From Sediminibacterium sp. Gen4 (lineage in GTDB: Bacteria > Bacteroidota > Bacteroidia > Chitinophagales > Chitinophagaceae): a DNA stretch of 48,732 nt. Location: the NCBI GenBank assembly GCA_013391385.1, contig JACBFI010000027.1:1-48732 (forward strand). Reading direction: 5' to 3'. A program made the translations under genes and the position numbers. Under the pieces are notes generated by a model. It made no database searches and was not told where the DNA came from. It saw only the letters and a program-made list of their open reading frames with translations. Position 1 is the stretch's first letter. The number at the start of each line of letters is the position of its first letter. Positions 1 through 48,732 of this stretch are shown piece after piece.

Positions 1-50
1 CTTATTCCAAAGAACTTTTATAATCCTATTTTCACTACTTTGTAAACATA

Positions 51-88
51 GGAGTTACACGGAGTGAGGCGCAGAGTAGCACGGAGTT
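51..88. repeat. Short intergenic word repeat
   Basis: The leader of the first gene carries the related words GGAGTTACACGGAGT and AGTAGCACGGAGTTA about 10 bases apart. It looks like other low-complexity intergenic word repeats in this window. No coding sense is seen in bases 1-100. A possible -7-like box, TACTTTG, lies at about 36-42. Confidence 0.35.
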
Positions 89-100
89 ATTTTAATTCGT

Positions 101-1054
101 ATGAAAATACTTTGTATTGGAGAAGCATTGATCGACATGATCTGTACGGACAAGGGTAGTTCTTTGTCTAAGGGTCAGCACTTTTTAAAAAAGCCGGGTG
201 GGGCTCCTACCAATGTCGCGGCTGCAATTGCTGCTTTAGGAGGTAATGTTGAACTGGCTGCAAAAGTGGGCAATGACCCTTTTGGCAAACAACTCATCGA
301 TGTGATGCAGGAATTCGGCGTATCCACTCGATGGATGCTGCAAGACGCCAATGCTTTTACAACTTTTGCTTTTGTATCCTTGATGGAAGATGGCGAACGT
401 GATTTTGTTTTCAATCGCGGAGCAGACGGACAACTCAGCAGAGAAGAAACAGATGCCATTCCATTGGATGAAGTCAATATCATTCATTTTGGCTCAGCAA
501 CCGGTTTTCTTCCCGGACCTTTACAAGCTGCCTACCAAGGTATGTTACAAAAGGCATTGATGCAGGATACGATCTTTATTAGTTTCGATCCAAACTATCG
601 TCATCTGTTGTTTCCTAATGAAACACAAACTTTCATCGATCAATCCTGGAACTTTTTACAATCCTGCCACTTTTTCAAACTCAGTGATGAAGAAGCCATG
701 CTGATAACGAATACCCATTCAGTAACAGATGCTGCACAAATATTATTAGATAAAACCAATGCAGTCTTCACCATCACTTTAGGAAAAGAAGGAACCTTAC
801 TTGGATTGAAAGGTAAAACAGAGATCATTCCTAGTATCCCTGTTCAGCCGGTGGATACAACCGGTGCGGGTGATGCATTTGTTGGTGCGGTGTTGTATCA
901 GTTACGTGAAAAGGATTTAAGAAGCATCATACAATTATCACATCAAGAATGGAAACAGATCATCCAAAATGCCAACAAAGCCGGCGCCCGAACCTGCGAG
1001 TATCTCGGAGCGATGGAAGCGTTTAAGCATTTGAGTAGCAGTATATTTTCGTAA
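101..1054 (+). CDS. PfkB-family sugar kinase, probable fructokinase
   Basis: This 317-residue protein is a full-length ribokinase/PfkB kinase. The N-terminal PfkB signature GGAPTNVAAAIAALGG is at residues 33-48. The C-terminal signature DTTGAGDAF is near residues 252-260, with the catalytic base Asp258. The family phosphorylates sugars with ATP in the cytoplasm, and the GGAP(T)N motif is typical of fructokinases, so fructose to fructose-6-phosphate is the likely reaction. The next gene on the same strand is an amylosucrase-like enzyme that would release fructose from sucrose, which supports the substrate. The ATG at 101 is the only sensible start. Another hexose or a ketodeoxy sugar cannot be excluded from sequence alone. 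Confidence 0.85.
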   Translation: MKILCIGEALIDMICTDKGSSLSKGQHFLKKPGGAPTNVAAAIAALGGNVELAAKVGNDPFGKQLIDVMQEFGVSTRWMLQDANAFTTFAFVSLMEDGERDFVFNRGADGQLSREETDAIPLDEVNIIHFGSATGFLPGPLQAAYQGMLQKALMQDTIFISFDPNYRHLLFPNETQTFIDQSWNFLQSCHFFKLSDEEAMLITNTHSVTDAAQILLDKTNAVFTITLGKEGTLLGLKGKTEIIPSIPVQPVDTTGAGDAFVGAVLYQLREKDLRSIIQLSHQEWKQIIQNANKAGARTCEYLGAMEAFKHLSSSIFS

Positions 1055-1068
1055 GCCGAAGGCTTGGG

Positions 1069-1232
1069 CTGTGAGCTTCGAGCCACGAGCTATGAGCAAA
1101 GAAAATAAAGGTGTCAACCAAAATAAAAAGCTCGAAGCTCGTGGCTCACAGCTCGTAGCTAAAAATCACGAACAAGAAATAATTTAAAAATAATAAAAAG
1201 AGCTCGTGGCTCACAGCTCGAAGCTCGCAGCT
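1069..1232. repeat. Mosaic palindromic repeat between fructokinase and amylosucrase
   Basis: Three related blocks lie at about 1069-1096, 1129-1160 and 1200-1232. The first contains GAGCTTCGAGCCACGAGC. The second and third contain the opposite orientation, GCTCGTGGCTCACAGCTCG. The blocks can pair in several ways because the words GCTCG, GTGGCTCACA and GAAGCTCG recur. The third block ends 3 bases before the ATG of the next gene, so it could fold over that ribosome-binding region. It explains the apparent N-terminal extension of the amylosucrase reading frame (GTG at 1206), which is repeat DNA rather than protein. Confidence 0.75.
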
Positions 1233-1235
1233 AAT

Positions 1236-3191
1236 ATGTACCAATTCAATCTCCACCAACGTATCTCCCGCATCTGCACCCAGGAAAAACTTTCCTTATC
1301 GGGTGATGATTTGCATTTTTATACGCGCTTGTGTTCGAATGCAACTGCTATTGATAGTTTGTATCAGTCGTTGTACAATAATCATTTGATGGCAGATGCA
1401 TTATTTGAAAAATTATTATTGACACTCATTCATAATCATCAACAACGTTCTGCTGCTTTGCGGAAAAGAGATCTGGATAAAGCATCAAAGGGCGCTTGGT
1501 TTTTGAGTAATGAGATTGCAGGAATGAGTTTGTATGTGGATCGATTTTGTGGTAAGCTGCAACAACTGCCAGAAAAATTATCCTATCTCGAATCACTAGG
1601 TGTAAACTTTTTACACCTGATGCCGGTGTTTGAGAGTCCGGAAGGAGAAAGTGATGGTGGTTATGCAGTATCTAATTTTAGAAAAGTAGATGATCGTTTT
1701 GGTACACTGGAAGACCTGCGAATCGTTCAGCAAAAAATGTTGGACAAAAATATGTACCTGATGTTGGATATTGTATTGAACCACACTTCTCATCATCATG
1801 AGTGGGCAGTGAAAGCCAAGAAAGGAGATCCGATATATCAGGAATACTTCTACATGTATGATGACCGTACAATACCCGATCAATTTGATGCTACCATGCC
1901 TGAAATATTTCCTGAAACTGCACCGGGAAGTTTTACATGGTGTAAGGAAGCGAATAAATGGGTGATGACAGTTTTTCATCAATATCAATGGGATTTGAAT
2001 TATACCAATCCCGCGGTACTGATTGATATGTTGGATACTATTTTATTCTATGCCAATCTAGGTGTTGATATTCTTCGCATCGATGCCCCTGCTTTTATTT
2101 GGAAACAATTAGGTACTACCTGTCAGAATCTACCACAAGCACATGATATACTCCGATTGATTCGTCAGTGTGTACAAGTGAGTGCCCCGGGAATGGCTTT
2201 ATTGGGTGAAGCCATTGTTGCACCCAAAGAGATCATGAAATATTTTGGTACCGATTTGTATACTGCACGTGAATGCGATGTGGCTTACAATGCCACACAA
2301 ATGGCTTTGCAATGGGATGCATTGGCAACAGGTGATACACGTGTGATGTTGGCGGCACAACAAGATCTACTACAAAAACCTTATGGCTGTACTTGGATCA
2401 GTTATACACGTTGTCATGATGATATTGGTTTGGGATTTGAAGACAGTTCGATTGCAGCTGCCGGTTTCAATGCCTATGAACATCGGAAGTTTTTAAAAGA
2501 TTATTATTCAGGTGTTCATCCCGGCTCGCCTGCCTCGGGTGCTTTGTTTTCTGTGAATCCTAAAACACAGGACGCACGTATCAGCGGATCACTGGCTTCT
2601 TTATGTGGATTGGAAAAAGCCTTGGAATCGAAAAATACATCTTTGATCGATACTGCTGTTAAGAAGATTTTATTGATGCAAGCGCAAAGCTTTTTTGTTG
2701 GTGGTATTCCCATGTTATTCTATGGCGATGAAGCCGCTTATACCAATGATTACAGCTATTTGAATGATCCCGGAAAGAGTTATGATAACAGATGGATGCA
2801 TCGTCCATTGATCGACTGGAACAAGAATAAAAAAACTACTGAGACCGGTACTATTGAGCATCGTATTTTCAATGGCACACAAAAGCTATTGAAACTAAGA
2901 AAACAATTACCGGTAACAGCAGATCATAAAAATATCCGGTGGATCACACCACATAATATTCATGTATCCGGTTTCATTCGCTCATTAGGCGATGAACACT
3001 TGTATTGCCTTTTTAATTATAGTAATAAAGCCGCTTATCTTACCTGGTATGCTTTCAAAGAACAAGGTTACCAGGTCGACAATCTCTATGACTACTGGAA
3101 TGAAAAAAGGTACTCAGTAGGTGCAGACTATGAGTACCTTGTTATTGAGCCGTATTCGTTTTGTTTGCTAGCGGCGGAGAAGAAGAGTTGA
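1236..3191 (+). CDS. Amylosucrase-like glycoside hydrolase family 13 enzyme
   Basis: A 651-residue GH13 (alpha-amylase clan) protein without signal peptide, so cytoplasmic. Numbered from the ATG at 1236, the nucleophile is Asp283 in RIDAPAF, the acid/base Glu325 in LGEAIVAP and the third carboxylate Asp395 in TRCHDDIG. Neisseria amylosucrase uses Asp286, Glu328 and Asp393, and GEAIV and the R.HDDIG motif are subfamily marks. The length also fits (amylosucrases are about 630-650 residues). Amylosucrase transfers glucose from sucrose to an alpha-1,4-glucan and frees fructose, matching the kinase upstream. Sucrose hydrolase is the main alternative, being the same fold with different acceptor use. 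The reading frame extends to a GTG at 1206 but that part lies in a palindromic repeat. Confidence 0.8.
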   Translation: MYQFNLHQRISRICTQEKLSLSGDDLHFYTRLCSNATAIDSLYQSLYNNHLMADALFEKLLLTLIHNHQQRSAALRKRDLDKASKGAWFLSNEIAGMSLYVDRFCGKLQQLPEKLSYLESLGVNFLHLMPVFESPEGESDGGYAVSNFRKVDDRFGTLEDLRIVQQKMLDKNMYLMLDIVLNHTSHHHEWAVKAKKGDPIYQEYFYMYDDRTIPDQFDATMPEIFPETAPGSFTWCKEANKWVMTVFHQYQWDLNYTNPAVLIDMLDTILFYANLGVDILRIDAPAFIWKQLGTTCQNLPQAHDILRLIRQCVQVSAPGMALLGEAIVAPKEIMKYFGTDLYTARECDVAYNATQMALQWDALATGDTRVMLAAQQDLLQKPYGCTWISYTRCHDDIGLGFEDSSIAAAGFNAYEHRKFLKDYYSGVHPGSPASGALFSVNPKTQDARISGSLASLCGLEKALESKNTSLIDTAVKKILLMQAQSFFVGGIPMLFYGDEAAYTNDYSYLNDPGKSYDNRWMHRPLIDWNKNKKTTETGTIEHRIFNGTQKLLKLRKQLPVTADHKNIRWITPHNIHVSGFIRSLGDEHLYCLFNYSNKAAYLTWYAFKEQGYQVDNLYDYWNEKRYSVGADYEYLVIEPYSFCLLAAEKKS

Positions 3192-3263
3192 TAGTTGTTA
3201 GTTGACAGTTGACAGAAGAGAAAATAGATTTTTCCTGTCAACTGTCAACTAACAACTATCAAC
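3187..3263. repeat. 29-bp inverted repeat hairpin, copy 1
   Basis: Two perfect 29-base arms (3187-3215 and 3235-3263) flank a 19-base loop. The arms are made of the words GTTGATAG, TTGTTAG and GTTGACAG. The left arm overlaps the TGA stop of the amylosucrase gene (3189-3191) and the right arm ends 12 bases before the stop codon of the convergent lipoprotein gene. A near-identical copy lies at 5821-5894. Position and stem strength suggest a transcript 3' end structure for both convergent genes, although no T-run follows. Confidence 0.85.
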
Positions 3264-3275
3264 CTACTCTAATCA

Positions 3276-4820
3276 CTAATCTGCTCCATCTGTCTTCGCT
3301 CTACTCACCGCGTAGGCGCCAACTTTATTACCGGTTTCTAATCCTTTTTCACAATCACTGCGATAGTGGATACCTCCGTACATTCTGGAGATAGATGCTT
3401 CTTTCGCCATAGCATCATATTCCTTTGCTCTGGAGGGTACAATATGACTCAGAATGGTGGCTGCCGCAGCACTGAATGTTGAGTGTCCGGAAATATATGC
3501 AGGGAAATTCGGCAAACCTGTGAGTGTTTTTATTTCAGGATTGAGCTGACTGGGTCTGGGATTGAAATAAAAAAACTTGGTATCCCAACATACAATTGCA
3601 GCATCCATCATTGCCATATTCAGCAATGCCATATTTCTTGCCCAACGCACTTCGCTAAATCCTTGTTTGATAAAATCTGCATCTGCAATGGCACCCCAAT
3701 GTCCGGGAGGCGTAGGTGTGGCAATACCATCCGCCCAAAAATGGGTGATTCGAATTCTTTCCGGTGTCGGATTCTTTACAAAGTCTAGTATTTCTGCCAG
3801 TTCTTTTTTCATTTGTTCACTGGAAGTAGATGGTGGTGGACCCGGTCTTAAAGTAGGAGTCGTTGTTTCATCAAAAAGAAAAGGTCGAACATTACCAAAA
3901 CCCGGTAACATAGGTGGACGTTTAGGTGTTTCCATACTGATCCATGGAATTTCACCACGTGCAACAGTATTAGTTTCCAAAGCAGTCCAGCTAGCTTGGT
4001 TACCTGCAGCAGCACCGGCTCTGTCAGCTCTTGCGCGAGTCGTGAATTTTTGTGCCACCAATCTGCCCAAAGCTTCTCCAGCCTCTATGTCGCTGCGGGT
4101 AGCAACACCTGCCATGATCTTGGAAAGTTTTTGTTCATCTGCTTTCTGTTGTATGAAAGCGATCTCACCCGGAAAAAGAAGCTTCATCATCTCAGCAGTA
4201 ACACCTGCTAACACTGCATCCTCAGATGGATAAGAAGGCAGATCACTGGTAGGTAGTTTTGCTTTGATGGATGCATCTGTTTTATAAGGCGCAGGTCTGT
4301 TGTATAGTTTCTTATAATGCCAAGCAGCCACCAAAGCATCATACTGTGCTGCACTTACATACGCATAAGCTCTTGCAGCGTAAGGAGGATTAGCAAAAGG
4401 AAACAATGGATAGGCAAATGGATTGTTGGCACTTGGAAAAGGATAAGTACCATCTGCATTTTGATAAGGAGGCAAATTGTATTTTGATACCAATTGTCTC
4501 ATCAACTCATTCCATCTCAACACACCACCCGCTCCCCAATATCTGATGCTTGCTTCCTGCGATGCGGTAAGATCACGCTGATAGCCTTTGATCTCATTGA
4601 GTTCTGCAATATAACCCGGAGTAGTAATCGCAGCAGGTGCAGCCACAGGAAATTCTGTTGGACCGGTTAATAAGACAGGTTTCCAGATGCCGGCATCAAT
4701 ATCAGTTTTATTGGGCGCCAGCAAAGGAGCATTATCAGTTGTATTAGGAGCATCTTTTGAACACGACAGCTGCAGCATCAAAAAGATGACCAAGAGTAAA
4801 AAGGATAGATTCTTTTTCAT
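3276..4820 (-). CDS. PAP2/vanadium-haloperoxidase-like lipoprotein 1
   Basis: A 514-residue protein with a lipoprotein signal (lipid Cys near residue 20, LQLSC). The C-terminal half has the complete PAP2/vanadate-binding signature: Lys415 and Arg422 (K-x6-RP), Ser444-Gly445-His446, then Ser478-Arg479 and His485 with Asp489 (SR-x5-H-x3-D). This is the site shared by class A acid phosphatases and vanadium haloperoxidases, so the protein may bind phosphate or vanadate. Which reaction it catalyses cannot be told. Residues about 165-250 look like a second, degenerate copy of the module (see findings). It is the last gene of a minus-strand unit and starts only 3 bases after the stop of the barrel gene before it, so they are surely co-transcribed. 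Confidence 0.8.
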   Translation of the reverse strand: MKKNLSFLLLVIFLMLQLSCSKDAPNTTDNAPLLAPNKTDIDAGIWKPVLLTGPTEFPVAAPAAITTPGYIAELNEIKGYQRDLTASQEASIRYWGAGGVLRWNELMRQLVSKYNLPPYQNADGTYPFPSANNPFAYPLFPFANPPYAARAYAYVSAAQYDALVAAWHYKKLYNRPAPYKTDASIKAKLPTSDLPSYPSEDAVLAGVTAEMMKLLFPGEIAFIQQKADEQKLSKIMAGVATRSDIEAGEALGRLVAQKFTTRARADRAGAAAGNQASWTALETNTVARGEIPWISMETPKRPPMLPGFGNVRPFLFDETTTPTLRPGPPPSTSSEQMKKELAEILDFVKNPTPERIRITHFWADGIATPTPPGHWGAIADADFIKQGFSEVRWARNMALLNMAMMDAAIVCWDTKFFYFNPRPSQLNPEIKTLTGLPNFPAYISGHSTFSAAAATILSHIVPSRAKEYDAMAKEASISRMYGGIHYRSDCEKGLETGNKVGAYAVSRAKTDGAD

Positions 4821-4823
4821 GAT

Positions 4824-5789
4824 TTATTTTTTTGAAGTGTCAGCCTTTTTTTCTGTTTTCTTTTTTGGTGTGAAATCCAGAATATAGAAAACGCCTCCTC
4901 CTATATTGGAAGCTTGTCCCATATTCCTACCACTCAATGTTGCATTGGCATTGGCGATGAGTGATAATCCATCTACACCTTTCAGGTTGTACTTAAAATT
5001 GACTCCCAGCATGGTTGCATTCATTCTGTTGCTGACAAATGGCATATTGTTTCTCGTGATATCAAAACCTCCGAGTGTGGTCCATTTGTTCCATACAGCT
5101 TCTGCAATGAGTCTGCCGGTTCTGTAACCCGCTCGAATATTTATGGAAGAAGCATCGGGCATGGCTACTTCATTGGTTTGGTGTAACTGCGTAGTATAAT
5201 AGAGTTCTCTGTCTAAGGTTACTTTATCTCTTACCACATATGTTCCGGAAACGGTTGCAAACCATGAGCCGATTTGATAGTCAGCCATGGCTCTGAGCGA
5301 AAGCGTTTTACTGCGCAATCCTATTGAAAAAGGTAAGAGATCCGGTGTATAATCTGATACCGGTAAAGAAACTCCACCAATTGCATAAAACGCCAATACA
5401 CTTTTGCCGAAGTCTTTTTCATAGGGCATCCACTTTACCCAAAGCGAAAGATCTTGTAATCCACTTAGCCCACTGAATGTTCCAGTTGATGCTTTTGTTT
5501 TGATATAAGGCAACCCGAATAATACATTTAGTTTATCAGATACCCCATAGTTACCCATGTAGGCAATAGTAGTGGTAGAAACAGTACCCAGATTGAGATT
5601 GTTTCTTTTCAAAGTACCTTCCCAATATTGATCCCAGCTACTGTAGTTGTACATCAAACCACTACAGTAATTATTCTTTGCCATCATAATCCCATCAATC
5701 TCTGTTTGTGCTTTTGATGGAATACATGCAGCCATTGTTATGATCAGCAAGCATGTAATACGATGAATGCTTGTTTTGATTATTTGCAT
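4824..5789 (-). CDS. Outer-membrane beta-barrel protein (transporter-like)
   Basis: A 321-residue protein with an N-terminal signal peptide ending near PSKAQ (about residue 28). The rest alternates short amphipathic strands rich in Gly, Tyr and Ser (for example LNVLFGLPYIKTK and LSLRAMADYQIG), as in outer-membrane barrels annotated as transporter or phenol-degradation MetA-like proteins. No catalytic motif is visible. The C-terminus is a Lys-rich tail (TPKKKTEKKADTSKK), unusual for a barrel that normally ends in an aromatic residue, so the tail may be periplasmic. It lies between another barrel gene (104 bases upstream, the gap filled by a hairpin) and a haloperoxidase-like lipoprotein gene (3 bases downstream). 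Function unknown. Confidence 0.65.
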   Translation of the reverse strand: MQIIKTSIHRITCLLIITMAACIPSKAQTEIDGIMMAKNNYCSGLMYNYSSWDQYWEGTLKRNNLNLGTVSTTTIAYMGNYGVSDKLNVLFGLPYIKTKASTGTFSGLSGLQDLSLWVKWMPYEKDFGKSVLAFYAIGGVSLPVSDYTPDLLPFSIGLRSKTLSLRAMADYQIGSWFATVSGTYVVRDKVTLDRELYYTTQLHQTNEVAMPDASSINIRAGYRTGRLIAEAVWNKWTTLGGFDITRNNMPFVSNRMNATMLGVNFKYNLKGVDGLSLIANANATLSGRNMGQASNIGGGVFYILDFTPKKKTEKKADTSKK

Positions 5790-5820
5790 GATGAATAGTT
5801 TTGTTGTGAAAGACTATTGG

Positions 5821-5894
5821 GTTGACAGTTGTTAGTTGACAGTTGACAGAAGAGAAATTGCTTTCCTGTCAACTGTCAACTAACAACTATCAAC
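5821..5894. repeat. 29-bp inverted repeat hairpin, copy 2
   Basis: Arms at 5821-5849 and 5866-5894 pair at 28 of 29 positions around a 16-base loop. The right arm is identical to that of copy 1 at 3235-3263; the left arm differs by one base. Both loops begin AAGAGAAA and end TTTC. The element starts at the base of the stop codon of the upstream barrel gene and fills the gap to the next gene in the same operon, so it is more likely an mRNA processing or stability element, or a mobile palindrome, than a plain terminator. Confidence 0.85.
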
Positions 5895-6991
5895 TAAAAC
5901 CTGAGACTCATCCCCACATTCACTGCCAAATCAGCAAATGCGGCATCTCCCTGTGCGTAAACTCCGGTGATTTTTGTTCTTTGCTTGTCTGCATAGCTCT
6001 GTGTACGGCTTCTCACTACCGCTACAGGAACATAGGCATAGAGATTCAACTTTTTTACTGAATAAGTGATCCCTGGTTCGATGGAATTAACATAACCAGG
6101 TCTACGGAATCCATAACTGCCGCCGATGAGATCGGAAGAAGGAACAGCTTCATGTCTGTAACCTGCTGAGAAAGTAAATCTATTCACTGTGTAATTTGCT
6201 CCAAAACGAATCATGTATTGATCAGGTACACTCATCACATCACTACCATATTGGATAGCTGTTGTGGATGTTGTTCCTCCTCTTGCCGTAGAAACACCGT
6301 TATGCTCTCTGGGATTTAGCAGATAAAAGAAATTACCATACAAACTGAGTTGTCTGTTGATGGTTTGAAATGCATTGATCTCTGTCGTGAATCCTGTTCC
6401 ACCATCACCCAACTGTATCGACTGATCTACAGGACCTAATACTTTTGCACCCGTGTTCGTATAAAAATGATCCATCACACGATAATCGCCGGTAGGTAAT
6501 TTGATACCCAGTCCCGCTTGTAAAGCAAACTTCTTTCCTTTCGCCGGATCCGTCACCCAATAGTAACCCGACACCCTTGCATCACCCAAACCGAAAGAAC
6601 TAGTAAGGTGACGTGCAGCTCCTCCATGTTCGTATAAAGAAGTACGTGTATTAGAGATCATAGGAATGCTGAATGCCATTGACCATCTGCTATTGAATAC
6701 ACGAATCAAACTCATATCAACAGTTACATTGTTATTGATGACCTGTGTATTGTTCGCAATACGATGTTTTTGTTCTGCGGTTCCTACATAGTGGCGAAAA
6801 GAATTAAAATAGCGGGTATTCAGGTTGAGTGTCCATTTACTGGGAACTGTATCAGAACCCTTGTGATCAATGGTACACATACCACCCACACCACGTATGG
6901 CTACACAACCTTGCGAGTTGGCATCAGTATATACAAGAAATGAAAAGAATACTATAAAAATTAAAGATCTCATTGTTTTGGTTTTAGGCAT
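5894..6991 (-). CDS. Outer-membrane beta-barrel protein (transporter-like)
   Basis: A 365-residue secreted protein. The signal peptide spans the hydrophobic stretch MRSLIFIVFFSFLVY and probably ends at ANSQG; translation may begin at Met7 (6973) rather than at 6991. Residues from about 45 onward form regular amphipathic strands with turns such as GLGDARVSGYYWV and IKLPTGDY, and the protein ends in ...VGMSLRF, a C-terminal Phe typical of barrels inserted by the Bam machinery. It resembles the loose transporter/MetA group. It sits 57 bases downstream of one haloperoxidase-like lipoprotein gene and upstream of a second barrel gene, so it probably belongs to the same surface complex or export route. 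Substrate unknown. Confidence 0.65.
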   Translation of the reverse strand: MPKTKTMRSLIFIVFFSFLVYTDANSQGCVAIRGVGGMCTIDHKGSDTVPSKWTLNLNTRYFNSFRHYVGTAEQKHRIANNTQVINNNVTVDMSLIRVFNSRWSMAFSIPMISNTRTSLYEHGGAARHLTSSFGLGDARVSGYYWVTDPAKGKKFALQAGLGIKLPTGDYRVMDHFYTNTGAKVLGPVDQSIQLGDGGTGFTTEINAFQTINRQLSLYGNFFYLLNPREHNGVSTARGGTTSTTAIQYGSDVMSVPDQYMIRFGANYTVNRFTFSAGYRHEAVPSSDLIGGSYGFRRPGYVNSIEPGITYSVKKLNLYAYVPVAVVRSRTQSYADKQRTKITGVYAQGDAAFADLAVNVGMSLRF

Positions 6992-7048
6992 AGCAATGAA
7001 TCACATGCTACATGTGTAATCCATTCAATTGCTATTTGTCTGTTATCG

Positions 7049-8374
7049 TTATTTCTTCATTTTAAGTCTGTCAACGATGAGTCTGCCGACACGTTGACCT
7101 AAATCGGTACTAACAATACAGGAATTGTGAAAATGAATGCCACCATAAAACCTAGCCCAGTTATTCTCTTCAGCTGCATGTCTGAATGATTTGAACGAAC
7201 GATTGGGTATGCCAAATTCCAGTTCAGTAGAATCAGTATAAGCAAAATTATCTCCAAATACACTTGTCAGTGCTTCTGCAGCAGCTGATGAGATCGTGGA
7301 ATGTCCGCAAGTATATTCCGGGAAAGCAGGAGTTTGTAAATAAGGTCTCCAGTTGGGATCAATGTACTCATTGATAATCGTTTCCGGACGTGCAGTATTG
7401 TATTTATACTTCACATACCAAGACTGAATAAATGCATCAAATAAAGCAATGGATGTTTTGGCTACTGCATATACATGTGTAGCAAAATCTGCATTGGCTT
7501 TTTTTCCGGCAATCCCTACAATACTCATCCAGTGACCTGAAGGTGAGAATTTTTTACTGCCAAACATCACATGGCCGGTTACATTCATTTTAAATGGATT
7601 ATCATCCCAAAATTCTGCAATATGTTTCTGCTCTGGTGTCAAGCTGTCAATGGCATTTTTTATGGCTATTACTTCCTGATAGTACTTGCTTTTTTTATCT
7701 GACATATTAAAAATCGGTGGCGCCGGCGGATCAAAAATTCCGGCACTGTCTATCACCAAAGGTCTTATTTCATGCCAATGAGGTTCAACCGCAGTGGCAT
7801 ACATAGGAGGCGTGGGCACCCAGCGACCGGGTATTTTTTTCACAGCATATTTTTCTGCTCCGCGAGTTTCGAGATAATTATCTTTCTTACTCCAACGGAT
7901 GATATGCATGCTGATACTGTCAGCCAGTTTTCTTGATGCCTCTTCCATTTTTTTACTCAAGCCCTTGTCTCTGGCTACTTGTAGAATACTGTCTTCATAC
8001 AATTTCAAACTTCCTTCCGGAAAAGTAACCGACTCTCCTACTTTCATATACGCCAGTAAAGTGGCCAACTCAATATCTGCTTCTGTATCAATAGCAGAGA
8101 TATTGGGTTGTTGAAGTCCCTTGAGTTGTCCGCCCAAAGAAGCATACTGATCTGGATAAGCAGCAGCAATTACTTCATACGCTGCAATAGCAGCATAAGC
8201 GTAGTTGCGTGATGCGACCATGGGTGGAAAATTATTTCCCATCACCACGGTATTTAATTCGTGAACAGTATGACTAAAAAGGGCAGGATCATGTAGGAAA
8301 TTCTTGTACTCAGTTGACTGCTTACATGACTGAATGCATATAAGCAGCATGAGCCCACCTAAGAGCTTTTTCAT
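7049..8374 (-). CDS. PAP2/vanadium-haloperoxidase-like lipoprotein 2 (Cys variant)
   Basis: A 441-residue lipoprotein (lipid Cys17 in CIQSC). It shares length and register with the lipoprotein encoded at 14647-15966: both have K-x6-RP at Lys322/Arg329, the GH pair at 357-358 and YGGIH ending at His414. Here the residue before Gly-His is Cys356 (EYTCGHST) where the family has Ser. The usual SR is Ala407-Arg408, and the Asp four residues after the histidine is Ser. Lys, both Arg and both His are kept, so an oxyanion site could still form with changed chemistry. It lies 56 bases downstream of the small anchored protein gene and 57 bases upstream of a barrel gene. Confidence 0.78.
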   Translation of the reverse strand: MKKLLGGLMLLICIQSCKQSTEYKNFLHDPALFSHTVHELNTVVMGNNFPPMVASRNYAYAAIAAYEVIAAAYPDQYASLGGQLKGLQQPNISAIDTEADIELATLLAYMKVGESVTFPEGSLKLYEDSILQVARDKGLSKKMEEASRKLADSISMHIIRWSKKDNYLETRGAEKYAVKKIPGRWVPTPPMYATAVEPHWHEIRPLVIDSAGIFDPPAPPIFNMSDKKSKYYQEVIAIKNAIDSLTPEQKHIAEFWDDNPFKMNVTGHVMFGSKKFSPSGHWMSIVGIAGKKANADFATHVYAVAKTSIALFDAFIQSWYVKYKYNTARPETIINEYIDPNWRPYLQTPAFPEYTCGHSTISSAAAEALTSVFGDNFAYTDSTELEFGIPNRSFKSFRHAAEENNWARFYGGIHFHNSCIVSTDLGQRVGRLIVDRLKMKK

Positions 8375-8430
8375 AAAACGGTTTGTAAAATAAAATCAGA
8401 TAAAAAAAGAGTATGCTTAATGAACCATCA

Positions 8431-8985
8431 TTAAGCCTGAGGTGGACGTTCTAAACGATTTACATAATCAGACAAATAAGCGGTTTCCTGATTCACAACA
8501 TGAACCTGACGCAGGTTAGCATCCCTAAACTGCCAGGAAAAAGAATGATCCCCGGTAAAGTCCAGAATAGAGAATTTCAGAACCGTATGCTGATTGGAAG
8601 ATTTTTGAGTATTGTTCGCATTGGTATAATCGCCTGCTAAGCGGAAAAAATCATCCCGCGCATTTCTGATACCGATCTTTTGAATATTCGGTACGCACAA
8701 TAATTCCAATGAGTCTTTATAGAAACGTCTTTTTACAAAATGATAGGTGATGCCATTGATATCCACTTCTCCCGATGCATTTTCAAACTGTTCCGAATTA
8801 CTACCATAAGGTGTGCTGGCTGGAACTTTGATGTGCAATAGCATGGCTTCATCGTAAATATCATCATAGAGATTTGCTTGAAATGCCTTATCAGAAGCTG
8901 TTTCCATATAATTCAACAGCATTCTGTAACCGCCCAAACTAAAGAGCAGTAAACTGAGGGATACTATCGTAGCAAGCCTTTTCAA
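8431..8985 (-). CDS. Hypothetical membrane-anchored protein
   Basis: A 184-residue protein with one hydrophobic N-terminal segment (about residues 5-24, IVSLSLLLFSLGGYRMLL) that could be an uncleaved anchor. The remainder is soluble: a conserved-looking stretch VDINGITYHFVKRRFYKDSLELLCVPN at about residues 73-99, given here in parts as VDINGITYHF and KRRFYKDSLELLC, and a Pro-rich end RPPQA. I recognise no enzyme motif; similar small proteins occur beside TonB-receptor genes in Bacteroidota (from memory, not checked). It begins 20 bases after the GH65 stop codon and precedes haloperoxidase-like lipoprotein 2, so it is part of the operon. Confidence 0.6.
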   Translation of the reverse strand: MKRLATIVSLSLLLFSLGGYRMLLNYMETASDKAFQANLYDDIYDEAMLLHIKVPASTPYGSNSEQFENASGEVDINGITYHFVKRRFYKDSLELLCVPNIQKIGIRNARDDFFRLAGDYTNANNTQKSSNQHTVLKFSILDFTGDHSFSWQFRDANLRQVHVVNQETAYLSDYVNRLERPPQA

Positions 8986-9005
8986 CCCATTAAAAATAAT
9001 TGTTT

Positions 9006-11039
9006 TTACTGAACTACCAAGGTTTTTTTATCAGGTCCGATACCGGTTAGTGTTAGTTTTTTCCAGTGTTTGGGTAATACCGATTTGATCTGTGTAATGC
9101 CCTTGGAAGTAATATCGATCCCTCCAAAACCCATCAAAACACTTTGTAAAATACCTCCAGCTCCCGTTGCGAAATATGGGTTGGTACCTCCTTTGGTTTC
9201 TGCAATGACCCTAAATGGAGGATTGAGATTCGGCTCATAGGATTCTTTGAAGAATTTTAAAGCTTTATCCGCATTCCCCAAACGGGCGTACAGCAGTGTA
9301 AAAATGGCTTGTGTCATGGCCGGTGTACCCTCATTGGGTACTCTTGTTTCATAATATTCCAGATCCTTCAATACTTGCTTGGGATCCGATACCTCTTTTA
9401 AAGGATAGGCCAACAGATTCACATCCCCCTGTTTAATACCTTCTCCCTGATAAGTAGCATGTTCTCTGGTAACACCGTTCTCCATTTTTAAAATTGGAAT
9501 ATTCTGCGCTACATGCAGCCAGTCTGCATCTGCTTTTACGCCAATCAATGCAGCCGCTTCTGTTGCATAGTTCAATACTGCTTTGGCTGCGGCATTGGTC
9601 CAGGCATTATTGTCAACGTTCTCTGCCCATTCATCTGCAGCTACTACATTTTTGATATCATATTTGCCCGCACCATTTCTCTCTACCCTACTTGCCCAAA
9701 AATCAGCGGTTTCTTTTAAGATTGGCCAGCCTCTTTCTTTCAGCCACTCTTTATCCTGTGTGACACAATAATAATTCCAGGCAGCAATCCCCACACATGC
9801 GGTGATATGGTGTTCAAATGGTCCACTCAACGCCCACACAGGTGTTTCTTCTACACCGGTAGCTGCACTTTCCCAAGGAAACATGGCTCCTTTATAACCA
9901 TGACTGAATGCATTCTTTTTAGCAGCCGCCAATCGATTGAATCGATACTCCACCATACTTTTAGCCATAGCAGGTTGTAGCACCAGCAATGCCGGATACA
10001 TCCATAATTCCGTATCCCAAAACACATGCCCATTGTATCCCAATCCACTCAATCCCATTGGGGATGGACTGTAATCTGTTCCTTCACGCGCAAAAGAATA
10101 CAAATGATACATCATGCTGTGAATATCCTGTTGCGCTTGTGGATCACCTTCGATCTGGATATCGCTTTTCCAAAGTTCTTCCCAGGCTTTTCCGTGAAAC
10201 GACAGTAAACGATCTCTGCCTTCCAGTTTGGCAAAAATGGTCATACGCTCTGCTTCATTCAATGCATCATCATGATGAGCACTGGTAATAGAAGATCCTG
10301 CAACCGAGTAGCGATAAGTGTTTCCGGCTTTCAAGGTTTTATTGAATTTCATCAAGTGCATGTTATTATCCCACATTTCATGTATCACACGCGGCTCTTC
10401 ACCATGCTTCTCTGAAAAAAGAAAAGTATTCGATGCACACATCAATAGTTTTCCTGTCGGACTCTTTGCTGATGAAGTAAGTAGGCTGATGGTCACATGT
10501 GGACGATCAATTTCATTGTAATAGTTCTGAACATCTTTTAGCGCATCAGGGGCTTCCATCACACTCGCTGCATTGATCAGGATATCTTTTTTTGCCTGTA
10601 TCGTCACATCCATCAGTACCGTAAATGGAAGATGGCGTAAGGAATAATAAGAATAGGTTACTGTAGCTTTATCACTATAATCAAAAGAGCAGGTAAAAGA
10701 TGCTTTTTTCATATCCAATTCCTGCTTCATATTGCTTACCTCCGATGCTGTGATATTTCTGCCATCAATTCCCAGTTGCATGTTCAACAAATTGAAACTG
10801 CGGAGAAAATTACTCACCCTGCCACGACCATACTGATCATATGCACCCGCCAATACCACTTCCTTTACTTTGAAGGGTTCAGGAGAGGAAACAATGCCAA
10901 TCATACCATTGGCTACTGTTACTCCATAGTAATTAGAGGGTGTTACGGAAGATACGGTGAGCTTCCATGGATCCTGAGATTTTACTGGTGCAATTCCAAT
11001 AAAAAAGATTAGCAGGTAAATCAAGTGCAATCGTTTCAT
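9006..11039 (-). CDS. Secreted glycoside hydrolase family 65 enzyme, likely alpha-glucoside hydrolase
   Basis: A 677-residue protein with a signal peptide (MKRLHLIYLLIFFIGIAPVKSQ, split as MKRLHLIYLL and IFFIGIAPVKSQ). Domain order is N-terminal beta-sandwich (to about residue 265), an (alpha/alpha)6 barrel (about 290-640) and a short C-terminal sheet. The barrel shows GHVFWDTELW and the general-acid motif AADEWAENVDNNAW with Glu470. GH65 phosphorylases bind phosphate where hydrolases place a second carboxylate; here Glu614 (VIAETKGG) fits that base. The two Glu are 144 apart, as I recall for the Flavobacterium kojibiose hydrolase FjGH65A (Glu472/Glu616). Kojibiose or a related alpha-glucoside is the best guess. 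First gene of the minus-strand operon, divergent from a VCBS lipoprotein gene. Confidence 0.8.
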   Translation of the reverse strand: MKRLHLIYLLIFFIGIAPVKSQDPWKLTVSSVTPSNYYGVTVANGMIGIVSSPEPFKVKEVVLAGAYDQYGRGRVSNFLRSFNLLNMQLGIDGRNITASEVSNMKQELDMKKASFTCSFDYSDKATVTYSYYSLRHLPFTVLMDVTIQAKKDILINAASVMEAPDALKDVQNYYNEIDRPHVTISLLTSSAKSPTGKLLMCASNTFLFSEKHGEEPRVIHEMWDNNMHLMKFNKTLKAGNTYRYSVAGSSITSAHHDDALNEAERMTIFAKLEGRDRLLSFHGKAWEELWKSDIQIEGDPQAQQDIHSMMYHLYSFAREGTDYSPSPMGLSGLGYNGHVFWDTELWMYPALLVLQPAMAKSMVEYRFNRLAAAKKNAFSHGYKGAMFPWESAATGVEETPVWALSGPFEHHITACVGIAAWNYYCVTQDKEWLKERGWPILKETADFWASRVERNGAGKYDIKNVVAADEWAENVDNNAWTNAAAKAVLNYATEAAALIGVKADADWLHVAQNIPILKMENGVTREHATYQGEGIKQGDVNLLAYPLKEVSDPKQVLKDLEYYETRVPNEGTPAMTQAIFTLLYARLGNADKALKFFKESYEPNLNPPFRVIAETKGGTNPYFATGAGGILQSVLMGFGGIDITSKGITQIKSVLPKHWKKLTLTGIGPDKKTLVVQ

Positions 11040-11070
11040 AATGCTTATTTTGCAAGTACTGACGTCTGCT

Positions 11071-11078
11071 CAAATTTA
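11071..11078 (-). promoter_or_regulatory. Candidate -7 box for the GH65 operon
   Basis: On the minus strand this reads TAAATTTG, an exact match to the Bacteroidota -7 consensus TAnnTTTG. It would start transcription about 25 bases before the GH65 ATG. A good -33 TTG is not obvious. On the plus strand the same 53-base gap holds TATTTTG at 11046-11052, a weaker box that would serve the divergent VCBS gene. Confidence 0.45.
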
Positions 11079-11092
11079 TTCTAAAACCCTGT

Positions 11093-14000
11093 ATGAAACA
11101 TATTTTTATTATCGCAATCGTTTGCGTCTTCGGGCTGGCCTGTTCTCAATCTACCAGCTTACTGCAAGAGGTAGATCCTGAAAAATCAGGGTTGCAATTT
11201 TCCAATACCATCATTGAAAACCAAGAACTGAATGTACTGAATTATGAATACATCTATAATGGTGGCGGCGTTGGCATTGGCGACTTTAATAATGACAGCT
11301 TACCGGATATTTACTTCACAGGTAACAGAACCCCCAATAAACTTTTTCTGAATAAAGGGAATTTGAAGTTTGAAGACATCACTGAACAAGCGGGTGTGAG
11401 TGGCAATGGGAAATGGAGTAAAGGAGCCAGTATCATTGATATCAACAATGATGGGCTATCGGATATCTATGTTTGTGCAGCTGTTTTATCAGATAGCAAT
11501 GCCAGAAAAAATCTCTTGTATGTGAATCAGGGAGTAAATGCAACAACCGGCATCCCTGTATTTAAAGAAATGGCGAAAGAATATGGACTGGATGATGTAT
11601 CGAATACCCATATGGCTGCTTTCTTCGATTATGATAATGATGGAGATCTCGATGTATATCTTTTGGTGAATGATCTTGACGGTACTTATCCGAATGAATT
11701 TCGCCCCATTCGTAAAGATGGCAGTTGGCCTAATACAGATAAGTTGCTAGAGAATCGATTCGACTCTACACTTCAACACCCCGTGTATACAGATGTTTCA
11801 GCAAAAGCAGGTATTTTGATTGAAGGTCATGGTTTGGGTGTGAGTATTGCTGATATCAATCAAGATGGATGGAAAGATATTTATATCAGCAATGATTACT
11901 TATCCAATAATATTCTCTACATCAATAATAAAAACGGAACCTTCACTGATCAATGTGCCACTTACTTGAAACATACCAGTAAGAACGCCATGGGTAATGA
12001 TATTGCAGACATCAATAATGACGGTTTAGCTGATATCATTGAAACAGATATGATGCCCGCTGATAACTATCGACAAAAAATGATGCATTCGGATATCAGT
12101 TATCAGACATTTCAAAACAGCGATCGTTATGGATATATGTATCAGTATCCAAGAAATACTTTACAACTGAATCAGGGATTGATCTCACAAAAGAATGATT
12201 CACTACGTAGACCAGCATTTAGCGAGATCGCTTATTTCAGTGGTGTAGCACATACCGACTGGAGTTGGGCGCCTCTTCTTTTTGATGTCAATAATGATGG
12301 ATGGAGAGACTTGTTTGTTACAAACGGACTTCCCAAGGATATGTCAGATAAAGATTTCATGTCGTACAGAAGCAATGCTGTAGCCAATGCGCCGCTTGAA
12401 GAAGTATTAAAACAATTACCTGTGGTAAAAATCAGCAACTATGTTTTTCAAAACAATGGAGATCTGAGTTTTACCGATCGAACCAAGGAATGGGGAATTG
12501 ATTTCCCTACATTTTCAGCAGGGATGGCTTATGCAGATCTTGACGGAGATGGTGATTTGGATGTTGTGATCAACAATACCAATATGCCTGCTACATTATT
12601 AGAGAACAAAGAACGCCAGCAAAAAGAGCCTTCAAATTTTATTCGTATCGGGTTAACCGGTACCGCTCAAAATATTTCCGGTTTAGGTGCATGGGTACAT
12701 GTGTACGCAAAAGGTATGCATCAGGTAATTGAACATTCGCCCTATCGTGGTTATTTATCTACCATAGAAAACACCCTTCATTTTGGTATCGCGGATCATA
12801 CCAGTATTGATTCTATTCGTGTGATATGGCCGGATGGCACATCAGAAATAAGAAAAAATATACCAGCTAATCAGATCCTTCGTTTTTCAATAAGCAATGC
12901 CGGTCTTTATGATCAAGCTTCACCTGCTGCAACAATGACTTTATTTGAAGATATTACTGCTGCCAGTGGTGTGAACTATGGATTCTCTGAAGTTGACTTT
13001 ATTGATTTTGATATCCAACGTTTATTATTACACAAGCTCACACAATATGGTCCCTCTCTTGCCGCCGGAGATTTGAATGGAGATGGGAAAGATGATTTTG
13101 TTGTGGGTGGAGGTTCTCCTTTTCATGCATCTACTTTTATTCAGGGTGCAAATGGACGTTTTACAAGAAACTATTTACCCGGTTATAAAAGTCCGCAATA
13201 CCAAGATGATGCAGGTATTAGTTTATTAGATGCTGATGGTGATGGCGATCTGGATATTTTCATTGTTTCAGGTGGTGCAGAAAATCAACCTCAGACGAAA
13301 GCTTATACCGATCATTTCTATCTCAATGATGGCAAGGGGAATTTTACAGAACTCACGGCTGACTTTACCAATAATCGCACTACTAAAAGTTGTATCAGTG
13401 CTTTTGATTATGATCAAGATGGGGATCTGGACCTCTTTATAGGCGGAAGGGTGATACCCGGAAGGTATCCGATGCCTACCAATAGTTTTATCTACAGAAA
13501 TGATTCTGAGAAAGGTAAAGTTGTGTTCACAGATGTTACGTCCAAAGTAGCCCCTGATCTTTTGAATATTGGTATGATTACAGCTGCTTTATGGACTGAT
13601 GCTGATGCAGATGGTAAAACCGATCTTTTACTAGCTACTGATTGGGGGAGCATCCAATTATTAAAAAATACGGGTACCGGTTTTAAGAAAACCAATACTT
13701 CCCTTACCGCCTTTACCGGATGGTGGAACAGTCTTGTTGCAGTTGATTTGGATAATGATGGTGATATGGATTATGTAGCGGGCAATTATGGACGCAATGG
13801 TTTTTTACAGGCTTCTGAACAATACCCGCTAAAAGTATACGCCAAAGACTTTGATAACAACTCCAGCTTAGATGTTGTATTCAGCCATTGGCTACCCAGT
13901 ATTATTTACGGTGAGAAAAAAGAATATCCTGTTGCAGGAAGAGATCTGATATTGAGAGAAATGAGCGTATTAAAAGAGCGTTTCCCAAATTATGCCGGAT

Positions 14001-14641
14001 ATGCTAAAACAGAAATGACCCAATTATTTTCACCGGAAGTATTAAAAGATGCCTATCAATTAAGCGCGAATTATTTACAAAATTGCTGGATTGAAAATAA
14101 AGGATCCTTAAACTTTGAAATGCATGCTTTACCTGCTGCTGCACAAATGGGACCTGTATACGGAATCATCGCACGAGATCTTGATATGGATGGGAGAAAA
14201 GATTTGATACTTACCGGTAATGAGTATTCGATGGCTCCCTATCTTGGCAGACAAGATGCGTTGAATGGTTTGGTACTATTGAATAAGCAGAACAATGTAT
14301 TTGAAGCCCAATCAATAGCAGCATCCGGTTTTTATACACCTGCCAATGGAAGAAGCTTGGTGGAACTGGTCATTCAGAATCGTTTAAGCGTTATTGCAGG
14401 GCAAAACAGAGACATGCTTAAGATGTTCAGTTTACAAAATAATAACGGTTCTTTTGTAAAAGTGAATCCACTTGAAACACATGCAATCGTTTATTTAAAA
14501 GATGGAAAGAAAAGAAAAGAAGAGTTTAGTTGGGGACAAGGCTTTCTTTCTCAATCTACAAACTATATGCATTTGAATCCCAGCATAGCATCAGTTGATA
14601 TTTTTATAGGTACTAAAAAAAGCCGAACACTAAAACCCTGA
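11093..14641 (+). CDS. VCBS/FG-GAP repeat lipoprotein with ASPIC/UnbV domain (1)
   Basis: A 1182-residue lipoprotein (lipid Cys17 in FGLAC). It contains many FG-GAP/VCBS calcium loops, such as GDFNNDSLPDI, DINNDGLSDI, DYDNDGDLDV and DLDGDGDLDV, in two sets. An ASPIC/UnbV domain lies between them at about residues 515-590 (RGYLS...LHFGIADH...VIWPDG). Such repeats fold as beta-propellers that bind Ca2+ and are usually exposed and adhesive or scaffolding; human CRTAC1 is a distant relative. No catalytic residue is visible. It shares architecture with the proteins encoded at 16990-20334 and 20331-23663, and is followed 5 bases later by haloperoxidase-like lipoprotein 3, so the two are co-transcribed. 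Confidence 0.82.
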   Translation: MKHIFIIAIVCVFGLACSQSTSLLQEVDPEKSGLQFSNTIIENQELNVLNYEYIYNGGGVGIGDFNNDSLPDIYFTGNRTPNKLFLNKGNLKFEDITEQAGVSGNGKWSKGASIIDINNDGLSDIYVCAAVLSDSNARKNLLYVNQGVNATTGIPVFKEMAKEYGLDDVSNTHMAAFFDYDNDGDLDVYLLVNDLDGTYPNEFRPIRKDGSWPNTDKLLENRFDSTLQHPVYTDVSAKAGILIEGHGLGVSIADINQDGWKDIYISNDYLSNNILYINNKNGTFTDQCATYLKHTSKNAMGNDIADINNDGLADIIETDMMPADNYRQKMMHSDISYQTFQNSDRYGYMYQYPRNTLQLNQGLISQKNDSLRRPAFSEIAYFSGVAHTDWSWAPLLFDVNNDGWRDLFVTNGLPKDMSDKDFMSYRSNAVANAPLEEVLKQLPVVKISNYVFQNNGDLSFTDRTKEWGIDFPTFSAGMAYADLDGDGDLDVVINNTNMPATLLENKERQQKEPSNFIRIGLTGTAQNISGLGAWVHVYAKGMHQVIEHSPYRGYLSTIENTLHFGIADHTSIDSIRVIWPDGTSEIRKNIPANQILRFSISNAGLYDQASPAATMTLFEDITAASGVNYGFSEVDFIDFDIQRLLLHKLTQYGPSLAAGDLNGDGKDDFVVGGGSPFHASTFIQGANGRFTRNYLPGYKSPQYQDDAGISLLDADGDGDLDIFIVSGGAENQPQTKAYTDHFYLNDGKGNFTELTADFTNNRTTKSCISAFDYDQDGDLDLFIGGRVIPGRYPMPTNSFIYRNDSEKGKVVFTDVTSKVAPDLLNIGMITAALWTDADADGKTDLLLATDWGSIQLLKNTGTGFKKTNTSLTAFTGWWNSLVAVDLDNDGDMDYVAGNYGRNGFLQASEQYPLKVYAKDFDNNSSLDVVFSHWLPSIIYGEKKEYPVAGRDLILREMSVLKERFPNYAGYAKTEMTQLFSPEVLKDAYQLSANYLQNCWIENKGSLNFEMHALPAAAQMGPVYGIIARDLDMDGRKDLILTGNEYSMAPYLGRQDALNGLVLLNKQNNVFEAQSIAASGFYTPANGRSLVELVIQNRLSVIAGQNRDMLKMFSLQNNNGSFVKVNPLETHAIVYLKDGKKRKEEFSWGQGFLSQSTNYMHLNPSIASVDIFIGTKKSRTLKP

Positions 14642-14646
14642 TACTT

Positions 14647-15966
14647 ATGAAAATTCATTATCAGCTTTGGTCTTTTCTTTTGCTTGCGGTAACTGCTGTT
14701 ACAATTGGTTGTCACCCCCCCAAGGAAAGAGACCTCACTAAGCTCCAGGAACTTCAGTATCAGTGCGTACAGCATCTCACCGATGTGATTGTGTATGATA
14801 TCGTAAATCCACCTGTAGCCAGCAGAATGTATGCATATAGTACCCTTGCTTATTATGAAGCACTGCAACCTACCGATCCCTCTTATGCAAGTTTATTACC
14901 TAAGCTTCATGGATTTGCAGAGCTATCGCTTACTGATACCAACCAGCGACGTGATTATAGGCTATCTGCTGTCATTGCATTTATGAAAGTGGCGGAAGCT
15001 TTGGTGTTTTCAAAAGATAGTATCAGAGCAGCGCGAGAAGAATTAGTAGATTATTTCAGTGATCTGGATCAAGAAGTATATACCAATTCCATTGGTTGGG
15101 GTGAAACAGTTGCTAATACTATTTTGGGGAGGGCTTCTAAAGATGGATATAAGCTAACACGCGGTATGCCAAAATTTAGCGTACTGAAAGAAACAGGCAT
15201 ATGGCAACAAACGCCGCCTGATTATGAAGAAGCTGTTGAACCCAACTGGAGATTGATTCAACCTCTTTTATTAGACTCTGCTTCACAATTCAAACCTGTT
15301 AGACCACCAGCTTATAATATGAATGCTTCCAGTCAGTATTATAAAGAAGTGAAAGAAGTATATGATATAAGTCAGCACCTTACAGAGGAACAGAAACTGA
15401 TCGCCCGTTTTTGGGATGATAATCCTTTTGTTTCAGAACACAAGGGACATTTAACCTATGCCAATAAAAAAATGACCCCTGTAGGTCACTGGATGGGTAT
15501 TACAGGAATATTGAGTAATCAATCAAAAAAAACGACACTGGATATCGCACGGGTTTATGCATTAACAGCTGCTGCTATTTTTGACGGATTCATTTCAACA
15601 TGGGAAGAAAAATACACCAGCAAAACCGTTCGCCCGGTAACAGTAATCCGTGAATATTTTGCTTCTGAATGGAATCCTATTTTACAAACACCTCCTTTCC
15701 CGGAATATACCAGCGGACATAGTGTTATTTCAGCTGCCGCCGCATCTGTTCTTGCTGCAGTATTTGGTAATAACACAGCTTTCAGGGATACCACAGAATT
15801 ACCCTATCTTGGATTGGAAAGAAGTTTCAGTTCATTGCAGGCTGCTTCTGACGAAGTAAGTATGAGTAGAGTTTATGGTGGTATTCACTATCGTTCAGCG
15901 GTGATGAATGGACAAAAACAAGGTCAGCAAATTGGTGATTATTTTATCGGCACTTTCTTAAAATAA
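14647..15966 (+). CDS. PAP2/vanadium-haloperoxidase-like lipoprotein 3
   Basis: A 439-residue lipoprotein (lipid Cys22 in VTIGC). The oxyanion site is Lys322/Arg329 (K-x6-RP), Ser356-Gly357-His358 and Ser407-Arg408 with His414; the last Asp of the PAP2 signature is Ala418. These are the residues needed for phosphate or vanadate binding, so it is the most conventional of the two 440-residue paralogues. Its residue numbering matches the lipoprotein encoded at 7049-8374 exactly through the active site, showing a recent or constrained duplication. The stop of the VCBS gene lies 5 bases upstream, implying a VCBS-VHPO functional pair. Phosphatase versus haloperoxidase activity cannot be decided from sequence. 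Confidence 0.8.
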   Translation: MKIHYQLWSFLLLAVTAVTIGCHPPKERDLTKLQELQYQCVQHLTDVIVYDIVNPPVASRMYAYSTLAYYEALQPTDPSYASLLPKLHGFAELSLTDTNQRRDYRLSAVIAFMKVAEALVFSKDSIRAAREELVDYFSDLDQEVYTNSIGWGETVANTILGRASKDGYKLTRGMPKFSVLKETGIWQQTPPDYEEAVEPNWRLIQPLLLDSASQFKPVRPPAYNMNASSQYYKEVKEVYDISQHLTEEQKLIARFWDDNPFVSEHKGHLTYANKKMTPVGHWMGITGILSNQSKKTTLDIARVYALTAAAIFDGFISTWEEKYTSKTVRPVTVIREYFASEWNPILQTPPFPEYTSGHSVISAAAASVLAAVFGNNTAFRDTTELPYLGLERSFSSLQAASDEVSMSRVYGGIHYRSAVMNGQKQGQQIGDYFIGTFLK

Positions 15967-15998
15967 ATATTGAAATAGCATTAAGAGTCTTGACTCTA

Positions 15999-16030
15999 TT
16001 GATTTTGTTTCAACCTAACCAGTATTTTTG
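15999..16030 (+). promoter_or_regulatory. Candidate promoter for the SRPBCC-like gene
   Basis: TATTTTTG at 16023-16030 matches TAnnTTTG exactly, and a TTG at 15999-16001 lies 21 bases upstream, a usual -33/-7 spacing in Bacteroidota. Predicted start of transcription is about 20 bases before the ATG at 16056. A small AGAGTC/GACTCT hairpin just upstream may end the preceding transcript. Confidence 0.45.
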
Positions 16031-16055
16031 TGTAGCAAAAAAATGAAGAGATTTT

Positions 16056-16985
16056 ATGAAGCGTTTTTTTTATGTGGTTATCGTATTGGGAATTTTAGCA
16101 ACAGGTATTGGATTTTTTCTACCATCAAATCAAATGAAAAGTATGACTGCTAATGCTACTACACCCTTTGATGGAGTTTCAAGAGTAATCGTCAATAAAC
16201 ATTATTGGAAAAACTGGTGGCCCGGTACAGTACTTAATGATAGTACCTTGGTATTTGAGAATACTGAACTGCATATTGATATGTTATTACTCAATGGCTT
16301 TAAAGCAAAGTCGTTGAATACAAATATTCCTGCTTTTCTAGATCTACAAGCTATTGCTACGTACAATTCTGAAACAGCTTTGACATTCAATACAAGCTTT
16401 AGCTTCTCTAACAACCCTTTTATTAGACTTTATCAGTACATATTGTATCGTTCCGAACAAAAAAAGTATGAGCAACTATTCAAGAACCTAAGTCTTTCTT
16501 TTTCCAATGTGAAAAGAGTGTATGGATTTGATATCCAAATGGGAAAAGTACCTAATGCTTATTATGTATCAGTAAAAACCTATCTGGATCATTATCCAAC
16601 AACAGAAGAAGTATATGCGAGTATAGGTGAGGTCACAAATTTTATTCAATCACAAAATAGCAAAGTGATGAATGAACCTATCTTTAATGTTTTTAAAGAA
16701 GCAGAAAATAAATACCTGTTAATGGTTGCTGTAGCATCTGATCGAGAAATACCTACGCAAGGAAAGTTTCTTCAGAAGAATATGATGCTAGGCAATATCG
16801 TGGTTGCAGGAGTGAAAGGAGGCTACGACGCCATCAATCAATGTAAAGAAGCTGTTCAGTTTTATGTGAGCGACTTCAGAAAAGTGTCTCCGGCTATTGC
16901 ATTTGAAAGATTGATCACCAATAGGCTACAGGAAAAAGATAGCAGCAAATGGATCACTACGATCAACTATCCTGTATTTCAATAA
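16056..16985 (+). CDS. SRPBCC / effector-binding-like membrane-anchored protein
   Basis: A 309-residue protein with one N-terminal hydrophobic segment (residues about 4-24, FFYVVIVLGILATGIGFFL). The next 120 residues resemble the SRPBCC (polyketide-cyclase-like) ligand fold, including the family-like phrase HYWKNWWPG. Residues about 170-305 resemble a GyrI-like effector-binding domain ending in a typical YYPV/NYPVF motif. Such proteins bind small hydrophobic molecules, and many are uncharacterised. It is 89 bases after haloperoxidase-like lipoprotein 3, apparently with its own promoter, and is convergent with the VCBS gene ending at 16990. The domain call is by eye and needs a profile search. 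Confidence 0.55.
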   Translation: MKRFFYVVIVLGILATGIGFFLPSNQMKSMTANATTPFDGVSRVIVNKHYWKNWWPGTVLNDSTLVFENTELHIDMLLLNGFKAKSLNTNIPAFLDLQAIATYNSETALTFNTSFSFSNNPFIRLYQYILYRSEQKKYEQLFKNLSLSFSNVKRVYGFDIQMGKVPNAYYVSVKTYLDHYPTTEEVYASIGEVTNFIQSQNSKVMNEPIFNVFKEAENKYLLMVAVASDREIPTQGKFLQKNMMLGNIVVAGVKGGYDAINQCKEAVQFYVSDFRKVSPAIAFERLITNRLQEKDSSKWITTINYPVFQ

Positions 16986-16989
16986 TCTA

Positions 16990-19900
16990 TTAATTCTCAC
17001 CTAATACAAGCATCGTATCATTATTGCGTGCGAGTATATACGCCTGCTTGCCTGCAATTTGAATCGATCTGATATTCCGTACTTGTCCTTTTACTCGAGC
17101 CGGTTGTTTGGATGACAACAGCATACCTTTTCCTTTTTGGTATTGTAGTAGATTTCCAAAATCAGCATCCTGTCTACCAATCTCAACATTATTGCTATAA
17201 AAGTTGCCAAAAGTCATCCATTGTATACCATTTGGCGATGTTATTTTCTGTATGGCTCTGAGCTGACTAAATTGGGTTTCATTGGGCAAAGGGCTAGCGG
17301 TAAATGACCCATTACCTTCATTGATGAGTAGCATGTGATCAAAACAGTTCGCTTCCAATTGGAAAGCTTTTTCAAATTTTTGCGGTGCAAATAATTCCTT
17401 TAATTCAGCTTTGGCAAAATCAGCAGCATAGAGATATTTTTTCCTGATCGCAGGTATCGATTTCTCCAAGATCATCTTACTAACAAAAGGTATTTCTTTT
17501 CCATTGACATAATAAGTCATAAGTTGCTCTACCCTACCATTGTCATCAAAATCATTCATATACATACGAACAGGCGCTTGCGATGAAGCTTTCACCCGAC
17601 TATTGCGACCAAAATTACCCGCAAGAATATCTATATCTCCATCTCCATCGATATCATCTGCATAGATGGATTGCCACCATCCTTTGAGTGTTGTGATATT
17701 TTGCTTTACATATTGTTGTCCATTTCTGATAAAGGCATCAATACCTCCCCAAGTATATGCCAACAATAGATCTTTCTGTTGATCATTGTTCATGTCCACC
17801 CACTGAGCAGATGTTACCATACCCGGATTCATCAATTCATTGCTATATGCTGCTGTTACATCCTTGAAATTACCATATCCATCATTCAATAATAAATAAG
17901 AACGTGGTGGCATACCATAGGCCCAAGTAATAGAGCGGCCTGCAAAAAAGAGATCCATAAACCCATCTCCATTGATATCATGCGCCACCACTTTGCTCTG
18001 TGTATTCATACCTCTGGGAAATGCAAATTCCTTTTTACGCAGATTACCTCTTCCATCATTCAGGTATAATAATGGTTCCAAGTGTTCATCATCTTCATAA
18101 TATTCATTACCTCCCGTTGCAATCACAAGATCAATTGCCTGATCATTGTTGACGTCTACCCAAACAGCATCCACATTTTCCCACATCGTATCTTTTTCCA
18201 ATGAAGACTGTACAGAGCGTATAAATTTTCCTTGCTTTGTTTGAAGGAACAATCCATTCTTACCTCCTTTCGATGCACCAACAAATACATCATCCAAACC
18301 GTCTTTATTGATATCGGCCACAGCCAATGCCGGGCCCTCTGTTGAAAGCATATGCGGAATCAAAGGCTCTCTATCAAATTCATTGAATACATTTTCTTCA
18401 TGCAAAAATTGTAAGCCTGTTATGGAAGTGATATCCTGCAGTGAAGCAGCTCCATCATTTTGATGTAATCGTTGATTAAAATCAAATAAAGGCAAACCTT
18501 TGGTATATTTTGCTTGTAAGGTTTTGCCTTTGGTAATTTTTATGGTCTGATACGTTCGGTCCGGCCATATCAATAAAGCAGAATCGGGCTGTATATTGTT
18601 CAACCCTGCTAGCAATGGTAACTGCATGCTAGATAGAAATCCTCTTACAGGATAATGCTCAAAGCTCTGCACTTGTGCTTGGGTATAGATCAATAATTTT
18701 GCTCCAATCGCGTTTCGATTCAACGGATCACCTTCCAGTTGGAGTTTTAGATAATTCTGAGCAGTACTATCGGTATTGGTTTTATTTTCATAGATCAATA
18801 CCGGATCATTGATATTGTTCACTACAACATCAAGATCCCCATCATTGTCTAGATCAGCAAAAACAGAACCATTGGAAAAAGTGGGCAGGTTACCTTTAAT
18901 ACTATCGGTGATATTATTAAACTGTAGTGAGCCCTTATTCCTGAAAAACTGATTGGGCAATTTGATTTCGGGAAACTTACTGATCAATGACAGATCCTTG
19001 TCTTGAAGTGTATTGTTTTTTAGTTTATCCTGCAACTCGCCTCCTGATACATAATTAATGTAATCAATGTCATTCATACGCTTGGGGATACCATTGGAGA
19101 CAAACAAATCTTTGAGTCCGTCATTATCAAAATCCATCCACAAAGAAGCCCAGCTCCAGTCTGTTGCATGAATGCCTGCATATTGACCTACTTCACTGAA
19201 ATATCCATTTTTTCTGTTGTACTGAAGATTATTACGTGCATACTGGTGCGTATAGCCGTACTGTAATTTTTGTTGGAAAATATTATAATCATCTTCTGCC
19301 ATTGATCGCTTCAACATATATTGATCATAAGGCAACATATCCATAGAAATGATTTCCGGATAAGCGTCATTATTAATGTCTGCAACATCAACTCCCATCG
19401 TAAACTGACTCGTATGCATCAACTGCTCTGATCCTTGCTCGGAAAAACTGCCATTTTTTTGATTGATATAGAGATAATCATTCTCATGAAAATCATTGCC
19501 TACATAGATATCAGGCCAACCATCCAGATTGATATCGCCAACCACTACACCCAATCCATATCCGATCTTACTTCCATTGATCCCTACTTCTTTGGTTACA
19601 TTGGTAAATCGTTGAATGGTATTTCCTTTTGCATCTTTACGCTGATCATTGCGATAAAGTCTTTGTCCGGCCAATGAATCGTACGTATTCAAAAAATTAG
19701 CACGCGGCGCATAATTACCATCATGATTCACTGAGTGATTGAGTAGGAACATATCCAAATCCCCATCACCATCATAATCCAAGAAAGCAGATTGCGTACT
19801 AAATCCGGAAAAATCCAACCCATATGCCGTTGCTTGATCTTCATAAACAGGTATTCCATCTTTCCCAATTCCAGTGCATACCAACAATTGATTTTTTCCT

Positions 19901-20334
19901 TTGAGGGTTTTGTAATTACCAACTCTACAAACATAAATATCCAATAAGCCGTCATTATTGATATCTACCACAGACACCCCTGTACTCCAAGCCCCATCGG
20001 CAGGAATACGGGCTTCTTGCGTAACATCCTTGAATTGAAGCTTACCGGTATTGAGGTATAGCTTATTGTTTTCTTGATTGGCAGCAAAAAACAAATCAGT
20101 TAACCCATCATTGTTAAAATCGCCTGCTCCAACTCCTGCTCCGTTATAATAGTACATATAAGAAAACAGGTTAAAGGAAGTAGATGGGTGTAGGGTATTA
20201 CTAAAATGAATACCCGTACGTTCATGATCTGCAATTTCAAATAAAGGTGCTTGTTCTTTTCCTTTACAGCCTATGCCGATCATTACCAACAGGAAAAATC
20301 CGGTATATATCGATCTCATATTCATTCCTTTCAT
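16990..20334 (-). CDS. VCBS/FG-GAP repeat lipoprotein with ASPIC/UnbV domain (2)
   Basis: A 1114-residue lipoprotein (lipid Cys in VMIGIGC). It has calcium loops GDFNNDGLTDL, DINNDGLLDI, DYDGDGDLDM, DINLDGWPDI and DIDGDGDIDI in two groups, with an ASPIC/UnbV-like domain at about residues 525-595 (HYPVRGFLS...LLIWPD). The reading frame opens with three Met (1, 4, 6); the first makes an ATGA overlap with the stop of the preceding gene, consistent with translational coupling, while Met4 and Met6 are also possible. Predicted surface beta-propeller scaffold or binding protein with no visible catalytic site. Same architecture as the other two VCBS lipoproteins in the window. Confidence 0.82.
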   Translation of the reverse strand: MKGMNMRSIYTGFFLLVMIGIGCKGKEQAPLFEIADHERTGIHFSNTLHPSTSFNLFSYMYYYNGAGVGAGDFNNDGLTDLFFAANQENNKLYLNTGKLQFKDVTQEARIPADGAWSTGVSVVDINNDGLLDIYVCRVGNYKTLKGKNQLLVCTGIGKDGIPVYEDQATAYGLDFSGFSTQSAFLDYDGDGDLDMFLLNHSVNHDGNYAPRANFLNTYDSLAGQRLYRNDQRKDAKGNTIQRFTNVTKEVGINGSKIGYGLGVVVGDINLDGWPDIYVGNDFHENDYLYINQKNGSFSEQGSEQLMHTSQFTMGVDVADINNDAYPEIISMDMLPYDQYMLKRSMAEDDYNIFQQKLQYGYTHQYARNNLQYNRKNGYFSEVGQYAGIHATDWSWASLWMDFDNDGLKDLFVSNGIPKRMNDIDYINYVSGGELQDKLKNNTLQDKDLSLISKFPEIKLPNQFFRNKGSLQFNNITDSIKGNLPTFSNGSVFADLDNDGDLDVVVNNINDPVLIYENKTNTDSTAQNYLKLQLEGDPLNRNAIGAKLLIYTQAQVQSFEHYPVRGFLSSMQLPLLAGLNNIQPDSALLIWPDRTYQTIKITKGKTLQAKYTKGLPLFDFNQRLHQNDGAASLQDITSITGLQFLHEENVFNEFDREPLIPHMLSTEGPALAVADINKDGLDDVFVGASKGGKNGLFLQTKQGKFIRSVQSSLEKDTMWENVDAVWVDVNNDQAIDLVIATGGNEYYEDDEHLEPLLYLNDGRGNLRKKEFAFPRGMNTQSKVVAHDINGDGFMDLFFAGRSITWAYGMPPRSYLLLNDGYGNFKDVTAAYSNELMNPGMVTSAQWVDMNNDQQKDLLLAYTWGGIDAFIRNGQQYVKQNITTLKGWWQSIYADDIDGDGDIDILAGNFGRNSRVKASSQAPVRMYMNDFDDNGRVEQLMTYYVNGKEIPFVSKMILEKSIPAIRKKYLYAADFAKAELKELFAPQKFEKAFQLEANCFDHMLLINEGNGSFTASPLPNETQFSQLRAIQKITSPNGIQWMTFGNFYSNNVEIGRQDADFGNLLQYQKGKGMLLSSKQPARVKGQVRNIRSIQIAGKQAYILARNNDTMLVLGEN

Positions 20335-23300
20335 TTTACCTGTTTTTTATCGGACTGGTGGCTGATATAATAACACACAGGCGTATCATTATTACGTGCA
20401 AACAGAATGGTATTTCTATTTTTTTGTTGAATCATAGTGATATCTCTTACCTGTCCTTTTACAGACAAACCAGATACAGTTGCCACTTGGGGTTCAAAAA
20501 CATTATTTCCTTTGTTGATCAAAACATGTCCATAAGATGCATCTACACTACAAAACTGTGGCAGAAGATCAAAGAAATTACCAGCCATGATGAGGTCATT
20601 TTTCCCATCCTGATTGACATCTGTAATCAAAGATGCATGTACCGAAGACAATTGTACCATATAAGGCAATGCCATGATTTCAAACTGCCCTTTCCCGTTA
20701 TTGATGGCTATTGAATTAGCAGCATTATTTACGGTGAGTAGTTTGGCGTCTTTCAGTCCCTCTTTAAAAATCTGTTCAATAGTTTTATCTGCAAAATCTG
20801 AATGTTTAAGATTTGATTTTTTTAAGGATGGGATCTGATCTGTAATATCTTTTTTCAGGAATACCGGCACATCTTTTTTCTGAATACTCTGACTAAAAAT
20901 TTTATCAACTGTAGCATTCTGATCAAAATCTTTGATCCAGAGATTCACCGGATTTTCAAAAGTAGGTCGCATGTAAAAATTCTGACCGATATTTCCCAGC
21001 ACCAAATCAGGATAACCATCCCCATTCAAATCTCCTACCGATAAAGATTGCCACCAACCCAGTTCCTTTTCAAGTCCGCTTGACAATTCCTTACACTGAC
21101 CTTTCGAGAAACTGAAAATTTTGGGTGACATCCATTCTCCTGTAATGATCAGTTCATTTTTCTGATCACCATTCACATCCACCCATGCTGCACCTGTTAC
21201 CATACCTAATTGATAAAGGAGCGGAGCCATCTTTTCAGTTACCTCTGTAAACTTCCCTGCTCCATCATTATGATATAAATAGCTTCTAGGCGAAATACCA
21301 TAATTCTGTGGTTCACTTCTGCTGCCAACAAACAGATCCATTTTACCGTCTGAATCATAATCTAAGGCAATGGCAGCACCCGCATTGGTATGACTCAGCG
21401 GAAAAGTACCCGATTGTAATGTGAAATTGCCCGTACCATCATTGATATACAATTGATGCTGGTATTTTTCAGAAGATGCAGGAACAAAGTTTCCTCCCCC
21501 ACCTACAAATAAATCCATGTCACCATCTTGATCAGCATCAAAGAAGATGGCTGCAGTTACATCATTGAAAGTAAATTTCTCAAAATCTGCCACTTTCTTT
21601 TTTACAAAACCTTGTGCTGTTTGCAAATACAATTGAGATGGTTGTCCAACAGCGCCCCCCAGAAAAATATCTTCCAATCCATCTTTATTGACATCTGTCA
21701 CCGCTGTTTTGGGGCCCTGTTTAGAGAGCATAAATGGAATATTCCTCTCCTGATAAAAATCGATATGCTCATCTTCCTTGTGTGCATCAAATGAATAGTT
21801 GATCTGAGACAATAAAGTTTCTTTTGAAACCAATTGTTCCGGCTGCCAAGACCTTACTTGAACGCTATCATAATATATATGCTGTAAACTATTCACTGTA
21901 ACATTAGTAAACGTATAGATGCTGTTATTCGGCCATTGTATCTGTATGGAATCAATCTTATGATTACCGATTCCAATGGTTTGTTTGTATTCTACAGATG
22001 ACTGAAACCCTTTACTCGGAATTAATTCGCGCGTGATCAATTGATCACCTGCATATACTTTGATTTTACTGCCAATTGCAAACGGGTTTTTGTCTTTATA
22101 ATGCAATTGTAAAGCGATATAGCCATTACTAGAATCATCATTACTGGTATTCTTGTATACCAGTGCATCTTGATTCACATTATTAATGATCAAATCAAGA
22201 TCACCATCATTATCGAGGTCTGCATAAGAAGCGCCATTGGAGAAAGTAGGTTGATCAAGACCCCATTCATTTTCAGCATCCCTGAATTTTAGGTTGCCCA
22301 AATTCTTAAATGCTTTATTAGGAATGGGAACAGATGGCATTTTATCGATAACGGTATTCACTTCTTCTTTTTTGCCTTTCAATACCATCTGATTCACCAC
22401 ATCATTGGCAAAGAAGTCTATAAAATCCTGATCGGTTACATCGCGATAGATACCGTTACAAACAATGATATCAGATAAGCCATCATTATCGGCATCAAAC
22501 ATCAATGCGCCCCAACTCCAATCACTCGCAGCTACACCGCTAAAAAATCCGGTTTCTAAAAATCTTCCTTCACCATTATTGACTTGCAAGGCATTCTGGG
22601 TATACTGGTTATAAAAACCTTGGTCTTGCTTTAGTTTGAATACATCATAATTTTCAAAAGAAGTATTGGTCTTCAATCGATAATCATCGCCCGGCAACAT
22701 ATCTGTGGTAAAAATATCCGGCTTACCATCATTGTTGATGTCTTGTAGGTCAGCTCCCATCGATGAAAAGCTGATATGCTGTGTACGATTCTCTATTTCA
22801 TCTTTAAACGTACCATCTCTTTGATTGATGTATAAATAGTCTTTTTCAAAAAAGTCATTGGATACATACACATCCGGATAGCCATCCAGATTTACATCAC
22901 CAACTGTTACACCCAATCCAAAACTGATGATACTGCCATAGATACCGGCTTCTTTGGTTACATCGGTAAATTTTCCATTGTCGTTTCGCAATAAATGATC
23001 ACCCCCACCTTTTAAGAATTCAGCATAAGGCGCTTGTGCATCGGGCACACTACGCATATTGGCATAGTTTAAAGAATTGACAGGTATCGGACTATTGTTC
23101 ACCAAAAAACAATCCAAATCTCCATCCAAATCATAATCAAAGAAAGATGCATGGGTTGTATAACCATCATTGTCTAGTCCGTATTCAGCAGCTTTATCAG
23201 TGAATGTCAGGTTTTGGTTATTGATGTACAGTTTGTTTTTCCGTAATGCTTTATTGAGCATATTGCCGGCATTACACACATAAATATCCAGCCAGCCATC

Positions 23301-23663
23301 AGCATTGATGTCTACAAAGACAATTCCTGTACTCCATTCATTGTTATAAGTAATACCTGCTTGCTTAGTAATATCTTCAAATTTCAAATTCCCTTTATTC
23401 AGGTATAGTTTATTGCTGCTTTGATTAGCGGTAAAGAATACTTCGGGTAGCCCATCATTATTCAAATCACCTGTTGCTACACCACCGCCATTATAAAAAT
23501 TACGGTACTTGAATACATTGAAAGATTCTGATTCTGTGAGTGTATTCTTGAAATTGATATTCGAATCAGACACCAATGCATACAGCGTCTTTTTACGATC
23601 ATTCTTACAAGCTGTCATGCAAGCGCAACAAATAACTAGCAGCCAAAATGGATAACGTATCAT
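20331..23663 (-). CDS. VCBS/FG-GAP repeat lipoprotein with ASPIC/UnbV domain (3)
   Basis: A 1110-residue lipoprotein (lipid Cys near 19 in ACMTAC, in a Cys-rich signal). Calcium loops include GDLNNDGLPEV, DINADGWLDI, DYDLDGDLDC, DVNLDGYPDV and DADQDGDMDL. The ASPIC/UnbV-like domain is at about residues 513-585 (IPSKGFQSSV...IQIQWPNN). It is the first gene of a two-gene unit with the VCBS gene downstream, overlapping it by 4 bases. Although on the same strand as susCD, it is separated from susD by a strong terminator at 23821-23848, so it probably has its own promoter between 23664 and 23800, where I could not pick a convincing box. Likely a surface partner of the SusCD transporter. Confidence 0.82.
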   Translation of the reverse strand: MIRYPFWLLVICCACMTACKNDRKKTLYALVSDSNINFKNTLTESESFNVFKYRNFYNGGGVATGDLNNDGLPEVFFTANQSSNKLYLNKGNLKFEDITKQAGITYNNEWSTGIVFVDINADGWLDIYVCNAGNMLNKALRKNKLYINNQNLTFTDKAAEYGLDNDGYTTHASFFDYDLDGDLDCFLVNNSPIPVNSLNYANMRSVPDAQAPYAEFLKGGGDHLLRNDNGKFTDVTKEAGIYGSIISFGLGVTVGDVNLDGYPDVYVSNDFFEKDYLYINQRDGTFKDEIENRTQHISFSSMGADLQDINNDGKPDIFTTDMLPGDDYRLKTNTSFENYDVFKLKQDQGFYNQYTQNALQVNNGEGRFLETGFFSGVAASDWSWGALMFDADNDGLSDIIVCNGIYRDVTDQDFIDFFANDVVNQMVLKGKKEEVNTVIDKMPSVPIPNKAFKNLGNLKFRDAENEWGLDQPTFSNGASYADLDNDGDLDLIINNVNQDALVYKNTSNDDSSNGYIALQLHYKDKNPFAIGSKIKVYAGDQLITRELIPSKGFQSSVEYKQTIGIGNHKIDSIQIQWPNNSIYTFTNVTVNSLQHIYYDSVQVRSWQPEQLVSKETLLSQINYSFDAHKEDEHIDFYQERNIPFMLSKQGPKTAVTDVNKDGLEDIFLGGAVGQPSQLYLQTAQGFVKKKVADFEKFTFNDVTAAIFFDADQDGDMDLFVGGGGNFVPASSEKYQHQLYINDGTGNFTLQSGTFPLSHTNAGAAIALDYDSDGKMDLFVGSRSEPQNYGISPRSYLYHNDGAGKFTEVTEKMAPLLYQLGMVTGAAWVDVNGDQKNELIITGEWMSPKIFSFSKGQCKELSSGLEKELGWWQSLSVGDLNGDGYPDLVLGNIGQNFYMRPTFENPVNLWIKDFDQNATVDKIFSQSIQKKDVPVFLKKDITDQIPSLKKSNLKHSDFADKTIEQIFKEGLKDAKLLTVNNAANSIAINNGKGQFEIMALPYMVQLSSVHASLITDVNQDGKNDLIMAGNFFDLLPQFCSVDASYGHVLINKGNNVFEPQVATVSGLSVKGQVRDITMIQQKNRNTILFARNNDTPVCYYISHQSDKKQVK

Positions 23664-23768
23664 AGCATGCTAAAATAGTATAAATACCGACTGATATTGT
23701 TGAAGCATAGCATAAAGTGAACATAAAAAGAGAAGCTTTGAGATTGGTTTGATGGCTAATAGTTCATG

Positions 23769-23806
23769 GCATATGGACTATGGACCATGGACCATGGTCT
23801 ATATGC
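23769..23806. repeat. Imperfect palindrome of repeated TATGGACCATGG words
   Basis: The 22-base arms on either side of a CCATGG core pair at about 19 of 22 positions. The words TATGGAC and CCATGG recur in tandem. It lies between susD and the VCBS gene, next to the susD terminator. No coding content is seen from 23664 to 23873. Confidence 0.55.
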
Positions 23807-23820
23807 TATAGTAAAAGAAA

Positions 23821-23848
23821 GAGGCTGTATCACATTTGATACAGCCTC
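23821..23848 (-). terminator. Rho-independent terminator after susD
   Basis: A perfect 11-bp stem (GAGGCTGTATC / GATACAGCCTC) with a 6-base loop. Read on the minus strand it is followed by TTTCTTTT, so it should end the susCD transcript 25 bases beyond the susD stop. It could also act in the other direction, weakly. A sequence relative lies at 34613-34650. Confidence 0.8.
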
Positions 23849-23873
23849 TTTGAGAAAATATGATCTATCTGAA

Positions 23874-25487
23874 TTAGTAACCTACGTTCTGTTTCAGATT
23901 AGGATTAGATGCCAAGGCAGTAGTTGGGATAGGATATACTGCTTTATAACCTTCTGATGCGTTTGGTCTTTCTTCAACAGGAGCGTTGAATCTTCCGAAA
24001 CGAATCATATCTGTTCTTCTGTGACCTTCGAGATAGAGTTCACGACCTCTTTCTGCCAATAAAACATTTAATGTTACTGCAGTAAGTGGAGTAGCACCTC
24101 TCAATGCGCGGATGCTGTTTACAATGGTCAACGGAGTCTCTGTGTTACCAACAGCAGAACCACCTCTTAATAATGCTTCAGCTTTCATCAGACGAACATC
24201 AGCAAAACGAAGGAATGGAAACTCATTCTGACTTCCCCATGCACCATCATTGATAGTTGCAGGGTCTAGTGGGAATTTGTTTACACGGATACCACTTGCT
24301 TCACCATTGAAGAAAATAGACGCAGTACGAGTAAAGATCAATGGGTTACCACTTCTGTCATACAAATCACCAATAGGATCTCCGATTACACCCGGCTCTT
24401 TAGGATTGCTAGCCTTAACAGGACCACGTGCTTGTCCAACAAGGAAACCAGCGTTTGCACCTACTAAGTTAGTATAGCCAGCCAATGGAGTTGATTTACG
24501 AACGTCAACATCTTCAAAGCTGTCATAGAATTGAGATAATGTCACGAAACCATTCCAGCTTGATGGACGTTGGTTATAGTGCCAGCTTTGAGCTGTTTGC
24601 CAAACCAAGTTCGCACCATTACCCGCTCTTGCATCACCTCCGGCCTTACGTACGAAGATGTTTTCTGAAGAAGCAGTACCATTGTTCCATTTGAAGTTAT
24701 CCCAGTATTGAGGATCTAAACTCAGGTTCGGATTGTTAGCCACTAAATTGCAGTATTCAATCACCTTGTTCATATCTGCAGGTGCAAAAGTATAAGGACC
24801 GGCAGGAGAAGCAGGATCTTGCTTGTAAACAGCTTTGTTCAAATATGCTTTAGCTAATAAAGCCCATGCAGCTTCTTTTGTAACTTGACCACGAAGTGCT
24901 GGTGTAAAAGCAGGTAAAGCAGGAACTGCAGCTTCTAGTTCAGTAATAATGGCATCGATAGCAGCTGATCTGGTCAACACATCAGGAATTGCATTAGCAG
25001 CAGCTGTTGCAGGACGTGTTTGTACTTGTCCGTACAAGTCACAAACCTGTAAACGGAAGAAAGCACGTAAGAACTGTCCTTCTGCTTTGGTAAGACCTGT
25101 AGCAGTTTCAGCTACGAGAGTTGTTTGGAAAAGAGCTCCATTCAAACCATTCCATGTGTCATTGATCTGGTTATGGTCAGGACCCCAAGTATGCAGGTGA
25201 AGACGGCGCCATGTACCAAAGTCATCCCAGTCAGTACCACGTGTTGGGCCCATGATTTCATCGGTGGAATGCTCTTGCAAACCAAACCAGTTACCCTGGC
25301 CACCGGTTAATTGATTCAATTGTTCATACACTGCCGCTATGGATGGTGCAGGTGGGGCTCCGGTATTGCTGTTAGGAGCAATTGAGTTCGGTGCTTCCAG
25401 CTTGGGGTCAAGCTTGGAGCAGGATACGGTTAGTGCAGCTACCGCGGCAACAACCGGTACAAACCTACTTTTAAAGATATTTTTCAT
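23874..25487 (-). CDS. susD: SusD/RagB-family nutrient-binding lipoprotein
   Basis: A 537-residue lipoprotein (lipid Cys23 in LTVSC). It has the tetratricopeptide-based SusD fold: an early conserved region with WNGLNGALFQTT and AEGQFLRAFFRLQVCDLYG, and the C-terminal RAxxxLxxLLAERGRELYLEGHRRTDMIRFG-type block, seen here as LLAERGRELYLEG and RRTDMIRFG. SusD proteins form the lid of the SusC transporter and bind the glycan or other nutrient at the cell surface. Starts 19 bases after the susC stop, so they form one operon. The ligand is not evident; the nearby GH65 gene suggests an alpha-glucoside, but the linkage is only by neighbourhood. Confidence 0.92.
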   Translation of the reverse strand: MKNIFKSRFVPVVAAVAALTVSCSKLDPKLEAPNSIAPNSNTGAPPAPSIAAVYEQLNQLTGGQGNWFGLQEHSTDEIMGPTRGTDWDDFGTWRRLHLHTWGPDHNQINDTWNGLNGALFQTTLVAETATGLTKAEGQFLRAFFRLQVCDLYGQVQTRPATAAANAIPDVLTRSAAIDAIITELEAAVPALPAFTPALRGQVTKEAAWALLAKAYLNKAVYKQDPASPAGPYTFAPADMNKVIEYCNLVANNPNLSLDPQYWDNFKWNNGTASSENIFVRKAGGDARAGNGANLVWQTAQSWHYNQRPSSWNGFVTLSQFYDSFEDVDVRKSTPLAGYTNLVGANAGFLVGQARGPVKASNPKEPGVIGDPIGDLYDRSGNPLIFTRTASIFFNGEASGIRVNKFPLDPATINDGAWGSQNEFPFLRFADVRLMKAEALLRGGSAVGNTETPLTIVNSIRALRGATPLTAVTLNVLLAERGRELYLEGHRRTDMIRFGRFNAPVEERPNASEGYKAVYPIPTTALASNPNLKQNVGY

Positions 25488-25506
25488 TGCTTTCAGTATT
25501 TATTAT

Positions 25507-28500
25507 TTAAAATCCAACATTTAAACCTACAGTAATGATCCTTGGTCTTGGATATTGAGTGTAATCAAATCCGCGAGAAGGGATACCATTGATGTTCTTG
25601 TCAACATTCACTTCAGGATCAATGCCAGAGTATCCGGTAATCAGGGCTAAATTCTGACCTGATGCGAATACGGACATAGATTTGAACAGGCTGGTTTTCT
25701 TCAGGTTAAATGCATAGCTCAGGTTCACGTTCGCAAGACGGATGAAATCACCCTTCTCTAAGAAACGAGTTGAAACTGATCCAGGGTTAAATGGATTCTC
25801 AGGTCCGTTTCCGATATCGTATGTAACGTTACGAGCATTACGCAAGCTACCTTTCAAGAATAACGCGTTCGCTGTATTGTTATATACGTGGAAACCTGTG
25901 ATTGCGTTCAAAAACACGCTCAAATTCCATCTGCCGTATGAGAAATTATTAGTCAAACCGGCAAAGAAGGTAGGTAATGCAGATCCAACCAATTGGTTAG
26001 AAGCACCATTGCCATAACGAGCGTTACCGTTACCGTCAAAGCCATTGAATACAGGCATTGACCAAGTAAAGATAGAAGATCCGTTGGTCAGGGTTTGTGC
26101 AAATGCACCTGTCAGACCCTGTCCACTCACCGCACCAGTATTAATTGGTGTTGGTAAACCTTTGATATTGTTGTTTACGGTAGTCATGTTATAGCTGATA
26201 TCCCAGCTGAACTTCTTGCCTTGGATAGCACGATAGTTAACACTTGCTTCCCATCCTTTGTTGATTACTTCGCCATCTAAATTTATCCACCAGTTAGCAG
26301 TAGGAGCAAAACCTCCCGGTGTTGGAGCGAAGAACAGCATGTTTTTACGCTTATTATTATAATAATCCAAGGTTACAGACAATCTTCTGTCTTTGGTAGT
26401 GAAGTCTACACCAACACCGGTAGTAGCTACTTCTTCCCATTTCAGATCAGGATTACCTTGTTGGATAAAACGAGTAACAGGACCAGAACCTACGTCAAAT
26501 GTTTGCTGTAAGTTAAGCGCTGCATAAGAACCTAGGTTATCCTGGCTACCCAGTTTACCATAGTTAACTCTGAAGCTCAGGTCGCTTAAGAAACCTCCGA
26601 AGATATTCTGCATAAAAGACTCTTCCAGTGCTCTCCATTTGAAAGCAAAGGCAGGGAAAGTTGCATAACGATTGTTTGCACCGAATTTAGAAGATCCGTC
26701 AGATCTTACCGTTACAGTCAGGAAGTATTTGTCGTTATATGTGTAGTTCAAACGACCAAACACAGACTGCAATTCATTTCTGTCATATCCAGGAACGAAG
26801 TTGGCATAATTATTAAATGCATTGTAATCTTTTACAAATACATCGTTAGGACCTACAACAGGAGTTTTTGTTCCCCAGCCAAATGAAGCTTTGTAACGGT
26901 TTTCAAAACTCTGATAAGAATAACCTGCAATCGCATTGATAGCATGTTTATCATTGAAAGTTTTGTCATAAGTCAGGTAATGTTCAACCAATGTTGATTT
27001 GGTCTCCAAGTTTTGCTTGGTTGTACGACCATTACCTTGGATACCATTACCATAGTCTCTACCAAATACATTGATCGTACCGCCATAAGCGTTAGATCCC
27101 AAACGAGGGTCAGCAAATGAAGTTCTTTCAGCTTTAGAATTATCTAAACCTAATACTACTTTATAGCTAAGGGCTTTTGTGATCTGATAGCTTGCAGAGA
27201 AATTACCCAGAAAACGATTATTGAAATCGGTGTCAGTAAAATAAGCCAGCATTTGAGCCGGATTACGCTGATCGCCGGGCTGATAGAAAGTACCATCATT
27301 ATTATAAATAGGGTTGGTTGGGTTGAACTGCAATGCAGCACCTAACAAACTACCCTGATAACCTGCGTTATTAGAGAGTGGAGCGTAAGAGTTCTCCGTT
27401 CTTGACATGGTCATATTAGCTTCCAGTCTCACTTTGTCGTTGAATAACTTTTGGCTAATGTTGGCACGACCAGTTAATCTTTCCAAGCCGGTATTCTTGA
27501 TAATACCTTCTTGGTTATCATAAGAACCACTCAAACGTACAGAAGTACCTTTATTGCTCATAGACCAGCTTAAATTGTGGTTCTGAGAAATAGCGGTTCT
27601 GAAGATTACATCCTGCCAATCGGTATTGGCACCTCTGTCGATACCTACTACCGCAGCAGCAGCAGCATCTGGTGAAGCACCACCATCGATATTAGCTCTT
27701 TTAGCTGCCAATAAGAAATCTTGTGCATTCATCAAATCATAACGACGAGCAGTTTGTGCAATGGTTGTATTGGCACCATAAGAGAATACACCACCTTTAC
27801 CACCTTTACCTTGTTTGGTAGTGATCAAGATAACGCCATTCGCACCTCTTGAACCATAGATAGCAGCAGCAGATGCATCTTTCAGCACTGTGATACTCTC
27901 GATATCAGTTGGGTTCAAGAAGATCAATGGGTTTTTAGCAGTTGTACCACCTTCAACACCACTTCCGTTTGTACCCAATGTACCGCCCTGGATCAGGGGC
28001 ACACCATCAATAACATACAATGGCTCTTGCGCACCACTGATAGAACCAGTACCTCTGATGTTGATGGTTGCAGCAGCACCGGGCTCACCGGTAGAAGGTG
28101 TTACAAGCACACCCGCTGTACGACCTTGCAACAATTGCTCTGGAGAAGCAATCTGGCCTTTGTTGAAATCTTTTTCAGTAACGCGAGAAACAGAACCAGT
28201 TACGTCTTTCGACTTTCTGGTACCATAACCTACTACTACTACATCAGCAAGCGCATCCGCAGAAGCGGTAAGCGATACGTTGGCAGTGTTAGAGGCTGAG
28301 ATGTTCACATCGGCAGAAGCGTATCCAGCATAGGATACAGTTAAAGCTCTGGCTGATGAAGGAACAGTGATTTTAAAAGTACCATCCGCACCGGTTTGTG
28401 CACCAGTCGTTGATCCTTTTACTAACACAGATGCACCTGCGAGAGGCGATCCGTCCTTGGAGTCGGTTACTTTACCGGTAACCGTTTTTGTTTGTGCCTG

Positions 28501-28569
28501 CGCGAATAGGGTAAATACGCAAGCGAGTAAACCCACTAGTGCGGGCCTGACAAGCTTCGAAAGATTCAT
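25507..28569 (-). CDS. susC: SusC/RagA-family TonB-dependent outer-membrane transporter
   Basis: A 1020-residue protein. The signal peptide ends at AQAQ (about residue 26). A carboxypeptidase-regulatory-like domain follows (about 30-110, TVTGKVTDSKDGSPLAGASV), then the TonB-box region with VVVVGYGTRKSKDVTGSV and a plug domain (about 115-250, LLQGRTAGVLV and LYVIDGVPL). The remaining 750 residues form the 22-strand barrel, ending in VGLNVGF. This is the standard SusC layout: active import of oligosaccharides or similar nutrients across the outer membrane, driven by TonB. The partner susD follows at once. The LacI-type gene is divergent and likely controls it. Confidence 0.95.
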   Translation of the reverse strand: MNLSKLVRPALVGLLACVFTLFAQAQTKTVTGKVTDSKDGSPLAGASVLVKGSTTGAQTGADGTFKITVPSSARALTVSYAGYASADVNISASNTANVSLTASADALADVVVVGYGTRKSKDVTGSVSRVTEKDFNKGQIASPEQLLQGRTAGVLVTPSTGEPGAAATINIRGTGSISGAQEPLYVIDGVPLIQGGTLGTNGSGVEGGTTAKNPLIFLNPTDIESITVLKDASAAAIYGSRGANGVILITTKQGKGGKGGVFSYGANTTIAQTARRYDLMNAQDFLLAAKRANIDGGASPDAAAAAVVGIDRGANTDWQDVIFRTAISQNHNLSWSMSNKGTSVRLSGSYDNQEGIIKNTGLERLTGRANISQKLFNDKVRLEANMTMSRTENSYAPLSNNAGYQGSLLGAALQFNPTNPIYNNDGTFYQPGDQRNPAQMLAYFTDTDFNNRFLGNFSASYQITKALSYKVVLGLDNSKAERTSFADPRLGSNAYGGTINVFGRDYGNGIQGNGRTTKQNLETKSTLVEHYLTYDKTFNDKHAINAIAGYSYQSFENRYKASFGWGTKTPVVGPNDVFVKDYNAFNNYANFVPGYDRNELQSVFGRLNYTYNDKYFLTVTVRSDGSSKFGANNRYATFPAFAFKWRALEESFMQNIFGGFLSDLSFRVNYGKLGSQDNLGSYAALNLQQTFDVGSGPVTRFIQQGNPDLKWEEVATTGVGVDFTTKDRRLSVTLDYYNNKRKNMLFFAPTPGGFAPTANWWINLDGEVINKGWEASVNYRAIQGKKFSWDISYNMTTVNNNIKGLPTPINTGAVSGQGLTGAFAQTLTNGSSIFTWSMPVFNGFDGNGNARYGNGASNQLVGSALPTFFAGLTNNFSYGRWNLSVFLNAITGFHVYNNTANALFLKGSLRNARNVTYDIGNGPENPFNPGSVSTRFLEKGDFIRLANVNLSYAFNLKKTSLFKSMSVFASGQNLALITGYSGIDPEVNVDKNINGIPSRGFDYTQYPRPRIITVGLNVGF

Positions 28570-28596
28570 AAATGGCAGTTTATTGGTTATTAAGCG

Positions 28597-28629
28597 TGTA
28601 CAAAGTACACATTTTTTTCAGAAACAAAA
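28597..28629 (-). promoter_or_regulatory. susC promoter with overlapping palindrome (candidate operator)
   Basis: On the minus strand TTTTG (28625-28629) lies 16 bases from TACTTTG (28602-28608), a good -33/-7 pair although the -7 box has one base fewer than TAnnTTTG. The -7 box sits in the centre of a perfect palindrome, GTGTAC-TTT-GTACAC, at 28597-28611. A protein bound there would block RNA polymerase. The LacI-type regulator encoded divergently is the obvious candidate, though the centre lacks the CG step typical of LacI operators. Confidence 0.55.
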
Positions 28630-28857
28630 TATTTTCTTAAAATTTTGTGAATCTGAACCCATGTGTAAAACATACTCGCTGAGGAAGACCACATTCTCCA
28701 CCAAAAAGATGCACAATTCAAGGATTTTAAGGCTTTCAAAAGATTAGATTTTGAATTAAATAGCAGATAATCAGTGTTTTAGAGATAATAAAAAGAATTT
28801 CCGCAAAGGTTTGCTGTGGAAATTTTCTTTATTTTTCCTTTACAAATCACCGACTGC

Positions 28858-29844
28858 ATGACAAATACCACGCTCAAAAAGATATCTGAAATACTCGGCA
28901 TCAGCGTTTCTACAGTTTCCCGCGCATTAAAACACCATCCTGATATCTCTGTGAAGACCCGCGAAAAAGTGATTGAACTGGCACGCACCCTTGATTATGA
29001 ACCCAATGCCAACGCTGTTCAACTAAGGACTAAGAACAGCAAACTCTTAGGGCTCATGGTTCCTACCATTTCCAACTATTTCTATGAAACATTTATTGCT
29101 GCGGTAGAAGAAGACGCCAGAAAAAATGGTTATGCGGTTATGATCCTGCAATCAGGAAACGATCCCTTGATTGAATCAGAAAACTTGAAATTATTCCGAC
29201 AAAATCGTGTGTCGGGCGTATTTGTTTGTTTGAGTTCAAACACCAAAGACTTGAGCAGTTTTGAAAAAATGTTTGATCTCGAAATACCTGTTGTATTTTT
29301 TGATAATGTCCCACAGGAATCAGGCGTACACAAGATTTGTCTGGCTGATGAAAAAAGTGCCCAACTGGCTGCTGAATTGATCTTGCAACATCCTTATCAA
29401 TCTATATTGGCCATTTTTGGTAATCCTGCATTATCCATCACAAAAAAAAGAGAAGCTGCGTTGAAAAATGCTTTTCAAGCACATCCGCATATCTCTTTAC
29501 TGATAGAACATGCCAACAGTTCCGAAGAAGCAAAACTTGTTTGTCATGAGATGCTGAATAAACATCTTCCCGATATCATTTTCTGTATGAGTGATGAAGT
29601 ATTGATTGGTGTATTAAAAACCATTCAGGAGAAAGGTCTTCGCTATCCTGATAATATTGCTTTACTCACCATTAGTAATGGTACGATACCCAGACTTTTC
29701 CATCCTCAAATCACATATATCGAAACAAGTGGTGAAAAACTGGGCAAAGCTGCTTTTGCGCATATGCTCAATTGTATGCAAACTAAGATTGAGCCCACTG
29801 AGCTATTGGTAGATGCTGTGCTTTTCAATGGTGGATCGCTTTGA
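28858..29844 (+). CDS. LacI-family transcriptional regulator
   Basis: A 328-residue regulator. The N-terminal HTH reads TLKKISEILGISVSTVSRAL (residues about 4-23) with the hinge region following (YEPNANAVQLRTKNSKLLG). A periplasmic-binding-protein-like effector domain covers about 60-328. The frame is open to 28816, but the ATG at 28858 places the HTH at the normal distance, so that start is chosen. LacI-type proteins in Bacteroidota commonly control neighbouring sugar-uptake operons, and here the gene is divergent from susC with a 288-base gap. A weak promoter, TTTG (28810-28813) and TATTTTTC (28830-28837), precedes it. The effector sugar is unknown. Confidence 0.9.
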   Translation: MTNTTLKKISEILGISVSTVSRALKHHPDISVKTREKVIELARTLDYEPNANAVQLRTKNSKLLGLMVPTISNYFYETFIAAVEEDARKNGYAVMILQSGNDPLIESENLKLFRQNRVSGVFVCLSSNTKDLSSFEKMFDLEIPVVFFDNVPQESGVHKICLADEKSAQLAAELILQHPYQSILAIFGNPALSITKKREAALKNAFQAHPHISLLIEHANSSEEAKLVCHEMLNKHLPDIIFCMSDEVLIGVLKTIQEKGLRYPDNIALLTISNGTIPRLFHPQITYIETSGEKLGKAAFAHMLNCMQTKIEPTELLVDAVLFNGGSL

Positions 29845-29858
29845 AAATTAGGAATATC

Positions 29859-29921
29859 GAATAATGAATATCGAATGATGAAATGTTGCTTACATACTTC
29901 ATCATTCGATATTCATTATTC
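29859..29921. repeat. Perfect 24-bp inverted repeat between convergent genes
   Basis: Arms at 29859-29882 and 29898-29921 pair perfectly around a 15-base loop. The arms contain the recurring words GAATAATGAATATCG and GAATGATGAA. The element fills the gap between the LacI stop (29844) and the purine nucleoside phosphorylase stop (29923), so it probably acts as a bidirectional transcript end. Confidence 0.85.
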
Positions 29922-29922
29922 A

Positions 29923-30747
29923 TTATTGCAAAGCCTTTATCGCTTCTGCAAAAATTTCACTGAGACCGGCATCTGCTCTGCCAGCTACTTCGATGATCTC
30001 AGCAATATTTACGGGTTGTAAATGATCCGGGTCACACTCATCTGTAATCACACTCACTGCCGCACATCGTAAACCGATATGATTTGCAACAATTACTTCC
30101 GGAACGGTACTCATCCCTACCATATCTGCGCCTGCTGCTCTTAGGTATCGATATTCTGCCCTTGTCTCCAGATTTGGTCCTTGTACTGACACATACACAC
30201 CATGCAACAATTCTTTTTGTGAAGCATGTGCTGCTTTGATCAGCTGTTGACCCATTGCTTCATCATATGGTTTACACATGTCTACAAAGCGATTGCCAAA
30301 TGCGGGATCATTCAACCCTCTCAACGGATTTTCGGGTAATAAATTGATATGATCATTGATCAATACCATATCTCCTTTTTTAAACAAAGGATTCATTCCT
30401 CCCGCTGCATTACTCAATAATAAAAACTGAACACCCAATGCTTTCATTACTCTTATGGGAAAAGTAATTTGTTGCATGCTATAGCCTTCATAATAATGAA
30501 AGCGTCCTTGCATGGCCATGATTTTTTTCCCTTGTACAGTGCCATAGATCAATTGGCCTTTATGAAACTCTACCGTAGCTACCGGAAAATGAGGTATTTC
30601 ATGATAGGGGATGGCATGAATAATATCAATGTGTTGTACAAAAGAACCCAATCCGGTTCCCAGTACTACTGCTACTTCCGGACTCTTAAACCCTCTTGCT
30701 TTTAAAAAAGAGGTGCATTCTTCGATCTTTTGCAACATATTCTCCAT
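29923..30747 (-). CDS. Purine nucleoside phosphorylase (trimeric, PNP-I type)
   Basis: A 274-residue protein from the ATG at 30747 (30738 also possible; the frame runs to 30795, but that part covers the upstream palindrome). Family marks are VLGTGLGSFVQHI near the N-terminus, the phosphate region GRFHYYEGYS, SNAAGGMNP, and QGPNLETRAEYRYLRAAGADMVGMSTVPE (seen as QGPNLETRAEY and ADMVGMSTVPE). The base-contact region reads VITDECDPD, with Asp where mammalian enzymes have Asn. It cleaves purine nucleosides with phosphate to base and ribose-1-phosphate. It is divergent from the arsenosugar genes, where removal of adenine from an arsenic-bearing adenosine is a needed step, so a pathway role is possible besides purine salvage. 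Confidence 0.88.
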   Translation of the reverse strand: MENMLQKIEECTSFLKARGFKSPEVAVVLGTGLGSFVQHIDIIHAIPYHEIPHFPVATVEFHKGQLIYGTVQGKKIMAMQGRFHYYEGYSMQQITFPIRVMKALGVQFLLLSNAAGGMNPLFKKGDMVLINDHINLLPENPLRGLNDPAFGNRFVDMCKPYDEAMGQQLIKAAHASQKELLHGVYVSVQGPNLETRAEYRYLRAAGADMVGMSTVPEVIVANHIGLRCAAVSVITDECDPDHLQPVNIAEIIEVAGRADAGLSEIFAEAIKALQ

Positions 30748-30788
30748 AATAAAGAGTAATTTTTCAACGTGTAAATTAAAACTATCTG

Positions 30789-30801
30789 CGTTCAATGAAC
30801 G
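30789..30801. promoter_or_regulatory. Candidate operator: short perfect palindrome in divergent gap
   Basis: CGTTCA-A-TGAACG, a perfect 13-base palindrome, sits in the 64-base gap between the phosphorylase gene (start 30747) and the DUF547 gene (start 30812). A dimeric repressor bound there could control both directions. TGAA/TTCA half-sites are also used by ArsR/SmtB-type metal sensors, but no such regulator gene is in the window. Confidence 0.35.
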
Positions 30802-30811
30802 TATTTATTGT

Positions 30812-31600
30812 ATGCAAAGATTGTTCCATTTTGTCATAAGTGTATTACTGCTACCCGGAACCGTTATGATTGCACAAGCTCAAGAAATTCAGTCACCAGA
30901 AGAAAATCAGTTCACCAAAATATCTCAGCAAATATTACTCAGTGCTAAACGAAGAGAACCTGCTGATTCACTGGTTCAATTTCTACAGCAGATTTCTTCG
31001 GATGATCTCTATCAAGAATTGAATAATGATACCAAAAAGAAAACTTTTTGGCTGAATATTTACAACGCTTTTACCCAATTGGCTCTTGCTCAAAATCCGG
31101 ATCAGTACAAAAAACGCGGACAATTCTTCGGTCAAAAAAATATTGTCATTGCCGGAGAGCGACTCAGTCTTGATCGTATAGAACATGGATTATTACGTCG
31201 ATCTAAAACAAAATGGAGTATGGGATATATCAATCGTTTATTCCCTTCTTCGTTTGAACGGAAACATCGTGTGGATACCGTAGATTACCGAATTCATTTC
31301 GCCCTGAATTGTGGAGCGAAGAGTTGTCCACCCATTGCTTTTTATCGTGCAGAACAACTGGATAAGCAATTAGATCTGGCTACCCGTGTTTATCTAAGAA
31401 ACGAAGCAGTATACGATACTATCAAAAACGAAATCGCGCTACCTGCTATTATGGGATGGTTTCGTGGTGATTTTGGCGGTAAAAGAAAAATGACAGAACT
31501 ATTAAGAAAGATCAGCGTTATTCCGAATGACACTAATCCTTCCATCAAATTCAAAAAATACGATTGGAATCTTTATTTAGATAATTACAAAACCGACTAA
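30812..31600 (+). CDS. DUF547 protein, secreted, arsenosugar-cluster associated
   Basis: A 262-residue protein with a signal peptide (MQRLFHFVISVLLLPGTVMI, ending near AQAQ). The body is the DUF547 family: FWLNIYNAFTQLAL, a central ISLDxIEH-like stretch (RLSLDRIEHGLLR), HFALNCGAKSCPPI and a C-terminal IMGWFRGDFGGK. The biochemical role of DUF547 is unknown; the conserved Cys pair in NCGAKSCPP may matter. The ATG at 30812 is chosen because it begins the signal peptide; the longer open frame upstream lies over the divergent phosphorylase gene. First gene of the plus-strand arsenosugar operon; its stop is directly followed by the likely true start region of the peroxidase-like gene. Confidence 0.78.
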   Translation: MQRLFHFVISVLLLPGTVMIAQAQEIQSPEENQFTKISQQILLSAKRREPADSLVQFLQQISSDDLYQELNNDTKKKTFWLNIYNAFTQLALAQNPDQYKKRGQFFGQKNIVIAGERLSLDRIEHGLLRRSKTKWSMGYINRLFPSSFERKHRVDTVDYRIHFALNCGAKSCPPIAFYRAEQLDKQLDLATRVYLRNEAVYDTIKNEIALPAIMGWFRGDFGGKRKMTELLRKISVIPNDTNPSIKFKKYDWNLYLDNYKTD

Positions 31601-31601
31601 C

Positions 31602-31937
31602 ATAGCGAATCATTATTACAACGCAGAAGACCTGGGAAAATTTGGTGCTGTAGGCGAGTACCAAAAAGAAATGGCTGATAAATTCTTTGCTTGGTATGGT
31701 GAAGTATTCAAAGACAGTGCGCTGAGTGCGCGTGAAAAATCATTGATTGCATTAGCGGTTGCACATGCCGTTCAATGTCCCTATTGCATTGACGCTTACA
31801 GTAGTGATGCCTATGAAAAAGGATGGAGTGAGTCTCAAATGATGGAAGCTGTTCATGTGGCATCTGCCATTAAGGGGGGTGCTGCCTTGGTGCATGGCGT
31901 TCAAATGATGAACAAAGTGAAATCCATTGCCATGTAA
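31602..31937 (+). CDS. Arsenosugar-associated peroxidase-like protein (AhpD/CMD fold), non-canonical start
   Basis: The first ATG is at 31671 and gives 88 residues with CPYC (redox CxxC of AhpD-like proteins) and family phrases FFAWYGEVF, AREKSLIALAVAHAVQ and KGGAALVHGVQMMNKV. The frame upstream keeps reading like the family N-terminus (NHYYNAEDLGKFGAVGEYQKE) back to 31602, where the codon is ATA; no ATG, GTG or TTG exists in that stretch. I therefore place the probable original start at 31602 (111 residues), one base change from ATG and 1 base after the DUF547 stop. Translation may now use ATA, CTG at 31632 or the ATG at 31671. Family members accompany arsM and arsS; their chemistry is unproven. 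Confidence 0.7.
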   Translation: MANHYYNAEDLGKFGAVGEYQKEMADKFFAWYGEVFKDSALSAREKSLIALAVAHAVQCPYCIDAYSSDAYEKGWSESQMMEAVHVASAIKGGAALVHGVQMMNKVKSIAM

Positions 31938-31968
31938 ATATGTTATTTGAGTTTATTAAAAACACTTC

Positions 31969-33009
31969 ATGAAATCACTGAAAGCATTACAACATGCATT
32001 AGCTGATGCGGGACATCAGATTGATATACTAGAGCATGAAAAAGACCTGCCATTATTCACCGGTAAAATGAAACAAGCAGGACTACTGCCATTACTCCCT
32101 ACACAACCTGAAATTTTTCAGGTGAACGTGGGTAAAATGTGTAACCAAGTATGCAAACATTGTCATGTTGATGCAGGTCCCGACAGAAAAGAAATAATGA
32201 CCAAAACAACCATGCAGCTTTGTCTGGATGTGTTAGCCAATAATCCTTCTTTTAAAACTGTAGACCTAACCGGCGGCGCTCCGGAAATGAATCCGGATTT
32301 CAGGTGGTTTGTATCGGAGATCAAAAAACTCAAAAGGCATATTATTGTGCGCTGTAACCTCACCATCATTCTGGCGAATAAAAAATACCATGATCTGCCT
32401 GATTTTTTTAAACAGCATGAAATAGAAGTGGTTTCTTCTCTTCCTTTTTATACCCAGGACAGAACAGACAGGCAAAGAGGCAATGGTGTTTTTGAAGATT
32501 CGATCAAGGCATTACAAATGTTGAATGCAGTTGGGTATGGAATGGAAGGAACAGGATTATTGTTGAATCTTGTATACAACCCTGCAGGTGCATTTCTTCC
32601 TCCTTCACAAATAGCATTAGAGAAAGAATATAAAGACGCTTTACTGGAGCGATACAACATCCAATTCAATCAACTGTATGTGATCACCAATATGCCCATC
32701 AGTCGTTATCTCGATTATCTACTGGTGAGTGGTAATTATAGCAGCTATATGGAAAAACTCATTCAGGCTTTTAATCCGGTAGCTGCTGCCAATGTGATGT
32801 GTAGAAATACCATTTCTGTGGGATGGGATGGCTATTTGTATGATTGCGATTTTAATCAAATGTTGGATTTGAAAATTGGATGTTCCGGTTCTGATCATTT
32901 ATCGAATTATTCATCATCTGCCATCAGTGAACGCGAAATCATTCTCAATCAACATTGTTATGGTTGCACTGCCGGATCAGGATCTAGTTGTGGTGGGGCT
33001 GTTGCATAA
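31969..33009 (+). CDS. arsS: Arsenosugar biosynthesis radical SAM enzyme ArsS
   Basis: A 346-residue radical SAM protein. Cys58, Cys62 and Cys65 (KMCNQVCKHCHVDAGPDR) bind the 4Fe-4S cluster; the DLTGGAPEMNP stretch is the GGE-like SAM site. The C-terminal SPASM-like end reads HCYGCTAGSGSSCGGA, where some relatives carry selenocysteine; here all positions are ordinary Cys. ArsS adds a 5'-deoxyadenosyl group from SAM to dimethylarsinous acid to give dimethylarsinoyl-deoxyadenosine, precursor of arsenosugars. It lies 31 bases after the peroxidase-like gene and just before the glycosyltransferase, in one operon. Confident call from motifs and neighbours. Confidence 0.92.
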   Translation: MKSLKALQHALADAGHQIDILEHEKDLPLFTGKMKQAGLLPLLPTQPEIFQVNVGKMCNQVCKHCHVDAGPDRKEIMTKTTMQLCLDVLANNPSFKTVDLTGGAPEMNPDFRWFVSEIKKLKRHIIVRCNLTIILANKKYHDLPDFFKQHEIEVVSSLPFYTQDRTDRQRGNGVFEDSIKALQMLNAVGYGMEGTGLLLNLVYNPAGAFLPPSQIALEKEYKDALLERYNIQFNQLYVITNMPISRYLDYLLVSGNYSSYMEKLIQAFNPVAAANVMCRNTISVGWDGYLYDCDFNQMLDLKIGCSGSDHLSNYSSSAISEREIILNQHCYGCTAGSGSSCGGAVA

Positions 33010-33020
33010 ATTATACACCC

Positions 33021-33617
33021 TTGAAACAAGCATTGATCATTTTTGCTAGGAATCCGGTTCGTGGAAAGGTTAAAACCCGTTTGGCTGCTACGATGGGTGA
33101 TAACAAAGCCTTGTCCATTTATCAATCATTATTGGAACATACAGTTCAGATCACCCAACAGCTCCCTTGTGATCGTTATGTTTTTTATGCAGATGGTATT
33201 TCAAAGAATGATGTTTGGCCAGATCATCTATACTTGAAAAAAAATCAGGAAGGCAATGACCTAGGTCAACGCATGCTTCATGCTTTTGATACACTGTTTC
33301 AACTGGGATACCAAAAAATCATCATCATTGGTACAGACTGTTTTGAACTTTCTTCTTCTATCTTACTGGATGCATTCACTGCATTGGATGAAAAGGAAGT
33401 AGTAATCGGCCCTTCGGAAGATGGTGGATACTATTTACTGGGTATGCGACAATTTTTTCCGTTTCTGTTTCAAGAGAAAGCATGGAGTACAGACAGCGTA
33501 TGTAGCAGTACTATTCAACAATTAGAAATACAGAAGATCAGTTATGATCTACTTCCTATACTCAATGATATTGATACGGAAGATGACTGGAAACAATACT
33601 TACATCAACAATCATAA
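33021..33617 (+). CDS. DUF2064 / GT-A glycosyltransferase of arsenosugar clusters (TIGR04282-type)
   Basis: A 198-residue protein of the group once called rSAM/selenodomain-associated transferase 1. The N-terminal nucleotide-sugar motif is FARNPVRGKVKTRLA; the middle has IIGTDCFELS and the conserved DGGYYLLGM. I chose the TTG at 33021, which puts MKQALIIFARNP at the N-terminus as in relatives; a GTG at 32988 would overlap arsS by 22 bases and add an unlike leader. There is no ATG. Thought to transfer or activate the sugar (glyceryl-type or hexose) part during arsenosugar formation, but not biochemically settled. arsM follows 10 bases later. Confidence 0.82.
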   Translation: MKQALIIFARNPVRGKVKTRLAATMGDNKALSIYQSLLEHTVQITQQLPCDRYVFYADGISKNDVWPDHLYLKKNQEGNDLGQRMLHAFDTLFQLGYQKIIIIGTDCFELSSSILLDAFTALDEKEVVIGPSEDGGYYLLGMRQFFPFLFQEKAWSTDSVCSSTIQQLEIQKISYDLLPILNDIDTEDDWKQYLHQQS

Positions 33618-33627
33618 AAATCAATAC

Positions 33628-34599
33628 ATGTCAAATTATCTGGAAACTGCACACAGTGTTTACAAAGAAGCTGCTGAAAATCCGCAGAAAGGATTATGCT
33701 GTACCACTACTCCGGTATGGCAATTACCCGGACTCTCTATTCCACAAAAAATGTTGGAAATGAATTATGGTTGTGGCAGTACCGTAAATGCGAGAGACCT
33801 AGTGAATCAACCTAATGTTTTGTATGTGGGTATTGGTGGAGGAATGGAATTGCTTCAGTTCTCTTATTTCAGTAGAAAAAATAAAGCAGTCATAGGAGTA
33901 GATGTGGTAGATGAAATGATCACGGTATGTCAGGAGAATCTGATAGAAGCAGAAAAACAAAATCCATGGTTCAGGAAAGAATTTATTGATATCAGAAAGG
34001 GAAGTGCCCTTTCCTTACCCATTGATGACAATAGCATTGATGTTGCGGCACAAAATTGTCTCTTCAACATATTTGAAGAAGCAGATTTGAAATTAGCCTT
34101 GAAAGAAATGTATCGGGTACTTAAGCCCAGAGGCAGACTGGTATTAAGTGATCCTACTTGTGAGCAAGTAATGCCCGAAAGCTTAAAACAAGATGCACGA
34201 TTAAGAGCCTTGTGTTTAAGTGGTGCTTTGCCGCTTCAGCAATACATTGAAATGATCACTGCTATTGGATTTGGAACAGTGGAAATTAGAGCTAAACGAC
34301 CTTATAGAATATTAGACCCTGAAAATTATGACACTGATACGCTACTCTATATTGAGAGTGTAGAAGTTTGTGCCATTAAAGATCCTATGCCGGCAGATGG
34401 ACCTTGCGTATTCACGGGTAAGACGGCTATTTATTATGGCAAGGATGAATATTTTGATGACGAAAAGGGGCATGTATTATTACCCAACCAACCACTGGCT
34501 GTATGTGATAAAACAGCGAATGCATTGCGTACATTAGGAAGGAACGATATTTTTATCAGTCCCTCTACTTTCTTTTATGATGGTGGCGGATGTTGCTAA
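33628..34599 (+). CDS. arsM: Arsenite methyltransferase ArsM of arsenosugar type
   Basis: A 323-residue SAM-dependent methyltransferase. The start at 33628 gives MSNYLETAHSVY as in relatives; the longer open frame overlaps the preceding gene. Arsenic-binding Cys residues are visible: Cys24-Cys25 (GLCCTTTPVW), a Cys in NYGCGSTV, one in AAQNCLFNIFEEA, and the terminal GGGCC. The SAM fold begins with LYVGIGGGMELLQFS (about residues 64-78) and IGVDVVDEMI. It would methylate As(III) to dimethylarsenite, the substrate of ArsS encoded upstream. The long C-terminal part (about residues 215-323) is typical of the arsenosugar subgroup. Last gene of the operon, followed at once by a terminator. Confidence 0.9.
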   Translation: MSNYLETAHSVYKEAAENPQKGLCCTTTPVWQLPGLSIPQKMLEMNYGCGSTVNARDLVNQPNVLYVGIGGGMELLQFSYFSRKNKAVIGVDVVDEMITVCQENLIEAEKQNPWFRKEFIDIRKGSALSLPIDDNSIDVAAQNCLFNIFEEADLKLALKEMYRVLKPRGRLVLSDPTCEQVMPESLKQDARLRALCLSGALPLQQYIEMITAIGFGTVEIRAKRPYRILDPENYDTDTLLYIESVEVCAIKDPMPADGPCVFTGKTAIYYGKDEYFDDEKGHVLLPNQPLAVCDKTANALRTLGRNDIFISPSTFFYDGGGCC

Positions 34600-34612
34600 T
34601 ATCAAAATCACA

Positions 34613-34650
34613 AAAGAGACTGTATCAAAAGCTTGATATAGTCTCTTTTT
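34613..34650 (+). terminator. Rho-independent terminator after arsM
   Basis: A 17-bp stem (34613-34629 with 34634-34650, one G-T pair) and a 4-base loop, ending in TTTTT. It lies 13 bases after the arsM stop. Its core GAGACTGTATCA resembles the susD terminator core GAGGCTGTATC. It can also serve the convergent VOC gene. The rest of the gap to 34754 shows nothing recognisable. Confidence 0.85.
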
Positions 34651-34754
34651 ATTCAAACGAATCTCAGGTTCTGATTTTGTTTCTAAGACAGTTTCTTGCT
34701 TTTGCCATGAACTATTAGCCATGACCAATAAGCCCTAAAAGAATCTCAAAGTAC

Positions 34755-35798
34755 TTATTTCACCTTGTTCAAACCTAACATTGACACTTGCCAATTGGGT
34801 AAAGGTTTTTGATGACTTCGTTTGGATAGATGAATATACCATCCTAATTTTTTAATCACAGGAACACGATCTGTTTGAACAAGTTCTATTAAAGTACCAT
34901 CCGGATCTTCTACGTAACAAAATCTTCCTGATGCATTTTCCATTGCATAAGAACCGGCACTATCTACTGTAAAGGAATATCCATTTCGTTCCATGGTTTG
35001 TTTTAATCCATCCATGTTTAAGACATCAAAACATACATGAATAAAACCGCAATCGCCCCAATACCTGTTTTGAAAAAGATGCGGGGGTTGTTCATCCAGC
35101 AATTGAACCAATTCTATATCAAAACCTCCCAATAGCTTGCTGAATGCTCCTTTATTTGAGATATTTTTTCGCAATAAAACTTTTCGAATGGTTTGTTCTT
35201 TTCCTTTATCAACTATGCTTTCTGTTGTATCCAATACTGTATGTACATTTCCCAACAGCTGCTTATAAAAAAGTAAAGAACGTTCCATATTACTCACTCC
35301 TACTACCACACCCGCTACACCTCCCAAACAAGTTGAATTCTTTTTAAACCAATCTACTCCTTCAATGATCTGAAATTTATTGGATAAATCATCTGTAACT
35401 ATAAAGAACAAGCCTTGGTTAGGATAAGCGTGAATCGGAGATATTTTTAGCGAGGAATAAGATACCAGCTTTGCTCTGGCAGTATGAATACAAGATGTTT
35501 TTATTTTAACAGCATTGATTCCCGGAGCTCCCCATATGGAATTCTTTGGAAGATCAACAGGTGTTCGATCAAGATATTGCCATATTTCAAATCCACCGCC
35601 TCCTTTTAAGTTCATAGTAAGAATGGCTCTTCGGTTAAAACATTGATTCCCGGTATAACGGGTCATTAGTTTCGCGTCTGCCTCATCATCAAAAACCAAC
35701 ACATCCATACCAAAAAGATTCCGATACAAATACTTGGCCTGATCTGCATCGACAACTCCAATACCGACTTGCTGAATTCCTGTAATGTGTACAGACAT
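34755..35798 (-). CDS. Two-domain VOC (glyoxalase/dioxygenase superfamily) protein
   Basis: A 347-residue protein with two vicinal-oxygen-chelate modules: about residues 5-130 (GIQQVGIGVVDADQAKYLYR ... GGGGFEIWQY) and about 160-315 (VVVGVSNMERSLLFYKQLLG ... FIHVCFDV ... TLIELVQTD). Candidate metal ligands are His in IHVCFDV and Glu in LIELVQ; the first module has Gln where His is usual. The fold serves dioxygenases, glyoxalases, resistance proteins and the C-As lyase ArsI. The gene starts 48 bases after the end of the arsenosugar GT2 region on the same strand, so it likely belongs to the arsenosugar locus. Substrate unknown; ArsI proteins are half this size, so this is not a simple ArsI. Confidence 0.7.
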   Translation of the reverse strand: MSVHITGIQQVGIGVVDADQAKYLYRNLFGMDVLVFDDEADAKLMTRYTGNQCFNRRAILTMNLKGGGGFEIWQYLDRTPVDLPKNSIWGAPGINAVKIKTSCIHTARAKLVSYSSLKISPIHAYPNQGLFFIVTDDLSNKFQIIEGVDWFKKNSTCLGGVAGVVVGVSNMERSLLFYKQLLGNVHTVLDTTESIVDKGKEQTIRKVLLRKNISNKGAFSKLLGGFDIELVQLLDEQPPHLFQNRYWGDCGFIHVCFDVLNMDGLKQTMERNGYSFTVDSAGSYAMENASGRFCYVEDPDGTLIELVQTDRVPVIKKLGWYIHLSKRSHQKPLPNWQVSMLGLNKVK

Positions 35799-35846
35799 AA
35801 GAAGTTTTATCAGATATACGAACTAGTCATGCATTAGGTTGACGAC

Positions 35847-36542
35847 TTAACGATAATTCAATAAAGATCGATATCGTTCTGCCATCTCTTCCTGTGTAGC
35901 ACCCCTTTTATACAATTGAATAATGGTATAATTAGCTGTTTATACCCTTAACCAACTATTGGTCTCATATTTTCTGGCAGATATCAATGCAGCTCCTGAA
36001 AATATTTTATACCGTGCTCCGGTAGATTTTGCTCTAATCACAATATCATAATCTTCCATGATACGCATCGACGCATTAAAACCTCCAATCAGTTCAAATA
36101 GTTGACGATCCACGAATAAAGTTTGATCTCCACCATAACAAATGAATAAATCAAACCTTGTAAACCATGCATTGAATAATAAAATTTTCTTTGAGCTATC
36201 AAACTTAGTCCTATATCTCCCGAATGAATATCCATTTTCAATAGCTTTCACAATATCATTGGCAAAGTTGATTGGAGGAAAAGTATCCGCATGAACAAAA
36301 TATAAAATCTGACCCGTTGCATAACTGGCTCCATAATTCATTTGTGCAGCTCTTCCTTTTTCTGGAGAAGTAATAGCCCTAGCCCCTGCTTTGGTAGCCA
36401 ATGTAATGGTTTCGTCTGTGCTGCCTCCATCGGAGACAATGATCTCCAATAGCATATTGTTACTTGCACTGATTAAAAAGCTAACCAGTTGATGAATAAC
36501 TGCTGCCTCGTTATAAGTGGGTATAATAATACTAATCTGCAT
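35847..36542 (-). pseudogene. GT2 glycosyltransferase of arsenosugar clusters (TIGR04283-type), in-frame stop near 3' end
   Basis: A family 2 glycosyltransferase: ISIIIPTYNEA, SDGGSTDET, GRAAQMNYGA, YFVHADTFPP and ICYGGDQTLFV are the marks of the group once called rSAM/selenodomain-associated transferase 2. From the ATG at 36542 (36551 also possible) it runs 200 residues to a TAA at 35940-35942. The same frame then stays open for 30 more codons that read like the expected family tail (YTIIQLYKRGATQEEMAERY in part) to a TAA at 35847. CAA to TAA would explain the break. The truncated protein keeps the whole nucleotide-binding and acceptor core but lacks the last helices, so it may or may not work. 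Partner in arsenosugar glycosylation by neighbourhood. Confidence 0.75.
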
Positions 36543-36759
36543 TTTCGTCATTGAAATATACTCTTATATATTCTAACGTTAATAATTGTAGTCGAAATTA
36601 TTGAAAACACATAAACATTTAAGCTACAATGCTTTGAGAATATTTCTGGCATTAAAGTTTGTTATAGGAAGGACTAATCCAATTAATAGATTGAGAAAAG
36701 CGGCTTTAAAAGCCTACATTACATTGCCATCCCAATACAAATCCAATTTGAAATACTAA

Positions 36760-37320
36760 ATGAAGCTCTATATTAAATATATGGTTAGTCTTCGTTGTAA
36801 GATGGTAGTGAAAGATGAGTTGCACAAACTTGGAATACACTATGTAATACTCGACTTAGGTATGGTTGAGTTATTACAAGATATAACTGACGAACAAAGA
36901 TCACTTCTCAAAATAAATCTACTCCGATATGGATTAGAGTTGCTGGAAGATCAGCGAAGTATTCTGATTGAGCGAATTAAGAATATAATTACTGAAATGG
37001 TACATTATTCAGAAGAGTTGCCAGACACAAATTATTCTGAATATATCAGCAAAAAAATTGGACACGATTATACTTATCTCTCTAATATTTTTTCAGAAGT
37101 AAAGGGGATTACTATTCAGCAGTTTATTATCATGCATAAGATTGAGCGTGTTAAAGAACTATTACTGTATGACGAACTAAATCTCACCGAAATCTCTTAT
37201 AAACTTCACTACAGCAGTGTTGCGCATCTCTCGAACCAGTTTAAAAAAATAACTGGCCTATCTCCTTCTTTTTATAAAAAGCTGAAACAAAAGAGAGAAC
37301 AGAATTTAGAGAACCTGTAA
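36760..37320 (+). CDS. AraC-family regulator with metal-binding-like N-terminal domain
   Basis: A 186-residue protein. The C-terminal part has the double HTH of AraC proteins (YISKKIGHDYTYLSNIFSEVKG, seen in parts, and LNLTEISYKLHYSSVAHLSNQFKKITGLSPSFYKK ending near residue 175). Residues 1-60 look like a ferredoxin-like heavy-metal-associated domain fused to it. From memory, relatives in Bacteroidota start with a CxxC in the phrase YIKNMVCxRC; here it is MVSLRCK, with Ser for the first Cys. The 208-base gap upstream shows no gene. A cupin gene follows 95 bases later. Target genes unknown. Confidence 0.75.
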   Translation: MKLYIKYMVSLRCKMVVKDELHKLGIHYVILDLGMVELLQDITDEQRSLLKINLLRYGLELLEDQRSILIERIKNIITEMVHYSEELPDTNYSEYISKKIGHDYTYLSNIFSEVKGITIQQFIIMHKIERVKELLLYDELNLTEISYKLHYSSVAHLSNQFKKITGLSPSFYKKLKQKREQNLENL

Positions 37321-37415
37321 AATCTATAATACTTCAAAAAAAAAGTGTAATAGGAATTACTACTATTAGCGTGACCTTTATGCTATACTATACTCACATT
37401 TAATTATAACAGCTA

Positions 37416-37769
37416 ATGCAAGAGCTATCAGACAATATCGAACTAGAGAAGTCAAAATCGCACATCATTGTTCAAATCATTGAATATATACCCAATGCCG
37501 TGTTAAGTAAAACCATCATAAAGAAAATAACAGGAAACATCACTATTTTATCATTTGATGCCGGAGAAGAATTATCTGAGAAAATTACACCATTTGATAC
37601 GTATATACAGATCATTGATGGGAATGCGGAGTTAAATATTAACAATAAAAAATATTATTTAAAGCTAGGCGACGGAATTATTATTCCTGCACATGCTAAA
37701 CATAATTTTACTGCTGCAGAACAGTTTAAAATGTTAAGTACCATTATAAAAAGTGGTTATGAAGAATAA
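37416..37769 (+). CDS. Small cupin-domain protein
   Basis: A 117-residue single-domain cupin. The second half shows the two-motif core: FDTYIQIIDGNAELNINNKKYYLKLGDGIIIPAHAKHNF, recognised as IIDGNAELNI and LGDGIIIPAHAKHNF. One His pair remains (AHAKHNF) while the first motif lacks its usual His residues, so metal binding is doubtful. No signal peptide. Small cupins of this kind are often annotated only as cupin-domain proteins; role unknown. It lies downstream of an AraC-type gene and before a CsbD-like gene, in what looks like a stress-response group. Confidence 0.75.
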   Translation: MQELSDNIELEKSKSHIIVQIIEYIPNAVLSKTIIKKITGNITILSFDAGEELSEKITPFDTYIQIIDGNAELNINNKKYYLKLGDGIIIPAHAKHNFTAAEQFKMLSTIIKSGYEE

Positions 37770-37866
37770 TCGTGTTCATCTGTTATATCTGCAATAAACA
37801 ATAGTGAATATGTAAATTAAGTAGGATTGAATAGTGCACCTTTACTAAGTATTAAAACGAAATAAA

Positions 37867-38091
37867 ATGACAAACGAAAATGTAAAACCAGCAACAGCTC
37901 CTACGCCCTTTAAAGTAAAAGGAGACTGGTCGATTCAGTCAGATAAATTGAAAGCAAAATTCCCTACTCTTACCGATGATGATCTAAAATTTGAAACCGG
38001 AAAAGAAGCTGAGTTATTAGGGAAGGTAGGCAAACGTTTAAATAAGAACCTACTAGAGACCACTGCCATTCTTGAAAAAGAAATATATTGA
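37867..38091 (+). CDS. CsbD-like general stress protein
   Basis: A 74-residue protein matching the CsbD family layout: VKGDWSIQSDKLKAKFPTL, then TDDDLKFETGKEAELLGKVGKRL. The family comprises small, hydrophilic, mostly helical proteins induced by general stress in many bacteria; molecular role is unknown. Followed by a clear terminator at 38147-38176. Confidence 0.8.
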   Translation: MTNENVKPATAPTPFKVKGDWSIQSDKLKAKFPTLTDDDLKFETGKEAELLGKVGKRLNKNLLETTAILEKEIY

Positions 38092-38146
38092 TTTTTGAAG
38101 GTAAAATATCATTATTTATTTTTTTCTTGTACAGTGGGTTTTGGCG

Positions 38147-38176
38147 AGCACAGGCATTATAGCCTGTGCTTTTTTA
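38147..38176 (+). terminator. Rho-independent terminator after the CsbD-like gene
   Basis: A perfect 9-bp stem AGCACAGGC / GCCTGTGCT around ATTATA, followed by TTTTTT. It ends the transcript of the CsbD-like gene 56 bases downstream of its stop. Confidence 0.85.
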
Positions 38177-38194
38177 TCATCTCAAATCAACAAT

Positions 38195-38350
38195 ATGAAT
38201 AACTTACTTTATATTATTGCCGTAGTTCTTATCATTATATGGGCAACAGGTTATTTTGCTTATAATTCAAGTCAGCTTATACACCTATTATTGGTTATTG
38301 CCATCATAGCAATCATACTAAGATTGATCAGAGGAAGAAATATTTTTTAA
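38195..38350 (+). CDS. Lmo0937-like small membrane protein
   Basis: A 51-residue protein with two hydrophobic segments (LLYIIAVVLIIIWATGYFAY, and LIHLLLVIAIIAIILRLI) and a basic end RGRNIF. This is the size and form of Lmo0937-family membrane proteins, which are small and of unknown function, often near stress genes in Bacteroidota. The frame is open to 38141, but that part covers the terminator hairpin, so the ATG at 38195 is the real start. Confidence 0.75.
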   Translation: MNNLLYIIAVVLIIIWATGYFAYNSSQLIHLLLVIAIIAIILRLIRGRNIF

Positions 38351-38409
38351 ATGTTACATCAAGATATTGTAAGAATCATACAATGATTATTACATTAAAT
38401 GTAACATTT
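38349..38409. repeat. Intergenic palindrome after the Lmo0937-like gene
   Basis: Outer arms AAATGTTACAT (38349-38359) and ATGTAACATTT (38399-38409) pair perfectly. An inner ATTGT/ACAAT pair lengthens the structure. It overlaps the stop codon of the small membrane protein gene. No T-run follows; possible transcript end or processing site. Confidence 0.6.
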
Positions 38410-38502
38410 CTACAAATCAAATAATTCATCTTTGCTAACTGAGAAAAGAAAATGATAAGATGAAAAATAAAATCTTATCGCTTTAAAAAAACTCATTTTA
38501 TT

Positions 38503-38991
38503 ATGAAAACAAAATACATCGTTATTGCACTGCTCCTTAGCTTCAGTTTTACTGTATCAGATATAGCTGCCCAATCTTACAAAACTGCTTTAGGACTTAG
38601 ATTTGGAGGACTTACAAGCGGTATCACACTCAAACATTTTACAAACAGTAATACTGCACTAGAGGGAATCCTAAGTGTTGGTAGAAAGAGTGTTGTGATT
38701 ACAGGATTATATGAAAAACATGTAGCGGCCGATAAAAATAGTTCTTTAAAATTCTTGTATGGCTTTGGTGCACACGTCGGTTTTTTTCAGGATGGCGGTA
38801 GTTATTATTACAATGACAAAAGAACCTACACTTCAACTGCCGTTTTAGGTATTGATGGTATTCTTGGACTTGATTATAAATTCAATAAAGCGCCAATTAA
38901 TATTAGCATGGATATAAAACCTTTTATTGACTTTTTTGGTGGCAACTACGTATATATGGATGGTGGCATCAGCTTGCGATACACTTTTTAA
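38503..38991 (+). CDS. Small outer-membrane beta-barrel protein
   Basis: A 162-residue protein with a signal peptide ending at DIAAQ (about residue 24). The mature part shows alternating strands (ALGLRFGGLTSGITLKHF, TALEGILSVGRK, LKFLYGFGAHVGFF) and ends in GISLRYTF with a terminal Phe, as in eight-stranded barrels of the Bacteroidota outer-membrane protein group. No enzymatic motif. It lies alone between palindromic gaps, with a terminator at 39036-39061. Confidence 0.7.
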   Translation: MKTKYIVIALLLSFSFTVSDIAAQSYKTALGLRFGGLTSGITLKHFTNSNTALEGILSVGRKSVVITGLYEKHVAADKNSSLKFLYGFGAHVGFFQDGGSYYYNDKRTYTSTAVLGIDGILGLDYKFNKAPINISMDIKPFIDFFGGNYVYMDGGISLRYTF

Positions 38992-39035
38992 GTATCCGTA
39001 TTGGTATATTGATTGATATATCGTTCCGCCATTTT

Positions 39036-39061
39036 CCACCTGCATTGCAGGTGGTTTTTTT
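39036..39061 (+). terminator. Rho-independent terminator after the small barrel gene
   Basis: Stem CCACCTGC / GCAGGTGG with an ATT loop, followed by TTTTTTT. It lies 45 bases after the stop codon of the barrel gene. The following bases to 39196 hold no gene that I can see. Confidence 0.9.
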
Positions 39062-39196
39062 GTCGTCTATATAAAGCAGGTGAATATGTGAATCATACAA
39101 TTTTAACAAACAATATTGTAATGATAGCCCATTGAATATACATCACCTTTACAGTATCGATACTTCCTAATAAAAGGATGTCATCAATTTACTGTT

Positions 39197-40603
39197 ATGA
39201 AAAAACAAATTTTACAAAGTATTTTCCTTTTTGCATCAATGTTCATTGTTACGTTAGGAATATCAGCACAAGACACTACAAGTCGTATAAGTACGGTGGT
39301 AGCTCCTCCTCTTTTCTCTGGTAATAGTGGATTTAATACTTGGTCTTTCGGTCTTCATGCCGGAGCTTTAGTTCCTTCTTCTGCATTTGGAGGTAGAAAT
39401 GATTTTTCGAAGTGGAAACCATCTTTGGGATATGGCGGATACATTAAAGCACAGGTTTCTCATGCATTAGGGATTCAGGCTGACTTTCTTAGAGGAACAC
39501 TGAAAGCCAATAATGATAGACTTTGGGCAGGAGCGCCTCCGATCAGTCCTTACAAATCATTTGAAACAGATATTCACTGGGCTACTAGTTTGAGTCTGGT
39601 GTATACGATCGGTAATATTAATTGGTCTCAGTTACATACCGCAATTCAACCCTATATTTCTTTAGGTGGTGGTGCTATTAATTTCAATCCAACCTTAGTA
39701 ACACAAGCAGGTACTACGGTTGATTTCAAGCCTTCTGGTAGTGTTACCAAATTTTTTGTTCCAATAGGAATGGGAATAAAAGCGAATCTTTCAAAAACGA
39801 TTAACCTTGATTTAGGATATACCATCGGATTAGTGGATGCGGATAACTTAGATGGCTATTATAAAGAACCTTATGTAAACGATCGTTTCTCTTACGCACA
39901 TATTGGTCTTGAATTCGCACTTGGCAATAGTAAAAAAGCTCAATTGGCCAGACACAATCCTCCTGCTCAATTAGCGAATAATATGAAAGCTGCTGATGAT
40001 GCAATGGCTGCGTCTCTTGCTGCCAGTGAAGCAAGGTATAATGCAAGACTAGCTGCTTTAAATGGCTTACAGGATGAATTGAATAGAATGAAAACAGATA
40101 CAGACGGAGATGGTGTGAGCGATTATTTTGATAAATGCTCAAACACACCACGTACTGTAAAAGTTGATGGCGCAGGTTGTCCACTCCCTGAAGTAACTGT
40201 TAAAAAAGATACTGTTTATAAAGTAGAAACCAATACTACCTATATCATTACTGATGAAGACAGAAAAATAGTGAATGAAGCAATCCGTAATCTGGAATTT
40301 GATTTCGGCAAATCAACCATCAGATCACGCTCTTTTCCTTACTTGAACAATGTAGCTGAACTGTTAACCAAAAAAGGAATCAGTTTAAAACTTGCCGGAC
40401 ATACAGATAATATCGGATCTGATGCAGCAAATATGATACTATCAAGAAATAGAGCAATGGCAGTTAAAAATTATCTGACAGGACAAGGAGCTAACGGTTC
40501 AAAAATTGAAGCCATTGGTTATGGTGAAACACAACCCGCTTCGAGTAATAAAACCGCTGACGGTCGTCAAAAAAATAGAAGAGTAGAGTTTACCATTTAT
40601 TAG
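39197..40603 (+). CDS. OmpA-family protein with N-terminal barrel and TSP3-like repeat
   Basis: A 468-residue protein with a signal peptide ending near GISAQ (about residue 24). An N-terminal barrel-like domain spans about residues 45-250. A linker with Ala-rich helix (about 260-300) leads to a thrombospondin type-3 calcium motif, DTDGDGVSDYFDKCSNTP (about 304-321). The C-terminal OmpA domain (about 355-468) has the peptidoglycan signature LKLAGHTDNIGSDAANMILSRNRAMAVKNYL, seen as GHTDNIGS and LSRNRAMAVKNYL, and ends GYGETQPASSN...NRRVEFTIY. It should link the outer membrane to the cell wall. Single-gene unit with a terminator after it. Confidence 0.9.
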   Translation: MKKQILQSIFLFASMFIVTLGISAQDTTSRISTVVAPPLFSGNSGFNTWSFGLHAGALVPSSAFGGRNDFSKWKPSLGYGGYIKAQVSHALGIQADFLRGTLKANNDRLWAGAPPISPYKSFETDIHWATSLSLVYTIGNINWSQLHTAIQPYISLGGGAINFNPTLVTQAGTTVDFKPSGSVTKFFVPIGMGIKANLSKTINLDLGYTIGLVDADNLDGYYKEPYVNDRFSYAHIGLEFALGNSKKAQLARHNPPAQLANNMKAADDAMAASLAASEARYNARLAALNGLQDELNRMKTDTDGDGVSDYFDKCSNTPRTVKVDGAGCPLPEVTVKKDTVYKVETNTTYIITDEDRKIVNEAIRNLEFDFGKSTIRSRSFPYLNNVAELLTKKGISLKLAGHTDNIGSDAANMILSRNRAMAVKNYLTGQGANGSKIEAIGYGETQPASSNKTADGRQKNRRVEFTIY

Positions 40604-40627
40604 TACCCCCATCTTTCATAGTTGATG

Positions 40628-40660
40628 AAGCCTCCAATATAGTTATTGGAGGCTTTTTTT
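40628..40660 (+). terminator. Rho-independent terminator after the OmpA-family gene
   Basis: An 11-bp stem (AAGCCTCCAAT / ATTGGAGGCTT) with a 6-base loop and a T-run to 40660. It is 24 bases beyond the OmpA-family stop codon. Confidence 0.92.
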
Positions 40661-40706
40661 AAACGTTGCAATGATTTTATATTTACTATATACCCTGATA
40701 CAAAAA

Positions 40707-40758
40707 TAGTGACACTCAATGAGTGCCACTATCCATTTATTGCTTGCAACAATAAATG
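40707..40758. repeat. Two adjacent small hairpins after the DUF4097 operon
   Basis: TAGTGACACTC / GAGTGCCACTA (40707-40731, one mismatch) and CATTTATTG / CAATAAATG (40734-40758) lie back to back, 25 bases downstream of the stop of the minus-strand DUF4097 gene. They may end that transcript, though no clean T-run is present on the minus strand beyond a short TATTTTTG. Confidence 0.5.
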
Positions 40759-40783
40759 CTGCTATAGGTTTGCTGAGTATAGC

Positions 40784-41605
40784 CTATTTGTTTTTGCGGA
40801 TAAATAAATCGCCGCTCCAAGATTTTACCATTAGTTCTGCGCCTCCTCCATTGATCTTTCCGGTTACCCAGGCATCCTTACTGATCTTGTAGGTACCTCC
40901 TGAATTCGTTTTCACCGGAGCTGCGGAAGATTTATCGATCGCCACTTCAAAATCGCTGAATATTTCACCCTGATCGGTTTTCATTTTCAAGTTTGCCTTG
41001 GTAGTTGCCGGAAAATTGAGATTGACATCCCCATTGAATGTGGAGAATGCCATTGGCTTTCCTTCAGTTACGGAAGAGAATGCCACTGAAATATCTCCAT
41101 TCACTGTATTGGCTACTGCAGTACCTGAAAAACCGGAAACTTTAATATCTCCATTTACGTTGTTCAATTCCAACTCACCTTTGATATTGCTGACTACAAT
41201 ATCACCCTCATTCAGTGTATTTAAAACGAGTGTACCATTCAACGGAACCTTAATATCCAGATCAATTTTACGCATCATACTATGGTTGTTGATCGTTACT
41301 TCATTATTCTTTTCAACTGCATCAATCTCATAGCCTGAAGAAGCTCCAATACGTTTCAAACCGGATACTTTCGGATCACTCTTTTTAGATTTTCGATCTT
41401 CCTCAACTTCTACATTAATGATCAGATTGTCTGCTGAATGCCCTGTTACACGGATAGAACCGCTTAACAAACCCACTACCAGCTTATAGGGTTTACCGGG
41501 ATTACTCAATGCTACTGTGAGCTGTTCCTTCTCAACACCCTGCCCCAACAATACCATTGAACAGAGCAAGCTGATGAGTGTGAGTGTATACTTGATTGTT
41601 TTCAT
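40784..41605 (-). CDS. DUF4097-family secreted protein, distal copy
   Basis: A 273-residue protein from the ATG at 41605, where the signal peptide begins (MKTIKYTLTLISLLCSMVLL, ending near GQG); the frame is open to 41644, but that overlaps the gene before. The body is a repetitive right-handed beta structure: short strands with recurring N-V-N-G-D-I-type turns (LNNVNGDIKVSGF, ANTVNGDISVAF, FSTFNGDVNLNF). This is the DUF4097 (adhesin-like) family, of unknown function, usually last in ECF sigma operons of Bacteroidota. A paralogue lies just upstream. Likely regulated by the sigma factor of its own operon. Confidence 0.8.
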   Translation of the reverse strand: MKTIKYTLTLISLLCSMVLLGQGVEKEQLTVALSNPGKPYKLVVGLLSGSIRVTGHSADNLIINVEVEEDRKSKKSDPKVSGLKRIGASSGYEIDAVEKNNEVTINNHSMMRKIDLDIKVPLNGTLVLNTLNEGDIVVSNIKGELELNNVNGDIKVSGFSGTAVANTVNGDISVAFSSVTEGKPMAFSTFNGDVNLNFPATTKANLKMKTDQGEIFSDFEVAIDKSSAAPVKTNSGGTYKISKDAWVTGKINGGGAELMVKSWSGDLFIRKNK

Positions 41606-41615
41606 ATTTCTGTTT

Positions 41616-42479
41616 TTATGATTTTCTGATATAAACATTCCCATTTAGTGTTTCAAAATTAAATTGCTTACCGCCACTACCAATTCGAACTGCATTCCCT
41701 TTACTGATCTTATATACGGTACTATTAGACTTATTTTCGGTATTCTTCTCCAAAGTGTTACTAATAGGTTCTACATGATCAAAGTCGGTATAATATTTCC
41801 CATTCATACTTTTGAAATACAGATCTGCATTTAATCCGTTTTGATACTTCACCGTAATATCACCATTGATGGTATGATAAACAGATGCAGCCGGTGGATT
41901 CACCAAATAACTTACATTGACTGCTCCATTCACTGTTGTAGCTTTTGTTGTACCCTTTGCATTCTCTACATCTACTGCTCCGTTTACATTCGAAACCCAT
42001 AATGTACCATACACATCTTTCACTTTCACATTTCCGTTATTGATTGTTGATACACGTAAACGCATTTGATGCGGGACTTTTACCACAAAATCAAGTTGGT
42101 ATTTATAGCGAATATTTTTGCGTTCGTCATTTCGATCCCAATTCCTGTTAGGTCTTGAATCATAGGGGGCAGCTATGTATACAATGATGCTATCGCCCTG
42201 TTGTTCCATTTCAAAACGAAATTCTTCTTTTCCTTTGGCTACTTCATCCGGGTATTTAGAACTGATATTTTTGTCGATCTCTAATAATACCTTATCGCCG
42301 TCATACCCTTCAACTTTAATAGAACCAAAAACATTGTAGATAGCTAATACAGCATCATTGTTTTTGCCATTGACGGAAAATTGTTTGGAAATATGCTCCT
42401 TGACTTCTTGCGCCGGCACACTGATACAGGCACAAAGGGATAGTATTCCTGCTGCAAGCAGGTTAAAACAGGTTTTCAT
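41616..42479 (-). CDS. DUF4097-family secreted protein, proximal copy
   Basis: A 287-residue protein with a signal peptide ending near SVPAQ (about residue 23; Cys-containing core, CACISVPAQ). It shows the same repeated turns as the distal paralogue (INNGNVKVKDVYG, VSNVNGAVDVENAKG, YHTINGDITVKYQNG). It begins 12 bases after the anti-sigma gene stop. Both copies probably sit in the periplasm or on the surface and could give the signal sensed by the anti-sigma factor; that is inference. Confidence 0.8.
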   Translation of the reverse strand: MKTCFNLLAAGILSLCACISVPAQEVKEHISKQFSVNGKNNDAVLAIYNVFGSIKVEGYDGDKVLLEIDKNISSKYPDEVAKGKEEFRFEMEQQGDSIIVYIAAPYDSRPNRNWDRNDERKNIRYKYQLDFVVKVPHQMRLRVSTINNGNVKVKDVYGTLWVSNVNGAVDVENAKGTTKATTVNGAVNVSYLVNPPAASVYHTINGDITVKYQNGLNADLYFKSMNGKYYTDFDHVEPISNTLEKNTENKSNSTVYKISKGNAVRIGSGGKQFNFETLNGNVYIRKS

Positions 42480-42491
42480 ATGTACAGGGGT

Positions 42492-43304
42492 TTAAGTATT
42501 TAACTGATGAATGGTTGCTTGTATTTTGGTTTTGATCGCTTCATTGGTTTCAGGCTTCTTTAAGAGTTGCTGAAAAGAACGAACCGATTTTTTCTCTTGT
42601 ATACTCAGCATAATATCAGCAAGGGCAGATTGAACCAGCGGAGATGCTTGTTGAGCAATGGACTGAATCAAGCCCTCTCTCACTTTTGGATCACTGGTCA
42701 TTTTAGACAAAGTCTCTAGTGCCGTTAATCGAACGTTTACATTTTCATCATTATTCAACGTTGTCAACAACGCATCTTTCACTCGTCTATCTACCGTATC
42801 AATTTCATTCACATAACTTACGGCTCTTAATCTTTCTGAAGCAGATGGGTGTTCCAGTAAGGTCAGCGTCAGCATTTCACGCATGTCTTTTACTTGTGAG
42901 GAAAGCATTGCTACCTCCGACTTTCCGGTTCCCTTTTGTTGAAAATACAGCGAAGTTGCCACCACCCCTACCACTAACATGCCTAATCCATAAGCCATAC
43001 GTGGGGTAATCAATAGCGTGGTGAGTTTTGAAATATTTTCTTTTAGCTGATCCCAGAAACTGGTTTTCGCAAGTTGTTCTTTTTTGTAAGCCTCCAAGTT
43101 CTGAATGAATGTGTTTTTGATACCGGCAGATGGTTCCGGCTCCGGTAATACAGCTGTAATGTTCCAGAATGTCATGATACTATTCAATTCTTCTGTACAT
43201 GCTGAACAAGTAGTTACATGACTATTTACTTCTGCCTTCTCTGCATCACTTAATTCATTCAATGCCAGTGACCATAATTTCTCTTTATCAAATGCACATT
43301 TCAT
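42492..43304 (-). CDS. Anti-sigma factor with zinc-finger-like N-terminus and HEAT-like repeats
   Basis: A 270-residue protein. Residues about 1-40 form an anti-sigma zinc-binding-like module with HVTTCSAC (HxxxCxxC). A single membrane segment, MAYGLGMLVVGVVATSLYF, lies at about residues 104-122. The C-terminal part (about 155-270) has helical HEAT-like repeats (VKDALLTTLNNDENVNVRLTALETL, seen as DALLTTLNNDENVNVRLTAL, and VREGLIQSIAQQASPLVQSAL). The N-terminus should hold the sigma factor at the membrane while the repeats sense a signal outside. It overlaps the sigma gene by an ATGA, a sign of coupled translation. Confidence 0.82.
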   Translation of the reverse strand: MKCAFDKEKLWSLALNELSDAEKAEVNSHVTTCSACTEELNSIMTFWNITAVLPEPEPSAGIKNTFIQNLEAYKKEQLAKTSFWDQLKENISKLTTLLITPRMAYGLGMLVVGVVATSLYFQQKGTGKSEVAMLSSQVKDMREMLTLTLLEHPSASERLRAVSYVNEIDTVDRRVKDALLTTLNNDENVNVRLTALETLSKMTSDPKVREGLIQSIAQQASPLVQSALADIMLSIQEKKSVRSFQQLLKKPETNEAIKTKIQATIHQLNT

Positions 43305-43870
43305 ACACTCATTGTTTGTTGACTTATTTCAAGATATATTTCTCTTAGCTGTTTGACAGCCCGATGTATTCTTACTTTAATCGCTCCTTCTGACAATTTT
43401 AAAATCTCAGCGATCTCTTGGTATTTCATTTCGCGATACTTGGATAATATGATCAACTCCCGATCTGTTTCACTCAATCTTGCTAGCGCTTTTCGTAAGA
43501 TCAATTCTTCTTCTTTTCTATGTAACATGTTATCCGCGGTTGCTGTTTCTTTTATATGTTCCTCAACCTCTTCGGTATTCACAGTGTTACCTGTTCGCTT
43601 ATTTCTTCTGTAATAATCTTTTAATGCGTTTCTGGCAATGGTATACATCCAAGTCTCAAACTTAAAAGTACCCGTGAATGTTGCCCGAGAACGAATCATG
43701 TTCATGAAAACGGTTTGTACCAGATCCTCACTTTCATCTTTTATGCCTGTTTGATGGTAAAAGAACCCATACAGTGGACGATGGTGTCTGTCGAATAACA
43801 GTGCCATCTGATCCAGGTTGCCTTCTTTTACCCTGAACATGAGTTGATTATCAATGGTTTCGTTCGTCAA
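43301..43870 (-). CDS. ECF-type RNA polymerase sigma factor
   Basis: A 189-residue sigma-70 of the extracytoplasmic-function class. Region 2 includes DQMALLFDRHHRPLYGFFYH and ESEDLVQTVFMNMIRS with TWMYTIARNALKDYYRR. Region 4 has LSETDRELIILSKYREMKYQEIAEILKLSEGAIKVRIHRAVKQL, seen as REMKYQEIAEILKLSEGAIK. No region 3, as usual. It heads the operon with the anti-sigma factor and two DUF4097 genes. The leader has GTAACC on the minus strand (43923-43928), which could be part of an autoregulated promoter. Confidence 0.92.
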   Translation of the reverse strand: MTNETIDNQLMFRVKEGNLDQMALLFDRHHRPLYGFFYHQTGIKDESEDLVQTVFMNMIRSRATFTGTFKFETWMYTIARNALKDYYRRNKRTGNTVNTEEVEEHIKETATADNMLHRKEEELILRKALARLSETDRELIILSKYREMKYQEIAEILKLSEGAIKVRIHRAVKQLREIYLEISQQTMSV

Positions 43871-43943
43871 TCTCGGGTCAGTTAATGTTTGCTTTGAAGT
43901 ATAAACTGAGGTTGGAGGAAAAGGTTACAAGCGTTTTTCATTT

Positions 43944-45422
43944 TTATTTACCCATCTGCTCTAATAATAGCCCCTTTATCTGACCATTTTGAGGATCCAC
44001 CCAACATTCTTGGTAGCCCTTTTTCGGAAAGAAAATACTGGTCATAACGGAAAGTCCATCGTCTGCAAATAATTCCACAGAGGTTTTATCCAATACCAGC
44101 TTTACTTTAATTGATGGGTGATTGGATAATCTTGGTGCAATATGTATCCCCGCAAACTCGGGATGAAATATTGTTAGTCCCGATGCACTCCGATCAATAA
44201 AAAAAACTTGCTTTTTATGATCATATCCAATCACGATTTTTTCTTGCTCATCATTCATACATGTAATAGAAAAATCTTTTGCGGCACTCGCTTCAAAAGA
44301 TATCATAGTCGAACCAGATATTTTTACTTTTTCAATAGCATTGACCTCATTTTTTTGAAACCTATTTTTACCGGATGCATGGAGAGAAGATACGGGTAGC
44401 GAAGTCAATCGCCATTCTTCTCCTAGTTTCATCAGTTTTAATTCGCGGGGAATGGTCATGGCGCTTCTCCACAATGTTGTAGGTACTTGATTGGCATACA
44501 TCCAATTGCTCATCCATCCAATCAGTATTTTTTGATCGCCGGTATTTGACCAAGTGACTCCGGCATAGTTATCAGGACCATAATCCAACCACAATGTTTG
44601 ATCGGTAAAAGATTTAAAAGACTTACCATCAAACTCTCCCAAAAAATATTGAGTACCTGAGCCCTTATTTGGTGCCCCCGGGTTGAGGTTTACGATTAAT
44701 GCCCAAATGGTTTTACCTTCATACTGCATTGGAAAAAGATCCGGACATTCCCATACACCTCCATGAGCCCCCACATCTTCACCGAAGGAACTTTCCGCTA
44801 TCCAATTTTTTAAGTCCTTGGAGGAGTAAAACAATATTTTGTTTTGGGCAGCAAGTGACATAATCCATTTTTTCTTCGGTGCATACCAGATTACTTTCGG
44901 ATCACGGAAATCTTTGATACCCGGATTTTTGATCACCGGATTCTGATCATATTTTATCCAGGTTTTTCCATCATCTATACTATAAGCAAGACTTTGCGTT
45001 TGGAAATCTGTACGACCTGCTTTTTCCCCATCTGTATTATGTTGTGTAAAAACAGCGACCAAAGCTGTTTCTCCCGGTTGGGCAAAACCCGCAGTATTAT
45101 TACTATCTACCACCGCACTACCTGAAAAAATAGTACCCAAACTATCCGGAAATAAAGCAATAGGCTCGTGTCGCCATTCTATTAGGTCTTTACTGGTGGC
45201 ATGCCCCCAATGCATAGGACCCCAAACAGATGAATCCGGATTGTGTTGGTAAAAAAGGTGATACACTCCTTTATGATACACCATCCCATTGGGATCATTC
45301 ATCCATGCCTTTGGTGGAGTAAAATGAATATCAGGACGATACAACTCTTCTTCTGTCATGGATTTTTTCTCTTGACAGGAAAAACAATAAAACAGTATCA
45401 AGTAGTATACAGCTTTTTTCAT
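43944..45422 (-). CDS. Glycoside hydrolase family 32 enzyme, probable exo-fructosidase
   Basis: A 492-residue GH32 protein with a short lipoprotein-like signal (lipid Cys13 or Cys16 in FYCFSC). Catalytic residues are clear: nucleophile Asp43 (WMNDPNG), transition-state Asp174 (FRDPKV) and acid/base Glu225 (WECPDLF). The five-bladed propeller occupies about residues 33-345 and the C-terminal beta-sandwich about 360-490, a usual length for levanase or fructan beta-fructosidase. It would release fructose from sucrose, levan or inulin outside the cell. It is 50 bases downstream of a sodium:solute symporter gene, which could carry the product. It fits the fructokinase at the other end of the window. 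Confidence 0.9.
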   Translation of the reverse strand: MKKAVYYLILFYCFSCQEKKSMTEEELYRPDIHFTPPKAWMNDPNGMVYHKGVYHLFYQHNPDSSVWGPMHWGHATSKDLIEWRHEPIALFPDSLGTIFSGSAVVDSNNTAGFAQPGETALVAVFTQHNTDGEKAGRTDFQTQSLAYSIDDGKTWIKYDQNPVIKNPGIKDFRDPKVIWYAPKKKWIMSLAAQNKILFYSSKDLKNWIAESSFGEDVGAHGGVWECPDLFPMQYEGKTIWALIVNLNPGAPNKGSGTQYFLGEFDGKSFKSFTDQTLWLDYGPDNYAGVTWSNTGDQKILIGWMSNWMYANQVPTTLWRSAMTIPRELKLMKLGEEWRLTSLPVSSLHASGKNRFQKNEVNAIEKVKISGSTMISFEASAAKDFSITCMNDEQEKIVIGYDHKKQVFFIDRSASGLTIFHPEFAGIHIAPRLSNHPSIKVKLVLDKTSVELFADDGLSVMTSIFFPKKGYQECWVDPQNGQIKGLLLEQMGK

Positions 45423-45472
45423 ACGATAAGAATGAATGACTTGAAATTACCGATTTCCTTTTCATTCTCCTA

Positions 45473-47164
45473 CTACCAAAACTTTGCATACAACGCTATC
45501 ACAATCATCAACAACATCGTGATCATAGCGATACTGGACGGTTTTAGTTTGAACATACTACGATCAATATCAAATGCTTTTGGATTTACTTTCGGTCCAC
45601 CTAAACTAATCAGCACCATGATCAATACCGTGAAGAAGAAAGTCCAACCCATATTCACCATAAAAGGAATTTCATATTGCCCGGCAGCATTGATATAGGC
45701 AGTATACAAAATGGTTTCAGAACCAAACCAAGATGGTGCATAATTATTGAAGACCACCGATAAAATAAAGCCGGATAATACACCAGCCACAGCAGCGGCC
45801 CCCGTGGTTCTTTTCCAGAACATACCCAGCAGGAACATGGCGAATACACCCGGACTAATAAAGCCTGTATATTTTTGAATAAAAGTATATCCACCTTCAC
45901 CACCGATGCCTAGCAAATCTTCCCAGGTACAGAACACAGCAATGAGCATGGCAACAAAAATGGAGATGCGACCTATTCTCACCAATTTGGCTTCATCTGC
46001 TTTTGTATCAAAATATTTCTGGTAGATATCCAAGGTGAAGATGGTAGAGATGCTATTCGCTTTACCTGCCAATGAAGCAACAATAGCCGCTGTTAATGCC
46101 GCAACAGATAAGCCTTTCATACCAACAGGTAATAAACTTAAAACAGCTGCATAGGCACCATCTTTTTTACCATCGAAAACGGATGCATCAAAATATCCAT
46201 TTTGATATAAAACAAAAGCAGCAATACCGGGTAACATCACAATCACCGGCATAAATATTTTTATGAATCCGGCAAATAAAATTCCGTTACGTGCCGTTTG
46301 CAGATCTGCTCCTAATGCGCGTTGTGTAATGTATTGATTACAGCCCCAGTAATTCAGGTTGGATATCCATTGTCCGGCGAAATACATGGTGATACCCGGC
46401 AATGCAATATATTTTTGTACATATTCAGCGCTACTGGCTGCTGTGGGTTTATCAAAAATCATATGAAAATGATCGGGAGCTTCTTTCATCAATGCACCCA
46501 ATCCGCTGATCGCACTGTTGCCTTTATTTACTACTTCATCCACTGCTACGAGTGATAAATAAACAGCTACACCTCCGCCGATCAGCAGTACAGCCACCTG
46601 TATCACATCAGTATATCCGATCACTTTCATTCCGCCGATAGTGATACAGAATGCAAACAATGCCAACACAATTAAAATGATGTGAAAGAATTCACTTCCG
46701 ATCAATCCACTAATGGCTTTAGAGCCCAGGTATAAAATGGAAGTAAGGTTTACGAAGATGTACAGGAACAACCAGAATACGGCCATGATCACGGAAACGG
46801 TTTCATTGTAACGCTGTTTCAGGAACTGTGGCATGGTATAAATCTTATTCTTGAGATATACCGGAATGAACCAAATGGCAACAATGATAAGTGCTACAGC
46901 CGCAATCCATTCATAAGCAGCTACAGCAATACCGGCGAAGAAACCCTCTCCACTCATCCCCACAAAATGTTCTGCAGAAATATTGGATGCGATCAGCGAT
47001 GCACCAATGGCCCACCAGGTAAGTGATCCTTCTGCCAGGAAATAATCCTTGGTACTGGCGGTTGTTGATTTTTTCCTCCGGTACACCCATATGCCGTAAG
47101 AGACTACAATGATAAAATAAGCAAGAATGACAATGATATCAGTTAGTTGGAGCTGGTTATTCAT
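45473..47164 (-). CDS. Sodium:solute symporter (SSS/SGLT family)
   Basis: A 563-residue integral membrane protein with about 13-14 hydrophobic segments and a LeuT-type core. Conserved stretches include LIASNISAEHFVGMSGEGF (membrane segment 1 region), AGQWISNLNYWGCNQYITQR and AALTAAIVASLAGKANSIST with the Na+-site Ser/Thr pattern. The N- and C-terminal lengths are normal for the sugar-transporting branch. It uses the sodium gradient to import a sugar, here probably fructose given the GH32 gene directly after it in the same operon. The leader between it and mnmE (54 bases) contains GTATCTAATT...AATTAGGATAC, a small interrupted palindrome at about 47165-47190. Confidence 0.88.
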   Translation of the reverse strand: MNNQLQLTDIIVILAYFIIVVSYGIWVYRRKKSTTASTKDYFLAEGSLTWWAIGASLIASNISAEHFVGMSGEGFFAGIAVAAYEWIAAVALIIVAIWFIPVYLKNKIYTMPQFLKQRYNETVSVIMAVFWLFLYIFVNLTSILYLGSKAISGLIGSEFFHIILIVLALFAFCITIGGMKVIGYTDVIQVAVLLIGGGVAVYLSLVAVDEVVNKGNSAISGLGALMKEAPDHFHMIFDKPTAASSAEYVQKYIALPGITMYFAGQWISNLNYWGCNQYITQRALGADLQTARNGILFAGFIKIFMPVIVMLPGIAAFVLYQNGYFDASVFDGKKDGAYAAVLSLLPVGMKGLSVAALTAAIVASLAGKANSISTIFTLDIYQKYFDTKADEAKLVRIGRISIFVAMLIAVFCTWEDLLGIGGEGGYTFIQKYTGFISPGVFAMFLLGMFWKRTTGAAAVAGVLSGFILSVVFNNYAPSWFGSETILYTAYINAAGQYEIPFMVNMGWTFFFTVLIMVLISLGGPKVNPKAFDIDRSMFKLKPSSIAMITMLLMIVIALYAKFW

Positions 47165-47218
47165 GTATCTAATTTAGGGAATTAGGATACATGAGAGATA
47201 TAAAGAATAAAGATTCTG

Positions 47219-48601
47219 CTACTTCCCAATACAAAACTTACTAAATATAAAATCCAACTGATCTTCATTGGTAATCTCTCCGGTGATGAGTCCAAGATAG
47301 TGTAAACATTGACGAATATCCAATGCCAACAGATCGCCGGGTATTTGGCTATCGATTCCGGATTGCACTTCTTCAAGTGATTGGGAAAGTTTCAACAAAG
47401 CATCATGATGGCGTGCATTGGTGACAATCGTTGCCTCCGTATTCACATCACCACTAATCGCTTTTTGTGTGAGCGCCTGTTTGAGAATATCAATACCCGT
47501 CATAGATTTTGCAGAGATGAATATGGCTGATGGCAGATGGGTGATGGCATTTACCTTACTAACCTCAGCTGTATCGATTTTATTAGCCACCAGTAAGTAT
47601 TGAATATGTTTGTCTTTAAGACTTTGTTCAAATGCTTGTAATTCTTCTACAGCAGTATTATTGATGTCAAAGAGATACAATACAATATCTGAAGCATTCA
47701 TTTTCTCCAGACTTTTCTCTACACCAATTTGTTCGATTACATCTGTTGTATGCTCTCTGATACCTGCAGTATCTACCAAACGAAACAGAATACCATTGAT
47801 ATTGATGACTTCTTCAATCGTATCTCTTGTTGTACCTGCTATATCACTTACGATCGCTCTGTTTTCATTGAGTAATACATTCAGCAAAGTAGATTTACCC
47901 GCATTGGGTTTACCAATAATGGCTACTTGCACGCCATTTCGTATCACATTCCCCAGAGAGAATGATCGAATGAGTTGTTGTGTAGAATGATGGAGTTCTG
48001 CGATGAGCGCTTTTAATTCTTTTCTGTCTGCAAACTCTACATCTTCCTGAGAAAAATCCAGTTCCAACTCAATCATAGCAGAAAAGCGAATCAGTTGTTC
48101 TCGTAACTGTTTGAGATCCGAAGAAAATCCACCCCGCATATTATTCAATGCCGTTTTTCTGCTGGCTTCTGTATTACTGGCAATCAAATCAGCCACCGAT
48201 TCCGCTTGTGCCAGATCCAGCTTCCCATTGAGAAAAGCACGTTGTGTAAATTCACCTGGCTTGGCCAATCTCGCTCCTCGTTTGGTGATAGCCCCAATCA
48301 CTTGCTCCTGAATAAAGGGTGAACCATGACAACTAATCTCAATCACATCTTCGCCTGTATAAGATTTCGGACCTTTAAAGAGAGCGAGTACTACTTCATC
48401 TAATACCTGATCCCCATCTTTCAAATAACCCACGTGTAAAGTATGTGAGGCTTGTGCAGACAAATCTTTAGAAGGAAATAATGTATTCAGAATCGGAAAC
48501 GTATTTTTTCCACTCACCCTGATCACTCCAATCGCACCAATACCCTGCGGCGTAGCCAATGCAACAATCGTATCATCCCAGCCTGACAGGTGTATGGACA
48601 T
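47219..48601 (-). CDS. mnmE: tRNA modification GTPase MnmE
   Basis: A 460-residue protein of full length. The N-terminal tetrahydrofolate-binding domain starts DTIVALATPQGIGAIGVIRV. The embedded GTPase has G1 at residues 230-237 (GKPNAGKS), DIAGTTRD at 253-260, DTAG at 277-280 and NKID at 340-343. The C-terminus ends FCIGK, with the conserved Cys of this family. With MnmG it makes the cmnm5 modification on U34 of certain tRNAs, using K+-dependent GTP hydrolysis. It is a housekeeping gene and marks the end of the accessory block. Confidence 0.97.
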   Translation of the reverse strand: MSIHLSGWDDTIVALATPQGIGAIGVIRVSGKNTFPILNTLFPSKDLSAQASHTLHVGYLKDGDQVLDEVVLALFKGPKSYTGEDVIEISCHGSPFIQEQVIGAITKRGARLAKPGEFTQRAFLNGKLDLAQAESVADLIASNTEASRKTALNNMRGGFSSDLKQLREQLIRFSAMIELELDFSQEDVEFADRKELKALIAELHHSTQQLIRSFSLGNVIRNGVQVAIIGKPNAGKSTLLNVLLNENRAIVSDIAGTTRDTIEEVININGILFRLVDTAGIREHTTDVIEQIGVEKSLEKMNASDIVLYLFDINNTAVEELQAFEQSLKDKHIQYLLVANKIDTAEVSKVNAITHLPSAIFISAKSMTGIDILKQALTQKAISGDVNTEATIVTNARHHDALLKLSQSLEEVQSGIDSQIPGDLLALDIRQCLHYLGLITGEITNEDQLDFIFSKFCIGK

Positions 48602-48615
48602 GTGTGGAGTTTTGG

Positions 48616-48650
48616 CAAAGATAGGATGGATGAGAAGGTAAAAGTCAAAA
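48616..48650 (-). promoter_or_regulatory. Candidate mnmE promoter
   Basis: On the minus strand TATCTTTG (48616-48623) matches TAnnTTTG exactly. TTTTG at 48646-48650 is a possible -33 box with 22 bases between. Transcription would begin only about 8 bases before the ATG at 48601. The -33 box lies in a short word repeat (AAAGTC, AAAAGT) at 48640-48664. Nothing else is seen to the end of the window. Confidence 0.4.
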
Positions 48651-48732
48651 GTAAAAAGTCAAAATATGGTATACACCTGTAATAGTCAAGACTTGATCTG
48701 ACAGTAAAGGATTTTTTAAGCTGCTGGATAAT

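Follow-up and report, generated by a model that had tools for sequence, protein, structure and literature searches.

Co-evolving pairs of haloperoxidase-like and VCBS/ASPIC lipoproteins in a SusCD locus of Sediminibacterium with a sucrose-type gene context

What joint task, if any, is performed by a block of genes in which three VHPO/PAP2 lipoproteins and three VCBS/ASPIC lipoproteins lie together with a SusCD transporter and a GH65 enzyme? The question is raised by positions 3276-28569 of the window, the whole stretch of DNA analyzed here (48,732 nucleotides of Sediminibacterium sp. Gen4, contig JACBFI010000027.1). To our knowledge, no role has been assigned to bacterial CRTAC1/ASPIC propellers, nor to the VHPO relatives of non-marine Bacteroidota, and we know of no account in which a VCBS-VHPO pair forms part of the Sus paradigm. 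No paper joining VHPO, VCBS/ASPIC and SusCD was found in the part of the open-licence literature covered by our search. Open reading frames and Pfam matches agree with the gene families named in a preliminary description of this DNA, which had nevertheless missed a sucrose context formed by amylosucrase, kinase and LacI genes. The functional unit likely extends past the block to take in these three genes. The genes of the block and its flanks are as follows:

101..1054, + strand: PfkB sugar kinase, fructokinase-like (best NCBIfam model fructokinase, below cut-off)
1206..3191, + strand: amylosucrase-type GH13 of the sucrose-active family (PDB 7esh 514 bits, 1g5a 442 bits)
3276..4820, - strand: VHPO1, PAP2 lipoprotein remote from VHPO2 and VHPO3, partly acid-phosphatase-like (PAP2 above Pfam cut-off)
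4824..5789, - strand: B1, exported protein, a barrel by eye in the preliminary description alone (no Pfam match)
5894..6991, - strand: B2, exported protein rich in strands and a putative barrel of the outer membrane (low-confidence model; no Pfam match)
7049..8374, - strand: VHPO2, Zobellia-iodoperoxidase-type lipoprotein with Ser358 changed to Cys (PAP2 above Pfam cut-off; alignment to 4cit)
8431..8985, - strand: X184, small conserved operon protein with no family match (homologues precede VHPO2)
9006..11039, - strand: GH65 of the kojibiose-hydrolase (alpha-1,2-glucosidase) type (Pfam GH65; NCBIfam NF053734; 7fe3)
11093..14641, + strand: VCBS1, FG-GAP/ASPIC lipoprotein, partner of VHPO3 (Pfam FG-GAP and UnbV_ASPIC)
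14647..15966, + strand: VHPO3, Zobellia-iodoperoxidase-type lipoprotein with seven of seven vanadate-site residues (PAP2 above Pfam cut-off; 4cit)
16056..16985, + strand: X309, homologue of a GyrI-like-domain protein (hhalign probability 96.4)
16990..20334, - strand: VCBS2, FG-GAP/ASPIC lipoprotein (Pfam FG-GAP and UnbV_ASPIC)
20331..23663, - strand: VCBS3, FG-GAP/ASPIC lipoprotein with a CRTAC1-like part and a second propeller (Pfam FG-GAP and UnbV_ASPIC; fold)
23874..25487, - strand: SusD-like lipoprotein (Pfam SusD; NCBIfam)
25507..28569, - strand: SusC-like TonB-dependent transporter (Pfam SusC; NCBIfam TIGR04056)
28816..29844, + strand: LacI-type regulator adjoining susC (Pfam)

Two intergenic distances match those described earlier: VCBS1 and VHPO3 lie 5 bp apart and VCBS2 and VCBS3 overlap by 4 bp. 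The gap between SusC and SusD is 19 bp. All six VHPO and VCBS proteins carry a lipobox-like Cys by eye. In genomes of the same genus, a core operon has the order susC-susD-VCBS3-VCBS2-X184-VHPO2; B2 usually joins it, and GH65, B1 or VHPO1 join it in some genomes. VCBS1-VHPO3 constitutes a second pair that is separable from this core; in G011 and G017 the pair had no SusCD within the 15-18 kb region examined. By this gene order, a single SusCD-VCBS-VHPO2 operon with VCBS1-VHPO3 as a pair of its own describes the block better than the three sub-operons first proposed. Among the smaller genes, X184 had no hit in Pfam (threshold 0.01) or in NCBIfam (0.001), and X309 resembles a protein adjoining a VHPO gene in marine flavobacteria, its L116 homologue having a Pfam GyrI-like domain. 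B1 and B2, first described as barrels, are putative barrels at most: the predicted structure of B2 consists mostly of long strands at low confidence (pLDDT 53.7, model from five sequences), and neither protein matches a Pfam family. Homologues of B2 follow VHPO2 in related loci, and those of B1 occur at relative loci L041, L049, L061, L064 and L085.

Such a block could also arise if surface genes common in Bacteroidota had simply gathered in a carbohydrate island and shared no function, since SusD genes are common (10 in G000) and a genome can hold numerous ASPIC genes (16 in G023). In this genome (98% complete), VCBS1, VCBS2 and VCBS3 are the sole UnbV_ASPIC matches. Co-occurrence across Bacteroidota had been set beforehand as the test of a shared role, and the outcome was positive. 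A survey of 296 genomes sampled evenly across the phylum gave 112 VHPO matches in 60 of them; 98 of the 112 loci were taken, leaving aside the two of this genome and the 12 with the weakest scores (E 2e-39 to 2e-31), and in 8 of the 98 regions the VHPO gene sits far off-centre, at contig ends. A VCBS gene lay within 10 kb of VHPO in 63 of these 98 loci, the other 35 having none in view, and in 0 of 20 control regions (from 15 genomes, the first survey rows; 18 at 100 kb and two at 50-60 kb from the VHPO gene). SusD was near 29 and SusC near 41 of the 98, against 0/20 and 3/20 controls, although the SusC counts may take in other TonB-dependent receptors and the custom SusD model may miss divergent SusD. 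A second set comprised the best 80 of 582 confirmed VHPO relatives. VCBS was near VHPO in 68 of these 80 loci (six of the remaining 12 sit on short contigs or at the end of one), in a table where the labels VHPO and VHPO1 run together, as iteration had made the VHPO1 model catch the VHPO2/3 family too. SusC or SusD was near 50 of the 80, and 28 loci carry full-length SusC, SusD, VCBS and VHPO in order on one strand. Pooling the two sets gives 131 VCBS-linked loci; three loci of the survey are also among the best 80. Gene order is conserved across many genera, 18 of 26 VHPO genes lie within 15 kb of an ASPIC gene where 0.86 would be expected, and four genomes hold 34 ASPIC genes and no VHPO match. 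By record titles, VHPO relatives among the matches listed also come from lake, soil and Gemmatimonadota genomes.

Does linkage extend to shared evolutionary history? We compared protein distances in loci with full-length, ordered SusC-SusD-VCBS-VHPO, namely the 28 loci of the best 80 and 12 survey loci, one duplicate among the latter being removed to leave 39. VCBS and VHPO distances correlate nearly as tightly as those of SusC and SusD (r 0.907 and 0.957 in the 28 loci, where cross pairs gave 0.51-0.71; 0.932 and 0.961 in the 39). In the 39 loci, partial correlations were 0.846 for VCBS-VHPO and 0.900 for SusC-SusD with cross pairs from -0.04 to 0.15, and in a 26-locus set the partial cross correlations ranged from -0.49 to 0.46, i.e. 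were not near zero. When partners were shuffled within genomes only, 0 of 5000 shuffles reached the observed VCBS-VHPO value. VCBS and VHPO are a partner-specific co-evolving pair, beyond what species descent accounts for. Because order is conserved and both the control regions and the within-genome shuffle tell against it, chance clustering is ruled out, and we regard a carbohydrate island without joint function as highly improbable.

The same evidence invites another explanation, possible if doubtful, in which VCBS and VHPO work by themselves in defence or antagonism (as a hypohalite maker or a hydrogen peroxide sink), riding in SusCD loci and unrelated to sugar handling. With the within-pair link taken out, the pair shows little co-evolution with SusC/SusD in the 39 loci, VCBS1-VHPO3 stands without SusCD in the regions of G011 and G017, and the enzymes adjoining VCBS-VHPO vary widely among loci. 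Furthermore, PMC9296495 describes Zobellia vIPO3 as up on the brown alga A. nodosum relative to alginate. A mere passenger is, however, hard to square with the frequency of SusC and SusD in both locus sets, with the 28 ordered loci, or with an amylosucrase linkage that runs throughout the genus (see below).

The identity of the two partners bears on what they may do together. VCBS1, VCBS2 and VCBS3 (1,110-1,182 residues, the range first described) have FG-GAP repeats and a UnbV_ASPIC domain, all above Pfam cut-offs. The fold of VCBS3 comprises a CRTAC1-like part at 25-600 and a second propeller at 614-1108; this addition in VCBS3, and the lipoprotein-like nature of the VCBS proteins, set them apart from CRTAC1 (cartilage acidic protein 1, PDB 9etn). 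We take the VCBS proteins to be double propellers with calcium loops.

VHPO2 and VHPO3 are relatives of the solved Zobellia galactanivorans iodoperoxidase VIPO1 (PDB 4cit/4usz), which was reportedly studied by Fournier in 2014, and a peroxidase function is predicted from this relationship. Full-length alignment with chain 4cit gave 401 bits for VHPO3 (residues 13-435) and 369 bits for VHPO2. With vanadate-site roles and mature numbering that we take to be those of ZgVIPO1, VHPO3 retains Lys324, Arg331, Ser358, Gly359, His360, Arg410 and His416, and VHPO2 six of the seven, with Cys for Ser358. Both retain Trp321 and Phe353 and carry Phe in place of Tyr263. In a comparison of 103 family sequences that includes VHPO2 and VHPO3 themselves, Lys324, Arg331 and His360 are present in all 103, Arg410 and His416 in 102 (one unreadable), and position 358 is Cys or Ala in 17. 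The Z. uliginosa orthologue of VIPO1 (98.4% identity, 441 residues) comes after three VCBS genes. The three VHPO proteins, named together in the preliminary description, are of more than one kind: VHPO1 is remote from the other two and scores 73 bits in total against 4cit with significant alignment over residues 304-507 only, and thus has no full-length similarity. Its PAP2 domain (PF01569) scores 57.7 bits (cut-off 27.2), and it also matches acid phosphatases (52 bits).

That last match raises the rather unlikely alternative that the VHPO-like proteins, VHPO1 included, are phosphohydrolases acting on phosphorylated glycosides, of which glycerophosphate polymers with kojibiosyl groups are an example; GH65 would then remove alpha-1,2-glucose and SusCD import the neutral sugar. 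The PAP2 domain is common to both enzyme types, the GH65 is of a fitting kojibiose-hydrolase type, and genes for glycerol kinase, glycerol facilitator and glycerol-3-phosphate dehydrogenase lie close to the cassette at a small number of loci. Yet each glycerol gene is near at most 5 of the 131 loci, the window's neighbours are sucrose-type genes with no glycerol gene among the ORFs scanned, and VHPO2 and VHPO3 are haloperoxidase relatives over their full length, keeping Trp321, Phe353 and, except for Ser358 in VHPO2, the vanadate site.

Which sugar, then, is handled here? The transporter is a SusC/SusD pair by its matches (SusC TIGR04056 708 bits, cut-off 368, with TIGR04057 also above cut-off; SusD PF07980 above cut-off). 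The GH65 enzyme had been expected to act on a glucoside, in line with its match to NCBIfam NF053734 (1219.5 bits, cut-off 800) and to 7fe3 (950 bits): these place it among kojibiose-hydrolase-type alpha-glucosidases, presumably acting on alpha-1,2-glucosides. Both catalytic-Glu stretches have the same residues as 7fe3, and the Pro-Ala pair that stands for phosphate-site serines is kept; the N-terminus is signal-like by eye. The catalytic Glu pair is described in PMC8626586. MmGH, a characterised enzyme of this type, left sucrose uncut according to PMC8537180, which counts against the sucrose reading given below. The window's GH65 resembles the kojibiose hydrolases FjGH65A and MmGH in its 7fe3 score and catalytic-Glu stretches, and differs in being encoded within a SusCD-VCBS-VHPO operon. 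SusC/SusD with a glycoside hydrolase that has a signal-like N-terminus recall a Sus-type polysaccharide utilisation locus, whereas small glycosides are what the neighbouring enzymes suggest.

Of the 13 genus genomes that possess an amylosucrase gene, 11 have it at 1.2-5.9 kb from VHPO2 (the two-by-two table over 19 genus genomes, compiled by hand, reads 11/1/2/5), and G010 has the VHPO2 operon and GH65 with amylosucrase absent. The kinase adjoins amylosucrase also at relative loci L049, L051 and L054-L057, and in relatives an MFS permease gene adjoins the kinase; the best NCBIfam match of the L049 permease copy is a sucrose/proton symporter, below cut-off. The window's contig starts 100 bases before the kinase, and a 74% identical permease gene is on another contig, C59, of this genome. 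GH32 and SSF symporter genes on the window's contig are consistent with a sucrose or fructoside diet. A TonB-dependent receptor, amylosucrase and LacI regulator thus share one locus, amylosucrase and LacI flanking the SusCD-VHPO block on either side. The experimentally studied sux locus of Xanthomonas campestris, as given in PMC1790865, has four genes, for a TonB-dependent receptor (SuxA), an amylosucrase (SuxB), an inner-membrane transporter (SuxC) and a LacI repressor (SuxR). The window differs in having a SusC/SusD pair, a fructokinase-like kinase, a kojibiose hydrolase and VCBS-VHPO pairs.

Beyond the genus, amylosucrase is near 4 of the 131 VCBS-linked loci. At least one of four alpha-glucoside enzymes is near 22 of the 131, as compared with 3 of 67 among VCBS-less loci and controls, so the cassette's general cargo is not sucrose. 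An osmolyte reading (harvest of sucrose, trehalose and glucosylglycerol) had been prompted by the presence of genes for trehalase, glycerol use and amylosucrase in some VCBS-VHPO loci; it was rejected as a general role on the same 22/131 count, and sucrose is proposed for the present locus only.

We propose, at about even odds, that the locus serves Sux-like uptake of sucrose, probably with its alpha-1,2-glucosylated relatives, through SusCD, and carries separately evolving VCBS-VHPO pairs. Its sugar context is fairly well supported, as the amylosucrase, kinase and LacI genes point to sucrose; what VHPO and VCBS do chemically is our inference. SusCD would import the sugar, GH65 would remove alpha-1,2-glucose ahead of the cytoplasm, sucrose permease, amylosucrase and fructokinase would complete the pathway inside the cell, and LacI would act as sugar sensor. 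Less surely, each VCBS might dock its own VHPO at the outer membrane, where the VHPO might use hydrogen peroxide to oxidise halide or some other small molecule close to the importer, to the benefit of the feeding cell or the detriment of its competitors. Among neighbour genes of the 131 loci, no hydrogen peroxide source was regularly linked; GMC oxidoreductase, tried as a general source, was set aside, being near six loci (5/68 and 1/63). The cell-surface machine of the preliminary description, in which VCBS would bind a calcium-dependent ligand and VHPO would dephosphorylate or halogenate the imported glycan, is supported in part, by the co-occurrence, the VCBS-VHPO co-evolution and the type of the GH65 enzyme.

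A more specific and, in our view, improbable version would make VCBS and VHPO a calcium-dependent outer-membrane peroxidase complex with SusCD, in which sugar-linked oxidation gives hydrogen peroxide, VHPO oxidises halide next to the importer, and the enzyme, perhaps with its oxidised product, is kept in place by the propellers. If true, such a complex would account for the glucose, oxygen and calcium that the marine flavobacterium Arenibacter C-21 requires for iodine uptake (PMC5064120).

Whatever their chemistry, VHPO relatives and CRTAC1/ASPIC propellers are usually paired and co-evolve beside SusCD, so that each gains a partner, and the pairing makes function directly testable, also in Zobellia with its solved enzyme structure. 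The Sediminibacterium locus would be a Bacteroidota counterpart to the sux sucrose system. As a candidate at the molecular level, the VCBS-VHPO pair may underlie the dependence of bacterial iodine uptake on sugar and calcium and, should the complex with SusCD prove true, the solved Zobellia iodoperoxidase would be half of a much wider Bacteroidota system.

The window is the whole of contig C21 in a genome of 3.52 Mb, and all of the genes named in the preliminary description were recovered within it. FG-GAP repeats and UnbV_ASPIC exceeded Pfam cut-offs in each of the three large propeller lipoproteins (VCBS1-3), as did PAP2 in each of the three haloperoxidase-like lipoproteins (VHPO1-3). The identities of SusD, SusC and GH65 were clear, and the three ASPIC matches of the genome as available all lie in the block. 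The extent given for the block did not hold: it is flanked by a PfkB kinase (best model fructokinase, at a score below cut-off), an amylosucrase (514 bits against 7esh) and a LacI regulator. The same contig carries, about 15 kb from SusCD:

43944-47164, minus strand: GH32 protein (sucrose/fructan hydrolase family) and SSF symporter

These genes fit a sucrose or fructoside diet. A DUF3641-bearing radical SAM protein, a DUF2064 ORF and a methyltransferase are consecutive at 31969-34599, a row that we take to resemble arsenosugar-type genes.

The preliminary description had proposed counting the co-occurrence of these families across Bacteroidota, and the counts revealed enrichment. Across 30 genomes, this one among them, an ASPIC gene was within 15 kb of 18 of the 26 VHPO2/3-type genes (0.86 expected under random placement); the contigs of the remaining eight had no ASPIC match. 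In the reverse view, 30 of 54 ASPIC genes were near a VHPO in VHPO-holding genomes, and four genomes that lack a VHPO match carry 34 ASPIC genes. Among the best 80 of 582 relatives, which include two Gemmatimonadota records (L117 and L134), VCBS was found within 10 kb in 68, SusC or SusD in 50, and both in 47. The least biased of the three tests used 296 genomes drawn evenly from the phylum, 60 of them with VHPO, and covered 98 VHPO loci of 59 genomes. VCBS occurred in 63 of these loci, SusC in 41, SusD in 29, and VCBS with SusD in 28; of 20 control regions taken from those contigs, none had VCBS or SusD, three had SusC and one a GH13 (Fisher p 2e-8). At least one VCBS-linked VHPO was present in 45 of the 59 genomes, and in 48 of the 98 loci a same-strand VCBS lay directly upstream of VHPO, at 300 bp or less. 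The VCBS link is a property of the closer VHPO clade (59/76 strong matches vs 4/22 weak ones).

Distance comparisons revealed that the two proteins evolve together, with SusC-SusD, a known complex, as the positive control. In 28 full SusC-SusD-VCBS-VHPO loci, distance correlations were 0.957 for SusC-SusD, 0.907 for VCBS-VHPO and 0.51-0.71 for cross pairs. With Gemmatimonadota removed (26 loci) they were 0.948, 0.886 and 0.36-0.60, and as partial correlations 0.949 and 0.842, but -0.49 to 0.46 for cross pairs. Eleven survey loci outside the first set gave 0.978, 0.838 and 0.47-0.74 (partials 0.959, 0.770 and -0.15 to 0.32), and all 39 distinct loci gave 0.961, 0.932 and 0.71-0.80 (partials 0.900, 0.846 and -0.04 to 0.15). 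Adjacency alone does not account for the VCBS-VHPO correlation, because SusD and VCBS are also frequent neighbours. Nor does species descent, as judged by shuffling partners within nine genomes with several cassettes: the 25 pairs had r 0.79, the shuffles averaged 0.08 with a maximum of 0.58, and none of 5000 reached the observed value (for all 57 pairs, r 0.71 vs a shuffle maximum of 0.63). Each VHPO therefore goes with its own VCBS, and the pairs combine with different SusCDs. We are highly confident that VCBS and VHPO form a real functional pair.

L117 and L134, records titled Gemmatimonas/Gemmatimonadetes, have the order SusC-SusD-VCBS-VHPO-VCBS. They are mutual closest relatives for all four proteins in the 28-locus set, which suggests, from sequence distances, that the entire cassette was transferred.

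Twenty regions from relatives were annotated by similarity to the window's proteins. G014, G009, G001 (whose contig begins within susD) and G006 share the order susC-susD-VCBS3-VCBS2-(X309, opposite strand)-X184-VHPO2-B2, facing amylosucrase and PfkB, where X184 and X309 are further block proteins and B1 and B2 putative barrels. G017 had no recognised B2 and ended in B1-VHPO1; G011, over two contigs, had B2-B1-VHPO1. A third VCBS gene and GH65 occurred in G015 and G007, and GH65 in G010. VCBS1-VHPO3 is a separable pair: G011 and G017 carry it apart from this locus, G015 has it next to different SusCD genes, and in the window, G010, L061, L064 and L085 it adjoins X309. An ORF with an MFS transporter start follows PfkB in G014, G001, G006, G011 and G015; the G009 region stops short of this position. 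The G011 copy, the one run against Pfam, is MFS, and its best curated match, below cut-off, is a sucrose/proton symporter. The window contig starts 100 bases before the kinase gene, and on contig C59 of this genome lies a gene with 74% identity to the G011 MFS.

Other neighbours recur near VHPO. One is a family of about 397 residues in seven loci (L075, L111, L113, L115, L116, L126, L135), whose L111 copy has an HD domain and PycTM (Pycsar effector-like domain) by Pfam. In many loci, among them L069, L075, L076, L093, L095, L098, L109 and L110, VHPO is preceded or followed by a VCBS-type protein of reduced length (about 490-545 residues). Between VCBS genes, L081, L084, L121, L129 and L139 have a small ORF (about 190-207 residues) that looks like a lipoprotein, its L121 copy having no Pfam match.

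Amylosucrase was present in 13 of 19 genomes of the genus, this one included, and lay 1.2-5.9 kb from VHPO2 in 11 of the 13 (Fisher p 0.01, for genomes that are not independent). It was on other contigs than VHPO2 in G002 and G005 (57% and 77% complete), and G010 had the operon and no amylosucrase. The Xanthomonas sucrose uptake locus (sux) is an experimental precedent for sucrose uptake (PMC1790865). Beyond the genus, the neighbours of the cassette differ (kojibiose-hydrolase-type GH65, trehalase, amylosucrase, a longer GH65 read, by its length, as probably of phosphorylase type, glycerol genes, GH3 and GH2), and we therefore read sucrose for this locus and not for the cassette generally.

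All component families are already known, and we place the locus, as a variant, among SusCD uptake loci, which are a known kind; no description of a cassette that joins SusCD, VCBS and VHPO, or of VCBS and VHPO as a pair, was found in open-licence papers, among the matches listed. SusCD would import sucrose or an alpha-1,2-glucosylated relative, GH65 would trim the sugar ahead of the cytoplasm, a permease, amylosucrase and fructokinase would complete its use, and LacI would regulate the locus, a route that as a whole we consider likely. We lean towards VHPO being a peroxidase rather than a phosphatase. A GMC oxidoreductase gene, a possible source of H2O2, is no more than 10 kb from VHPO in L065 (the copy identified by Pfam), L066, L067, L080 and L083, and is rare in other loci. 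Whether the VCBS-VHPO pair serves feeding, by protection, antagonism or substrate conditioning, or merely rides along is evenly balanced. Arenibacter palladensis (L126) carries SusD, two VCBS genes and VHPO consecutively, except that about 2 kb following SusD is unassigned. Calcium-loop propellers beside a peroxidase are a candidate explanation that would account for the calcium needed in iodine uptake by Arenibacter C-21.
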